Source: Isoetes taiwanensis (Eukaryota > Streptophyta > Lycopodiopsida > Isoetales > Isoetaceae). Taken from it: a stretch of 64,000 nt of DNA. The notes beneath the pieces were generated by a model. That model was not told the origin of the DNA, searched no databases, and saw only the letters and a program-made list of their open reading frames with translations. Positions 1 through 64,000 of this stretch are shown piece by piece. The position numbers and the translations under genes were made by a program. The first letter of the stretch is position 1. Each line of letters starts with the position of its first letter. Location of the stretch: contig JAJEKV010000095.1 of assembly GCA_021234155.1 (NCBI GenBank), positions 3,300,621 to 3,364,620 on the forward strand, given 5' to 3'.

Positions 1-371
1 TACGTCCATTCGATTAATATTTAGAGTTTGTCATTCAGATTCCCTACGCACTCTTCCACTGACGCAATATTCTAGGGTTTATGCATAGCCCCCATTAGTG
101 GCACACCAATGCTCAACATTGTTACTCATTCACATGTTAATTCTTTCAATTTTTTATGATATCAAGTTCAAGCATGGAAAAACACGGTGATTGAGCAAAT
201 CCGCTTTATGCCTTGGCATAATCATTTGTTTGGATTTATTAGAAGAACAACCATTCCTACATCTTATTGTACGACCACCATATTTTTTTGCGAACTGGAT
301 TATGAGATGCATTTCATTGAGTTGGTTGTATGTGCTTGTTAATTAAGAAGGTATTCATTTGTATTACTTGT

Positions 372-442
372 GCATTGGTGGTCTTGTGGTAAAATAGTAC
401 CCTGCCACGGTACAGACCCGAGTTCGATTCTCGGCCAATGCA
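372..442 (+). tRNA. tRNA-Gly(GCC), A box altered
   Basis: This 71-nt sequence folds as tRNA-Gly. The acceptor GCATTGG pairs with CCAATGC, and the anticodon stem GTACC/GGTAC encloses CTGCCAC with anticodon GCC. The T arm is CCGAG-TTCGATT-CTCGG. Unlike later copies, the A-box region reads GGTCTTGTGGTAA instead of GGTCTAGTGGTAG, so transcription or D-loop contacts may be weakened. The discriminator is A. Confidence 0.9.
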
Positions 443-676
443 TCCTGTGGTTCAATTCTTCCAATTTTGTTCTTGGCGCAAGAGTCAAAAAGAAGATTTA
501 ATGCATTAAAACATGTTGATAATGACATAAGGATAACTGAGCAATCGATTGCACCATAGTGTGAGAAATTCTTTCAACCATCAAACATCACAATGAGAGA
601 GAACAAATGAGCCAAATCCTATCCTCCTAAATATTTCAATGATCTAAGAAGAAACGAAAGTATTCCATATGCCGTT

Positions 677-758
677 GTGGATGTGCCAGAGTGGTTATTG
701 GGCATGACTAGAAATCATGTGGGCTTTGCTCGCATAGGTTCGAATCCTATCATCCACG
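677..758 (+). tRNA. tRNA-Ser(AGA)
   Basis: This is an 82-nt class II tRNA. Acceptor GTGGATG pairs fully with CATCCAC, the anticodon stem CATGA/TCATG encloses CTAGAAA (anticodon AGA), and there is a long variable arm typical of serine tRNAs. The T arm is ATAGG-TTCGAAT-CCTAT with an intact B box. A Pol III-type T run follows about 10 nt downstream. It is one of the best-preserved serine copies in the window. Confidence 0.96.
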
Positions 759-1173
759 TGTAGGAGCTTTTTCATATTATTTTATAGTCCCTATCACATA
801 CGTCCGTTCGATTAATATTTAGAGTTTGTCATTCAGATTCTCTACGCACTCTTCCACTGACGCAATATTCTAGGGTTTATGCATAGCCCCCATTAGTGGC
901 ACACCAATGCTCAACATTGTTACTCATTCACATGTTAATTCTTTCAATTTTTTATGATATCAAGTTCAAGCATGGAAAAACACGGTGATTGAGCAAATCT
1001 TGTCACTTTATGCCTTGGCATAATAATTTCTTTGGACTTATTAGAAGAACAACCATTCCTACACCTTATTGTACGACCATGATAATTTTTTGCGAACTGG
1101 ATTATGAGATGCATTTAATTGAGTTTGTTGTATTTGCTTGTTAATTAAGAAGGCATTCATTTGTATTATTTGT

Positions 1174-1244
1174 GCATTGGTGGTCTAGTGGTAGAATAGT
1201 ACCCTGCCACGGTACAGACCCGAGTTTGATTCTCGGCCAATGGT
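1174..1244 (+). tRNA. tRNA-Gly(GCC), first base pair lost
   Basis: The anticodon arm and GCC anticodon are intact. The 3' acceptor strand reads CCAATGG followed by T, so G1 faces G72 and the discriminator is T instead of A. The B box reads GTTTGATTC instead of GTTCGATTC. Both changes are shared with the copy at 1998, so they were probably present before this unit was duplicated. Function is doubtful. Confidence 0.8.
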
Positions 1245-1500
1245 TCCTGTGGTTCAACTCTTCTAATTTTGTTCTTGGCGCAAGAGCCAAAAAGAAGATT
1301 TAATGCATTAAACCATGTTGATAATGACATTCCTTAACTGAGCAATCGATTGCACCATAGGGTGAGAAATGAGATCGAAGCTAATCTTGCTCTTCCAACC
1401 ATCAAACATCAGAATGAGAGAGAATAAATGACTAGCCAAATCCTATCCTCCTAAATATCTCAATGATCTAAGAAGAATCGGAAATATTCCACATGCTGGC

Positions 1501-1582
1501 GTGGATGTGCTAGAGTGGTTATTGGGCATGACTAGAAATCATGTGGGCTTTGCTCGCATAGGTTCCAATCCTATCATCCACG
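1501..1582 (+). tRNA. tRNA-Ser(AGA), B box altered
   Basis: 82 nt with acceptor stem, AGA anticodon and variable arm as in the other copies. The A-box side reads GTGCTAGAGTGG (C to T), and the T loop reads GGTTCCAATCC instead of GGTTCGAATCC. That changes an invariant part of the B box, so transcription is probably impaired. Confidence 0.85.
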
Positions 1583-1997
1583 TGTAGGAGCTTTTTCATA
1601 TTATTTTATAGTCCCTATCACATACGTCCATTCGATTAATATTTAGAGTTTGTCATTGAGATTCCCTACGCACTCTTCCACTGACGCAATATTCTAGGGG
1701 TTATGCATAGCCCCCATTAGTGGCACACCAATGCTCAACATTGTTACTCATTCACATGTTAATTCTTTCAATTTTTTATGATATTAAGTTCAAGCATGGA
1801 AAAACATGGTGATTGAGCAAATCTTGTCACTTTATGCCTTGGCATAATAATTTCTTTGGACTTATTAGAAGAACAACCATTCCTACACCTTATTGTACGA
1901 CCATGATATTTTTTTGCGAACTGGATTATGAGATGCATTTAATTGAGTTTGTTGTATTTGCTTGTTAATTAAGAAGGTATTCATTTGTATTATTTGT

Positions 1998-2068
1998 GCA
2001 TTGGTGGTCTAGTGGTAGAATAGTACCCTGCCACGGTACAGACCCGAGTTTGATTCTCGGCCAATGGT
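1998..2068 (+). tRNA. tRNA-Gly(GCC), first base pair lost
   Basis: Same variant as the copy at 1174: GCC anticodon kept, CCAATGG-T at the 3' end so that G1 faces G72, and GTTTGATTC in the B box. Shared derived changes show these two units are sister copies. Confidence 0.8.
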
Positions 2069-2325
2069 TCCTGTGGTTCAACTCTTCTAATTTTGTTCTT
2101 GGCGCAAGAGCCAAAAAGAAGATTTAATGCATTAAACCATGTTGATAATGACATAAGGATAACTGAGCAATCGATTGCACCATAGGGTGAGAAATGAGAT
2201 CGAAGCTAATCTTGCGCTTCCAACCATCAAACATCAGAATGAGAGAGAATAAATGACTAGCCAAATCCTATCCTCCTAAATATCTCAATGATCTAAGAAG
2301 AATCAGAAATATTCCACATGCTGGC

Positions 2326-2407
2326 ATGGATGTGCCAGAGTGGTTATGGGGCATGACTAGAAATCATGTGGGCTTTGCTCGCATAGGTTCGAATCCTATC
2401 ATCCACG
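2326..2407 (+). tRNA. tRNA-Ser(AGA), A1 variant
   Basis: 82 nt, anticodon AGA. The 5' base is A (catgga instead of cgtgga), giving an A1-C72 mismatch. The D region reads TTATGGGG instead of TTATTGGG. T arm and variable arm are normal. Confidence 0.82.
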
Positions 2408-2837
2408 TGTAGGAGCTTGTTCATATTATTTTATAGTCCCTATCACATACGTCCATTCGATTCATATTTAGAGTTTGTCTATTCTATTCTATTCATTCAG
2501 ATTCCCTACGCACTCTTTCACTGACGCAATATTCTAGAGTTTATGCATAGCCCCCATTAGTGGCACACCAATGCTCGACATTGTTACTCATTCACATATT
2601 AATTCTTTCAAATTTTTATGATATCAAGTTCAAGCATGGAAAAACACGGTGATTGAGCAAATCTTGTCGCTTTATGCCTTGGCATAATCATTTGTTTGGA
2701 CTTATTAGAAGAACAACCATTCCTACATCTTATTGTATGACCACGATATTTTTTTGCGAACTGGATTATGAGATGCATTTGATTGAGTTGGTTGTATGTG
2801 CTTGTTAGTTAAGAAGGTATTCATTTGTATTACTTGT

Positions 2838-2907
2838 GTATTGGTGGTGTAGTGGTAGAATAGTACCCCGACAGGTACAGATCTGAGTTCGATTCTCGAC
2901 CAATGCA
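2838..2907 (+). pseudogene. tRNA-Gly pseudogene
   Basis: 70 nt. The anticodon loop reads CCGACA (six bases, no GCC), the A-box region reads GGTGTAGTGG, and the T stem reads CTGAG...CTCGA with mismatches. The acceptor GTATTGG/CCAATGC still pairs. It is the fourth glycine position of the array and no longer a decoding tRNA. Confidence 0.85.
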
Positions 2908-3154
2908 TCCTGTGGTTCAACTCTTCCAATTTTGTTCTTGGCGCAAGAGCCAAAAAGAAGATTTAATGCATTAAACCATGTTGATAATGACATAAGGATA
3001 ACTGAGCAATCGATTGCACCATAGGGTGAGAAATGAGATTGAAGCTAATCTTGCTCTTCCAACCATCAAACATCACAATGAGAGAGAACAAATGACTTAT
3101 CCTCCTAAATATCTCAATGGTCTAAGAAGAATCGAAAGTATTCCACGTGCCGTC

Positions 3155-3236
3155 GTGGATGTGCCAGAGTGGTTATGGGGCATGACTAGAAATCATGTGG
3201 GCTTTGCTCGCATAGGTTTGAATCCTATCATCCACG
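3155..3236 (+). tRNA. tRNA-Ser(AGA)
   Basis: 82 nt with full acceptor pairing and AGA anticodon. The B box reads GGTTTGAATCC (C to T in the T loop) and the D region TTATGGGG, shared with the copy at 2326. The 3' flank with its T run is followed 35 bp on by the end of Helitron A. Confidence 0.85.
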
Positions 3237-3311
3237 TGTAGGAGCTTTTTCATATTATTTTATAGTCCCTACTAGTAATGGTGCCCAGCGTTGCTGGGCA
3301 TAAATTGAGAA

Positions 3312-3450
3312 CCTTTAAATTCTCCCTTTATTCATTCTCCCTTTTTTCTAACCCCCTTCTCCCTCCCTTTACCTTCCCTTCCCCTTCCCCTTTTTTGTCT
3401 CTCTTTTTCTGATCGCCTTTTTCCCTTCCTTTTTCCACTACCCTTTTTTG

Positions 3451-3484
<34 letters not shown>

Positions 3485-4875
3485 GCACGATATTTTTATT
3501 TTTATTAATAGTATGTAAATAAATACATTTATTTAGGGCTCCAAAAAGCCAGATACCTAAACGTGTCAGAACACATGCTCGTGAACCCAGGTGTGGAGGT
3601 AGTAAACAACACCATTCTAGGGGATCATCCAAAGAAAATATCCCATAACACATGAAGACGATGCCACCTGAAACACCACCCGAGATTACAGATAGACCCT
3701 TTTTTGCTTTTTTCCCTTCCTTTTTCCACTACCCTTTTTTGCTTTTCTTTTCCCCTTCCTCTTCCTTTTCCTTTTCCTTTTCTCTTTCCCATTTCCATGC
3801 ATTTTTTTCGTTCTCTTTTGCTTACCTTTTCATGTGCCCTTTTCTTCCTTTCCCCACCCTCTTCCTCTTGATCACGTGCCCTTTTCCCCATCTGTTTTTC
3901 CCATTTCCCTCTCCCCTTTTCCTCATGCCCTTTTTGCTTTCCCTTCCCTTTTTCGCTTCCCATTTCCGCTTCCCTTTTCCTTTCAACTTTCCATTCCCTT
4001 TTCATACTTTCCAATCTACCCTTTAGGCTTTTGGGTGCCCTTTTTAATTTTCCTTTTCCCTTTCATCTTCCTTTTCATTTTCCCTTTACGGTTCCGTTCC
4101 TTAGAGTTTTTCATATGCCTCTTTCCATTCCTTTTTCTCAACCTTTTTTTATGTGCCCCTTTTTCCTTCTTTCCCCATCCTCTTCCCCTTTTCCCCTTTC
4201 CTATTTTTCTTTTTTTTCCCTTTCCCATACTCTTTTTCCCTTTCTTTTTCCCATTTCCTCACCCTTTTTCTTCCCTTTTTAGAGAACCCTTTTTCCTTCC
4301 TCTTTTTTTTCCTCTTTATCTTTTTTCTTGCTCCCCTACCCTTTGCCTATTTGACCTTCCCCTCCACCCTTTTCCTCCATTTTCCATCCTTTGCCTCTCT
4401 CTTTGCATTGATGCTCTTTTGGCACATTTTTCTCTTTCTTCAACCCTCCTCTTTTCTTCATTTTTTGGTTCCGCCCTTTCCTTTTCCTAATTTTTTCAAG
4501 TTCCCTTTTCCCAAGTTCTCTTTTGCCCTTTTCCCCCTCTTTTTCTTTTTCCTTTCCCTTTTCCTTTTCCTATTCCTTTTGTTCATCTCCTTCTTCCCAA
4601 CCTTTTCTTATTTTCCCTTACCTTTTTCTCCTTTTCCCAATCCTTACTTCTTACCCTTCTCGATTGCCTTTTTTTCCCTTCCCTTTCCCCCTCCCTATTC
4701 CTTTTTTCTATTTTGGGCTTTTTTCTATTTCCTTTTATCTTTTCCTTTTTTTCTTTTCTCCTTCTCTTTCCCTTTTCCTCTTCCTTACCTTTTTTTTATT
4801 CCTTTTCCTTCTTCCCCATTTTTATTTTTTATTTTTTCTTTTCCTTTTTTTTCATATTGTCATTTCTCCTTTTCC

Positions 4876-4910
<35 letters not shown>

Positions 4911-4990
4911 TCCTTTTGTCTTTTCTCCCTCCCTTTTCCTTTTCTTTCAATTTCCCCTCTCCTTTTCTCTTCCCCTTTCCCTTTTCCCTT
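3312..4990. repeat. Pyrimidine tract of Helitron A, first block
   Basis: Almost pure C/T on the plus strand, mostly TTTTCCC, TTCCTTTT and CCTTTTTC runs, interrupted by a SINE-like insertion at 3452-3708. A (CTTT)n microsatellite lies at about 4876-4912. Long frames full of Pro, Phe, Leu and Ser (or Lys/Glu/Gly on the other strand) are by-products of this composition and are not genes. Confidence 0.9.
3452..3708 (-). mobile_element. SINE-like retroposon in Helitron A
   Basis: A 30-nt T run (3452-3481) on the plus strand is the poly(A) tail of a minus-strand insertion of about 257 bp with non-pyrimidine sequence. It is flanked by an identical 34-bp direct repeat (3418-3451 and 3709-3742), a clear target duplication. 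Its body shares the aataaatacattttatttagggctc region and the tccaaagaaaat region with the sequence at 6325. Family unknown; it may be a LINE 3'-end derivative. Confidence 0.7.
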
Positions 4991-5194
4991 TCATCGTTTG
5001 ACCATCGGATTGAGTGAATCATATTGAAGCCATAGCAATTTTAGTTGAAGACACGCATATATTATCTCTACCGTTGGTCAATCAAATCCTCGACCGTTCG
5101 ATCTAGGGCATAGCTAGGAACTGTAAATGATATACTGGAGCAATCATTAAATGGATTCACGCTTTTAAAATTAGATAATCAAGAGCATTTGACC

Positions 5195-7385
5195 ACATTT
5201 TCCACTTCCCCTTACCTTTTCTCTTTCCCTTTGCCTTTACTTTTCTTTTTCTATTTTTCCCTTGCCCCTTTTCCCTTTTTATATTTTCCAATTTACCTTT
5301 TTCTTTTTCCATTATTCGATTTTCTTCATCTCCCTTTTTTGTTTTCTGCTTCCCTGTTTTTCCTTTTCTATTTTCCCCTTCCCTTTTCTCCAATTTATGG
5401 TTGCTCTTTTTTCGCTTTTCCTGTGCCCTTTCCCCCCTCCCTTTTCCCATTTCCCTCTTCCTCCTTTTCTCGTGCTCTTTTTTCCAAGTTTTTCTTCCCC
5501 CTTTCCCCTTTCCGTTCCCTTTTCCCTTTCTTTTTCCTTTCCCTTTTCCCTATTCTCACCACCTTTTCTTTTTTTCCCCTTTTCCCTTCATTTTCCCTCC
5601 TTTCCCTAGCCCTTCCGTCTTCCCTTTTTTCTAATGCCCTTTTCCCCTCTCTTTTTTCTTTTTGCTCTTTCCATTTTTCCTTCCTTTCTCCCCTTTCCTC
5701 ACCTTTTCCCTCTTCCCTTTTTTCCCATATCCCTTTTCTCTTCTATTTTCCCATGCTTTTTTTCGATCCTCTTTTCCCCTTTCTTCACATTTTTCCTCTT
5801 CTTCCTCCTCCCCCCTCATTTTCCCTCTTTTCCTTCTCTTTTTCTTTTTCTATTTTGCTATTCCTTTTCGTTCACCTCCCCTTTCTATTTTGCCTTTTTC
5901 TATTTGCTTTTTTCCTCTTTTTTTCCGTTTGCCTTTTCCATGATTGAGAACAAATTGCTTTTCCCCTTTTTTCTATCTCCCCCTTCCTTTTTCCCTCTCC
6001 TTTTCGGATTCCTTTTTCCTTTTACCTTTTCTTATTTTACTTTTCTCCCATCCCACCCTAGACTTCCTTTCCCCTTCCCTTGAGTTTTTGAATTCTTTTC
6101 CTGAATGGCTTTTCCTTTCATGGGGCCGACACAGTCGCCTTGCTATTGCTGGTGCGCTGTTTGAAGCGTACAGATTCGAGAACGATTTAAATTCAGGAGG
6201 AGATTACTTTTCATTAGTTGGCTAGCTTTTTTCTAAACACCTCCCTCCCTTTACCTGGCGTTTTCTCACCCTTTTTGGTCTCTTTTTCTCTCCTTTTTGC
6301 CTTCCTTTTTCCTTTTTCCTTTTCTTTTTTTTTTTGACTTAATATCCTCTTTTTATCTTTTATTAATTTTAAGAATAAATACATTTTATTTAGGGCTCTT
6401 ATGGTCTAGTGGTTTGACCTTTTTTTCATGTTATGTCATTTCCCCTTTCCAGGTAGTTTCTTTTTACTTTATTTCTAGTCGTGAAGATCCAAAGAAAATG
6501 CGTCCCGTAACAGTCGGCCTTGAGAACCTCAATTTCCCATTGTAGAAGATTCCGGTTTCCCTTTTTCCTTTTTTCCCTTCCTTTTTCCATGCTTTTTGCT
6601 TCTTGCAATAGCATGGATTTTTGGATGTGTAGTCTTCCTTTTCGCTTTTTTCAGTGTGGTTTTAATTCGGGCGGGGTGATTATGTTTTATTTTGTTTGTA
6701 GGGCTTGGGTCCATGTTTCAGTAAGGGACTTCGGTCCTTCTTGTATTTATGGTCCCTGCTTCCGATTGGGCTCGTGGGCGTTAAAAGTGTCTTCCTTCCT
6801 TCCTTCCTTCCTTTTTCCTCCTCTCCCAACCCTTTCTCTCTTCTTCTTTTTTTCGTGCCCTTTTCCCTTCCATTTCCTCTCGTCCACTTCCTTTTTTTCT
6901 TTTATTTTTTCCTTTTCTTTTTCTCATGTCTTTTTGCTTCCCTTTATTTCTCTTTCCCTTTTCTGATTGCCCTTTCTTCCTTCCCTTTGCCCACCCCTTT
7001 CCCTCTTCATCGTAGTCTTTTTCCTTACCTTTCCTCCCTCAATGTTCTTTTCCTTTTCCCTTTTCCCCTGTCCTCCCTCCTTTCTCTCTTCCTTTTTTCC
7101 GCTTCTCTTTTCCTTCTTTTCTCTTGCTCTTTTCCCGATGCCCGTTTTCCCTTTTCCCCTCCTTTTCCTTTTCCCTTTCCCTTCTCTTTTCTATCTTAAC
7201 TCACCCTTTTCCTTCTCAGTGTCATTTTTGTTCTCCCCCTTCCCCATTTCTCTTCCCTTTACCTTTTCCATGCCCCTTTGCTTTCCCTTTCCATTTTCCC
7301 TTTCCCTTTTTCCTCCCTTTTCTTTTTTCTTCAGTTTCCCCTCTCTTTTCCTTTCTTTCCTTTTTCCCTTCCATTTTCCCTTTTC
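5195..7385. repeat. Pyrimidine tract of Helitron A, second block
   Basis: A second long C/T-rich block on the plus strand. It is broken by three ordinary-composition islands: about 6085-6240, 6325-6555 (SINE-like) and 6600-6790. The first and last islands could be captured host fragments but I recognise no product. Simple CTTC repeats lie near 6791-6812. Confidence 0.85.
6325..6555 (-). mobile_element. SINE-like retroposon, second copy
   Basis: An 11-nt T run at 6325-6335 is followed by sequence resembling the element at 3452: taataaatac-type AT-rich part, tttatttagggctc, then gatccaaagaaaatgcgtccc. The right boundary is uncertain and I cannot see a clean target duplication. Confidence 0.5.
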
Positions 7386-7938
7386 CCTTCAATCCTTTAA
7401 CTGTCGGATTGCACAAATCATATTGAAGCAACGACCAAGATGAAAGTTTGGTTGAAAACACACACACGGCATCTTCACCGTTGATCCATCAAATCCTCAA
7501 CCGTCCGATCTAGGGCACCATTCACAACGGACATACGGTATAATTTTATAATATAAGATCAATACGTCCATTCGATTAATATTTAGAGTTTGTCATTCAG
7601 ATTCCCTACGCACTCTTCCACTGACGCAATATTCTAGAGTTTATACATAGCCCCCATTAGTGGCACACCAATGCTCGACATTGTTACTCATTCACATTTT
7701 AATTCTTTCAATTTTTTATGATATCAAGTTTAAGCATGGAAAAACACGGTGATTGAGCAAATCTTGTCGCTTTATGCCTTGGCATAATCATTTAATTTGG
7801 ACTTATTAGAAGAACAACCATTCCTGCATCTTATTGTACGACCACAATATTTTTTTGCGAACTGGATTATGAGATGCATTTGATTGAGTTGGTTGTATGT
7901 GCTTGTTAATTAAGAAGGTATTCATTTGTATTACTTGT

Positions 7939-8009
7939 GTATTGGTGGTCTAGTGGTAGAATAGTACCCTGCCACGGTACAGACCCGAGTTCGATTCTCG
8001 GCCAATGCA
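7939..8009 (+). tRNA. tRNA-Gly(GCC), best glycine copy
   Basis: 71 nt with intact A box (GGTCTAGTGGTAG), GCC anticodon in a perfect 5-bp stem, intact B box (GTTCGATTC) and discriminator A. The only oddity is T2 facing G71, a wobble pair in the acceptor stem. It belongs to the unit between Helitrons A and B. Confidence 0.93.
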
Positions 8010-8086
8010 TCCTGTGGTTCAACTCTTCTAATTTTGTTCTTGGTGCAAGAGCCAAAAAGAAGATTCAATGTATTAAACTATGTTGA

Positions 8087-10299
8087 TCTTATATTATAAA
8101 GTTTTAGCGTATGTCATGAATCAAACCCTAATTTGGATGGTTGAGATCAACTAATTGCATCCGAAGACCGAGATTTATCACACGACTTCCCACCATCATG
8201 GGAGAAAAAGGCAAAATGAAAGGCAAAAGGCACGGGTAAAAGAAAAAGAAAGAAAGGGAAAAGAGCATGAAAAAGGGAAGGGAAAATAAAGAAAAAAAGG
8301 ACACTACAAAAATGAGAAGATGGAAAGGATGAGGATAGGAGTAAAAGGGAAGTTGAAAAGGGGATGAGGAAAAGGGTAGAGAGGAGGGAAGGGAAAAGGA
8401 AAAGGGAAAAGAAAAGAAAAAGGGAAAAAGAAAAAGGAAAAGAAAAGGGAGGATTAGGGGAGCCTAAAAAGGAACATTGGGAAAGGGGAAGAGGAAAAAG
8501 GTGGGGGAAAAGGAGAAAAAGGAGGAGAAAAGGAACAAAGTGAAAGGAAAAAAGGAGTAAAAAGGAAAAAAAATGGCAAAAAGCACAAAAAAAGATAAAG
8601 GAAAAGAAAGGGAGAAAAAGAAAGGAAAAAAGGAATTGACAAAAAAGGAGAAGAGGGAAATTCTAGAGGTGAGGACGGGGAGTAAAAGGGAAGGAAAAGG
8701 GGGATGAGGAAAAAGGGTAGAGAGAAGGGAAGGGAAAAAGGAAAAGAGAAAAGGGAGAGGAAAAGGGGCAAAAGGGAGAGGAGGAGGGAAAAAGGACAAT
8801 GGGAAAGGGGAAGAGGAAAAGGTCGAGAAAGGAGAGAAAAAGGAAGGAAAAAGGACTCAAACAAATTTTAAAGAGATAAAGGGAGGGAGAAGGGATGGAA
8901 AGAAAAAAAGGGAGGGAGGGGCAAAAGGGGAAAAGGGCAAAAAAGAGGAAGAGAAAAGAAGGAGAGAAGCGGAAAAAAGGAAGAGAGAAAAGAGGGAGGA
9001 AAGGGGAAAAGGAAAAAGAAAAGAACAAAGACGGAAGAAAGGGAAAGAAAAAGACTACGAGAAAAAGGGAAGAGGGAAAGGATGGGCAAAGTTAAGGAAG
9101 AAATGGGTTGTAAAAGGGGGAAGAGAAATAAAGGAATGGAAAAAGACATGAGAAAAAGAAAGGGAAAAAGGTAAGGAAAAGGAGGCGGAAGAGAGGGAAA
9201 TGGAAGGGAAAAAGGACACGAATAAAAGCGGAAGAGAGAAAGGGTCAGGAGAGGAGGAAAAGGGAAGGGAAAAAGGCCATTAGTAAAAAAGAAAGAAAAA
9301 GACAAAGGAAAAGGGAAAAGGGGAAAGGGAAGCGAGAAGGATGGAATGGGAGAAAAGAAAAAATAAAATAAAGTAAAAGGAAAAAGGAATGAAAATGGGA
9401 GGGAAAAGGGAAAGGGGGAGATAGAAAAAGGAAAAAGCAAGGAGAAGGAAAATGGAAAAGGCAAACGTGAAAAAGGGGGAAAAAGCAAATGGAAAAAGGC
9501 AAAAGGGAGGTAAAATGCGAAAATAGAAAGGGGAGGTGAACAAAAAGGAAGAGCAAAATAGAAAAAGAAAAAGAGAAGGAAAAAAGGAAAAGGAAGGGGA
9601 GGAGGGAAAATGTGAAGAAAGGGAAAAGAGAGGAAGGGAAACAAAGCATGAAAAAAAATGGAGAAAAGGGACATGGCAAAAAAGGGAAGAGGGAAAGGGT
9701 GAGGAAAGGGGAAAACCCGAAGGAAAAATGGACATGGAAAAAGGGAAAGATGGAAAAGAAAAAAGGAGGGGGGGAAGGAAAGAAAAAGGGCACTAGAAAG
9801 AAGGGAAGACGGAAGGGCTGGGCAAAGGAGGAAAAGGGAAGGGAAAAAGGGGGAAAAAGAAAATGTAGGGAGAAGGGAAGGGAAAAGGGAAAGGAAAGGG
9901 GAAAGGGGAAAGAAAAACTTAGAAAAAAGGGCACGAGGAAAAGGGGGAGAGGGAAATTGGAAAAGAGAGGTGGAAAGGGCAGAGGGAAAGGAAAAAGGGC
10001 AACCACAAATTGGAGAAAAGGGAAGGGGAAAATAGAAAAGGAAAAATGGGGAAGCAAAAAACAGAAAAGGGAAATAGGGGAAATGGAATAATGGAAAAAG
10101 AAAGGGGCAAAGGGAAAATAGAAAAAAAAAAAAATAGTAGACAAAGGCAAAAGGAAAAGGGAAAAGTAAGGGGAAGTGCGAAATGTGTTCGAATGCTCTT
10201 GCTTATCTAATTTTAAAAACATGAATCCATTTAACAATTGCTCCAGTATATCATTCACAGTTCTTAGCTATGCCCAGCAACGCTGGGCACCTTAACTAG
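8087..10299 (+). mobile_element. Helitron B, non-autonomous
   Basis: It starts TCTTATATTATAAAG at 8087 and ends hairpin GCCCAGC-AAC-GCTGGGC, ACCTTAA, CTAG at 10296-10299. Host bases A(8086) and T(10300) rejoin as tgttga|taatgacataagg, the normal tRNA-unit spacer. Length is 2213 bp. The body (about 8195-10165) is nearly all A/G on the plus strand. About 80 bp before the hairpin (gctcttgcttatctaatttt) match the minus strand of Helitron A near 5106-5185, so A and B are the same family. No helicase gene is present. Confidence 0.9.
8195..10165. repeat. Purine tract of Helitron B
   Basis: About 2 kb of A/G sequence on the plus strand (gggaaaagg, gaaaaagggaag and similar) with only scattered pyrimidines. 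Both strands throw up long artefactual frames. Orientation relative to the Helitron ends matches that in Helitrons A, D and E. Confidence 0.92.
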
Positions 10300-10475
10300 T
10301 AATGACATAAGGATAACTGAGCAATCGATTGCACCATAGTGTGAGAAATGAGATTGAAGCTAATCTTGCTCTTCCAACCATCAAACATCACAATGAGAGA
10401 GAACAAATGACTAGCCAAATCCTATCCTCCTAAATATCTCAATGGTCTAAGAAGAAACGGAAGTATTCCACTTGA

Positions 10476-10480
10476 CGTCG
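10476..10480. repeat. Copia target-site duplication, left
   Basis: CGTCG directly before the 5' LTR; the same five bases follow the 3' LTR at 19549-19553. The last G is nucleotide 1 of the tRNA-Ser gene that resumes after the element. Confidence 0.93.
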
Positions 10481-10697
10481 TGTTAAAATATTAAGTGTTG
10501 TTGTCAAAGTTTCTATTTTCTGTTATTTATGTTTAGTAAGTGGTGAAGCGGTTAAGTCGGTTGAAGAAATTTTGGCAGAAGTTGCTCCATGATCTTGGGA
10601 CTTGATTCATGGAACCAGTTGTATTTATGTGATGAACATTTTGGAAATACTTACTTGCTTCTGATTATTCGTGTTCTCTTGTGTTCTCTCGTTATCA
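10481..10697 (+). repeat. Copia 5' LTR, left part
   Basis: 217 bp beginning TGTTAAAATATTAAG. Compared with the 3' LTR it has two extra stretches, about 12 bp (tttctgttattt) and 10 bp (a duplication of tgttctc), which account exactly for the 258 versus 236 bp lengths. Helitron C interrupts it at gttatca|tt. Confidence 0.92.
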
Positions 10698-10826
10698 TCC
10701 TATATTATAATGTTATCCAGTGTTGAATCACGCCCTAAATCGGGCGGCTAGGATTGACTTACCAGATCCGATGGTACAACACTCTAAAAACCTTTTTTCG
10801 TCATCGAAGGGTAAAGCTGCTATGCC

Positions 10827-11108
10827 ATGGTGAACAGATCAACCACGGCTTTCTTGGTCTTTGATCCATATTATGGCATGCACCGCCTTGGAGGAATGGA
10901 ACATATATATATTCCATTAAACCTCTGTCTGCTTCAACCGGAAACATCGTCCTTTCATGAAGTAAGCTCCGCTTTCTTATTTTTTTTCCTTCCTTTATTT
11001 TCTATTCCATCCAATACCTTCTTATGCAGGAAAACTTTTGAGTTGTTCCTTGCATCCACGAAGCTCAAGTTTACAGAAGATGAGCAGTATGCAAAAGAAC
11101 TGACATGA
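10827..11108 (+). other. Exon/intron-like segment in Helitron C
   Basis: An open stretch of 93 codons is seen. A possible short intron (gtaagc at 10962 to tgcag at 11029, pyrimidine-rich before the AG) lies inside it, which fits captured genic DNA. I do not recognise the product. It lies upstream of the PPR pseudogene and may belong to the same donor gene. Confidence 0.25.
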
Positions 11109-11464
11109 AAATAAAGGATTGGATTTTTTGTTGAGTATACATGTAAAAGACGATTTGTGGCAGTTGGAAGGAGGTCACCAAGACGACGCCATTGTGCATT
11201 TCGCCCCCCGTTTTTGGTATTTTGGAATATGCCTGAAGATATCCTGGTTCTTTCACTCAAAAGGAAATTGCTTGCTTAGCGTTCTGCTCAAAGGTGGGTG
11301 GGCAAAGGAACTGTCTGCGATTTCTTTATGTAGGCACTTTTTGAATAGAAATATGGTCGTGCATTCCTGTGGATTTCTCTGTACTTGGGATATTGGGGTT
11401 AACCAATTTTTTTGTCATACAGAGAGTGGGTCGGAGCACAAGATCATTGTAGAGGAACAGAGAA

Positions 11465-12937
11465 ATGAAAAGCTTGGCATCAGCAAGGCAAGCTCATGCT
11501 AAGCTTCTTAAGGCCCACGTTAAGCCCAGCATCATTTCATGGAACAATCTTATGAACATGTATGCCAAGTATGGTTGCTTAAAGGCTGCATGTGAAATCT
11601 TTGATAGGATGTTGGCACATAACGTGTTTAGTTGGACTATAATAATTACAGGATATGTACAAGATGGAGGAGGTACTGAGGCACTTCAATGTTTCTTGCA
11701 AATGCAACAGAAGGCATTCACCGCACAAGGTAACCTTTGTCACCGTGTGTAAGTGCATGTGTTATGCTTCAAGATTTAGCAAATGGAAAGCTGGTGCATT
11801 GCAACATCCTGAAGTGCCAATGTGGTTCACATATTCCTTTGGTGAATAATTTAATTAACATGTATTGTAGATGTGGAAACATACAAGATGCTTGCCATAT
11901 ATTGACGTGATACATGTGCATGATGTTGTGGCTTGGGCGCCATGATTGTAGGATATGCCCATCATGGACAAGGTAGAGAAGCACTCAAACTTCCAGAACG
12001 TATGCAACTTGAAAACATCAAGATGAACAACTTTGTATTATCCGGGCTTCGATTGCATGTTGTCTAAGTTGCATCTCTTTGATATGGTAAATGGTTACAT
12101 TGTCACGCTTTTACAAAGTGGCTCAAGCTGATTCTATTTTGTCAAATGGTCCGGTTGACATGTATGCAAAATGTGGAAGCATCTATTATTCTTGCATTGT
12201 CTTTGACAGGTTGTTTATACAAGATGTTGTATCATGGACCGCAATAATTCTTTGGATTTGATTATTCTTGTGGCAACAAAGAGGGAATTAAACTTTTTCA
12301 ACAAATGCAACAGGTTGGCGTGGAACCAAATGAAATAACATTCCAAGGCATCATGTGTGCATGTGCCAATGAGGCCGCTCTAGGACAAGGTAAATTTGTT
12401 CATACCATGATCCTTAAAGCCAAAATAGTTTTGGACCACTCTGTAGGTAATGCTCTCATCAATATGTATGTAGAGTGTCAAAGCATGCGTGACGCCTGCA
12501 AAATCTTTGACCGATTGTCTGGGCGTGATGTTGTGTCATGGAGTGCAATGATCGCAGGGTCTATAGAGTTTGGTCAGAAGAAAGATGTGCTTAAGGTATT
12601 TAAACACATGGATCTGGAGAATGTGGAGCCAAGTATAGTAACTTACATAATTGCAGTGAATGTATGTGCAGTTTTAAAAGACTTTGAAATGGGAAAAAAC
12701 CTTCATGCTAAATTTATTGAAAGTGGTCAAGAACTGGATCTGTTCCTTGGAAATAGCCTTATTGATATGTATGCTAAGTGTGGGAGCCTGGAGAGTGCCC
12801 TCCAAGTGTTTGGCAAGTTAGCTTTGAAGGATATTATATCATGGACTGCATTGATTGCAGCATATGCGCATCATGGCAGCGCTAATGATGCCTTTCATGT
12901 CTTTGCACTAATGCAAGAAGCTGGTATGAAGCCATGA
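11465..12937 (+). pseudogene. PPR (PLS-class) pseudogene captured by Helitron C
   Basis: The translation shows successive pentatricopeptide motifs typical of plant organelle RNA-processing proteins: WNNLMNMYAKYGCLKAACEI and FDRMLAHNVFSWTIIITGYV in the first part, then NALINMYVECQSMRDACKIF, RDVVSWSAMIAGS, NSLIDMYAKCGSLESALQVF and DIISWTALIAAYAHHG in the last 210 codons (12305-12937). Between about 11740 and 12300 the PPR reading jumps frames and hits stops, although fragments such as DMYAKCGS remain recognisable. The C-terminal E/DYW part is not seen. Live PPR proteins of this class are usually imported into mitochondria or plastids. This copy cannot make one and lies within Helitron ends, so it is a transduplicate. 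Confidence 0.85.
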
Positions 12938-15168
12938 TTTGGCTAGGCTACATGCGTTAATTCAGTGTGGAACTATTGCAGAAGTTGATGTTATGTGTTA
13001 TGAGAAGTGCTCAACTTTGCATGAAGTATTATTTCAGATGCCCTGCAAGAATTGCAAATGGCACGAATGGTGGAGGTTTTCTACCAGATAAAATGTTTGA
13101 AAGAAGCAGCTCCAACAGAAGGCCAGATTTTAGGTATTTTCCTTTCAAAATCATTCCTAGCATTCATTTATCTATGTTATTTGTTCGTGATGATTGATAT
13201 TGCCTCACTTAATCTTGGAGTATGTTAAATGCTTGCAGAACATGCCTTATGTTTTGTTCCTTCCAAGCAAGCTCTAGGGTCCTGTGATTTCTTGCTCAGT
13301 GAAGGTACATAATTTTATCAAACTCATTGATGTTGCTTTAGCAATCTTCCTAGATACTTTGTTCCTATCCTTCAAGGATTTGGTTCTATATAGACCTATA
13401 ACTATTATAGGCCAAATGTTAAACGAATCCATGCTAAGGTTTCTCAATTATCATGCACATTCTAGAAAAACTTGATTTTCTTATGAATGCTGGCAATCTC
13501 TTAACCTTTTGCTTATTTCATGCAATGCAAATTTTATTTAAATGCACTAGAAGAGTTTGAGTTTGGAAAAACCTCATAAATAGTGCCCCTCAAGGATGGA
13601 CGGGTTGTGATATCAGAAAAATGGTTTAAGTGTTTACATGTCCGGCCAGAACGGGAGAGACAAGACAATCAAGACAATCCTACTAAAAGGTTTGATTTTC
13701 TTATGAATGTTTCTCCCAATCTAGTTTAACCTTTTGCTTATTTAGCAAAGGTAATGCAAATTTTCCTTAAATGCACTAGAAGAGTTTGAGTTTGGGAAAA
13801 CCACATAAATAGTGCCCCTCAAGGATGGAACTTCAAATTGTTGATATCAGGAAAAATGGTTTAAGTATGTTTACATGTCACAAAAGCGAGAGACAAGATA
13901 AACTTTCCATGAGTTCCATCCATGGACGGGAGAGAAAAGACAATTTATTTCAGGTTCCATCCATGTTCTCTCCCAAACGTAGTTGATGACTTAGTGCCAA
14001 GTGTTGAGATCGAGAAGACGATAGGAAAGGTAATGAAAGAAAATTATAAAACGAAAAGTAGTCTCCAATGTGGGATTTTTTTCCGACAATTGCCTTAGGC
14101 TTGCTTGAGATATGAGAAACATGCGTAGGTCTCAGCATACATACAATCTGTATAGAACTTCAAATAGTTGATAATAGTACATGCTTCAATAATGCCCTGC
14201 AAAAGGAGTGAAAAGAAATGAGGTATCCTTTTGTCACAATCACAAAACGGGTCATAAAATATATCTTTCCATGAGTTTCTATTTTTTTGCAAAATACATA
14301 GCTTATTGGCAATTGATATGCTTCAATAATGCTCTGCAAAAGGAGAGTGAAAAGAAATGAGGTATCCTTTTGTCACAATCACAAAATGGGTCATAAAATA
14401 TATCTTTCCATGAGTTTCTGTTTTATGCAAAATACATAGCTTATTGGCAATTGATACGAAGGGATATTGTTAACCTAATTGATTAAGTCTTTACATGTTC
14501 AAAAGGCAATTCAATTATTCACAATAATAATTATACAAGCAAAGACTATTCTATGCCAATGTTAACAACACATACAACCTCATATCAAAAGTAAACAACC
14601 AAGATTGCGTCAAAAAGAAAAAGGCCTCCATGAAGAAAGGATAAAAAACAAAGGTAAGGAAGGGAGGGGAAAGCGAGGAGAAAATGTAAAAGGGAAAAAA
14701 TAGAGAAAAGCAAGGGAAGGAAAAAAATAAGATGAATGCGCACAAACCTCTTATTGCCCAGCAATGCTGGCTTGGTTTCTATTAATTACATTTCTTTTAC
14801 TTGGCCATGGCTTGGTTTCTATTAATTACATTTTTTTTACTTGGCCATGTAGAAGCTACCAAAAACCTTCTACACAACAACCAAAAACCTTATGCACAAC
14901 AACATTGTATCTCTCTACCTTGATCTTCTAAGCGTAAAGAGGGTAATTTCTAAATGCAAACGGGGTGCTTTACTTCAACATAGAGGAATATTATCGGTAT
15001 TATTTTGCAAGAGATTAAAGACCGGGGCCAAAGGAAAGGGCTTTAGAATACGCTATATTTTTAAAAACTACTGAGCTAAAACAAATCCGTTAGGACGTCT
15101 TATCATTCTCTTGAACATCATTTACACGTCCTTAACTTATGCCCAGCAACGCTGGGCACCGTTACTAG

Positions 15169-15209
15169 TTCTATCTTAATTTCAGTGTCAATCTTTTGTT
15201 TAATTCACA
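15169..15209 (+). repeat. Copia 5' LTR, right part
   Basis: 41 bp from ttctatc to the TTCACA end, resuming after Helitron C. It differs by about one base from 19508-19548 of the 3' LTR. Confidence 0.92.
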
Positions 15210-15223
15210 GGTTATGGGCCCAC
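15210..15223 (+). promoter_or_regulatory. Copia primer-binding site (half-tRNA iMet)
   Basis: GGTTATGGGCCCAC begins directly after the LTR. It is the reverse complement of the anticodon-arm region GTGGGCCCATAACC of plant initiator tRNA-Met, not of its 3' end (which would give TGGTATCAGAGC). This implies priming from an internally cleaved tRNA, as known for Drosophila copia. The match rests on my recollection of the tRNA sequence. Confidence 0.8.
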
Positions 15224-15302
15224 ACATGTAACTGCTCTGCATCTGTTATTGTCCTTGCTGATTCCATAAATTCTTGAGTTAGCCACCTTTAATACTTGTA
15301 CG

Positions 15303-18300
15303 ATGGAGAATATTGGAACATTGAATGCTTTTGAATGGAAGCTGATTCCCCGGTTCACTGGGAAAAATTTCATGCTCTGGAAATGGCGAATCCAGATGGT
15401 CCTGGAGGATAAGGGTCTCTGGGGTGTTGTTAGTCCGACAGGGAGTGTGAATCAAGGCACTCCTGTCGGATCTAGTGCTGTTGAGGGCACTGATGAGGCA
15501 ACCATTGAGGTTGTTTTGACTGAATCGGCTTCGGATCTTGCTGAGAAGGACCAAAAGGCACGATTGATAATCTGTTCTGGGTTGGATGATACTCCTGCAA
15601 GGCTGGTTAGGGGACTTTCATCTGCTCAGACGATTTTGGCGCGTTCTGATGAATCATTATGCTTCCGATTTGGCTGGAAATCGGCTTGCTCTAAGAAAAA
15701 AACTTTACAGTCTTCATTTGAGTGAGGGAGGTGACTTTCATGAGCATGCATGCATCATGAGGGAGATGCTGGACGAATTGCAAGCCACTGGTGTCGACAT
15801 TACGGAAGATGAGAAGGTCAACATGCTGCTCAATAGTTTGCCTTCGTCTTTTGAAGGGGTAATCATCAATATGGAAGGCAGATTGTCAGAATATACTTTC
15901 GACAAGGCTCTAGAGAGGCTGAAAGCTGAAGTCATTCGTCAAAGCCAGAATAAGGCACAGATTGTGACTGATACACTGTTCACTGAAGCAAAAAATAAAA
16001 AGGAGAAGAATGGAGGTCGCAAGTCTCGGTTTGACAAAAACAAGGCAACTTGTTTTCGATGCCAAAAGACTGGGCATCTGGCAAGAGATTGTCGAGCCCC
16101 TGCTCCTGTACCCAGAGAACAAGCAGCTGTTGCAGAAGAAGAAAAATGTACTGAGCATTCTGAGGAAGAGCATAACTGCATAGTTGAAGAGATGGAGGTT
16201 GATCATGGAGAATTTCTTTTCGTTGCCTTAGAACTAATGGAGGGGAAATCTGACTGTAAATGGTACATGGATTCCAGAGCCACAAGCCACATGACTTCAC
16301 AGAGGGAAATTTTCTTCAATTACCAATTGTTGTCACGTCCCAGAACAATTCGAATGGGAGATCATCATGTTGCAGAAGCCATTGGGACAGGTAGCATCTC
16401 AATCCTTTTTGGAAAGCTGTCACCACTGTTCAAAATGTCTTGCATGTACCACAGTTGCAAAAAAAATCTTTTATCAGTCAGCAGACTAACCAATGCAGGG
16501 AATGAGATCAGATTCTCTACCTCCAGTTGTGAAGTTTTGGACAAACATGGGCAAGTGCTGATTCAAGCCACACGGCAAGGCAATTTGTATGAAATCCTTG
16601 GGTCCCCTAGGATCACTGAAGAAATGCATTATGCAGGAGAAGCTCCTTCTGAGCAGACCTTATGGCATTATAGGCTTGGGCATATCGCTCCTTTCCGAAT
16701 GGAATTACTTATCAAACAGGGTTTTGTGAAGACTGGGAAGGTATCCACCAGACCCTGCAACATATGTTTACAGTGTAAGATCACAAGAGGGAGATTTCCA
16801 GCGTCCAATTCACATGCAAAACAGAGACTTGCTCTGCTATACACGGATCTGTGTGGCCCAATCAGCCCAGCCACCTCTGCAGGATCGAGATATTTTCTTG
16901 TCTTCCTAGATGATTTCTCCAGGAAGGTATTTGTGTATTTGCTTAAAAATAAGAACCAATGCTTTGAGTATTTCTGCATTTTCAAACAGCTAGTTGAGAA
17001 AGGAACTGGAGCTCAAATCTTAGCCTTGAGGTCTGATAACGGAGGCGAGTTTTGTTCTAAGGTCTTTGAAGATTTTTGCATGATGAATGGGATTGAACAT
17101 CAACTTACTGCACCATATACCAGTGAGCAGAATGGTCGAGCAGAAAGGGTTAATAGAACCCTTATTGAAATGGCCAGAACACTGTTATTAAGCATGAAGG
17201 TACCAGCCTGTTTTTGGGGAGAAGCCATAACTACAGCAGCCTATTTGGTGAATAGAGCTCCTCATGCCAAGCTTGATTTCAACGTTCCTGAAGACGTTTG
17301 GGCAGGAAAACCTCCTGTTCTTAAGAATTTGAAAGTTTTTGGTTGCAAGGCATTTGTGAAGTTGAATACTTCAAATTCCAAGCTAGGCAGTCAAGCAAAA
17401 GCATGCATGTTCATAGGATATTGCAGTAACAGAAAAGCATATACATTCTTCGATCTTGAAACTCGGAAATTGGTGGTTAGTTGTCATGCTGAATTTAATG
17501 AGTATGAGAGTTGTTTCCCTCAAGCAAAGGAAGAAGCATCCAATTTTGTCATTGTAGCAGACTTACAAATTTCCAGCAATCTATCTATTGTACCAGCAGT
17601 CCCTGAGGAGAATGTCAATACAGAGAACAATGGTGATATCATGAATGATAATGCTGATATTGAAGGTGACTCTTATGATGCCATAACAGATCACCTTACT
17701 GCTGTAAGACCTGCACGCCATAGGAAGCCTCCTGCATGGCTACAAGACTATATTTTTTCAACCACCGAGTATGCTATTGAACCACAGAGCTATCTTGAAG
17801 CCGTTAGTTGCAATGAAAGAAATCAGTGGATTGCTGCCATGCAAGCTGAGCTTGCATCAATACAAGAGGCTAAAACATGGTATCATAGGATCCAAATGGG
17901 TTTTCAAGATCAAATACAATAGTGATGGGAGCATTGATCGTTTTAAAGCAAGGCTGGTGGCCAGAGGCTTTACACAGGTATATGGGATAGATTATGACAG
18001 AACCTTTGCACCTGTTGTTAAACTCACATCAGTGAGAACCATTTTAGCATATGGATGTCAACAACGTTATCACATACATCAGATGGATGTTACAAATGCT
18101 TTTTTGCATGGAGAACTTGAGGAGGAGCTCTATCTAGAACAACCAGAGGGTTTTGTCCAAGGGACAAATCTGGTTTGCAAATTGCATAAGGCACTATATG
18201 GCCTGAAACAGGCGTCCAGAACTTGGTACTCCAGACTAAATCAGGTACTTCTTATGCTTGAGTTTCAAGTGAGTGCTAATGATCCTGGTGTTTACTTTTG

Positions 18301-19305
18301 ATTCATGCCCTTTCCTATATTTGTTTTATGCTATGTGGATGACTTGATCATCTTAGCAGCCAGAGAAGATGAATTAACTTTGCTGAAAGAACAACTTCAT
18401 AAACAGTTTAGAATGAAGGACTTAGGGATGATACACCATTTTCTTGGCATACAAATTCATTATGACATGGAGAAAGGAAAAATGTTTTTACATCAAGAAA
18501 AATACTTGGCTGATCTGTTGCACAGGGTAGATATGATGAACTGCAAAACAGTTGCAACTCCTCTTGAATTTGGAGTCAATTTGGTTGCCTCAGGTGAGCA
18601 TTGCTCTCAGAATCTCTTTTATATTCACAAGCAGTACAGAAATATTTTGGGAACTCTGAATTTTGCAGCAGTAGCTACAAGACCCGACTTGTCTTTGACA
18701 TTATCTAAGCTAAGTCAGTTTGCTAATGACCCAAAACACAACACAACCATTGTTGCTCATTGAAAAGATGTTTGAGGTATATTGCAGGAACTTCCAAGTT
18801 TGGTATAACTTTTGATGCAAATGGGAGCAAGGAAATAGTTGGATATACGGATTCAGACTGGGGAGGGGATCCGGACAGAAAATCTATTTCAGGTTATGCC
18901 TTTACCTTTGCAGGGGGAATTGTAAGTTGGAGTAGTTCCAAACAAAAATGCATTGCGCAATCCACCACTGAGGCAGAATTTTATGAGATTTCACATGGTT
19001 TTAATGAAGCCATTTGGCTGCAAAGACTGGCAATTGAGTTGAAAAGTCATGACAGTGTTGGAATGACCTTGATGGCAGACAATCAAGGAGCTATGAGGGT
19101 TTCATATGATCCTGCTGAGCACAAAAGGATGAAGCACATTGATATTAAATATCACTATATTAGAGATATTTTGAATACAGGAACATTGAAGCTGGTTTAC
19201 TGCCCTACAGAAAAGATGGTTGCTGATGCAATGACAAAGGCTTTGGGAACAATCAAGTTTCAGAGATTCCTTGAGACAATCGGATTAAGAATGGCAAACA
19301 CTTAA
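15303..19305 (+). pseudogene. Copia gag-pol, inactivated
   Basis: Gag starts at ATG 15303. A frameshift near 15630 moves to the frame continuing to 17922. Domains in order: gag; CCHC knuckle CFRCQKTGHLARDC (16051-16092); protease at MDSRATSH (16267-16290), where the usual DSG is DSR; integrase with D at 16845, D at 17035 and E at 17143 (35 residues between the last two, DD35E). Near 17885 a deletion joins KTW to IGSKWVFK, losing roughly ten codons of the RT start. RT has YVDD at 18332-18343, preceded by an in-frame TGA at 18299. A one-base loss at about 18763 shifts into the RNase H frame (TDSDWGGDPD motif), which ends at TAA 19303. At least five lesions make it non-functional. Confidence 0.92.
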
Positions 19306-19312
19306 GTGGGGG
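19304..19312 (+). promoter_or_regulatory. Copia polypurine tract
   Basis: AAGTGGGGG directly before TGTTAAAA of the 3' LTR. It overlaps the pol stop codon by two bases and is the expected second-strand primer. Confidence 0.85.
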
Positions 19313-19548
19313 TGTTAAAATATTAAGTGTTGTTGTCAAAGTTTCTATATGTTTAGTAAGTGGTGAAGCAGTTAAGTCGGTTGAAGAAATTTTGGCAGAA
19401 GTTGCTCCATGATCTTGGGACTTGATTCATGGAACCAGTTGTATTTATGTGATGAACATTTTGGAAATACTTACTTGCTTCTGATCATTCGTGTTCTCTC
19501 GTTATCATTCTATCTTAATTTCAGAGTCAATCTTTTGTTTAATTCACA
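19313..19548 (+). repeat. Copia 3' LTR
   Basis: 236 bp, TGTTAAAA...TTCACA, uninterrupted, and used to prove the Helitron C empty site. Followed by TSD CGTCG (19549-19553). Confidence 0.95.
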
Positions 19549-19552
19549 CGTC

Positions 19553-19634
19553 GTGGATGTGCCAGAGTGGTTATTGGGCATGACTAGAGTTCATGTGGGC
19601 TTTGCTCGCATAGGTTCGAATTCTATCATCCACG
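19553..19634 (+). tRNA. tRNA-Ser(AGA) downstream of copia
   Basis: 82 nt with acceptor, AGA anticodon and variable arm intact. The anticodon loop reads CTAGAGT (two changes 3' of the anticodon), and the T arm reads TTCGAATTCTAT with one mismatch. Its first base is the last base of the copia TSD, so the copia 3' LTR now supplies all upstream sequence beyond four bases. Confidence 0.85.
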
Positions 19635-20418
19635 TGTAGGAGCTTTTTTATATTATTTTACAGTCCCTATCACATACGTCCATTCGATTAATATTTAGAG
19701 TTTGTCATTCAGATTCCCTATGCACTCTTCCACTGACGCAATATTCTAGGGTTTATGCATAGCCCCCATTAGTGGCACACCAATGCTCGACATTGTTATT
19801 CACTTTTTTTTGATTGAAGGATGGTATTATATTTATGTTTAGAAAGGAGAACAAAATTGACTACTTATATGGGGAGTGTCCACCCAGGTTAGCCCTCATA
19901 CTTGAAGGCTTTAAAAAAACTAGATAAACCATTACCACGGCAGAAAGTGCCACATGGTAAATGGGCATGATTTAAAATGTTTAACTGTTGAAAATAGTAG
20001 TTCTAAAACTGAAAACCAGACTTTAAAAACTCTGCACATAGGTGACAGAGTTTAACAAAATTTTTAGTTAACTTCATCGTCTTGTCGGGTTTCCCAAAGG
20101 TCAATCAGAAGAGAAGCCAGCTTCGTCCAAGGGATCCGGTCCCCTTGTGATTATGGTCAATTTGTAGTAAAGACATGGACAGATCCTTGATTTGGCAAAA
20201 TTGTATTTCCCAGCTGCATCCTGGCCTGACATGTAAATTCCCTTTTCAGATCAGGTTCAAGAGTGCATGAGCAAGTACAGTCGCAATCTTCTTCAAAGTG
20301 ATGCAGGGAGCAGCATGTCAGAAAGTCAGCAGCCCATTTCTGGATGTCTTCATACTTTGTATTTGGAAAGGTGATCCGTCTGCTCATGAGAAAGAATTTT
20401 CCTGCAAGATAGAAGAAC

Positions 20419-23400
20419 TTATGAGTTGATTTTATAAATCCAAGAGACATCATAGTTGGTTTGAGAGAGTATGGCTTGTGGCCATATTATTTCGTTGCAG
20501 AACACCAGCTTGTTTCTGCCTTTCCATATTCTCCAAAGAAGAATGTAAAAGCTCCAATGTCCGGGGGCGGTATAAAAAGAAGAAACTACGAAACTGTCCA
20601 AAGATAGATTGAGCTGAAGAGCTTCGGATGCAATTTCGATTGTCCATTGGGACCAGAAACATGATCTGAATAAATGGTCTTCATTTTCTGCATAAGAGAG
20701 GCACCTCGGACAAATGTTAGTAGTTGAGAAGTTGCAGTTAAAGCGCTTGCAGTTGGTGGCTAAACTTTTATGCCACAATTGCCAAATGAAGGCTTTGATT
20801 TTTGGATTAATTGGAGACTTCGAGAGGTGTTTGAGATTGGATGCAAACGTTCATAAGATAGCCCCCATTTAAGGTGGATATTCATTGTTTGATTTCTCAA
20901 TAAGTATTTATAGGCATCCTTGACTTTGAAGAGGAGTCTCCCTTTAAACTGCCAAGTGATGTCACTATTGTTCCAATCTGCTTGAGCAATATAGCTAAGA
21001 ATAGCATTATCTGAGAGCTCGCTACTTTCATCTTCATATTTAATGATTGACAAATCAAAAGGAATAGGACCATTATCATCAAACGATCTGAGATTTTAAT
21101 CAAACCTTTATCTTGCCATAATTTCGCTTGATCTGGAAAATTCCTTATAAGACAATGTATGCGTTGTTTTCTCCAAGGAGGTAAGGATTCCAAAAAATGT
21201 ATTGAGAGGGAGAGATACCTTTCTTCCAAGAAAACATGCCCTTTACCTATTTGCCAAGCCTTTAACCATTTTGGATTAAAGGAGGAGTGTTGGTGGGAAT
21301 CTTTAAATCAAAGAAGGCAAAGACATCGGGAGCACCATTTTGATATTCCAGCCATATGGTTTGCATTTAAGGATATAGTGCTTGATTAGGACAAAGAACC
21401 GGATCTTTGAATTTTATCTGTGATGGCTTTGAAGAAGTATTTGGCTGCCAGGGCTATAGCATGCTTCTCAATGTTGATAATGCCCAAACCACCTTCAGAC
21501 TTGGATTTGCAGCATTCTTCCATAGAGACTGGAGTCCAGCATTTTCTATTGCTGCCACAGGAGATAAACCTTCCAAGAATTCCTTGAAGTTTTCTGTAGA
21601 CCTTCTTAGGAGCAAGGATGAAGGAAGATTGGTATACATGAGATGAGGCAATGACAGAATTTGCTAAGATAGCCCGGCCTGCTTTTGAAAGGAATCTTGA
21701 ATTGAGGGTGTCCACTTTATGGTAAAATTTCTCAATAATGTTGTTCCAAAAGTCTGCAGCATTGCAACGGATGGCAAATGGAATGCCTAACAGCTTGGAA
21801 TGAGCATTAGAGGGGCTGAAACTGCACTCGAGAAGGGAGGCAGCTTGAGTTTCCAGATCAAGGTCATGGGAAGTAATCTTGGATTTATTCGGGTTGATAT
21901 TGCAGCCAGAGAGTTTGCCAAAGGCATGTAAAATCCCCTTGGTCTGATTGATCGATTGGAGGTCCATAGATAAAAGGATAAAGGTGTCATCTGCAAAATG
22001 CCCATTAAGGAATTGATCAGCAATATCATTTGTAGGAAGATACAAACCTGTTATTATGCCCTCTTCTTTTGCTGCCTGTAAACTGCTATGAAGAGCTTCC
22101 ATCACAATGATAAAAAGAAAAGGGGCTAAGGGGCATCCCTGCTTGACTCCTCTTTTGATATCGGAGAAGGGACTGCATTCTCCATTTATGAGTATTGAGG
22201 AGGAGGAGTTATTGAGAATTGCTGTGAAAATACTGATTGAGCTGATATTGAATCCTAGTTTGCTGCAGCACAGCTTAAGAAAATCCCAGTTGACCATATC
22301 AAATCCTTTGGTGATGTCAAGCTTAAGGAGTGCAATCTCTTGCTTGGTATCTTTTGCCCACCTAAGGCCGAGGGTGGCAGTAACAACGTTATCTAGAATG
22401 TTCCTCCCTTTCAAATAGGCCGATTGGCTATGACTTATAATATTGTTCAGAATCTTTTTCAGCCTTTGAGTAATAGCACCTGAAATAATCTTGTACATAA
22501 CATTGGTAAGAGATATAGGTCTGTAGTCCGAAAAGGATACATGTTCGGGAATCTTAGGAATCAAAGTGATGAAGCTGGTGTTGATTCTGTTATCCATTTT
22601 GTTCCTTATGATAAACTCATTGGCAATATTTTGAATGTAGGGTCCCATAAAATCCCATGTAGCTTCGTAGAACTCAGCTGGAAGACCATCTGGTCCTGGA
22701 GATTTGCCATTCTTCATGTCGTGGACCACTTTGCCAAGCTCCTCCAAAGAGAACAGACTTGTTAGAGCAATATTCTGATCATAAGTGACTTTTTCCTCCA
22801 TTTTGATAAAGTTCTCACTATCTTCCTGATAGGAGACAGAGGTGGTGCCCATAATATTAGTAAAGTGATTTGTGGCAGCAACTTTAAGGTTGTCATCTCC
22901 AATAATCTTAGTGCCATTAACCATAATCTCATCAATTTGATTTCTTCTAGTTCTGCCCTTGGCCTTAACAAAGAAATATTTTGAATGAGCTCTTTCATCC
23001 TCCTTAAGCTCGGTAATCTTTGATTTGAGTCTCCAACCTGCTGCAATACTTAATTCTTCAGCCTCGATTTCTTGACTAATTCTGTTGTATTCTTCCCCTG
23101 CAGTATTCGGGAGAGTATTTCTAAGATTGTTCAAGTGAGCTGTCTTGGCAAGGTGGATCTCCTTTCCCCAATTCTTGAGCTTAGCTTTGATTAACTTGGC
23201 TGTGTTACACCACCAGGACATCCAGCCATAGCTCCCGTAGGGTTTATCTGTAGAGTCAATCAAATCCAAAATGATATCCCTGAAATCAGGATGGTTAATC
23301 AGCTGGGTGTTTAATTTGAAGTAGGAATTCCTTTTGGTGGCGACTCCATTGTTCCTATGAATGGAGATAAGCTGAGGAAAGTGGTCAGCGAGCGTGTATC

Positions 23401-24076
23401 CATTCAGGTTAGTAACCCTGCTACTTGAATTCTAGAGGTTTTCGCTCAAATAGAACCTATCATGAAGGCAGCAGATCGGATTGATTCTGCGATCAGACCA
23501 GCTGAAATCGTTTGGGGAGGTTCTAGCTAAGGTAAGGTTATTGATGGAAATCAAATCAGACCAAGAGTTGAATTCATCCGAAGAGAGGGGCCTGAAATTA
23601 CTATTTTTCATGAAACTATGGGTGACCATGTTGAAATCACCTCCCATAATGATTTCGTCCACCTCGACATTGCTGAAACTGTTTCTGATTTTATTCCAAA
23701 GGTCAGTCCTCTCAGCAGGATTATTGTAAGCATAAATGTTGATAATGGCAATTTTAAGATTGTCGAGCTTGAAGCTAAGAATTTGCCATCTGCCTGAGTC
23801 ATCGTTCATCATATACTGATCGGTTATGTTGAGACTCTTTTTCTAGCAAATTGCAATCCCACCAGAGCTGATATTGGCTGATAGGGCCCAAGTCTCCATG
23901 CCTGGAGGGAGAGTTCTAGCAATTTTAGAGCTATAATCAGCATCATGCAACTTATGCTCTTGAAGGAGAAGAAAATCAGGGATAAGGGTGGATAGGCAAA
24001 CCTTCAATCTATCCCTTTTGCTGGAATCATTTATTCCTTGCAGATTCCAGGTAATGATTTTGAGAGAGCTATTCAT
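20419..24076 (-). pseudogene. LINE-1 ORF2 (endonuclease-RT)
   Basis: Starts at ATG 24076. The endonuclease shows ITWNLQGIND, LLQEHKL and MGGDFNMV. An in-frame TAG at 23843 replaces a probable Trp codon, and a second in-frame TAG lies at 23432. Both sides of each stop are in the same frame, so only point changes are needed to explain them. The RT part (23269 to 21386) has SPGPDGLPAEFY, YRPISLTNVMYKI, GVKQGCPLAPFLF and FADD (21986-21997). After 21386 the frame breaks, and a zinc-binding segment (CNFSTTNICPRCLSYAENE with a following H and C) appears in other frames at 20778-20419. Family: plant L1. Confidence 0.9.
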
Positions 24077-26245
24077 TTTGGATAATAGGAAGTTTATAAG
24101 GAGAGGGATGCTCCCTTGGACTTCTTCTAATAGAGGTCTTAGAATCAGCAGAATTAATGAGTTGGTTTCTTTTCTTCTTTCTACTTATGACTTGGTTCCA
24201 ATCCTGCTCTGAAGGGATCTCTTGGATTATAACTTTTTGCTGCTGCTCAGCTTTGCTGCAGGAGGTTAACAGATTGGAGTAGTCTTGGTACCTCTCATAG
24301 AAGCTCATAATAAGGTTTTTGAGGTGGGAATCGAGCTGAGCCTTGATGTTAAGCATGTTTGGGAGATCCGGTTTGATAGGTCTGCACGGTTTGTTTAAAT
24401 CCAGTGCCAAAGTGAGAGGGTCCTGATCTGGGCTGGGATGATTTATATTCGAGCCTCTAATAGCTTCAGCAGGGGGGATAACATGGGGCACAGCTGGGAT
24501 ATTACTGCTGCTACCTTTTTCTTTTTCTGTCTCAGGGGGGGTGCTCTCATTCAGATTAGACTTTTGTATCCAAACACGTTTGACCTCATGGTGGGCAGTT
24601 GTGCTCTTGTTTGTGAATTCTATATCTTCCTCCGTTTTAAGGCCAAAGAGGGGGGTATTACTGAAATTAATCTGAATTTCTAAGTTTTTGTGATGGGAGG
24701 TTTTGATGCTAACCCAAGGAGACCAGTCAGAAGAGATGGGCTTGGAAAGGCATATGGAAGGAAAATTGGTTTGGGGGATGCTGATGTCAAGAACATGACC
24801 GAGATGATTGCCTATGGCTCTGAGGTGATTCAAGGTCCATAAGGAGGGGGGAAGATTCGGGAATTTAGCCCTAACAATGGAGATGTTAGAGTGGTCTCCT
24901 GGGGTGAATTCGGGGAACCATTTCATGATGTAGACCAGATGCTTGCCAAAAGAATTAATTTTCCTTTTGAGCACATTATTGGCATAGATGCTATCTTGGC
25001 AAATGACTTGGTAGGTCTTGGCATGCAATTTCAGAATGGAGGCAATTTTACAGTGATGGATCTTGGAAATATAAAACTTGACAACACTAGGAGTAGGGCA
25101 GGAGGCCAGAAAGTGAATGATAAGACCTAAAGTGTTAGAAGCAGAGTGGTCACGGATAGAGGAGAGATCAAGAAGAGCGGGACTATCTGTCAGAATAGGA
25201 ACCTGTTTCTCTCTGCAGTAAGATTAGTACATCCCTGATAATCTTTTTCTATATTTTTTGCAGAAGCTTTAGAAACAGAATTTTGCACAATATCAGAGTA
25301 AGAAATGTTACTTTTTATCTTATCTGCCTTGCCAAGAATCGGGACCTCCACCTGCACCTTATTTTCTTTTTCCTTGTACTTGATCTCGTTAAGATTAGAT
25401 TCCTTGAATTCGGTGCAGTTTGGGCAGGTACAGTTGGCAGCTTCCTCAGGAATAAAATACCTATTCTTGTCTATGCATTTGCAACCGGTTGAGCTAGAAA
25501 ACGGCATCTCGCTGATCAGAAATTTTGCTTTGGTATCTTCAAGGGAGACCACTGCATCGGGAAGGGCTGCCTCCGTATATTCTTTGAAATCTTTGTTCCA
25601 TTTTCCGGCTACAGAAGGGAAAGATTCAGCCCATATTTCCACCATTTTGAAGGATACTTTGTTCCAACCATCTTCAGAGCATAGATTCTGATAACATTTG
25701 TTGGCTCTTGCTTTGAGTTCATCCATAGTAGTTCGGAAAACCCCATTTTTCAGACTGCAGCAATTTTGGGAAGAGTGGCCTAACTTGATAGTCATTTTAG
25801 ATGTGAGCAAAAGGTCAAGATGCTGGATTTTGTTCAGGGTGTTGAGGGCAAATCTCTTGTCATCGGACCTGCCTGTAGAGAAATCAGACTCATTTTTCCC
25901 CTGTTCTTCGAAAGCTTGAGAGATTTCCCCATCCTGCATCAGATCCATGATGATGGCCGTAGCTTTTTGCTGGGTTTTTAGAAGATTGAAGAGGGCATCG
26001 AGCTTCTTAATCTGATTCCAGTCATTGTCTTGATCATACTCTAGTTTGGCAATATACCTGATGTCGATTTTTTTCCCAGGCTTGAAAGCAAGGCCTTTGA
26101 CTCTGGAAGAAGACGCTTGATCCCTGGCAGACATGGCTGGACTCGCGAGTCGGATTGCGAAGGCTGAGAGAATTTTTAAAAAGAAGGGGTCTGGAGAAGA
26201 TGTTGGAGAAAGACATGGCTGAGAGGAGAGTACGGGGAGGGTCAA
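24069..26245 (-). pseudogene. LINE-1 ORF1, one frameshift
   Basis: The N-terminal part (26245 to 25190) is a 351-codon frame with lysine-rich sequence and a cysteine cluster (CKCID, CTCPNC). A single frameshift near 25195 joins it to the frame running to 24069, which contains FPNLPPSLWTLNHLRAIGN, resembling the DUF4283-type region of plant L1 ORF1 proteins. The C-terminal part is charged and ends in KKKRNQ-type basic sequence. ORF1 and ORF2 overlap by a few bases at 24069-24076. ORF1 proteins bind element RNA. Confidence 0.75.
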
Positions 26246-26616
26246 ATTGAGGGGGGCAGAGGGTACCAGATAGGGCTTACAGGCCCTAACCAGAATCTAT
26301 CATTGAAAAGGATGGGGGGAAGCTGGAGGGGAAGGGGCGCAGAAAACAAGAAACAAGGGGACATTGTTATTCACATTTTAATTCTTTCAATTTTTTATGA
26401 TATCAAGTTCAAGCATGGAAAAACACAGTGATTTCGCAAATTTTATCGCTTTATGCCTTGGCATAATCATTTGTTTGGACTTATTAGAAGAACAACCATT
26501 CTTGCACCTTATTGTACGACCACGATATTTTTTTGAGAACTGGATTATGAGATGCATTTGATTGAGTTGGTTGTCTGTGCTTGTTAATTAAGAAGGTATT
26601 CATTTGTATTACTTGT

Positions 26617-26686
26617 GCATTGTGGTCTAGTGGTAGAATAGTACCGCCACTTGCATGCACCCGAAGTTCGATTCTCGGCCAATGCA
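26617..26686 (+). pseudogene. tRNA-Gly pseudogene
   Basis: The A box (GGTCTAGTGGTAG) and B box (GTTCGATTC) remain, but the acceptor lacks one G and the anticodon arm reads GTACCGCCACTTGCATGCACC, which cannot form the normal stem. Confidence 0.82.
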
Positions 26687-26930
26687 TCCTGTGGTTCAAC
26701 TCTTCCAATTTTGTTCTTGGCGCAAGAGCCAAAAAGAAGATTTAATGCATGATAATGACATAAGGATAACTGAGCAATCGATTGCACCATAGTGAGAAAT
26801 GAGATCGAAACTAATCTTGCTCTTCCAACCATCAAACATCACAATGAGAGAGAACAAATGACTAGCCAAATCCTATCCTCCTAAATATTTCAATGATCTA
26901 AGAAGAAACGGAAGTATTCTACATGCCGTG

Positions 26931-27012
26931 GTGGATGTGCCAGAGTGGTTATTGGGCATGACTAGAAATCACGTGGGCTTTGCTCGCATAGGTTCGAATC
27001 CTATCATCCACG
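26931..27012 (+). tRNA. tRNA-Ser(AGA)
   Basis: 82 nt, acceptor and T arm perfect, anticodon AGA. One mismatch in the anticodon stem (TCACG instead of TCATG). Intact A and B boxes and a downstream T run. Confidence 0.87.
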
Positions 27013-27403
27013 TATAGGAGCTTTTTCATATTATTTTATAGTCCGTACTATCACATACGTCCATTCGTTTAATATTTAGAGTTTGTCATTCATATTCCCC
27101 ACACACTCTTCCACTGACGCAAGATTCTAGAGTTTATGCATAGCCCCCATTAGTGGCACACCAATGCTCGACATTGTTACTCATTCACATGTTAATTCTT
27201 TCAATTTTTTATGATATCAAGTTCAAGCATGGAAGAACACGGTGATTGAGCAAATCTTGTCGCTTTATGCCTTGGCATAATCGTTTGTTTGGACCTTATT
27301 GTACGACCACGATATTTTTTTGAGAACTGGATTATGAGATGCATTTGATTGAGTTGGTTGTATGTGCTTGTTAATTAAGAAGGTATTCATTTGTATTACT
27401 TGT

Positions 27404-27474
27404 GCATTGGTGGTCTAGTGGTAGAATAGTACCTTGCCACGGTACAGACCCGAGTTCAATTCTCTGCCAATGCA
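27404..27474 (+). tRNA. tRNA-Gly(GCC), T arm weakened
   Basis: Acceptor and GCC anticodon stem intact (loop CTTGCCA-type change outside the anticodon). The B box reads GTTCAATTC and the T stem reads CTCTG instead of CTCGG, so the T arm has a mismatch and promoter strength is doubtful. Confidence 0.78.
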
Positions 27475-27728
27475 TCCTGTGGTTCAACTCTTCCAATTTT
27501 GTTCTTGGCGCAAGAGCCAAAAAGAAGATTTAATGCATTAAACCATGTTGATAATGACATAAGGATAACTGAGCAATCGATTGCACCATAATGTGAGAAA
27601 TGAGATTGAAGCTAATCTCGCTCTTCCAACCATCAAACATCACAATGAGAGAGAAGAAATGACTAGCCTCCTATCTTCCTAAATATCTCAATGATCTAAG
27701 AAGAATCGGAAGTATTCTACATGCTGGA

Positions 27729-27810
27729 GTGGATGTGCCAGAGTGGTTATTGGGCATGACTAGAAATCATGTGGACTTTGCTCGCATAGGTTCGAATCCT
27801 ATTATCCACG
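27729..27810 (+). tRNA. tRNA-Ser(AGA)
   Basis: 82 nt with AGA anticodon and intact A and B boxes. G7 pairs with T66 as a wobble (TATCCAC). The variable arm has one change (TGGAC for TGGGC). A T run follows. Confidence 0.88.
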
Positions 27811-28120
27811 TGTAGGAGCTTTTTCATATTATTTTATAGTCCGTACTACCACATACGTCCATTCGATTAATATTTAGAGTTTGTCATTCATATTCCCCAC
27901 GTGACGCAATATTCTAGAGTTTATGCATAGCCCCCATTAGTGGCACACCAATGCTCGACATTGTTACTCATTCACATGTTAATTCTTTCAATTTTTTATG
28001 ATATCAAGTTCAAGCATGGAAAAACACGGTGATTGAGCAAATCTTGTCGCTTTATGCCTTGGCATAATCATTTGTTTGGACTTATTAGAACAACCATTCC
28101 TGCACGGTGCTCAATTAAAG

Positions 28121-28209
28121 GCATCTCATAATCCAGTTCTCAAAAAATTATCGTGGTCGTACTTATTGTACGACCACGATAATTTTTTGAGAACTGGATT
28201 ATGAGATGC
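28121..28209. repeat. 42-bp perfect inverted repeat
   Basis: Left arm 28121-28162 and right arm 28168-28209 are exact reverse complements (gcatctcataatcc... against ...ggattatgagatgc) around the 5-nt spacer TTATT. The arm is part of the normal tRNA-unit spacer, so this is a local inverted duplication found only in this unit. Confidence 0.95.
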
Positions 28210-28270
28210 ATTTGATTGAGTTGGTTGTATGTGCTTGTTAATTAAGAAGGTATTCATTTGTATTACTTGT

Positions 28271-28341
28271 GCATTGGTGGTCTAGTAGTAGAATAGTACC
28301 CTGCCACGGTACAGACCCGAGTTCGATTCTCGGCCAATGCA
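28271..28341 (+). tRNA. tRNA-Gly(GCC)
   Basis: 71 nt with perfect acceptor, anticodon and T stems, GCC anticodon and discriminator A. One D-loop change (AGTAGTAG instead of AGTGGTAG) alters an invariant G. Otherwise equal to the best copies. Confidence 0.9.
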
Positions 28342-28606
28342 TCCTGTGGTTCAACTCTTCCAATTTTGTTCTTGGCGCAAGAGCCAAAAAGAAGATTTAA
28401 TGACATAAACCATCAAACCATGTTGATAATGACATAAGGATAACTGAGCAATCGATTGCACCATAGTGTGAGAAATGAGATCGAAGCTAATCTTGTTCTT
28501 CCAACCATCAAACATCACAATGAGAGAGAACAAATGACTAGCCAAATCCTATCCTCCTAAATATTTCAATGATCTAAGAAGAAACGGAAGTATTCCACAT
28601 GCCGTC

Positions 28607-28644
28607 GTGGATGTGCCAGAGTGGTTATTGGGCATGACTAGAAA
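28607..28644 (+). pseudogene. tRNA-Ser 5' half cut by Helitron E
   Basis: The first 38 nt of tRNA-Ser(AGA), up to CTAGAAA of the anticodon loop, are present. Helitron E then begins (CTAG at 28645) exactly between A and the expected T. The matching 3' half (tcatgtgggc...) is not found at a Helitron 5' end within the window. Confidence 0.93.
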
Positions 28645-28784
28645 CTAGTAATGGTGCCCAGCGTTGCTGGGCAAACGTTGGGAACCTCTCAATGATATGT
28701 GGTCTTTATTGAGATAAGGTTTTTTCTCATACATGCAAACTTATCAATGATCTTATAAAGGTTTTTTCTCAACCTTTTTATGTG

Positions 28785-30167
28785 TTAATTTTTCCTTCTT
28801 TCCCCATCCTCTTCCCCTTTTTCCCCTTTCCACTTTCTCCTTTCTTGTTTCTTTTTTCTTTTCCCTTTCCCACACTCTTTTTCCCTTTCTTTTTTCTATT
28901 TCCTCACCCTTTCCCTTTTCCCTTTTTCTCGTGAGATTTTTCTCCTTCCTCTTTTCCTCTTTTTCCTATTCCTTGCTCCCTACCCTTTGTCTATTCTACT
29001 TTCCCCCCACCTTTTTCCTCATTTTTTCATCCTTTCCCTCTTCCTTTTTTCTCGATGCAAAAAGAAGATTTTTTGCTTTCCTTTTTCTCTTTCTTCACCC
29101 TTTTTCTTTTCCCTTTTTTTTTCACGCCCTTTCCTTTTTTCTCTTTTTCTCGTTCCCTTTTTCCCAAGTTCTCTTTTTTCCCTTTTCCTTTTTACTTTTC
29201 TTTTTCCCATAGACTTTTGCAACCTTTTCTTATTTTCCCTTACCTTTTCTCCTTTTCTCACCTTTTACTTCTTACCCTTCTCATGATTGCTCTTTTTCCT
29301 TTCCCTTTCCCCCTCGCCTATTCTATTCCTTTTTCTATTTCCTTTTATCTTTCCCTTTTTCCTTTTCTCCTTCTCTTTCCTTTTTCCTCTTACCTTTCTT
29401 TTATTCCTTTTCCCTTTCATCGTTTTTCCTTTTCCCTTCCTTTTCCCTTTTCCTTTTCCCTTTTCCTTTTTTTTCCCTTTCATCGTTTTTCCTTTTCCCT
29501 TTCATCGTTTTTCCTATTCCCTTCCCCTCTTCCTTTTCCCTTTTCCCTTTTCGCTTTCATCGTTTCTCCTTTTCCCTTCCCCTCTTCCTTTTCCCTTTTC
29601 CTTTTCCCTTTCATCGTTTTTCCTTTTCCCTTCCCCTTTTCCTTTTCCCTTTTCCCTTTCATCGTTTTTCTTTTTTCCCTTCCCTTTTTTCCTTTTCCTT
29701 TTCCCTTTTCCTTTTTTTTTTTTTTTTTTTTTTTTTTTTGAAGGCAAGCTATTTTTAATTTATAGTAGTAAATGGTACATGACCTTATCAGAGGCTCCAC
29801 AATAGGCCTGATAGGAATTTGTATAAGCACTTGGTCACCAGATAGAAAGCATTTAACCATGTAATGATCCCTTAATGGATCAGATAGTAATTCTGCACTA
29901 TAACCCAGATGCGTGAGCAGAAAATAGCATAACTCCAAGACAACCATTCGAAGCAGGAAATCTTGTGACGGACTGAAGACAAGACACCACCTAAAGCTCC
30001 ACCCCGAAGATTCAGGTAGATGGAAACAAGTGCAAGGAGGCTTCCTTCCGCGCGTTGTTTTTCCTTTTCCCTTCCCCTTTTCCTTTTCCCTTTTCCCTTT
30101 CATCGTTTTTCCTTTTCCCTTCCCCTTCCCCTTTTCCTTTTCCCTTTTCCCTTTTCCTTTTCCTTTT

Positions 30168-30169
<2 letters not shown>
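28785..30169. repeat. Pyrimidine tract and minisatellite of Helitron E
   Basis: C/T-rich on the plus strand (28785-29711 and 30057-30169). From about 29415 it becomes a minisatellite-like series in which tttcatcgtttttcc recurs at roughly 20-60 bp spacing (29415, 29477, 29500, 29609, 29660, 30098). The same ccctttcatcg motif ends the tract in Helitron A (4988), so these may be repeated Helitron 5'-module edges. Confidence 0.85.
29712..30056 (-). mobile_element. SINE-like retroposon, copy 1
   Basis: A 28-nt T run (29712-29739) followed by gaaggcaagctatttttaat and about 310 bp ending gcgcgtt at 30056. The part near the far end (ggtggagctttaggtggtgt on the minus strand) resembles the element at 3452, suggesting one family. 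It is the uninterrupted copy used to prove the Helitron F empty site. Confidence 0.65.
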
Positions 30170-30198
<29 letters not shown>

Positions 30199-30310
30199 GA
30201 AGGCAAGCTATTTTTAATTTATAGTAGTAAATGGTACATGACCTTATCAGAGGCTCCACAATAGGCCTGATAGGAATTTTTATAAGCACTTGGTCACCAG
30301 ATAGAAAGCA
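30170..30310 (-). mobile_element. SINE-like retroposon, copy 2, left part
   Basis: Second copy 460 bp after the first, starting with a 29-nt T run. It is interrupted at agaaagca|ttta by Helitron F and continues at 33497-33700. Confidence 0.65.
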
Positions 30311-33300
30311 TCCTTTATTATAAAGTTTTAGTGTATGTCGTGCATAAAACCCTAAAACTTTCGACGGCCCAGATTTCACGCCCTAGATCGGACGTCCCAC
30401 ATTTATTTCGCCCATCCGACGGTCAGATTGCTTTAAGAAAAAAAAAAAAGGCTGTGTTGGCTATGGCCCTTTTCACGTTGGAGCAGGGCAAGGTCATGCA
30501 GATATGGTGGAGCAGGGGAAGGTCGCTGAGCAGGGCCATGGCAGGGTGCGGCTCTAATTTGCACGGCTGGAATTACAGCGTGAAGATTTTGCTTACTTTT
30601 TTTTTCTTGGGTTTGAAAGGCGGAGAGGTTTGAACGGCCTGAGCGTTTGCCTTCTACCCAGACTGAACTATAGCAACAGGACAGGCTGCCAAATCTTCCA
30701 GCAGAATATTTTGGGAATGCTATTGGCCTCATTGATGTATGCCCAGCGTTGTCTGTTACACTTCTTTAGGGTTTCTTCGACAGGCAGGAGTTTTCCTTTC
30801 TTCGGCAATAGCAGCGTGCCAGTAGTTTTCATGAAAGGGTGTCTTCTGGCGAATCTATGTCGCATTCCGGTATAACTTGGAATGCTAATCACGAGCAAAA
30901 CTTGATTATCTATTCTTTCGATGGACACGGAGTTAGGACTTTTTAAAATCACCCGGGCATTGAAAGGAAGGGTAAGCAAAGCACGTTTGTTTTGGCAAAG
31001 CTTTGGGCTATGGATACATTGGTAGCCAGAAGCAAATCGTGGTGGGTGTTCTTCATGTCTGCCATTGTGAACTTGGTGAGCTGTGGGAAGCTTGGCTTCT
31101 ATAGCTTGCCTTAGCTACAGATTTGAACCCCTAGCAGTAGCCGCTAAGAACCTTACTCTGGCATAACCGACCTCTGAATGTAGTTAGCTTACCTTAGCTA
31201 CAGATTTGAACCCCTAGCCGTAGCAGCTAAGAACCTTACTCTGGCATAACCGACCTCTGAATGCAGACCCCTGTGTTCTTTCCTTCTGCACAAGTGCAAG
31301 AGTTAGTGGTTAAAATAAGCAACACGATAAGTTTGTTGTGGCATCTCTAATGAAGAAATTATTTCATTTGTTGCTGGAGGCTCGAAAAGGCAGCAGAACA
31401 GAGCTACAGGTATGGTAGTTTTCATTTTGCTTCATTCATGCTTGAGCCTTTAACATTATTAAAGAACATCCAATGCAGATCCCCACTCTTCTTACTTCTA
31501 GAATAAGCGATCCATGGAGGCCCTGTCTGTATTAATGAAGTTCCAGGAGATGCTAAAATCAATATAAATCAGGCCTTATTACCGCTGATACCTACGTTGC
31601 TGGTAAGTCAGGTGAGTAATTCTCCAAATGTTTACATATTCCATGTCAAGGCTACGCAGATTATTGAAAAGCATTCCAGAGCCAAATATTGCATTCGTGT
31701 TTAGATTTATACCAGATTCTGCTGCAAGCAAGATTTGCCCATTGGTTTTGCTGGGCTAATGGCTTTCTATGCCACCCCTGAATGCTTTTGCAAGATATGT
31801 ATTTAACAGAAGGTTAAATACCTTCAAAGCTTTTGTGGCTTCCCTCTCAATCCATATAATAGCGTGGTCAAATGTTGCAGTGCAAGATGCAGTCAGGTTG
31901 CAAAGATGTGGCAATTTCTTCGCCAAATAGCATTATGTTGATCATTAAGATGAGTTATGGAAGAACATGGGATATAGATGCTGAAAGAGATAAGGACAAG
32001 GCCACATACATGTAGGGCTAGCAACGATGAAGATACTGCACCCAGAAAGGAACTCCAATTTTTTAAAGAACAATCTGCACTTCTGAAGAAAAGCTTCAGA
32101 GAACACACCATTTTGAATGTGGGGTAGAATGCATTATACAGCCGTGTCGCTGATATCTGGCCCTCCAGGCTTGGATTGGAGGGCTTGGATTGGATTGGAT
32201 GGTTCTTTGCTTATGCTGGCCTCTTCCTCCTTTAACTATGCAAGTCAAGACCATGGTTTAAAACCCATGAAGTTACAAAAACATTCTCTTCAAGGCCACA
32301 GTAGTAACTTAAAATTTTAAGAGGACCTTTATTAGCTAAATATGATGTCATTATGGATACCATGGAGACATTGAGAGAGCAAAGAAGACGACGGATATAT
32401 GCACAACAAGGTAGAAGCTATGAATGATGACAACTTGCCTGCAAATAAATGGTTATTTGTGGTTCTAAGTATATCTCAAACGACAGTTAAATTGAAGAAG
32501 ATTACAAACTTACGATGGTCAAAGTTTACTTTGAAGAAGGGTGTGACAATTCAAAAAGGGGTCGATCTAATGTTATGCTGATCTGGATGAGCTAAGAATA
32601 AAAAAGTTAACTTGCACGCATTGCTTTTTTATAGACGGAGGTGCCAACATTCAAGGCATTCATATTATTAGCCATGCTACACACGATTCAACAAAGAAAG
32701 ATATGAGCATTTATTTGACTAAGGGTGAGAGGGAAAGCCAAAACAATATGTACTACGGAAAATGCACATCAAATTAATGGATTTGCAATGGAGGATACAA
32801 ATTTGTGTTTGGATGAAAAAGATAGTATACACCAGCATCCTTTGCTTTTGTCTTTTGTATTCAATGTTGTTCTAACTCATGCAGGAAGCAACATCAATAA
32901 TGTCCAGCATCAAATGTTGAAAAATGATGGAGTAGATTGCACTCATCATTTTCGCCAATAAGCCACTTTACATGTTCCAACATAAGCCACTTTTTCAAAA
33001 TAAAAATGTCATAATAAATGTGCCACATTACCCCACACATCAGACTTCGAAATCCCCAATAGCTCTAACCAAGACATATATTCTGTTGCATTCAAAAAAA
33101 TGTATCAACTAACATCATGCATGTATCAATTAGCATCATGCTTTTGCTTTACAGGCACCTACAAAAAATGATACAGATGATGTGCTCCGACACATTCCTC
33201 AGCACAAGCAATCAATCGATGATTTACATAGTTCAATGACATTATTCGATGTGAACTTGGATGAATGCACAGACATCACCCTCCCACAATTGAAGGGATT

Positions 33301-33496
33301 TCAAGCTATACTTTGCCAACACCTAAATGAACGAATCCAATAGCATATTCTTGGCAGCCGTTCATTTTTTTCCTTTGTACAGAAATTACGAGAAAAGAGT
33401 AGAAATGTTAAATTAATACTGCACGATTTTCTCATTATGTCTAAAACATTTACAGGCTCCCAAATTGTGCCCAGCAACGCTGGGCACCATTACTAG
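30311..33496 (+). mobile_element. Helitron F, non-autonomous
   Basis: It starts TCCTTTATTATAAAG at 30311 and ends with hairpin GCCCAGC-AAC-GCTGGGC, ACCATTA, CTAG (33493-33496). Host rejoins agaaagca|tttaacc, as seen unbroken at 29848-29862. Length is 3186 bp. No purine tract. It holds an 83-bp tandem duplication (31102-31184 and 31185-31267). Near its 3' end are exon-like stretches, for example 33150-33343, where one frame reads LRHIPQHKQSIDDL and DITLPQLKGFQAIL and ends in a stop. I cannot assign these. Probably captured gene fragments. Confidence 0.9.
31102..31267. repeat. 83-bp tandem duplication in Helitron F
   Basis: Two adjacent copies of tagcttrccttagctacag...cctctgaatg differing at a few positions. 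Confidence 0.85.
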
Positions 33497-33700
33497 TTTA
33501 ACCATGTAATGATCCCTTAATGGATCAGATAGTAATTCTGCACTATAACCAGATGCGTGAGCAGAAAATAGCATAACTCCAAGACAACCATTCGAAGCAG
33601 GAAATCTTGTGACAGACTGAAGACAAGACACCACCTAAAGCTCCACCCCGAAGATTCAGGTAGATGGAAACAAGTGCAAGGAGGCTTCCTTTCGCGCGTT
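33497..33700 (-). mobile_element. SINE-like retroposon, copy 2, right part
   Basis: Continuation after Helitron F, from tttaaccatgtaatgatccc to gcgcgtt, nearly identical to 29850-30056. The sequence after gcgcgtt differs between the two copies, so this is not a simple tandem duplication of the flanks. Confidence 0.6.
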
Positions 33701-35225
33701 AACTTGGACCTGCAATCCCACATGCATCAAGGTACTACAGGAAGGGCAGCTACACTTTTCCAGGAAGTACTAAGCGCAGAGCCCTCGCCTTCTTCTCCAA
33801 ACACACATGTCTCTAAGGCCCTCCCCAAATGGGTGGTCCACATCTCTTACACTTGCTCCCATTTTCCTGCTGAGTTTCTGTCTCCTTTGAACTCGTATAT
33901 GTCACTCAATCCTCCCGTACCAAGTGACAACTAGATCTCCTACCTGTTCCTGATCACTTATCACTATGCTTTCACTAAATCCCACATCATCTCCTTCCAG
34001 CTGAGATGGAAGCGGGCCAACATAAAGGAAGAGACCTCCCTCCAAGCTGCAGGTGCTAGAAATCAGCAACAATCATGGCTAATCATGAACAAAACTGGGC
34101 TGGCACAAGTCACCAAAGCTCTCCACAACAATAAGCATTGCTCCGGCTAAAGTTTACCATGCTTGAAATGTCTTCTTTGTGCACCCTTAAGTGACTGCGA
34201 ATGATTTCACACAAAGGGGACTACTCAATAACAAGAAAACTAACTACATCCCAACTCTATTCACTGTCAGGTAAGCCACTGCAAAAAAAGTGTCCTTAGA
34301 TGCCGGCTAAATAAATCCAAATGCCCTCCTCTTGCTGTACCCTGCCTGTAGCAAATAGAATCTTGACATATCCAAAAGCTAACACTAGTGCAGCAGTGAA
34401 CACAAGTAACAGGACTGCCACAATCTAAGCTCACATTTGCCCCAACTAGTTCCAATGTAATAACACATGAACTTGAAAGAAAGAAAATGTCCTTCATGTT
34501 TCGAATAGAAAAAACTCAACCAACTGATGATGCTGACATACCTTTCCTGAAATGAGAACCAAATCCGGGTACCTTGAGTCTGTAAGCTGCAGTGAGTGCA
34601 GCTTTCTTTCTTGCTACAGTGAGTGCAGCATTCTACAAAGCTACAACGGATGCAGCATAACCTCCTGACCTGAATCTGAGAAGTTTGACTAAGAACACAC
34701 ATCAAGAAAAGGAGAAAGGCATACCACATTGATTGAGATTTTCCAGAGCTTTCCATTCTGGTTTAATCGCAGAAGAAAAGGTGAGGTAGCTTCTCTGACC
34801 ATAATCTTGGGCTGAAGAGCTTCTTCAGTAGCTAAGGCGAGCTCCAAACAACCTCTATTACCACAAGACTAAAAACTTGCATGGCCCCTCTACACTTTAC
34901 TCTGCAACGAAACAACAGGAATGAAGAGCCAGTGGCCGAGCATCGACCACTCTTCCAGCAGCAGGGAAGGAAAAAACTTCTGCACGAGATGGGCGGCCGC
35001 CTGTCGCCGCCCTAGCCGCGACCTAACCCTAGCGCCATCTTCCCCCTGTCCTAGATGGTTGTTTTTCCCTTTTCCTTTTCCTTTTCCCTTTCATATTGAA
35101 GCCATAATCAAGATGAAATTTTAGTTGAAGACACGCACACATCATCTCCACCATTGGTCAATCAAATCCTCGACCGTCCGATTTAGGGCGTGGTCCATTA
35201 CATATTTACTTACACTAAAACTTTA

Positions 35226-38200
35226 TCTTATATTATAATGTTATACCGTAATTCCTGGATTTGGATCCAGCCCTAGATCTGACGGCCACAAATAACCTAA
35301 TTAGATCAAAGGGTCCAAACAAAGCCCCTTTTTTTTTCTTAAATGTGATTTCCTTTTTTAGAAGGTCCAAACAAAGACCTGTTTTTTTTTACGAAGCCAC
35401 GAAATCTCATTGTTGCCACAATTTTCACAGCTTGGCTACGGCAGGGATCAGTCCAAAAAAAGGCTTAGGGTTTTCTTACCTCGGGCAAGTGAGTTTCTAG
35501 AAACGGGTTCTGGCACTTGACTAAAGCTATCAGAGCGATTTAGGGAGCTTTATGAGCTCTGGAGCCTACGTCCAGATTTAATGGTTAAGATTTAATGGTT
35601 AAGATTTTTCCTGCTATGGCATAACTAGGTTTTGTTCCATCGGCCCTGTTCCACAGCGGAGTGCTTCATTGATTTCGAATTTAGGCTGAGATCGGGCCAG
35701 TCGATCCTATTGTTCTTGGTTCAACTCCAGCAATGGGAGTCATCGAGACCTCTCCAGACATTCCAAGCTACTGTTCCTGCGGCCAGCTTGATTTTCTTTC
35801 CATTAAAGCGTGATTGTTGGATACAGGTCGGTTGCTTCTGAAGAAGCCTTAGCTGTTAGGTTTTCAAAATGGAGAAGCTAATTTCTTTGGTAGGCATAGA
35901 AGTGAATGAATATGTTTTCCCCAGAACTGTCTAAAAATGAAAGCGGTGGGGCTTTGCCCTCGGAGTTGTGACAACAAGTGCGCGTGTTGCCTGGCGGGGA
36001 CTATGGTTCGGTTGTTCGGGGTGATGCAGTTCTAAATGCTAGACAATCTGCAGCTATTCTTGTGGGCTCTAGAAATCTTTGCCATGGCGGGTATTTCGCC
36101 ATTCGGTTTCAACAAGATTGGGCTGCATCGGGTAGTCGTTCCCCAAAATCAAACCCGACAAATGGTGGATTGGTGTTACTTTTGAGAAGCTTAGGCTTTT
36201 AGGGGTGTCCCTAATTTGGAAAGACAGAATCTTTTCGTGAAGAACGCAATACTGAGGGTTTTGATCCTCAAGAGGAAGAACGGTTATGGATCTGCTTGGC
36301 CATATCTGCGGTTTGTATATGAATTTCCTCTTTGGTATGTTGTTGCAATACTGAGGTGATAAAGGTTCATGTTTCTTTGATTTAAATATGGCAAGGATCT
36401 TATTTTGAAATAGACCAAGCCCTTCTCTAGCTAGGTATGGCATAGCTCTTTTTGGGTTGCAATCTCTCGACCTCCTGCTGAAGAACTTAAAAGAGTATAA
36501 TGGCCGAAAGCAGTAAATCAACTAATAAAAACAATGCATGGCTATCGCTTAGTCGATGCAGACTTTAGGTTTAATTTTGAGCCACGTCACGTACCCATTT
36601 AGAATTATCGAGAAAGGAGGAAAAAAGAACCATGGCTGGGGCATATCACGGGACCTCGGGCATAACATCAACTCGGTATTCTCACTCTCAATCTTTTTCT
36701 CTTTCGGTTTCTACTCGGGTTCATTCTCAAGGATTTACAAATTACGGAGAGCTTAGCCTTTACCTTGATGCAAAGATGCAAAGAACGATAAGTTGTCAAT
36801 CGGCTAGGCAGCTGTAAATGCCTTTTCGTATGCATGAGCTTTACCACATCTTTTTCTATAAATCTGTGCACTTTCTTATCACAAATATATATTCTATTTG
36901 CCATGTGATCATCTTTTATGAATTTCCATTGCTCATCTTTTATGGTTGAATGGGTCAAAGCATGGAGGTGGGGGACACTTTTGTGTCGGTGACACATGGT
37001 GGTGTGCTTTGGGGCTATTTTCTTTGTATTTTTAAAAAAATTTATTTTTTGTATTTTTCCCTTAATCATTGAGTAGCCTTGGAATAAAAAAATATAAATT
37101 ATACACAAAAAGTAAAAATAAGGCTATGCCTTTATTAGGTGCTTTGCATCTTGCTCTGCTGGCTCTAAAAATGCCCTTTCTTTCTTCTTTGGCCCTAATT
37201 TATCACATTTGTTTGTTTTGAAAAATTTTGACATTTTGTTCCCTTGCGAGTAATCTTGTTGCCATTTTATTCTTTCTTCTGGAAGTAACTCAAATAATGA
37301 CATTAATCTTTGTAAAGATTTCTGACATTTTGTTCCTTATTTCATTGATTGAGCTAAAACCATTTGATCATTGCCATCTTATTCAAATCCATCCTTTTGT
37401 GATTGCAACCTTCCCAATACATGCAAACACCATAGGCATTAGGGGTATTGCTCCATTTCACTAGATCAAACTTAGGCTCGGAAGGAAGTCATAACATTTT
37501 GGTTGTCTTGGCGGTTATTTTGCTTTCGGAAAAATTGCGTAAATAACTAATGCGACTCTTTAGATTCGGATATGGTGTAATGTTTTAGAACCTTCAAAAT
37601 GCATCTTCTTTGTGCAAGCATTGGATATAATATTAAATTATAGCTGTTCTTAGCTCATAGGAGCACCTTCAATAGTTAAAATACTCCATCTTAAGCATTT
37701 AATTTAAGTTTCATGGGAATTCAAGGTAAAAGGTGTTCATGGAATCTACATTTTGACTGTCTTGCGGATGGACCATGTGGTTACTTTTTGCGACTAGACA
37801 CTGAATTGGTACATGAAAATTTTGTGAGTTTGCTTGCTAGCTTAAGTTGGAGTGATGGAATTTGATCCTTTTGTTGAAATGATGGAATGTGCGTAACAAG
37901 TTATGTATGACATTTACAAAATGAAATCACTGGAAGCTCAACGGCTAGATCTAGATGCAAATGTCTTTCTTGATACTTGACCCGATTCTAGAAAAACACG
38001 TACTCATGGCATGTACTTCTTTGCATTGGATCAATACTTCTTTGCATTGGATCAATACATATGAATGATGCCTAAGTGAGAGAAGATGCCAATGGATCAT
38101 TGACAATAAGAAGCACGAAAATATGTTCATCTTTGGTTTAAAGGCTCCATATGTCCTTGATTATCTTTGCAAAAATAGCCAGAGCCTTTGGTCATGGAAT

Positions 38201-39104
38201 TTGTTCAGACAACATGAATTTATTTTTAAGTAAAGACAATATTTTGCCACAAACAATCATAAGTTAATTTACTATTTTTTTTTCATAGTCTCACTTAGTG
38301 CAAAAAGAAAGAAACTGATCTATCTAGACTTGCAAGATGTTGCTTGATAATAATGTATATCAATATTCATAATATTCATGTTAGATCTTTCTTCGTTGAT
38401 AAATTGTTAGTCTATAGGAGTAAAATGAAAGAAAGGACCTTCATTATTTGCAAGGTGTAATTGACAATTTTGGATAAGCAAGTCGGCATTCAATGATTTA
38501 TTAAATGTGTGATGTGGCATGAATGTGTTGCCATTGATATGATTTGATGTCTTTGCCATGAATGGACATGAATCCTATTCTTAATCATCAAATAGAAGAC
38601 AATATTTTGGAATAAATTAGCCCATCAAATAGCAAACAATATTTTGACAATCCAACTTATGCCCAAAAATAGTTTGGTCTTCTATTGAGATTTGAATTAC
38701 TTCAGTTATCAAATGTCACCAGGTGCATTGGATGTTTCAAGTATACACAATGGATGCCACAAAATAGAGACATCTTTTTTATATTATAATGTTTTACGTT
38801 GTGGTGTCTTCAATCGCGGTCGAGATCAGACGATACAAATAGTTTGACATCTTCAATCGTGGCCAAAATCAGACGATACAGATAGTTTGACATAGATCTG
38901 AGGGCTGAAATGCCACTTTTTAATAGCTAATCCTAGCTTGCCCCAAAATCTTGGAGGCATTGCCCAATAATTTGGCTTCCATACCTCGGGTCTTGATTGG
39001 AATCAATAAGCTTGCTAAAGAAAAGGCCCACATCCAGAGATATCTTAGTACTGCCAAGGAAGAAGATGTCTTTAACATTACAAGGCCATGTGCCAGTATG
39101 TCCT
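35226..39104 (+). mobile_element. Helitron-like 5' end G and unassigned sequence
   Basis: TCTTATATTATAATGTTATA at 35226 is a typical 5' end of this Helitron family, followed by the expected ccctagatctgacgg module. It sits between A and T in the terminus of Helitron E. No matching plus-strand 3' hairpin is found to the right, so its end is unknown. I see no recognisable gene to 39104. There are short direct repeats near 38025-38060 and 38810-38895, and an intronic look (AT-rich, no long frames). Confidence 0.5.
38773..38800 (+). mobile_element. Helitron 5' end H
   Basis: TCTTTTTTATATTATAATG after A resembles the family 5' ends, and is followed within about 60 bp by cagacgata repeats. No 3' end for it is seen before the tRNA repeat reappears near 39105. 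Confidence 0.4.
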
Positions 39105-39201
39105 AATGTCACTTTTATGCCTTGGGATAATCATTTGTTTGGACTTATTAGAAGAACAACCATTCCTGCGACCACGATATTTTTTTGAGATGCTGGGGTA
39201 T

Positions 39202-39261
39202 ACATTGGTGGTCTAGTGGTAGAATGGTTGTGGAGACCCGAGTTGATTCACCGGCCAATTC
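39202..39261 (+). pseudogene. tRNA-Gly pseudogene
   Basis: ACATTGGTGGTCTAGTGGTAGAA is followed directly by a shortened region without the GCC anticodon arm; the T arm is partly left (GACCCGAGTTGATTC). Confidence 0.75.
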
Positions 39262-39540
39262 GTGTGAACTTCTCCTTTTAACAACAAGAAACCATTCAAG
39301 GACATGCATGATCAAAACATTTATAGGTTCAACTCTTCTAATTTTTGTTCTTGGCGCCAAGAGCAAAAAGAAGATTTAATGCATTAAACCATGTTGATAA
39401 TGCGATAAGGATAACTGAGCAAACCTTAGCTAATCTTGCTCTTCCAACCATCAAACATCAGAATGAGAGAGAATAAATGACTAGCCAAATCCTATCCTCC
39501 TAAATATTTCAATGATCTAAGAAGAATCGAAATAGTTATA

Positions 39541-39595
39541 GTGGTTAAGAAGATCATGTGGGCTTTGCTGCATAGGTTCAATCCTATCATCCACG
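39541..39595 (+). pseudogene. tRNA-Ser pseudogene
   Basis: Only the 3' part is clear: tcatgtgggctttgctgcat, ggttcaatcc and atcatccacg. The 5' acceptor strand and anticodon are deleted. Confidence 0.75.
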
Positions 39596-39852
39596 TGTAG
39601 GAGCTTTTCATATTATTTTATAGTCCTATCACATCGTCCATTCGATTAATATTTAGAGTTTGTCATTCCAGATTCCCTCACTCTTCCAGCGACGTAATAT
39701 TCTAGGATTTATGCATTCTTGCCGAAAGATGTCTTTAACATTGAAAAAAGGCAATAATGCGGTGAAGCTAATTAGGTATACGTGTGAACTATAACAACAA
39801 AAGAAACCATTCAGGACATGCATAGTCCGGCTGTTATAGGCTCAACATCAAT

Positions 39853-39899
39853 GGATAAAGAAGATCATGGGCTTTCGCGCAGGTTCGAATCCATCCGAT
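39853..39899 (+). pseudogene. tRNA-Ser remnant
   Basis: gatcatgggctttcgcgcag, ggttcgaatcc and atccgatg recall the tRNA-Ser 3' half, followed by the usual gtgggctttcatattttata flank. Confidence 0.5.
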
Positions 39900-40216
39900 G
39901 TGGGCTTTCATATTTTATAATTATCGTCCATTCGATTAATATTTGAGGTTTGTCCATTCAGTTCATGGCTCTTCCGTATGATATTACAGGATTTAATGCG
40001 ACATTTAGTTCTTTCAATTTTGGTGATATCAAGTTCAAAGGCATGGCAAAACCACGATTGATTAAACGTCTTGTCACTTTATGCCTTGGGATAATCATTT
40101 GTTTGGACTGTTAGAAGCAACCATTCCACTTATCGACCACGATATTTTGAAAGCTGGATTCGAGGTCATTGATTAGGTTAGTTTATGATGAGTAAAGGTA
40201 TTCATTTATTACTTAT

Positions 40217-40275
40217 TGCGGTAGTGGTCAAGTGAGTAGAATAATTACCTTACGATCGGACGAGTTCCGATTCAT
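40217..40275 (+). pseudogene. tRNA-Gly remnant
   Basis: Located at the expected position after tattcattt-attactta: gtagtggtcaagtgagtaga, ataattacctta and gagttccgattc remain from the glycine gene. No anticodon stem can form. Confidence 0.55.
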
Positions 40276-40503
40276 TAATAAGATCGTAGTTTTCATAATT
40301 TTGTTCTTGAAGCGCCAAAGATTAATACGTTAAACCATGATAATCGATAAGGATAAAGCGGTATCCGTTACACCATAGAATTGAAGTGATATCGAAATAA
40401 TCTTAAACCATCGAACCGAGGAATGGGGAGAGAGATAAATGACTAGCCGTCTATCCTCAAATATTTCAATGATCCCTGGAAGAATCGGAAATATTATCTT
40501 TAG

Positions 40504-40572
40504 GTGGATGTGCGGGTGGATTGGGCATGACTGAGAAATCGTAATGGGCTTTGTTCCAGATCTATCATCCGA
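40504..40572 (+). pseudogene. tRNA-Ser pseudogene, mirror of 63811
   Basis: GTGGATGTGC, ATTGGGCATGACT, GAGAAATCGTAATGGGCTTT and TCTATCATCC are kept. The T arm and part of the variable arm are lost. It is the left-arm partner of the intact minus-strand tRNA-Ser at 63811-63892. Confidence 0.75.
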
Positions 40573-40715
40573 TGGCTTTTCATATTATTTATAGTCGAAT
40601 TATCCACGTCCGATTCGATTAATGCGGTTGTCATTCCGTAATTGCCGGCCGCAATATTCGGTTTGTCACCATTTGTAGCGCAATCTCGACGGTATTACCG
40701 TGAATTGCTTTCAAG

Positions 40716-42134
40716 TCTTTATATTGCTCCATAAATTATGGGTCTTCGAACTAATTTGAATGGGGATCATCGGATGCATCAAACCGTTGTTACGACCGTG
40801 ATTGAGGATCGTAGCGGTCGCAAGGGTAAAATGAAAGAAGTGGAAAGAGATGCTGAAGAACTGGCATGGGAAAAGGGGAAAAGAGATTAAAGGAAAACAT
40901 GGGGATAAAGAGAAGAAAGGTATGGAAGCGAAAGAGGGAGGGAACACGGGAAGAACCACGAGGGAAGGAGGGAGAAGGATAAAGGGTGGAAAGATGCGTG
41001 GAATAAGGGGAAAGAGGAAATGGAAAGGAGAAAAAGCATGGAAGAGGGCAGCAGGGAAAGGAAAAGCGATGAAGAGGGAAAAGGAGGGACGAATAAGCGC
41101 GGAAGAGATGCATCGAGAAAGAGGGGAGTGAAGATTGGAAATGAAGGGGACAAAGGGGAATGAAAGGATGGGGAGGAGGGGAAAGAAAGGGCATGGAAGT
41201 GGGGAAGAAAAGGAAAGGGAGAAAAGGGGAACCCTAAGATTAAAGTCACAAGGAAAAGAAAAGATGAAACGAGGAAAAGGGAGTGGGAAGGGCATGAGAG
41301 AAAGGGAGAAGAGGAGATTGAAGAGAAAAGGGGAGAAGCGAGAAAGTTGGGGAAAAGAGGAGAATGGGTGTAGAGATAGAGAATCCGAAACAAATGCAAA
41401 AGGCATGGAAAATGGAAAGGAAAAGGGAAAGGGGAGAAAAGGGTCTACGAGGGAAAGGATCGACAAAGGAGGGAAAGCGGAAAATCCATCAAAGGAAAGA
41501 GGAGCCGGGGTGATGGAGGGAGGGGAGGACATGAGGGAAAGGAAAAGAAAAAGGAAGGGTTGGAAAAGAGGAGAAAAATTCACGGAAGAGGGAAAGAGAT
41601 TGGGAAAAAGGAGGAAAAGGCTCTGGGAAAATAGAAAGATTAGGAGAAAAAAGGCATGGGAAGGGGAAAGAATGGAAAGGGGGAAAAGAGAGCCGCGGAA
41701 AAATAAAGGGGAGAAAATGGAAAGGGGAAGAGAGGGAACATGGAAAAGGGAAAAGAGGGAAAGGGTCACGAGGATGGAAGGGGAAGATAAAAGGGCATGG
41801 AAGCGGGAGGAGAAAAGAAAAATGGAGAAAATACAAAAGGAGAATGGGAAAAGGAGGAAAAGAAAACCGACAGGAAAAGAGTGAAAAATAAAGGTTGAAG
41901 GAAAAGTGGGAAAAGGCATAAAAAAGAGGAAGGGGAAAAGAGCAGAAAAAGAAGAGGGAAAAGGTGGAGAAAGAGCAAAAGGAAGGAAAAGGTCTCAGAA
42001 CGGGGAAGGAAGAAAGAGATGGGAAAACAAAGGCTTATATAAGAAGAGCGAAAAATAGAAATCACGGGATAGAACAAAGGGAAAAGGATCGTTTCTCTTG
42101 CGTCAACTTATGCGGTATGGCTAATTTCCGGTAG
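40716..42134 (+). mobile_element. Helitron D', degraded mirror copy of Helitron D
   Basis: It begins TCTTTATATT at 40716 after host ctttcaa(g), then ctaatttgaatgg, gatcatc and ggatgcatc, all as in the minus strand of Helitron D. The purine tract runs 40825-42080. It ends near caacttatgc...gtag at 42134, with the hairpin destroyed, and host tttatgatatcag follows. The insertion site is the same as in Helitron D, so it is the same insertion duplicated. At about 1.42 kb it is shorter than D (1.84 kb). Confidence 0.82.
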
Positions 42135-42590
42135 TTTATGATATCAGTTCAAACGTAGAACGATTGATTGGAAATCTTGGCAAACTTTATGCTGCTTAAT
42201 CATTTGTTTGGACATTAGAAGAACGACCATTCCGCATATTATACGACCGGTATTCACGAGGCTGGATTATGAGAGATACGTTGAGTTAGGTTGGTTTATG
42301 TGGCATTAATTAGAAGGTATTCATTTGTATTACTTGTGCATTGGTGGTCTGGTGGTGAATAATTACCGCGGTCACCGGACTTCAGTTGATTCTTATTACA
42401 TCCGGTTTAACTGAATTTTGTTCTTGAAGCGCAAAATTAAAGATTTAATGCGTCGCCGACATGCAGGATAAGCGAACAATCGATTGGCCACCATAGATTA
42501 ATGAAATAGGATCGGAAATGCCAACCATCAAACATCCGCGAGAGAAGCGAAATCCATCGTATCAATGATCAGGAAATTATTATCTTTGGG
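42135..42590 (+). repeat. Damaged tRNA unit between Helitron D' and LINE-2'
   Basis: tRNA-unit sequence (tttatgatatcag, atcatttgtttgg, tattcatttgtattacttgt) with many indels. It is the mirror of 61225-61779. Confidence 0.8.
42338..42406 (+). pseudogene. tRNA-Gly pseudogene, mirror of 61483
   Basis: GCATTGGTGGTCTGGTGGTGA is recognisable. The anticodon region (taattaccgcggtcaccgg) is scrambled and the 3' acceptor strand is lost. Confidence 0.75.
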
Positions 42591-42719
42591 TTGCCTCCCA
42601 AAAAGTATTATCCCTTGAAGGTTGGAGGAAAAATGGCGATCATCCATTTTTCTTGATTTTTTGTCCCTCTGATTTTTGTTCAAACACCTTTCTTAGCATT
42701 CTCCTTAGAACTCTCGATT

Positions 42720-43224
42720 TTGCTTGAATTGGTCGAAATTGAAAGACATCTGTTGGTACGCGCCCTTGTAGAGGCGAGCATCAACATTCCTCGCAGCTCT
42801 GAGCTTTTAATGGATGTTAAAATTTTTCTACAATTCTCAAGCATGGCGAAGTTTACACAGTGGTTTCTATCGGGATCATCCACCGAGTGTAAATCTTTAG
42901 TAACCAATGCTTTCTTTCCAGTTCGTATTTACGTGAGAGTATACCTTTGTTCCTAAAATTTGCGTTGAATTCGAAATAGAGATGCTTAATTCTTGGTTGG
43001 AGGAATTTATAGGTGGCAGCAAAGGTTTTGACAACGAATTTTTGAGTCAATTGATTGTGATTGTTGAGGAAAAGAAAAAATTGTGTGAAGAAGGTTTACT
43101 TTCGAGGAGAATTAGGAAAAGTGTTGTATTGGATTCTGACCTATTGAATGGTTTTGTTGCAGAAATCATGAATCGGTGTCCTCTTGACTTGGCGGTTTGG
43201 CAATCCAGATCTCTTTTTAGCTAA
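42720..43224 (+). pseudogene. Leader ORF of LINE-2', product unknown
   Basis: Two adjacent frames (42720-42956 and 42982-43224) correspond to one protein-like region, shared with 60671-61003 on the minus strand: MDVKIF, FLSGSS, KSLVTNAFFP and MLNSWLEEFIG recur in both. The plus-strand copy continues further (SRRIRKSVVLDSDLLNG) than the minus copy. I do not recognise a family. It lies upstream of LINE ORF1 and may be an extra LINE leader ORF or a captured exon. Confidence 0.45.
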
Positions 43225-43679
43225 TTAATGAAGTTTCTAGTGGTCTCTTCTCCTGTTTGTGCTTTCCCCTTACTAGATCATTCAATTTCATTCAATTACT
43301 TTTGTTTGTATCACCTACGAGCCTTTGCTTGATGGCCAGCACAATTTCACGGAAAACCCTAAAATTTGGCTTTTCTTCCTCTTTAGCCAATCTTTAAAAG
43401 CTCAAAATGACCTTTGTCCTCTAAAACTTAAATTCCTTTCAAAGCCTCGGGACACCATTCTCTTTGGGAATTTTTGAAATTTGCTTCAGTCATTCTGCAA
43501 TGGATAATCTCACATAAGTCCGGATTAAGGATAATCATTAAGCGATCACGATCATAGAAGTGCATCCTCTCGACCCGATCACTCCAAGTCCCGTACAATA
43601 TAGGTTCTGAAGCGGCACCCGAGGAAATAAGGTGGGTGCCGAGTCATTGGTGGCGATCCCCAATATTGGCGTTAAAAAA

Positions 43680-46600
43680 GAATTATTTTTGTTAACACCT
43701 CCACCTTATTATTTAGTAGAAATTCACGAGCAGTTATTTGTTGGCGAAACCTAAACACGAATTTATTATCCATGATGGCGAATTCTCCCCTCCACGATGC
43801 CAAAACCCTTGCTTCCACGATGGCGAGGAACCCTAACCATAGCGGTAAGAGCCATAAAATTCCGAGGAGTGGTTAAATTTGAATTCTGAGGATGGCGGCA
43901 TAAATTCCGGAGTGGTCTTGGCTTGTATTTTCCTCTTGCGAGAACCATGGTATATGCACAAATTACCCAAGATGCTGCGGTCTGTTCTTTAATTTCCCTC
44001 AAAACTCGGAGTTCTTCATGGATTTAGGCGCCTCATCTCTACTCGGATCATATGGGATCGATGACATGGAGCCTCTTTGTCAAGATCTATTTGAAGATGG
44101 TATGGATCAGCGACTGGAAGAGTCGAGAACCCTTGATTACGGCATTTGCATTCTTGCTTACATCCTTCCATTAAATTGCGTGCAGTGTGTTTCTTGTATC
44201 ATCACGGTATAAATAGGGTAAAAGAGCCGAGTTAGGCAAACACTCAAAATTTGAAGCTAACAAAGCGAGAGGTGAGGTGAAAGCTTAAGGTAAGTATATT
44301 TTTACATAAAGCTAGAGAGCTGGATGCATGCCGTATCCTCTTACGTGCCGGGTTTAGGAAGTTGTCTTGTGTGAGAAATGAATCTTAGGAGCGAGTCATG
44401 TACTTTTCCTCGGGGCGGTAATCCACGAACTCATTGTTGCCTAATAGTCCACCTCCTCCTCCTAAAAAGACTAGATCTTCCAGGACCCCTCATTTTACGC
44501 CCGAGAAGAAATCTCAAAGGCTGAGTAAAAAACTTGTTAGAGGACACAAGGAGGTTCATGGACTATAGAGCTTTGGAATGCATATAGAGTCTACTATAGA
44601 AGATGGCATGTTCTCTATCGAGCGAGTTTACATTATGGTATACCTCAAGCTACTCTTACAGAAACCATCATGCAGTAAATCTAAAAGTAAATTTGGAAGT
44701 GTTCCTAAAGCTCCTAGCTATTGATGAAGAAAAATATCTTGTTGAATGGGCAACGCAACTGATGAAGGGCCCGTCTTTGTTAACTGGATATTATGAAGCA
44801 AAAGGTTCTTTGGGATAATGATGTGAAGCACATGCTTCAAAATGGATTACTGGAAGGAAGTGGTGGAAACATTTCAGTGAGACATCTGAAATTTCTTCTA
44901 CAGGACTGCCCAATGCATTGAATTAGAGGAGGGTCAAAGCCATGTCATGCAACCTTCAAAATTTTATACCACACTTGAATCCAGTTTATGAAAGGCATGA
45001 ATTTTTGATGCCTCACAGAATGCAGGGCTGTGATGTAGTCGGGGGTTCAAACGGGTTACTTGAGAATTTGGAATGAGGGTAATTGCAAGAAAAGGAATGA
45101 AGAAGAGGCATTCTGGGAACAAATTCCTAGCGAGGGGAATGGATAGCCCAGTCTTTGCGAAGTGCGTATTGTAAATGCAGCGGAGTAACATGCACCTTAT
45201 TCTTCAAGCTTTTGTTGTGGAATTATGCTTAATTGTTAACATTTTTTTTTTGTTTTGTATTTTTAGGTAATAGAATTCCCAATTTATATGTTTTTAAGGC
45301 AAAGCGAGATGAGGGACCAAAACACATTCTGGATGTGAACACTGGAAGCGATAATGCAAAAAAGCCTGGATTAGGATACATTGTTTGAAGCTTGGCTTGA
45401 TCATTTTAGGAAAATGTTCAGGGAGGGTCGATAAAATGGCCACATCTGCTCATTTGTGATGAAACATAGCAGCTACATGGCATTGCATCCATATTGAAGG
45501 CAAGAAGGGAATTGGATTACACATACTCCAATTACCTCAGCATACATCCCATGATTACAACCATTAGATGTTTCTGTTTTCGTCCTTTTAAGTTAGCTTT
45601 TAGAAGTTGGAATGATTCATGCATGCCAAATATGGGATTAGACCTCTGAAGAAGATCTTGCTGCCATTGTATCTAACTCATTGTGCGGGCGTCCTAATGT
45701 GTATGTCTTTGGATTTTTGAAGGCATCTAGTAGAGGAATCTCGGGGGTTCTTTGAACCCTTAAGCGGATAAGTTAGAAGGCTGAAAGGTTGAGTACTTGG
45801 TAATTATTAGTTATTTCTTGACTTCATATTTAGTTTCTTGAATTTATCTTTTTGACGATACATTTCTATTTAAACTGGGTTTAACATAACACAAATATTA
45901 GCAATGCAAGTGTTAATCTGCGGTTAGAGAAGCAGGATGGAGAAGATAGTCACGATCTGAGATGTTGTGGCTGAGCATGATAGAGATGAGACTCCAAATA
46001 ATAGCTTAGCGGCATTAGGCGATCTTTGTTACAAAGCGAGGGTTAAACCAAATGCCCTTGTACACCTATTGATATCCCATCTAATTGTCGCTGTTGCACC
46101 TTGTACAACAACTTTGAAGCCCTAATATAATGTTACACCTATAAAAGGAAGAAGATTGCACGAAAGTTTGAAGGGCAAACTTTTAGTAGCAGTGATGAGA
46201 TGGTTAAGCATAAATTTGGAGCATCAAAGGCAATGTGAGGGGAAGCTGACTAGGATGAGACATGAGAGCAGTTGGAGGAGAAGAAAAGGGTTCAAAATTT
46301 CGAGGAGAGAAAAAGAGGCTAAAGAAGCTGAGAAAAAGAAGCCCGGAAGGAGGATGATACTAAAAAGTTAGAGAAGAGAGAGAACGCTTGCAAAACTGAC
46401 TGAAGGAAGATGCCTTGGAGAAAGGGATGCAGAACATGTAGACCCAAAAGAAACGAGAAAAACTTTAAAATGATTGAGTATGAAGAGAGGAAGATTAGGA
46501 TAAAAGGTGGCATTATATTTTTGAGGGAATGAGGAGGCTAGAAATGAGAAGAATCCGGAGCTAGGACGGGGATGCCAATTAGAAAACATTTCTTCTTGTC

Positions 46601-47640
46601 CGGATTAAATTTATTTGTTGACATTCAATGGCTGCTGCGGATGATGGTGCTGATGAAGCGATGCTCCTAGTGGTAACCTCAAGGATCTGCAGGCATAGAA
46701 AGAAAAGCGGAAAGTCTTCAAGCATGATGCGATTCCGGATGGATTAGATGCACCAGGAAGGAAGAATCGAGGCATTAGGAGAGTGGTTATATAGACAAAA
46801 TTTGCGAGAGACATATCTTAGCGAAGCCTAGGATTATAACTTAGTTAAGTTGTATTCTAATAATTTGCAATAAGAGGCGGAATACCTTCTTTATGAGGTA
46901 GAAAATACATTTTGTTATTACTCAATTCATTATGTAATGGGAATGTCTTAATTATTCTGAGTTAATGAACATTGAGTTTGAGTTTAGGAAGATTGTTGCA
47001 TTGAAGCATTTGTTCTCTCAATCTTATTTGAGGGTCTTATCACAGTTCAAAGGATAGGATCCCTTCAGCAGTATAGATGTCTTTTCTTGATGTTGCAGTA
47101 GTCTGAATGCATTTTGTTAATCTGTAACTAATTTGATGTTTGTTTTTCGAGGGTTGGAATAATGGTAATTGGCCAAAAGGTAGTCAATAGGGGTTCAAAT
47201 CCTCATTCCTTATGTCTAATTCCGTATTGTGTGCTTAGCCATCGAGGGATATTACTATCACCATGCGGGGATGTTACTATCACCATTTAGGTGATAGCAT
47301 GTTCATGCATAAGGTTAACTGTTGCCATTGGGAACAGTACGGATGCTTCATTGGAACCGTCACGGATACCATTGAAGCTGACAATTTCATGCACCATTGA
47401 GGAGCTTGGACTCCACACTCATGGCTTTGCACATTGAAGAGAAATTATCACCATATCTTTCTTAGGGCCCCTTAATTTCTTTGGATTGTGGTGCAATGCT
47501 GCGGGAATAAGGTTTAGAAATCCGTAGCGAGGTTAGGACAACCCAACTTGTAGAGATGTTTGCTATAAAAACTTCATGTTTGGCTTTAGGATCAAAGATG
47601 TAAGCATTCTTTGCTTAAGTTCACCATTCATGGGGCCGCC
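43680..47640. other. Unassigned 4-kb insert in LINE-2'
   Basis: No counterpart elsewhere in the window. Short frames exist (for example 44018-44212 plus and 46156-46371 plus) but none resembles a known protein. A TATAAATAG box lies at 44208-44216, and gatattactatcaccat-type duplication near 47245-47290. Base-level quality looks as poor as in the rest of 39-53 kb, so frames cannot be trusted. Confidence 0.4.
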
Positions 47641-47844
47641 CACCTTCTGATCCGGATGAAGAATTGGATGGCCAGTTACTTGAGACAAGACATCCCTATC
47701 TCCAGAGAAAAGAAAAATGAGACTACATGATGGTATTTCCATCCAATCTTCGATTGTTCATTCTAAAATTGATACCTTGTCTCAATGTTACTGTCATAGT
47801 CAAAGGTCCAAAATGTGGTCTTAAGCTTGATAGAATTATGGGGT

Positions 47845-50800
47845 TATCTGTCTGAGATCGATATAGATGCGATATAATGAGTAGGGTTCTATGATTATTT
47901 TAGAATGCACTTGAAATACATCTGCTGATTAAATAGTAATCTGCGGTTCTAAATGTCATGTAAAATGTGTTATTAATAGGTGAATATATATGCGGTTACA
48001 TTTTATTCTCCAGTTCATTCTTTTAGACTTTTTCTAAGCTGGCCGAGGGGCAAGAGCTGTGAATTGTCGGCGAAGAGGCTGAAAATCCCAATGTACCTTT
48101 TGGCCTGCCACTGATCACCGTTACGCTAGCGGGGAGATTATTGATTAGGCTGCGGTATGGGATTTTCTTCCATTTGTTCCCTTTGCTTTTAGTTGGATTT
48201 GGGTGGAAGAATGATGGAGATCTTATCGCTGTTGCTGAAGTTTGTCACTAAAGAAGTTCCTGCCTTGGCAAAAGGCATCACACATAAGCGGTTTTCTTTA
48301 GATATTATCATTTTAGCTTTGCTTTCTAGCAATGATGCAGCTGACTAAGAAAATTCAGCTTGTAATTAAAATGCCTATCTGCTACATTAGTACGGATATT
48401 GAAACAATATGATGCTTCTTGGATAAATACTTCTTACGATGATTTATGATCAATACATCTTTGAAATGCTTAAATATTGACAAGACATTAATGATAAAGA
48501 AAAGTACTTTTGTTGAAATATTATGATTCTACTGTTACTTTATGGATGAAAAATGCTATATTAGGTACAGAAACATCTGAGGAATGAACAAGTAAAGAAA
48601 TGGGTAAAAGGACAACGTCTAGAGATGCTGGAGTCTGAGTATCGAGGGGTGATAATCTTACCGAGGGATTGGTAGAAATGGATGTAGAATCCTAGGTTTT
48701 ACTAGTTCGGGCTGGGTTTTTAGACCTTCCTCACCTTGAAGATGTCACGGGTGTTGTCCTCTACTGTGTGTTTGCCTTGAGCATTTAAGGCATCCTAAAA
48801 ACAGCTTAGGAAAAGTAAATATATGGTGATTGCATTGATATTTCTAGTAGACAACATAAATGATTTTGCAAAGTTATACTACGTTGGAATATTATTTGCT
48901 ATGCAGGAATGTGATGAGGAAAGAGTGAGGTTATACCACTTACCATGATCTTATATAGAGCACACCAAAATGCAAGATGAGATTATTATGAGGGCTTGAC
49001 ACTTATCGCGATGCGAGTTGAAACCTATAGTTGTCTATATGCCGGAGTTGGCTATATAATTATGTCAATATGATAGCACACAACATTACAGTGGTGCTCT
49101 AGTTGATGCTCTAGTTTCCAAAACTCCATTAACAAGGTATGTTCTTATCTAGAATCTCATACGCTTTAGAATTATGGGACAGGCTTAACCCTGGCGTGGC
49201 GGTGGGGGTTAAAGCTCTCCCCATAGTCCGCAATTGATACTATCAAGGTGTGTTTACCCTCATTCCGGTAGGTGGTAGGGTTTTATTAATGCAAATCTGA
49301 TAATTGATATTCAACATTGTATTGCATTTAATCAAATGAGAATCACCATGGAGTGCATGTTTACCTTTGGGTAAATTCAAGGACCATTATCCACTAGGAG
49401 GCAATGTCATTTCGAGATTATTTGTGTAGGTCCAAGATTAGGGGTACTTATCGAAGCTGGACCTATAGCTCAAGATCTAACCGGATGCATTATTTGACAT
49501 GGCAAAGTTTTCCTAGATGCACAATTACAAGATGTACTTCTACAAATTAGAGCCGAGTTTGTATGTAACTTGTCAGCGTGTAGGTGGGTGGTTTAAAGCA
49601 TGACCGTTTCATTTATTTTTACATTTGTTGCCGTTTGCATTATGAAATGTTAGAATGGTCACAATCCTTTAGGGAGCCATTTTGCTTATCAGAGCTCTAT
49701 AAATTATCTTCAGAGGACTCAACTCACCAGAGAAATGCAAGGCAATGGTCTTTTATGAAGATGAAATATTTGCAAAGTCAAATCCATGGTTCACATTGGC
49801 CGATTAGAGACTAGCGTTGGGGTTTTGGTTGCCCTAACATACATGCTCTTGGCGGCTGCCCTAACATCTTGAGCTCTTGGTAGAATTTGCCTCACATTTA
49901 CCGACTATGGATAGGAAGATGAGAAAGGATATATAGAACCGTATGATCTGGCGATAGTAGGCGATTATGCGGGAATAATATATCACATTAGGTGAGTTGT
50001 GGTAGGTTTAACAGGCCATAGGCTGGGGTTTGAAGGCGGGTCTTCAAAATAGAGGCGGAATGATGTGCTTCTCTAGATGGGGCTAGGAAAAAAAGGAAAA
50101 GTGTAAAGGAAGATTATTTTTAGAGAAAGTGTACACGGATCTGAGTTGCCATCTATATGAGATCCACGAATTGAAATATATGGATGTTTAGCTAGCTCCC
50201 TAGTTATTGCATAATATCACAGTTATAGATAGAGGCCTATTAGAGTGTCTGTGAATCGATATAGATACGATATAATGGTCGGGTTCTATGATTATTTTAG
50301 AATGCTGCAAATACATCTACTTGATTAAATAGTAATCTCTTGCGGTTCTAAATGTCATATAAAATGTGTTATTAATGGGCGTGAGATGTCACCATCACGG
50401 TTAAACATTCTCCGTTCATTCTTTTAGACTTTTTCTTGGGGCAAGAGGCACAATGGGTGTGAAAATTTGAAAATCCCCAATGTACCTTTTGGCCCTTGCT
50501 TACACGATCACCGTTTTATTCTTGATTATTGATTGGTACGGGTATGGGATTTTCTTCCCATTGTTCCCTTTGCTTTTTGTAGTTGGATTTGCATTTGGAA
50601 GAATGATGGAGATCTTGCTCATTTTGTTCTTGAGAGTTTGTCACCCTAAGAGTTCCTGGCAAGGCATCACATAAGCAGTTTTCTTTAGAATATTATCATT
50701 TTAGCTTTGCTTTCTAGCAATAGTCTGTGACTAGAAAAGATCAAGCTTATGAATTAAAATACTATGTCTGCTACATTAGTCTCAGGATATTGAAACAAAC

Positions 50801-53505
50801 TGATGCTTGGATAAATACTTCTTACGTGATTTATGATCAATACATCTTTGAAATGTAAATATTGACGGAACATTAATGATAAAGAGAAAAGTACTTTTGT
50901 TGAAATATTATGATTCACTTGTTACTTTATGGATGAAAAAATCTTTATATTGTTTGGAAACATCTCTGGGAATGAACAAGTAAAATGGGTAAAAAGGACG
51001 ATCTAGAGATGCTCGGTCTAATTATCCCGGTGATAATCTGCCAGGGATTGGCCAAGAGGCGGATCATAGAATCTAGGTTTACTAGTTCCAGTGGGTTTTG
51101 GAGCCACTTCATCTGCGAAGATATACGGTGTTGTCCTCTACCCTATTGGCTAGTTGTATAGGCATTTTAAAAGGCTGTCCTAGGCTGCAACTTAGGAAAA
51201 GTAAATATATGGTGATTGCATTGATATTTCTAGTAGACAACATATTGATTTTCTGAAAGTTAGCACCCACATTAGTTAATTATTATTTATCGGGGCGTAT
51301 GATGAGGAAGAGTGTGAGAGGTTATACCACCTACATGATACTATGGAAACACACCAAAATGCAACCAAGATGAGATTGGCCATGAGGCTTGACACTATCG
51401 CGATGCGGGTTAGCTCTATAGTTGTCTACTTTACATATGCGGTTAGGTACAGCATATAATTATCAATATGATAGCACACAACTTAACCGCAGTGGTGCTC
51501 TGGTGATGCTCCTAGTTTCCAAAACTCCATTAACAAGGTATGTTCTTAATCTAGAATCTCCTTACGCTTTAAATTATGGGATGAAACCCAACCTGTGCTG
51601 TGGCGGTGGGGGGTTAATCTCCCATAATCCTGATTGATACCTATCAAGGTGTGTGTTTACCTCATTCCACGGTGGGTGGTAGGGTTTTATTAATGCAAAT
51701 CTGATAATTGATATTCAACATTGTGTGCATTTAATCAAATGATGATCACCATGGGTACATGTTTACCTTTAGGTAAATTCAAGGACCATTGTCCACTAGG
51801 AGGCAATGTCGGCTGGAATTATTTATTAATAGGTCAATTGGGAATTTTTCCAATCTTGAAGCTGGACTATAACTCAAGATCTAACGGATGCATTATTTGA
51901 CATGGCAAAGTTTTCTAGATGCACAATTACAAGATGTACTTCTAGATTAGAACCCAAGTTGGCATGTAACTTATTAGCATTGGCCAAATGGAGTGGTTTA
52001 AGCATGACCATTTCATTTTATTACATTTTGTTGCAGTTTACCATTATGAAATGTTAGAATGATGCAATCCTTCGGGCATTTGCTTATCTGAGCTCTATAA
52101 ATTATCTTCAAGGACTCAACTCTAGAGAAATGCAAAGGGCAATGGTCTTTTATGAAGATAATATTTGCAAGAGTCAAATCCATGTAGTTCACATTGGCCG
52201 ATGAGAACTTCGCGTTAGGGTTTTGGTTGCCCTAACATACATGCTCTTAAGCGGTACGCCCTAACATCATACGGGCTCTTGAAGGCATTTGCCTCTACAC
52301 GTACCGACTATGGATAAGGAAGATGAAAGGATGTATAGAGCGAAATTATGATCGTGATAGTAGGCAGTTATGCGGGAATCTTAATATATCGTGCTGAGTT
52401 GTAGAAGTAGATTTTAACAAACCATATTTGGGGTTTGAAAGCCAGTCTTCAAAAATAGAGAGCGGAATGATGCTTCTCTAGATGGCCGGAAAAAGAGAGA
52501 AAAGTGTAAAGGAAGAATTGTTTTAGAGAAAGTGCGGATCTCTGAGTTGCCATCTATAACGGATCACGAATTGAAATATATGGATGTTTCGCTAGCTCTG
52601 GTTATTGCATAATATGGATTTATAGATGAGGCTAAGGTGTCACAGCGAGATCTTGATATAAGGTACGATATAATGATGATCGAGGTTCTATGATTATTTT
52701 AGAATCTGCAAATACATCACTGCCGGTTAAATAATGATCTTTACTGAGTTCTAAATGTCATGTAAAATGTGTGTTATTAATGGGCGTGAGATGTCTATGC
52801 AGTTGCATTTTATTCTCAGTTCATTCTTTTAGACTTTTCTAGCGTGAGGGCAAGAGGCACAATGGAATTGTCGGTGAAAATTTGAAAATCCCAATGTACC
52901 TTTGTACCGCACAATCTGGATTTTTATTGCTTGAGTGATTAGTACCCGAGGTATGGGATTTTCTTCCCATTGTTCCCTTTTGCTTTTGTAGTTGGATTTA
53001 GGTTGGAAGAATGATGGAGATCTTGCTCATTTTATTCTTGAAGTTTGTCACTAAGAAGTTCCTGCTTGGCAAAGGCATCACATAAGCAGTTTTCTTTAGA
53101 ATATTATCATTTTAGCTTTGCTTTCTAGCGAAATAGTCACGTGACTAAGAAAGATCAAGCTTATGAATTAAAATCTTATCACCATACATTAGTCTCGGAT
53201 ATTGAAACAATGAAATTAACTACTGGATAAATACTTCTTTTTAATGATTTATGATCAATACATGTAAAGTACTTAAATATTAATGAGAACATTAATGATA
53301 AGAAAATTTTGTTGAAATATTATGATTCTCTCATTACTTTATGGATGAAAAATGCTATATTAGGTTTGAAACATACGAGATGAACAAGTAAAATGGGTAA
53401 AAGGACAACGATCTAGGATGCTGGAGTCTAGTATCGAGGAATTGATAATACTGCGAGGGATTATTAGAGGCAAATGTACAGTCTAGGTTTACTGGATTCG
53501 GTAGG
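47845..53505. repeat. 2.4-kb direct tandem repeat, about 2.4 copies
   Basis: Copies start at about 47845, 50241 and 52634 (period about 2395 bp). Landmarks recur in each: ttctatgattattttagaat, ttatgatcaatacat, and ctttctagc. For the two full copies, acatgctcttg and caagatgtacttct also match. Copies differ by many short insertions, deletions and scrambled patches with few plain substitutions. No long frame is shared by the copies and I recognise no gene. The third copy is cut at 53505 by the poly(T) of LINE-2. Confidence 0.88.
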
Positions 53506-54309
53506 TTTTTTTTTTTTGAAGCGAGATGGTTTTTCATCATTAATTATAGATAAAGGGAACATAGCATGAATGTGCGCATAGAAACACATGAGAAAAAGAT
53601 GATCGACATAGAGCTTCATATTATAGATTATGAGCTCTAGCACAAAAATAGAAGGAATGAGAATGTTAAGAACAATGTGTGCGAAGATAATAAGCTCCCA
53701 AATATGAGCGGAGTTTGATGAAGCCCCAAGTAGATGAAGCGGAAGCTCTGTATAAGCCGAAAAGATTTGCGAAAGTACAATCTTTCGAAAATAAACCAGG
53801 ATAGAGTTAGATAGGAAGCGAGAGGCATATTTAGGAAAAGGCTAGAGATGTAAAAGGCTCATTAGTCCGAGGAGAAGAAAGTGTCATTGAAATAGGCATT
53901 GAATAGATGCTGTGGATGAAGGCCAGTCTTGATTTGGACCCCAATTGTTGAGATGGAAAAGACTTGTCCTTGTCCTCCGAAGTATGTTGAGGGGAACCAT
54001 CACGAGATCAGCTAGGAGTTTGCCAGTTGTAATACATGGTTCTATATCTAATCAAGCTGTCTTCTGTGAGGATGAAGTTATTATTGGCGGAAAAGCCCAA
54101 AAGGCAGTGGATCTGTACCGCTTTACTACTTGAGAAAATGGAATGCCCAAGATCTTCACTCTCTTTCACACTTCTCTGTTGTGTCCTTTCTTCATAGGAA
54201 AGGATTCCATGGAAATAGCCAAATCATTCTTCATGACCTTGTCTTTGGAACCTTGGCTATAAAGTGAGGCGTCATCAAATTCCAGGAAGACTCCTCTCCG
54301 CATAAAAAG

Positions 54310-57300
54310 TTAGATATTCTGAATCATCCAGAGAAAAGCATTAGAATCCACCACATTTAGATTGGAAGCAAATAAATTATAGTGACCCCTAAAAGCGCCA
54401 TGATTCTCCCAGTTCCTGTCATTGTTAGCTCCAATGTTTTTGTTTTTATGAGCAGTGGCAATAGTCTCAAAGTCAAATTGGAAGTTCATCTTAATCCAAA
54501 AAATAGAGGGCCTTTTCTTCCCAAACAATACACGGTTTCTAGCTTTCCAAATATTCCACAGAGCAATGAAAATTACTGTGTTTTTGAAGCTATCATTGTT
54601 TTGGATGAAAGAAAGAAAATTTCCATCATACAAAATACCAAATTTATCAGCAATCCAATTCCAGAAACCAGACAACTTGTCACAGCAAAAGATATGAATC
54701 ATATCTTCAACAGCATTACATCTTAAAGGGCAATTAGCCATAATATTTGGATATCTCTTAGACATAGAATGTAAATTGTTAAGACTGCCATTAGCAACAA
54801 GTTATATGAAATAGGAGATTTTAGGAGGGCAATAAGAATTCCAAACATTCTTGAAAAGAATCTTAAGCTGATCATGATTAATACCCCATTTAGCCATTGC
54901 CTTGCTGTCTATAGGACCAGAGGCTATGCTTGATAAGAGAATAAACCTTTCTATCAGAGGAGGTACCTCTAATAATGTTTTTTAAAGCAGTCCAAGAGAT
55001 AATTCTATCTCCAACAAACAGATCTCTGATGAAGTAAAGCCCAGCATCATGCCATTTCTTACAAATTTTGGGATGCTTGATGGCCAGAAAAGTAGAGTTT
55101 TGATCAGCTAAGATAGGGTTCCAAAAAATAGGCATATCACAATGAAGCATATCAGCAGAGATGAACTGAAAATGCTGAGAGATGGAATTCCAAGCTTTAA
55201 TCATATTGCTCATTAGAGGAGAGGTGTTGGGAGCAGTTTTCAGATGAGTGAAAGCAGAATTAGGCAATAAGTGATGAATAGATGGGTGACTAGAAGGACG
55301 GCTTTGGTTGATCCAAAATCTGACAAATTTGTAGGTTGGAGATAGATTTCCATAAATAGCCTTCCAGACAAATTTACCTGCAAGAGATTGAGCTTGGAGG
55401 AAGAGGTTTTTGCAGCCAAGACCTCCAAAACTTTTTGGTTTACATATGGAGTTCCAGTTAACAAGATGACTACATTTCCAAATGAAATTCCTGATAACTT
55501 TCTCTAGCTCCATGTAAACACATTTAGGTGCAACAAGAGCAGTGGAGAAATACACATGAGAGCTTGTAAGGACAGAATTTGCTATAATGGTCCTGCCAGC
55601 TAGAGTGAGGTAATTCCTGTAGTTATTCAGTTTTTTATTTATTCTTTGAATAATAGGATCCCAAAGACCCTTTAAGCTATGATCTAAAGATAAAGGCATC
55701 CCCAAGAGTTTAGTAGCTTGACCAGATGGGAGAACATTAATACCAAGCAATTGATGATCAGGAATATCTCCTATAATAAGGCTTTTGCTGATATTAAGAT
55801 AGATACCAGAAGCAGCTGAGAATTTATTGATTACATTAAGGAAGCAATCAATATTGGCCAGATCAGCATGAAGAAATGAGAAGGTGTCATCAAAGATATT
55901 GAAGCATAGTAAGATAATCATCTGAGTCTGGAAGCTTAAGGCCTCTAATTAAGCCCTTATCCTGATAATAGAAAATGACTTTGGATAAAAGTTCAGCTGC
56001 AACCAGGAAAAGATATGGGGCAAGAGGGCAACCTTGCCTAACACCACAAGATAAAGAGAAGAAGCCTGAAAGCACACCATTAATAAGAACAGCAGACTTA
56101 GATCTCAGATTTAGACCAAGAATAAGATTAATGAGCTTAGGATGGAAACCAAGTTTAGCCATAGCAAACTCTAGGAAATCCCATCTAACTGAATCAAAGG
56201 CTCTTTTGAAGTCCAGCTAAGAAGAATGCAATTTTGATTAGAAATTTTATTCCCTCCATAGCAGCCACATAATTGTCAAGAATATATCTATTAGGAAGAA
56301 AGGCTGATTGACTTGGACTAATATTTCTCTGCAAGAAGCTGTTAATTCTGAGAGCAATGATCTTGGCACACAACTTATAGGTAGTATTGGTAAGAGAAAT
56401 GGTAAGAGAATTTACAGGGATGATCAACTTTTGGAATCAAAGAGATGAAACCACTAGCAATGGAGGTCTGAAGATAATCATTATTCCAAAATTCATGAAC
56501 CATGGAGGTAAGATCAGATTTGAAAATATCCCAGAACTTAATATAGAACTCAGCAGGTAAGCCATCTGGCCCAGGAGATTTACCCTTGCTGAAGGAAGAC
56601 AGAGAGGAAAGAATTTCTTGCTGAGAAGGAGGAGTAACCATGGAATCATTCATCACTTCAGGAGCAGAAGGTAAAATATTATTCAGTATATCTTTAAAAT
56701 TATTTGCCTCTACCAAGTCATTAGGTGGAATAGGTTTATTCTGGAAAATGTCCATATATTTCTGCTTGAAAAAAGTGACAATGTCAGAATGAGAAGACAG
56801 CTTGGTACCATTGTCATCAATCACCTCAGATATAGAATTTCTCAACACTCTACTCGTAGCTACCCTAAAGAAAAATTTAGAGCTACCAGAGTCCATTTTA
56901 TTGGTGTACTTTATCTTACATCTGATAGCAGAGCCCTTGGCCTCAATCTCTTCGATGCTTCTAATTTTTCTTTCCAAAAACTCCTCACCTATCTGCAGAT
57001 TTAAATTTGTAGGATCCTGCTGAAGTAAAGATCTGATATCTTTCATGAACATTAGAAGTTCATTTCTTTCCTCACAGCAATTAAGGTGCATGGTTTTAGA
57101 CCATGTTTTAATCCAGGACTTCACAGCTTTAATTTTAGAGTAGAAGGTATTCTTTTGCTGCCTATTCCCATTATTAGCAGCTAAATTATTCATTCTCTCA
57201 GTTAGATCCTCATAGAAGGCAACAAATTGAGAGCAGAAGTTCTCATTGTCTAAAAGAGAGATATTGAATTTGTAAGGAGTACTTCCTTGCCTCTGGATTT

Positions 57301-58021
57301 TGGTGACATGAGAAGTGTGAAGAAACTGAGTTTGATGATCAGAGATAGAGGTTCCTTCATCACTAGAAACATAACCATTGTCCCAGAAAGAGGTGGCAGG
57401 GTTGGACACATAAAATCTATCCAAAGTGCAGTAGACACGGGCTTTGTCTTTCTGTTTATTGGACCAGGTATAAGTAGCAGTGGAAGATGGGATGTAAATC
57501 AGACCATTGTCATTTAAAAGAGAATCTCAGGCCTGTTTTTCAGATCTAGTCATATTGATCTTATTCCCTAACTTTAATTCCCAGGAGGGTGTATTATTAA
57601 AGTCACCAGCAAGGATCCAATTATCCAAATTTTGGGTGCATAACCATGAATTAATCTCATTCCAAACAGGTTCTCTATCACTTGGGGAAGTAGGAGCATA
57701 GACGTTAACAACCCCAAAGATGGAATTGGAAATGGAGAGAATGACAGCTTGCCAAGTTTTAGAGGGACCATTATGAATAGAGATATGAGTGATATCACTT
57801 TTCCATATTATGGCAAGACCACCACTAGTTCCAACAGACTCAATCCAAACAGAGGAGGAGTTTGGGTGGATCCATTCACCTAGATTGCTACATTCAAAAG
57901 ATGGCAACTTAATCTCTTGAAGAAGAATTATGTCAGCATTGTATAACTTGATCTGAGCAATGGCTCGTCTCCTTTTAAGAGGACCTTTAATGCCTCTAAG
58001 GTTCCAGGATAAAATCTTCAT
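54310..58021 (-). pseudogene. LINE-2 ORF2 (endonuclease-RT)
   Basis: The likely start is the Met of MKILSWNLRGIKG at 58021; the endonuclease continues with LLQEIKL and LAGDFNNTP. An in-frame TGA at 57527 interrupts it; the same frame resumes to 56375. RT signatures: SPGPDGLPAEFY, SLTNTTYKLCAKI, FLPNRYILDNYVAAMEG, GVRQGCPLAPYLF, and FDDTFSF at the usual FADD site, reached only by changing frame. At least three frameshifts fall between 56430 and 55900. The C-terminal zinc-binding segment (CPLRCNAVEDMIHIFCC) is at 54765-54310 in another frame. Confidence 0.88.
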
Positions 58022-58056
58022 ATCCAAAAAAGAAGGAGAAAGGGCAAACAGGGAAG

Positions 58057-60336
58057 TCAAATTCTGGATATTTTAGATTTCTTTTTGCTCCTGGTATTTT
58101 GGGCAGGAGTCTTATTCATACCTGATAGGGTCTTCCCTATGTTATTCCTGGCCTTTTTAGCAGGTTTCTTACTAGGAAGATCAAAATCAGGCTTAGATAA
58201 ATTAACTGTGCTATCAATAAGATAATCCTCCTTACTCCAATTTTCTTTATCATTTACATAATCTTCACAATCACTATAGTCAGAGCAACCACCAGGATAA
58301 AAGTGAAACATAGAGTTATTATCAAGAGTATTTAATAAGATAGAATGTAATACTTGCCTTGAATTTTCTTGAAGCTCCACTTGCTCTTGTTTATCCTCTG
58401 GAGTCTCAGGAACATAGTCAGAAGTAGCTATCCCTTTGAGCTCAGTATGTTTAGAGAGATCTTGATCTGCTGTGTCATGAACCATTTGCATTTGCAAGGA
58501 AGCTAGCTGATCTGCCACCTTACTAGATATTCTTGGAGGACTGAAAGGTTCTTCCACAATTGGTGAGTCCAGATCAATGAGGGATGGGAGAGAGAACTGA
58601 ATGGGAGGAATGAGAGGAATAAAATTATGTGCTATGGCAGTCTCAGAAGGAATTGATGGTGGAATGGCAGGTGGAGGCAAACATTCTCTGCTCTTATCTA
58701 AATCTAAATCTAGATTATTGTTTAGGTCAGATAATACCTGAAAAGGATTTTGACAATCGATATGCAGATCAGTTTGATCAGTTTGATGTTGAACCTGATT
58801 ATCTTGATGATGCTGATTATCTTGATGTTGCTGATTATCCATGAAAATAACATCATTGGTTTGAATTGTGGGTTTAGTCAAACCCATACCCAAATGATCA
58901 GGAGGCACATTAGAAGGTACTTTTAGCTGGGACAGACTTGCTGAATGAGTGGAAGAAGTCTGTGAAATCCTTGGAGTAGGATTCATCTTTTGCTTAGCTT
59001 TGCCTTGAGATTTCATAGTTAATGACCCATCTTTGCTTATGTTTTTGATGGGGAAGTCCATTAGACTGTAGGAGCATTGACCCTTATCTTGACTTTTGGC
59101 ATCCTTGATGATGTTGGTCAATGTCAAACATAGATCATGAGTGGCTTGTTTTGCTTTTTCTGGTATGACCCCTTTGACCAGAAGTTTTGGTTCCCCAATT
59201 GTAATTCCATTACTTCTCTTATATGAGAAGGAGTTGTCTTCATGACTTTTATCTTTGGCTTTCAATTGATCCCTTGCTGCTTTTTGTTTCTGAATCCTCT
59301 TGTAGCTGCCATTTACCTTTGTCCATTTGAAATTCTCATTTTCTGGCAATTTCTGAAATGCTTCCAACTCCTTGATGCTGTTTTCCTGAGTAACATTCCC
59401 ATTGGATGACTTTTCCTTTACTTTACCTCCATTATTATGAGGGAGATCCCCTGTTTTTTCACCTGCATTCCCATTCAATCTGCTATCTTGCTGAAGTTCT
59501 GCTGATGATTTACAATCTGAATACCATAAATGTCTTTGAAAACATTTTTGGCATTGGGAAGGCAATCCAGACCATCTAAGAGCTAATGATGATTCTACTC
59601 CAAAGGCATCTTTAAAAGGAATTGAGAGAGGGATATCTTTGGACAGGTCTAACTGGACAAAGGCTCTTGGAGGTCTCGAAGGGGAGTATTCAGTAGAAAT
59701 GTAGGTACCAATTGAATTGAAAAGAAGCTTGAAGCATTCTTCATCCCAATATATAGGATTAAGACCGAAAAGGGATGTAGAAGCAATACAAAGATTATTC
59801 ATTTGGTCCATATCAAGTTTCGGGTGCCATTTCAGGAAGGTTAGCTGTGAGGTCTCAAATGTCAAGGGACCATAGTTTAGAAAGAAATTTGTTGATCTGG
59901 CATTCCCACATTCAATCATGATATAGGGAAAGTTGAGCCAGTAAACAGCTTGGATTATGATCCCTTTGTTTAGGTTAAGCAGATAACCCCATAATTTATC
60001 AAGCTTAAGACCACATTTTTGGACCTTGACTATGACAGAACATTGAGACAAGGCATCAATTTTAGAATGAACAATCGGAAGATTGAGAGAAATACCATCA
60101 TAGAGTCTCATTTTTCTTTCTCGCAGATAGGGATGTCTTGTCCTTTGCAATCTGCCATCCAATTCTTCATCCGACTGTATTTCCTGGTGCCGTCTTGTAA
60201 CTCCATAGGGCCGGGGGACTTGAGTGATTGGGTCGAGAGGATGCAGAATTCCCCTATGATCAGGATCAGCAGACAGATTATCCCAGAACGGGACTTTATG
60301 CGAGATTGGGTCCATTGCAGAGTCGACTGGAAGCAA
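58057..60336 (-). CDS. LINE-2 ORF1, open, nucleic-acid binding
   Basis: A 759-codon open frame ending 35 bp before the ORF2 start. The first about 300 residues contain a DUF4283-like fold region and end in a CCHC-like knuckle, CQKCFQRHLWYSDC. The rest is long, polar and Gln/Asp/Ser-rich (QHQDNQHHQDNQ stretch) with a basic tail (KKPAKKARNN, TRSKKKSK). The first Met of the frame is at 60336; MDPISHKVPFWDN seven codons later is a plausible alternative. ORF1 proteins coat LINE RNA. This is the longest intact frame in the window with credible coding character. The partner ORF2 is broken, so autonomous activity is unlikely. Confidence 0.75.
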   Translation of the reverse strand: MLPVDSAMDPISHKVPFWDNLSADPDHRGILHPLDPITQVPRPYGVTRRHQEIQSDEELDGRLQRTRHPYLRERKMRLYDGISLNLPIVHSKIDALSQCSVIVKVQKCGLKLDKLWGYLLNLNKGIIIQAVYWLNFPYIMIECGNARSTNFFLNYGPLTFETSQLTFLKWHPKLDMDQMNNLCIASTSLFGLNPIYWDEECFKLLFNSIGTYISTEYSPSRPPRAFVQLDLSKDIPLSIPFKDAFGVESSLALRWSGLPSQCQKCFQRHLWYSDCKSSAELQQDSRLNGNAGEKTGDLPHNNGGKVKEKSSNGNVTQENSIKELEAFQKLPENENFKWTKVNGSYKRIQKQKAARDQLKAKDKSHEDNSFSYKRSNGITIGEPKLLVKGVIPEKAKQATHDLCLTLTNIIKDAKSQDKGQCSYSLMDFPIKNISKDGSLTMKSQGKAKQKMNPTPRISQTSSTHSASLSQLKVPSNVPPDHLGMGLTKPTIQTNDVIFMDNQQHQDNQHHQDNQVQHQTDQTDLHIDCQNPFQVLSDLNNNLDLDLDKSRECLPPPAIPPSIPSETAIAHNFIPLIPPIQFSLPSLIDLDSPIVEEPFSPPRISSKVADQLASLQMQMVHDTADQDLSKHTELKGIATSDYVPETPEDKQEQVELQENSRQVLHSILLNTLDNNSMFHFYPGGCSDYSDCEDYVNDKENWSKEDYLIDSTVNLSKPDFDLPSKKPAKKARNNIGKTLSGMNKTPAQNTRSKKKSKISRI

Positions 60337-60670
60337 ATTTTCAAAATTCCCAAAGAGAATGGTGTCCTGAGGCTTCTCTTGAAAGGAATTTAAGCTTTAG
60401 AGGACAAAGGCTCGCTCTTGAGCGGAAAGATTGGCGAAAGAGTGAAGAAAAGCTAAATTTTTAGGGTTTTCCGTGAAATTAAAGGCCATCACAAAGGCTC
60501 AGGGTGATACAACAAAAGTAATTGAATGAAATTGAATGACGAAAAAGGGGGAAAAAGGACAAACAGGAGAAGAGACCACTAGAAAGAACCACAATTAGCT
60601 AAAAGAGATCGGATTGCCAAACCAGAAGCCAAGATTGTTCGATTCATGATTTCTTGCAACAAAAAACCAT

Positions 60671-61003
60671 TCAATAGCTGTAAATCCAATACAACACTTT
60701 TCCTAATTCTCTGAGTAAACCTTCACAATGAATTTTTTCTTCTGCCCAATCACAATTGACTCTGAAAATTCCTGTTGCTGAAACCTTGCTGTCACCTATA
60801 AATTCCTCCAACCAAGAATTAAGCATCTCTATTTCGAATTCAACGCAGCTAGGAACAAAGGTATACTCTTGCCGAAATAAGGAATCTGGAAAGAAAGTAT
60901 TGGTTACTAAAGATTTCCATAATTCTGAGGATGATCCTGATAGAAAACCACAGGTAAATCTCGGGCCATGCTTGAGAATTGTGAAAATTTTAACATCCAT
61001 CAA
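60671..61003 (-). pseudogene. Leader ORF of LINE-2, product unknown
   Basis: 110 codons upstream of ORF1 with MDVKIFTILKHG, FLSGSSSELWKSLVTNTFF, EYTFVPSCVEFEIEMLNSW and LEEFIGDSK. The mirror region at 42720-43224 encodes the same text with a different, longer ending, so at least one copy is frameshifted. No family recognised. Confidence 0.45.
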
Positions 61004-61482
61004 AAGCTCAGAGCGTGAGGAATGTGTTGATGCTGGCCCTCTACAAGGGCAGCCAGCAGATGTCTTTCAATTTCGATCCAATTCAAGCAAAAATCGGAGA
61101 GTTCCAAGGGAGAATTGCCAAGAAAGGTGTTTGAACAGAAAAAACTGGGAAAAGGACAAAAAAATCAAGAAAAATGGCGCACGTCATTTTTCTCCTCCAA
61201 CTGCCTCAAGGATACTTTAGAGGCACTCAGCATGTGGAATACTTCCGAGTCTTCTTAGATCATTGAGATATTTAGGAGGATAGGATTTCGCTAGTCATTT
61301 CTTCTCTCTCGTTGTGATGTTTGATGGTTAAAAGAGCAAGATTAGCTTCGATCTCATTTCTCACACTATGGTACAATCGATTGCTCAGTTATCCTTATGT
61401 CATTATCAACATGGTTTAATGCATTAAATCTTCTTTTTGGCTCTTGCGCCAAGAACAAAATTGGAAGAGTTGAACCACAGGA

Positions 61483-61553
61483 TGCATTGGCAGAGAATCG
61501 AACTCGAGTCTGTACCGTGGCAGGGTACTATTCTACCACTAGACCACCAATGC
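61483..61553 (-). tRNA. tRNA-Gly(GCC)
   Basis: 71 nt on the minus strand. Acceptor GCATTGG/CCAATGC, GCC anticodon and A box intact. The T stem has changes (CTCGAG...CTCTG), giving a wobble and a mismatch similar to the copy at 27404. B box GTTCGATTC kept. Confidence 0.85.
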
Positions 61554-61779
61554 ACAAGTAATACAAATGAATACCTTCTTAATTAACAAGCACATACAAC
61601 CAACTCAATCAAATGCATCTCATAATCCAGTTCTCAAAAAAATATCGTGGTCGTACAATAAGGTGCAGGAATGGTTGTTCTTCTAATAAGTCCAAACAAA
61701 TGATTATGCCAAGGCATAAAGCGACAAGATTTGCTCAATCACCGTGTTTTTCCATGCTTGAACTTGATATCATAAAAAA

Positions 61780-63618
61780 CTAGTAATGGTGCCCAGCGTT
61801 GCTGGGCATAAGTTGAGAGCCTGTAAATGCTTTGGGATGCAGTGAGAAAAGCCCTATCCCTTTCCCTTTCCCTTTTGCTCTATCCCGCATTTCATTTTTT
61901 CTTATTTTTTCTACTTTTTTTTTTCTTTTCCTTTTTTTTTCTCGTCTTTCTTACATGTTTCCTTGTTTTCCCATCTCTTTCCTTCCCCCTTCCCTGTTCC
62001 CGATAATCTTTTTCCCTTCCCTTTTGCTCTTTTCTCCACCTTTTCCCTCTTCTCTTTTTTCTTGCATTTTCCCTTCCCCTTTCTCTTTTTTTATGCCTTC
62101 TCTTTTCCCCACCCTTTTTCCATGTCTTCCCTTTTTCTCAACCTTTTACTCTTTCGCCCTTTTCCTTGCCTATTTTCCCTTCTCTTTTCCTCCTTTTCCC
62201 ATTCTTTTCCTCCTTTTTTTGTGTGGCCTTTTCCCTTCCATTTTTCTTTTCTCTCCCTCCCGTTTTCCATGCCCTTTTTACCTTCCCTTTTTCCATCTCC
62301 GCACCCTTTCCCTCTTTCCCTTTTCCATGTTCCCCTTTTCTCTTCCCCTTTTCCATTTTCCTCATTTCCTTTTTCCCGTGCCTCTCTCTCTTTCCCCCCT
62401 TTTCCATTCTTTTTTTTTTATATTTCCTCCTTTTCCCACCCTTTCCCTCTTTCCGTGCAATTTTCCCTTCTTTCAACCCTTCCTTTTTCTTTTCTCTTTT
62501 CCTTTCCTCATGTCCTTTTTCCCTTTCCCTCCCCTCCATCACTCCCCTGCTTCCCTTTCCCTTTTTTCCCGTTTCCTTTTCTTGATGGATTTTTTTCTTT
62601 CCGTTTTCCTCCTTTGCCGATCCTTTTCCTGTGCACTTTTTCCCTTACTTTCCTTTTCCTTTTCCATTTTTCCATGCCTTTTGCACATTTGTTTTATTCT
62701 CTTATTTCCTATACCCATTTTCCTCTTTTCCCCACCCTTTCTCTCTTGCCCCTTTTCTTTTCCCTTTTTTCTTTTTTCCCTTTCTTCACCATTTTCCTCT
62801 TCCCTTTTCTCTCATGCCCTTCCCCACTTCCCTTTTCTCGTTTCATCTTTCTTTTTCCTTGTGACTTTTACCTAGGTTCCCTTTCCCCCTTTTCCCTTTC
62901 CTTTTTCTTTCTTCTCACTTTCCTTTTTTCCATGCCCCTTTTCTTTTCCCCTCTCCCCATCCTTTTCTTGTTCCCCCTTGTCCCTTCCCTTTTTCTCATT
63001 TTTCCAACCTTTCACTCTTCCCCTTTTCTTGATGCATTTTTTCCCTTCCGTTTCCCTCTCTTTTTTTTTCCCTTTTCCTATGCCATTTGTCCCTTCCTTT
63101 TTCCTCTTTCTTCAATGCTTCTCTTTTTCCCCCTTTTCCCATGCTCCTTCCTTTTCCCATGCTTTTTTTCTCCTCCCCTTTTCCATGCTTTTTTTCTCCT
63201 TCATTTTCTCCTTTTTTTCAACCTTTTCCTCTTTCCTTTTTTTTTTTTCATGCCCTTTCCATTTACCTTTTCCACTTTATCTCTTCCTCCTTCCCTCGTG
63301 CCCTTTTCCCAAGTTCCCTTTCCCTTTTTCGTTTTCCATGCCTTTTTCTCTTCTCTTATCCCCATGTTTTCCCTTTTCTTTTTACCCTTTTCCCTTTTCC
63401 CCATGCCATTTTGCCCTTCACATTCTCTCTTTCCACTTCCCTTTTCCTTTTCCCCTTTTCATTTACCTTTTCCCCTTAAGAGATCGAAGCATGACCAATC
63501 ACAGTGCTGGTAAGTCGTGCAATAAATCTAGGCCTTCGGATGCATCCAGATGATCTCAGCCATTCAAATTAGGGCTCGATACACTACACACTTATGGTAT
63601 AACATTATAATATAAAGA
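61780..63618 (-). mobile_element. Helitron D, non-autonomous
   Basis: 3' end CTAG at 61780-61783 with the hairpin immediately inside (about 61791-61807). 5' end TC at 63618 with TTTATATTATAATG following on the minus strand. Host rejoins cataaaaaa|ttgaaag, the normal spacer reversed. Length is 1839 bp. The body 61850-63478 is pyrimidine on plus, hence purine on the sense strand. A minus-strand segment before the tract (ggatgcatccgaaggcctag) resembles Helitron B (tgcatccgaagaccgagat). Confidence 0.9.
61850..63478. repeat. Pyrimidine tract of Helitron D
   Basis: C/T tract of about 1.6 kb on the plus strand with recurrent ccatgc- and cttttccc-type words. The long Pro/Phe/Leu/Ser frame covering most of it is compositional. 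Confidence 0.9.
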
Positions 63619-63810
63619 TTGAAAGAATTAACATGTGAATGAGTAACAATGTCGAGCATTGGTGTGCCACAAATGGGGGCTATGCATAAACTCTAGAATA
63701 TTGCGTCAGTGGAAGAGTGCGTGGGGAATATGAATGACAAACTCTAAATATTAATCGAATGGACGTATGTGATAGTACGGACTATAAAATAATATGAAAA
63801 AGCTCCTACA

Positions 63811-63892
63811 CGTGGATGATAGGATTCGAACCTATGCGAGCAAAGCCCACATGATTTCTAGTCATGCCCAATAACCACTCTGGCACATCCAC
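63811..63892 (-). tRNA. tRNA-Ser(AGA)
   Basis: 82 nt on the minus strand, all stems perfect, AGA anticodon, intact A and B boxes, T run in the 3' flank. Identical to the copy at 677 at every position I checked. Confidence 0.96.
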
Positions 63893-64000
63893 TCCAGCAT
63901 GTAATATTTCCGATTCTTCTTAGATCATTGAAATATTTAGGAGGATAGGATTTGGCTAGTCATTTATTCTCTCTCTCATTCTGATGTTTGATGGTTGGAA

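Follow-up and report, generated by a model that had tools for sequence, protein, structure and literature searches.

The window analysed here, a 64,000-nucleotide stretch of the Isoetes taiwanensis genome, contains a family of elements that lie in both orientations and carry the same hairpin near their 3' ends. Five of them, A (3272-7558, minus strand, 4,287 bp, 3' hairpin at 3283-3299), B (8087-10299, plus strand, 2,213 bp, hairpin at 10272-10288), C (10698-15168, plus strand, 4,471 bp, hairpin at 15141-15157), F (30311-33496, plus strand, 3,186 bp, hairpin at 33469-33485) and D (61780-63618, minus strand, 1,839 bp, hairpin at 61791-61807), were described in the initial annotation as having two visible ends, and all five pairs of ends are fixed by empty sites within the window. 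The sixth, E (minus strand, hairpin at 28656-28672), had been given one certain end, the 3' end at 28645, and this description stands, as no second host flank was found for it in the window. E probably extends to 35225; its 5' subterminal stretch (35091-35189) resembles element A, and its outer 5' end is broken at 35226 by a further family-like 5' end, G (plus strand), which sits inside the 5' end of E and has the 5' motif with an A before it. G was read to 35400, a limit of the stretch read and not an end of the element, and no hairpin with CTAG was found downstream of it when up to four substitutions were allowed.

The elements differ in their surroundings and contents. Element F is nested in E, within a repeat module whose 99% identical neighbour supplies the empty site. 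Element C lies inside one LTR of a Copia element, the other LTR serving as its empty site, and carries a PPR-like open frame (12248-12937; PPR_2, E=5.1e-33). Polypurine tracts occupy 8191-10195 of B, 28758-29766 of E and, on the element strand, 61847-63481 of D, while A is a fusion of two polypurine Helitrons, its pyrimidine tracts on the plus strand being purine on the element strand. The initial annotation had mentioned neither these tracts nor the fusion in A, nor the additional 5' end at 35226. In agreement with that annotation, no helicase was recognised by eye among the open reading frames of the window elements, and none of the PF14214 matches from a search of the genome, in which 150 of 1,813 candidates were scored, fell in the window.

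The exact hairpin GCCCAGC-AAC-GCTGGGC occurs six times in the window (at 3283, 10272, 15141, 28656, 33469 and 61791), compared to a mean of 0.00 in 100 shuffles of the window sequence. In element orientation, each of these 17-nt hairpins is followed by 7 nt and then CTAG, placing the end of the hairpin 11 nt from the end of the element, as expected from the earlier proposal that the 3' ends share this arrangement; CTAG is the 3' terminus of all five elements with empty sites. A variant pattern with AAC flanked by one additional N on either side gave no matches in the window, as expected for a loop of exactly three bases. When the search was extended to the genome, as had been suggested, we recovered 5,531 ends with the hairpin, 7 nt and CTAG; the next base was T in 5,497 (99.4%) of them and not T in 34. 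Genome-wide, the fifth stem position shows a compensatory change, with A-T in 5,497 ends and G-C in 1,986, and the combinations A.C and G.T in 45 and 47, respectively, demonstrating that the stem covaries.

Joining the flanks of A, B, C, F and D produced sequences that match uninterrupted copies elsewhere in the window across an A^T join, spanned by 8, 9, 1, 1 and 9 rows, respectively, with neither duplication nor loss of target sequence at the joins of these five elements. The empty A|T site is therefore rebuilt for every two-ended element, as the initial annotation had claimed. Divergence is visible in some of the empty-site rows, in three cases at the join or close beside it: C follows the join in the row at 27746 for A, T precedes it in the row at 2711 for D, and a gap lies 3 nt ahead of it in the row at 26665 for B. 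Target duplications or variable flanks at the proposed ends, which had been named as evidence against the family, were not the pattern observed; T follows 5,497 of the 5,531 ends, and A^T sites were obtained for the five window elements and for one Rep/helicase element, described below. A tandem array of ~824-bp units containing tRNA-Gly and tRNA-Ser genes surrounds elements A, B and D and the one certain end of E, and it could be argued that the ends are merely the edges of segments duplicated within this array and not transposon ends. We consider this extremely improbable and rejected it: the four insertions in the array occupy four different positions in the unit, C and F, which lie beyond the array, are likewise joined at A^T, and these ends are repeated thousands of times across the genome.

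The initial annotation had also reported a shared TC at the 5' ends, and the empty sites fix this start in all five two-ended elements in the window. A genome search for the 5' motif, which had likewise been recommended, yielded 2,401 copies versus none in a reversed control. To examine how the ends are paired, we used 99 listed 3' ends and 57 listed 5' ends from contigs C1-C46. A 3' end on the same strand was located within 12 kb downstream for 24 of the 57 5' ends, compared to 4 with a same-strand 3' end upstream and 11 with an opposite-strand 3' end in either direction. Among 19 5' ends recovered by loose matching, two lack a preceding A. Inspection of the element ends by eye revealed no terminal inverted repeats.

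Potential partners were sought at 12 Rep loci, comprising seven of the eight best PF14214 matches and five from further down the list. The domains Helitron_like_N, PIF1 and Pif1_2B were detected among them. Three of the 12 end in the GCCCAGC-AAC-GCTGGGC hairpin with CTAG|T, and two of these three also have a family-like 5' end, a related motif located after A and starting with TC; no family 5' end was present in the 5 kb upstream of the third. Five of the 12 loci had no hairpin and CTAG end of the kinds sought. The Rep/helicase element sharing both ends that the initial annotation had called for is thus represented by two loci, with an exact 3' end and a 5' end recognised by the related motif, although their reading frames are broken: the first has an internal stop in its Rep match, one of the same-end elements retains fragments of Rep and of a PIF1 helicase whose frames are disrupted, and the helicase parts of the Rep elements are interrupted by frame changes. 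For the element with the Rep and PIF1 fragments, seven genome copies span the whole join of the empty site, and both of the two inspected have A^T.

Together, the A^T sites, the CTAG|T ends and the Rep loci with the same ends support the original reading of the window elements as Helitrons. They are almost certainly canonical non-autonomous Helitrons that depend on Rep/PIF1-helicase Helitrons with the same ends, in the same genome, for mobilisation in trans; the trans mobilisation itself is presumed by analogy. Helentrons and HINEs have no terminal inverted repeats of the cut-and-paste type and make no target duplication, and in these respects the Isoetes elements would also fit with rolling-circle elements of that type. 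Helentrons, however, insert at TT and have a different terminal layout, and membership in this group is contradicted by the A^T insertion sites, the TC start, the subterminal hairpin and the CTAG end, as well as by partner proteins that match Helitron_like_N and PIF1, leaving it very unlikely.

The features of the Isoetes family match those in published Helitron descriptions (PMC4289320, PMC6591975, PMC4778049, PMC5876387). Canonical elements end in CTRR, mostly CTAG, and have a hairpin of ~16-20 nt whose distance from the 3' end is about 10-15 nt. Canonical plant Helitrons, as described in part of PMC6591975, begin with TC, end in CTAG shortly after a GC-rich hairpin, insert at AT without duplication, and have Rep/helicase partners in the same genome; the Isoetes family is alike in all of these traits, but differs in its own end sequences and in the polypurine tract found in 18 of 66 copies. 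Helraiser/Helibat1 is likewise similar, with TC/CTAG ends, a palindrome 11 nt before the 3' end, an A-T target and a RepHel transposase, and differs in host, hairpin sequence and cargo (excerpts of PMC4778049 and PMC5876387). Activity and rolling-circle transposition via circular intermediates have been demonstrated for Helraiser (same sources). By analogy with the Helraiser work, the transposase would nick the TC end of one strand, as in the accepted model, the helicase would peel the nicked strand off until the 3' hairpin acted as a stop signal, and the peeled strand would be joined into a new site between its A and its T, leaving no duplication, with the proteins acting in trans. Other groups in the same genome, ending in GCCCGGC-AAC-GCCGGGC or GGCCCGGCC-GTCA-GGCCGGGCC, have the same layout, with CTAG then T, downstream of Rep genes, but differ from the GCCCAGC family in stem sequence.

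The family is a new one of a known kind, with an odd cargo. Neither the I. taiwanensis nor the I. sinensis genome paper (PMC8566536, PMC10541799) uses the word Helitron in its main text, and our literature searches matched no paper on Helitrons together with the Isoetes taiwanensis genome assembly; two matched Helitrons with the genus Isoetes. Polypurine Helitrons are not described in the titles and abstract openings among the matches listed for searches combining Helitron with polypurine, purine-rich, repeat, lycophyte and captured-PPR topics. The present results add a large, well-bounded lycophyte Helitron family, and its ends, numbering in the thousands, and exactly placed empty sites offer a good set for studies of the terminator hairpin and of end exchange.

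The polypurine cargo was surveyed in 66 copies, of which the first 26 were hand-picked, about every fourth of ~100 listed rows, and the next 40 were the remaining listed rows in order to C24:362855, with five skipped (C8:339905, C21:1911, C22:251982, C23:225073 and C23:322864). Tracts, with a purine content of 86-92%, were found in 18 copies with several 3' end types, and in all 18 cases have the purines on the TC...CTAG strand. No tract was present in any of 110 pieces taken from the window as background, nor in the first 20 listed rows of copies with the G-C stem (GCCCGGC-AAC-GCCGGGC), unlike the GCCCAGC family; the copy samples were drawn from the first contigs, not at random from the genome. 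These contrasts, together with the single orientation on the transferred strand across several 3' end types, could suggest that the tract is functional and its strand selected, as an A/G-only displaced strand might be unfoldable, or its transcript might form stable R-loops, making copying more efficient. We regard such a function as improbable. The copies are related, and therefore the strand count of 18 of 18 does not represent independent trials; G-C-stem Helitrons have likewise reached a high number (1,986 ends), with no tract in the 20 sampled; and a purine content of 86-92% needs no selection, as transitions keep purines purines. It is similarly doubtful that strand-polarised polypurine DNA was a better substrate, because the transferred strand could not fold or formed an R-loop, and that it was selected and spread perhaps ~1,500 times in the genome.

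Inheritance as cargo is the most likely explanation for the polypurine tracts. Judged from alignment scores, several of them are homologous by descent: pairs within the groups D, L025, L035, L043 and L046; L046up and L047; part of A and B; and part of A and E exceed the best reversed-sequence control (408 bits), while L027-L034 (384 bits) and the remaining between-group pairs are at or below it, a pattern compatible with one origin or with many. Transition and transversion counts were set aside, because aligning sequences made only of purines is biased towards A/G mismatches, and so was a binomial value for the 18:0 strand count, because the copies are related. An early non-autonomous element may have taken up a purine-rich repeat, which then spread with the element and moved among 5' and 3' end types, and the single strand orientation would have been kept by descent; shared descent can thus explain the strand bias. 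What single-strand transposition tolerates or favours is a testable question raised by this strand-polarised cargo. Among the copies surveyed, L067, L068 and L069 have the same 3' region, and L043, counter to the single orientation, has two pyrimidine tracts upstream of its purine tract, which may belong to an opposite-strand neighbour with its 3' end at C32:232311(-).

The window contained six GCCCAGC-AAC-GCTGGGC hairpins (100 shuffled sequences gave 0.00 on average) and five Helitrons with two ends: A (3272-7558, minus strand), B (8087-10299, plus), C (10698-15168, plus), F (30311-33496, plus) and D (61780-63618, minus). Comparison of their joined flanks with the rest of the window revealed uninterrupted target copies, reading A^T across the join, for all five, with 8, 9, 1, 1 and 9 rows spanning the join for A, B, C, F and D, respectively; some of these rows were diverged, and three (one each for A, B and D) deviated at or close beside it. 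Elements A, B and D and the one certain end of element E (3', at 28645) sit at four different unit positions in a tandem array of ~824-bp units. C interrupts one LTR of a Copia element, the other LTR serving as its empty site, and F lies in a repeat module within E. The array units carry tRNA-Gly(gcc) and tRNA-Ser(aga) genes (window 1-3271, 7559-8086, 26369-28644, 61228-61779 and 63619-64000), and were struck repeatedly by Helitrons and by a Copia element. Reading frames in the window included Copia and non-LTR reverse transcriptase, and PPR sequence was also present. At 35226, a further family-like 5' end follows A and was apparently inserted into the 5' end of E; no 3' end for it was recognisable within the window.

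In the 1.658-Gb assembly (1,110 contigs), the hairpin followed by 7 nt and CTAG was succeeded by T in 5,497 matches and by A, C or G in 34, so that T followed in 99.4% of ends. The 5' motif ATCYTATATTATAANGTTNTA had 2,401 genome matches, and its reversed control none. Among the matches listed, 24 of 57 5' ends had a same-strand 3' end no more than 12 kb downstream, 19 of them at 1.4-3.7 kb; for the same 57, a same-strand 3' end lay upstream in 4 and an opposite-strand one on either side in 11. A looser 5' pattern that left the preceding base free matched 19 ends across the window and the fetched loci, 17 of them directly after A. Pairing in the stem is conserved: its fifth position was A-T in 5,497 and G-C in 1,986 genome matches, compared to only 45 A.C and 47 G.T, these counts being copies and not independent events. 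Several spacer sequences, among the matches listed, were common to both stem groups.

A search for the Helitron_like_N (Rep) domain, PF14214, yielded 1,813 candidates, 150 of which were scored, and 12 Rep loci were read for ~6-7 kb each from Rep onward. Three (L010, L012 and L014) ended in the A-T-stem hairpin and CTAG followed by T, two (L016 and L020) in GCCCGGC-AAC-GCCGGGC, and two (L018 and L019) in GGCCCGGCC-GTCA-GGCCGGGCC. The remaining five had none of these hairpin types in Rep orientation over that distance; one, L015, carried the A-T-stem hairpin on the opposite strand. Two of the three loci that ended in the A-T-stem hairpin also had a family-like 5' end after A, so that these elements measure 7,540 bp (its 5' motif matched only under a looser pattern) and 7,403 bp; in the third, the 5 kb upstream showed none. 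In the first Rep element, one internal stop interrupts the Rep match, and the PIF1 and Pif1_2B domains lie in different frames. The second had Helitron_like_N (7.8e-62) in a 903-aa open frame; downstream of it, the sole match was to Pif1_2B and fell short of that domain's cut-off. Seven genome copies of the first element's host site spanned the whole join at 85-97% identity, and both empty sites inspected among them read A^T. Together, the shared hairpins, 5' ends and A^T site demonstrate that the A-T-stem family has Rep/helicase relatives with its ends, those seen having broken or incomplete frames. Upstream of Rep in the element of L010/L021, we noted by eye a PPR-like translated stretch, which may be another captured fragment.

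The ends, target site and partners are those of a textbook Helitron. Studies of Helraiser describe A-T junctions, the use of one strand, and a 3' hairpin at which transposition terminates, with new 3' ends arising by read-through (PMC4778049, PMC5876387). The anatomy of the Isoetes window family agrees with these expectations, and by analogy its transposition steps would be those of Helraiser.

The sole unusual feature of the family is its polypurine cargo. The tracts of A, B, D and E are 86-92% purine on the element strand. Under one rule throughout (best 150-nt window upstream of the 3' end at least 82% purine), purine tracts were present in 7 of 26 and 11 of 40 A-T-stem copies, and pyrimidine tracts in none of the 66 over the stretch scored. 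Neither kind occurred in 20 sampled G-C-stem copies or in 110 background window pieces. The difference between stem groups (18/66 vs 0/20) gave a Fisher value of 0.009, for copies neither random nor independent. By extrapolation from these non-random copies, ~1,500 elements would bear tracts if the fraction (interval 18-39%) held for all 5,497 ends. Locus L043 had pyrimidine tracts further upstream, beyond the stretch scored, which we assigned to an opposite-strand neighbour.

Tracts scored above the reversed-sequence control within four groups (D, L025, L035, L043 and L046; L046up and L047; part of A and B; part of A and E), and neither between-group pairs nor L027-L034 did so. A constant tract strand would be expected if the tracts descend from one or few founders; selection on them is a less likely possibility. 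Elements alike at the 5' end fell into several 3' subterminal types, consistent with ends having been exchanged. In the literature, examined mostly at the title and abstract level, we found no published report of the A-T-stem family or of polypurine Helitrons. Cargo of another kind was found in C, where a 229-aa PPR-like open frame (PPR_2, 5.1e-33) is probably a captured gene fragment.

The 5' end of L046 (contig C38, 15238-18365) is one of the two not preceded by A; it directly follows a neighbouring element's CTAG. Here, near position 1340 (element orientation), two polypurine Helitrons differing in 3' type stand head to tail, CTAG adjoining TC. Where a Helitron's TC follows A, the border forms an AT target, and insertion into it would produce such tandems. 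Element A appears to be two Helitrons fused at a common TGCCC near 5106, where the foot of one element's 3' hairpin passes directly into the other's 5' subterminal sequence, possibly through a template switch or a deletion between neighbours. At ~40000-42600, an array copy and polypurine tract carry many small differences (~77-84% identity vs 90-98% elsewhere), and are either strongly decayed or poorly polished in the assembly. Inspection by eye also revealed long-T-run modules inside the pyrimidine side of E (29700-30260) and A (3444-3690), which look like SINE-like insertions with the A tail on the element strand.
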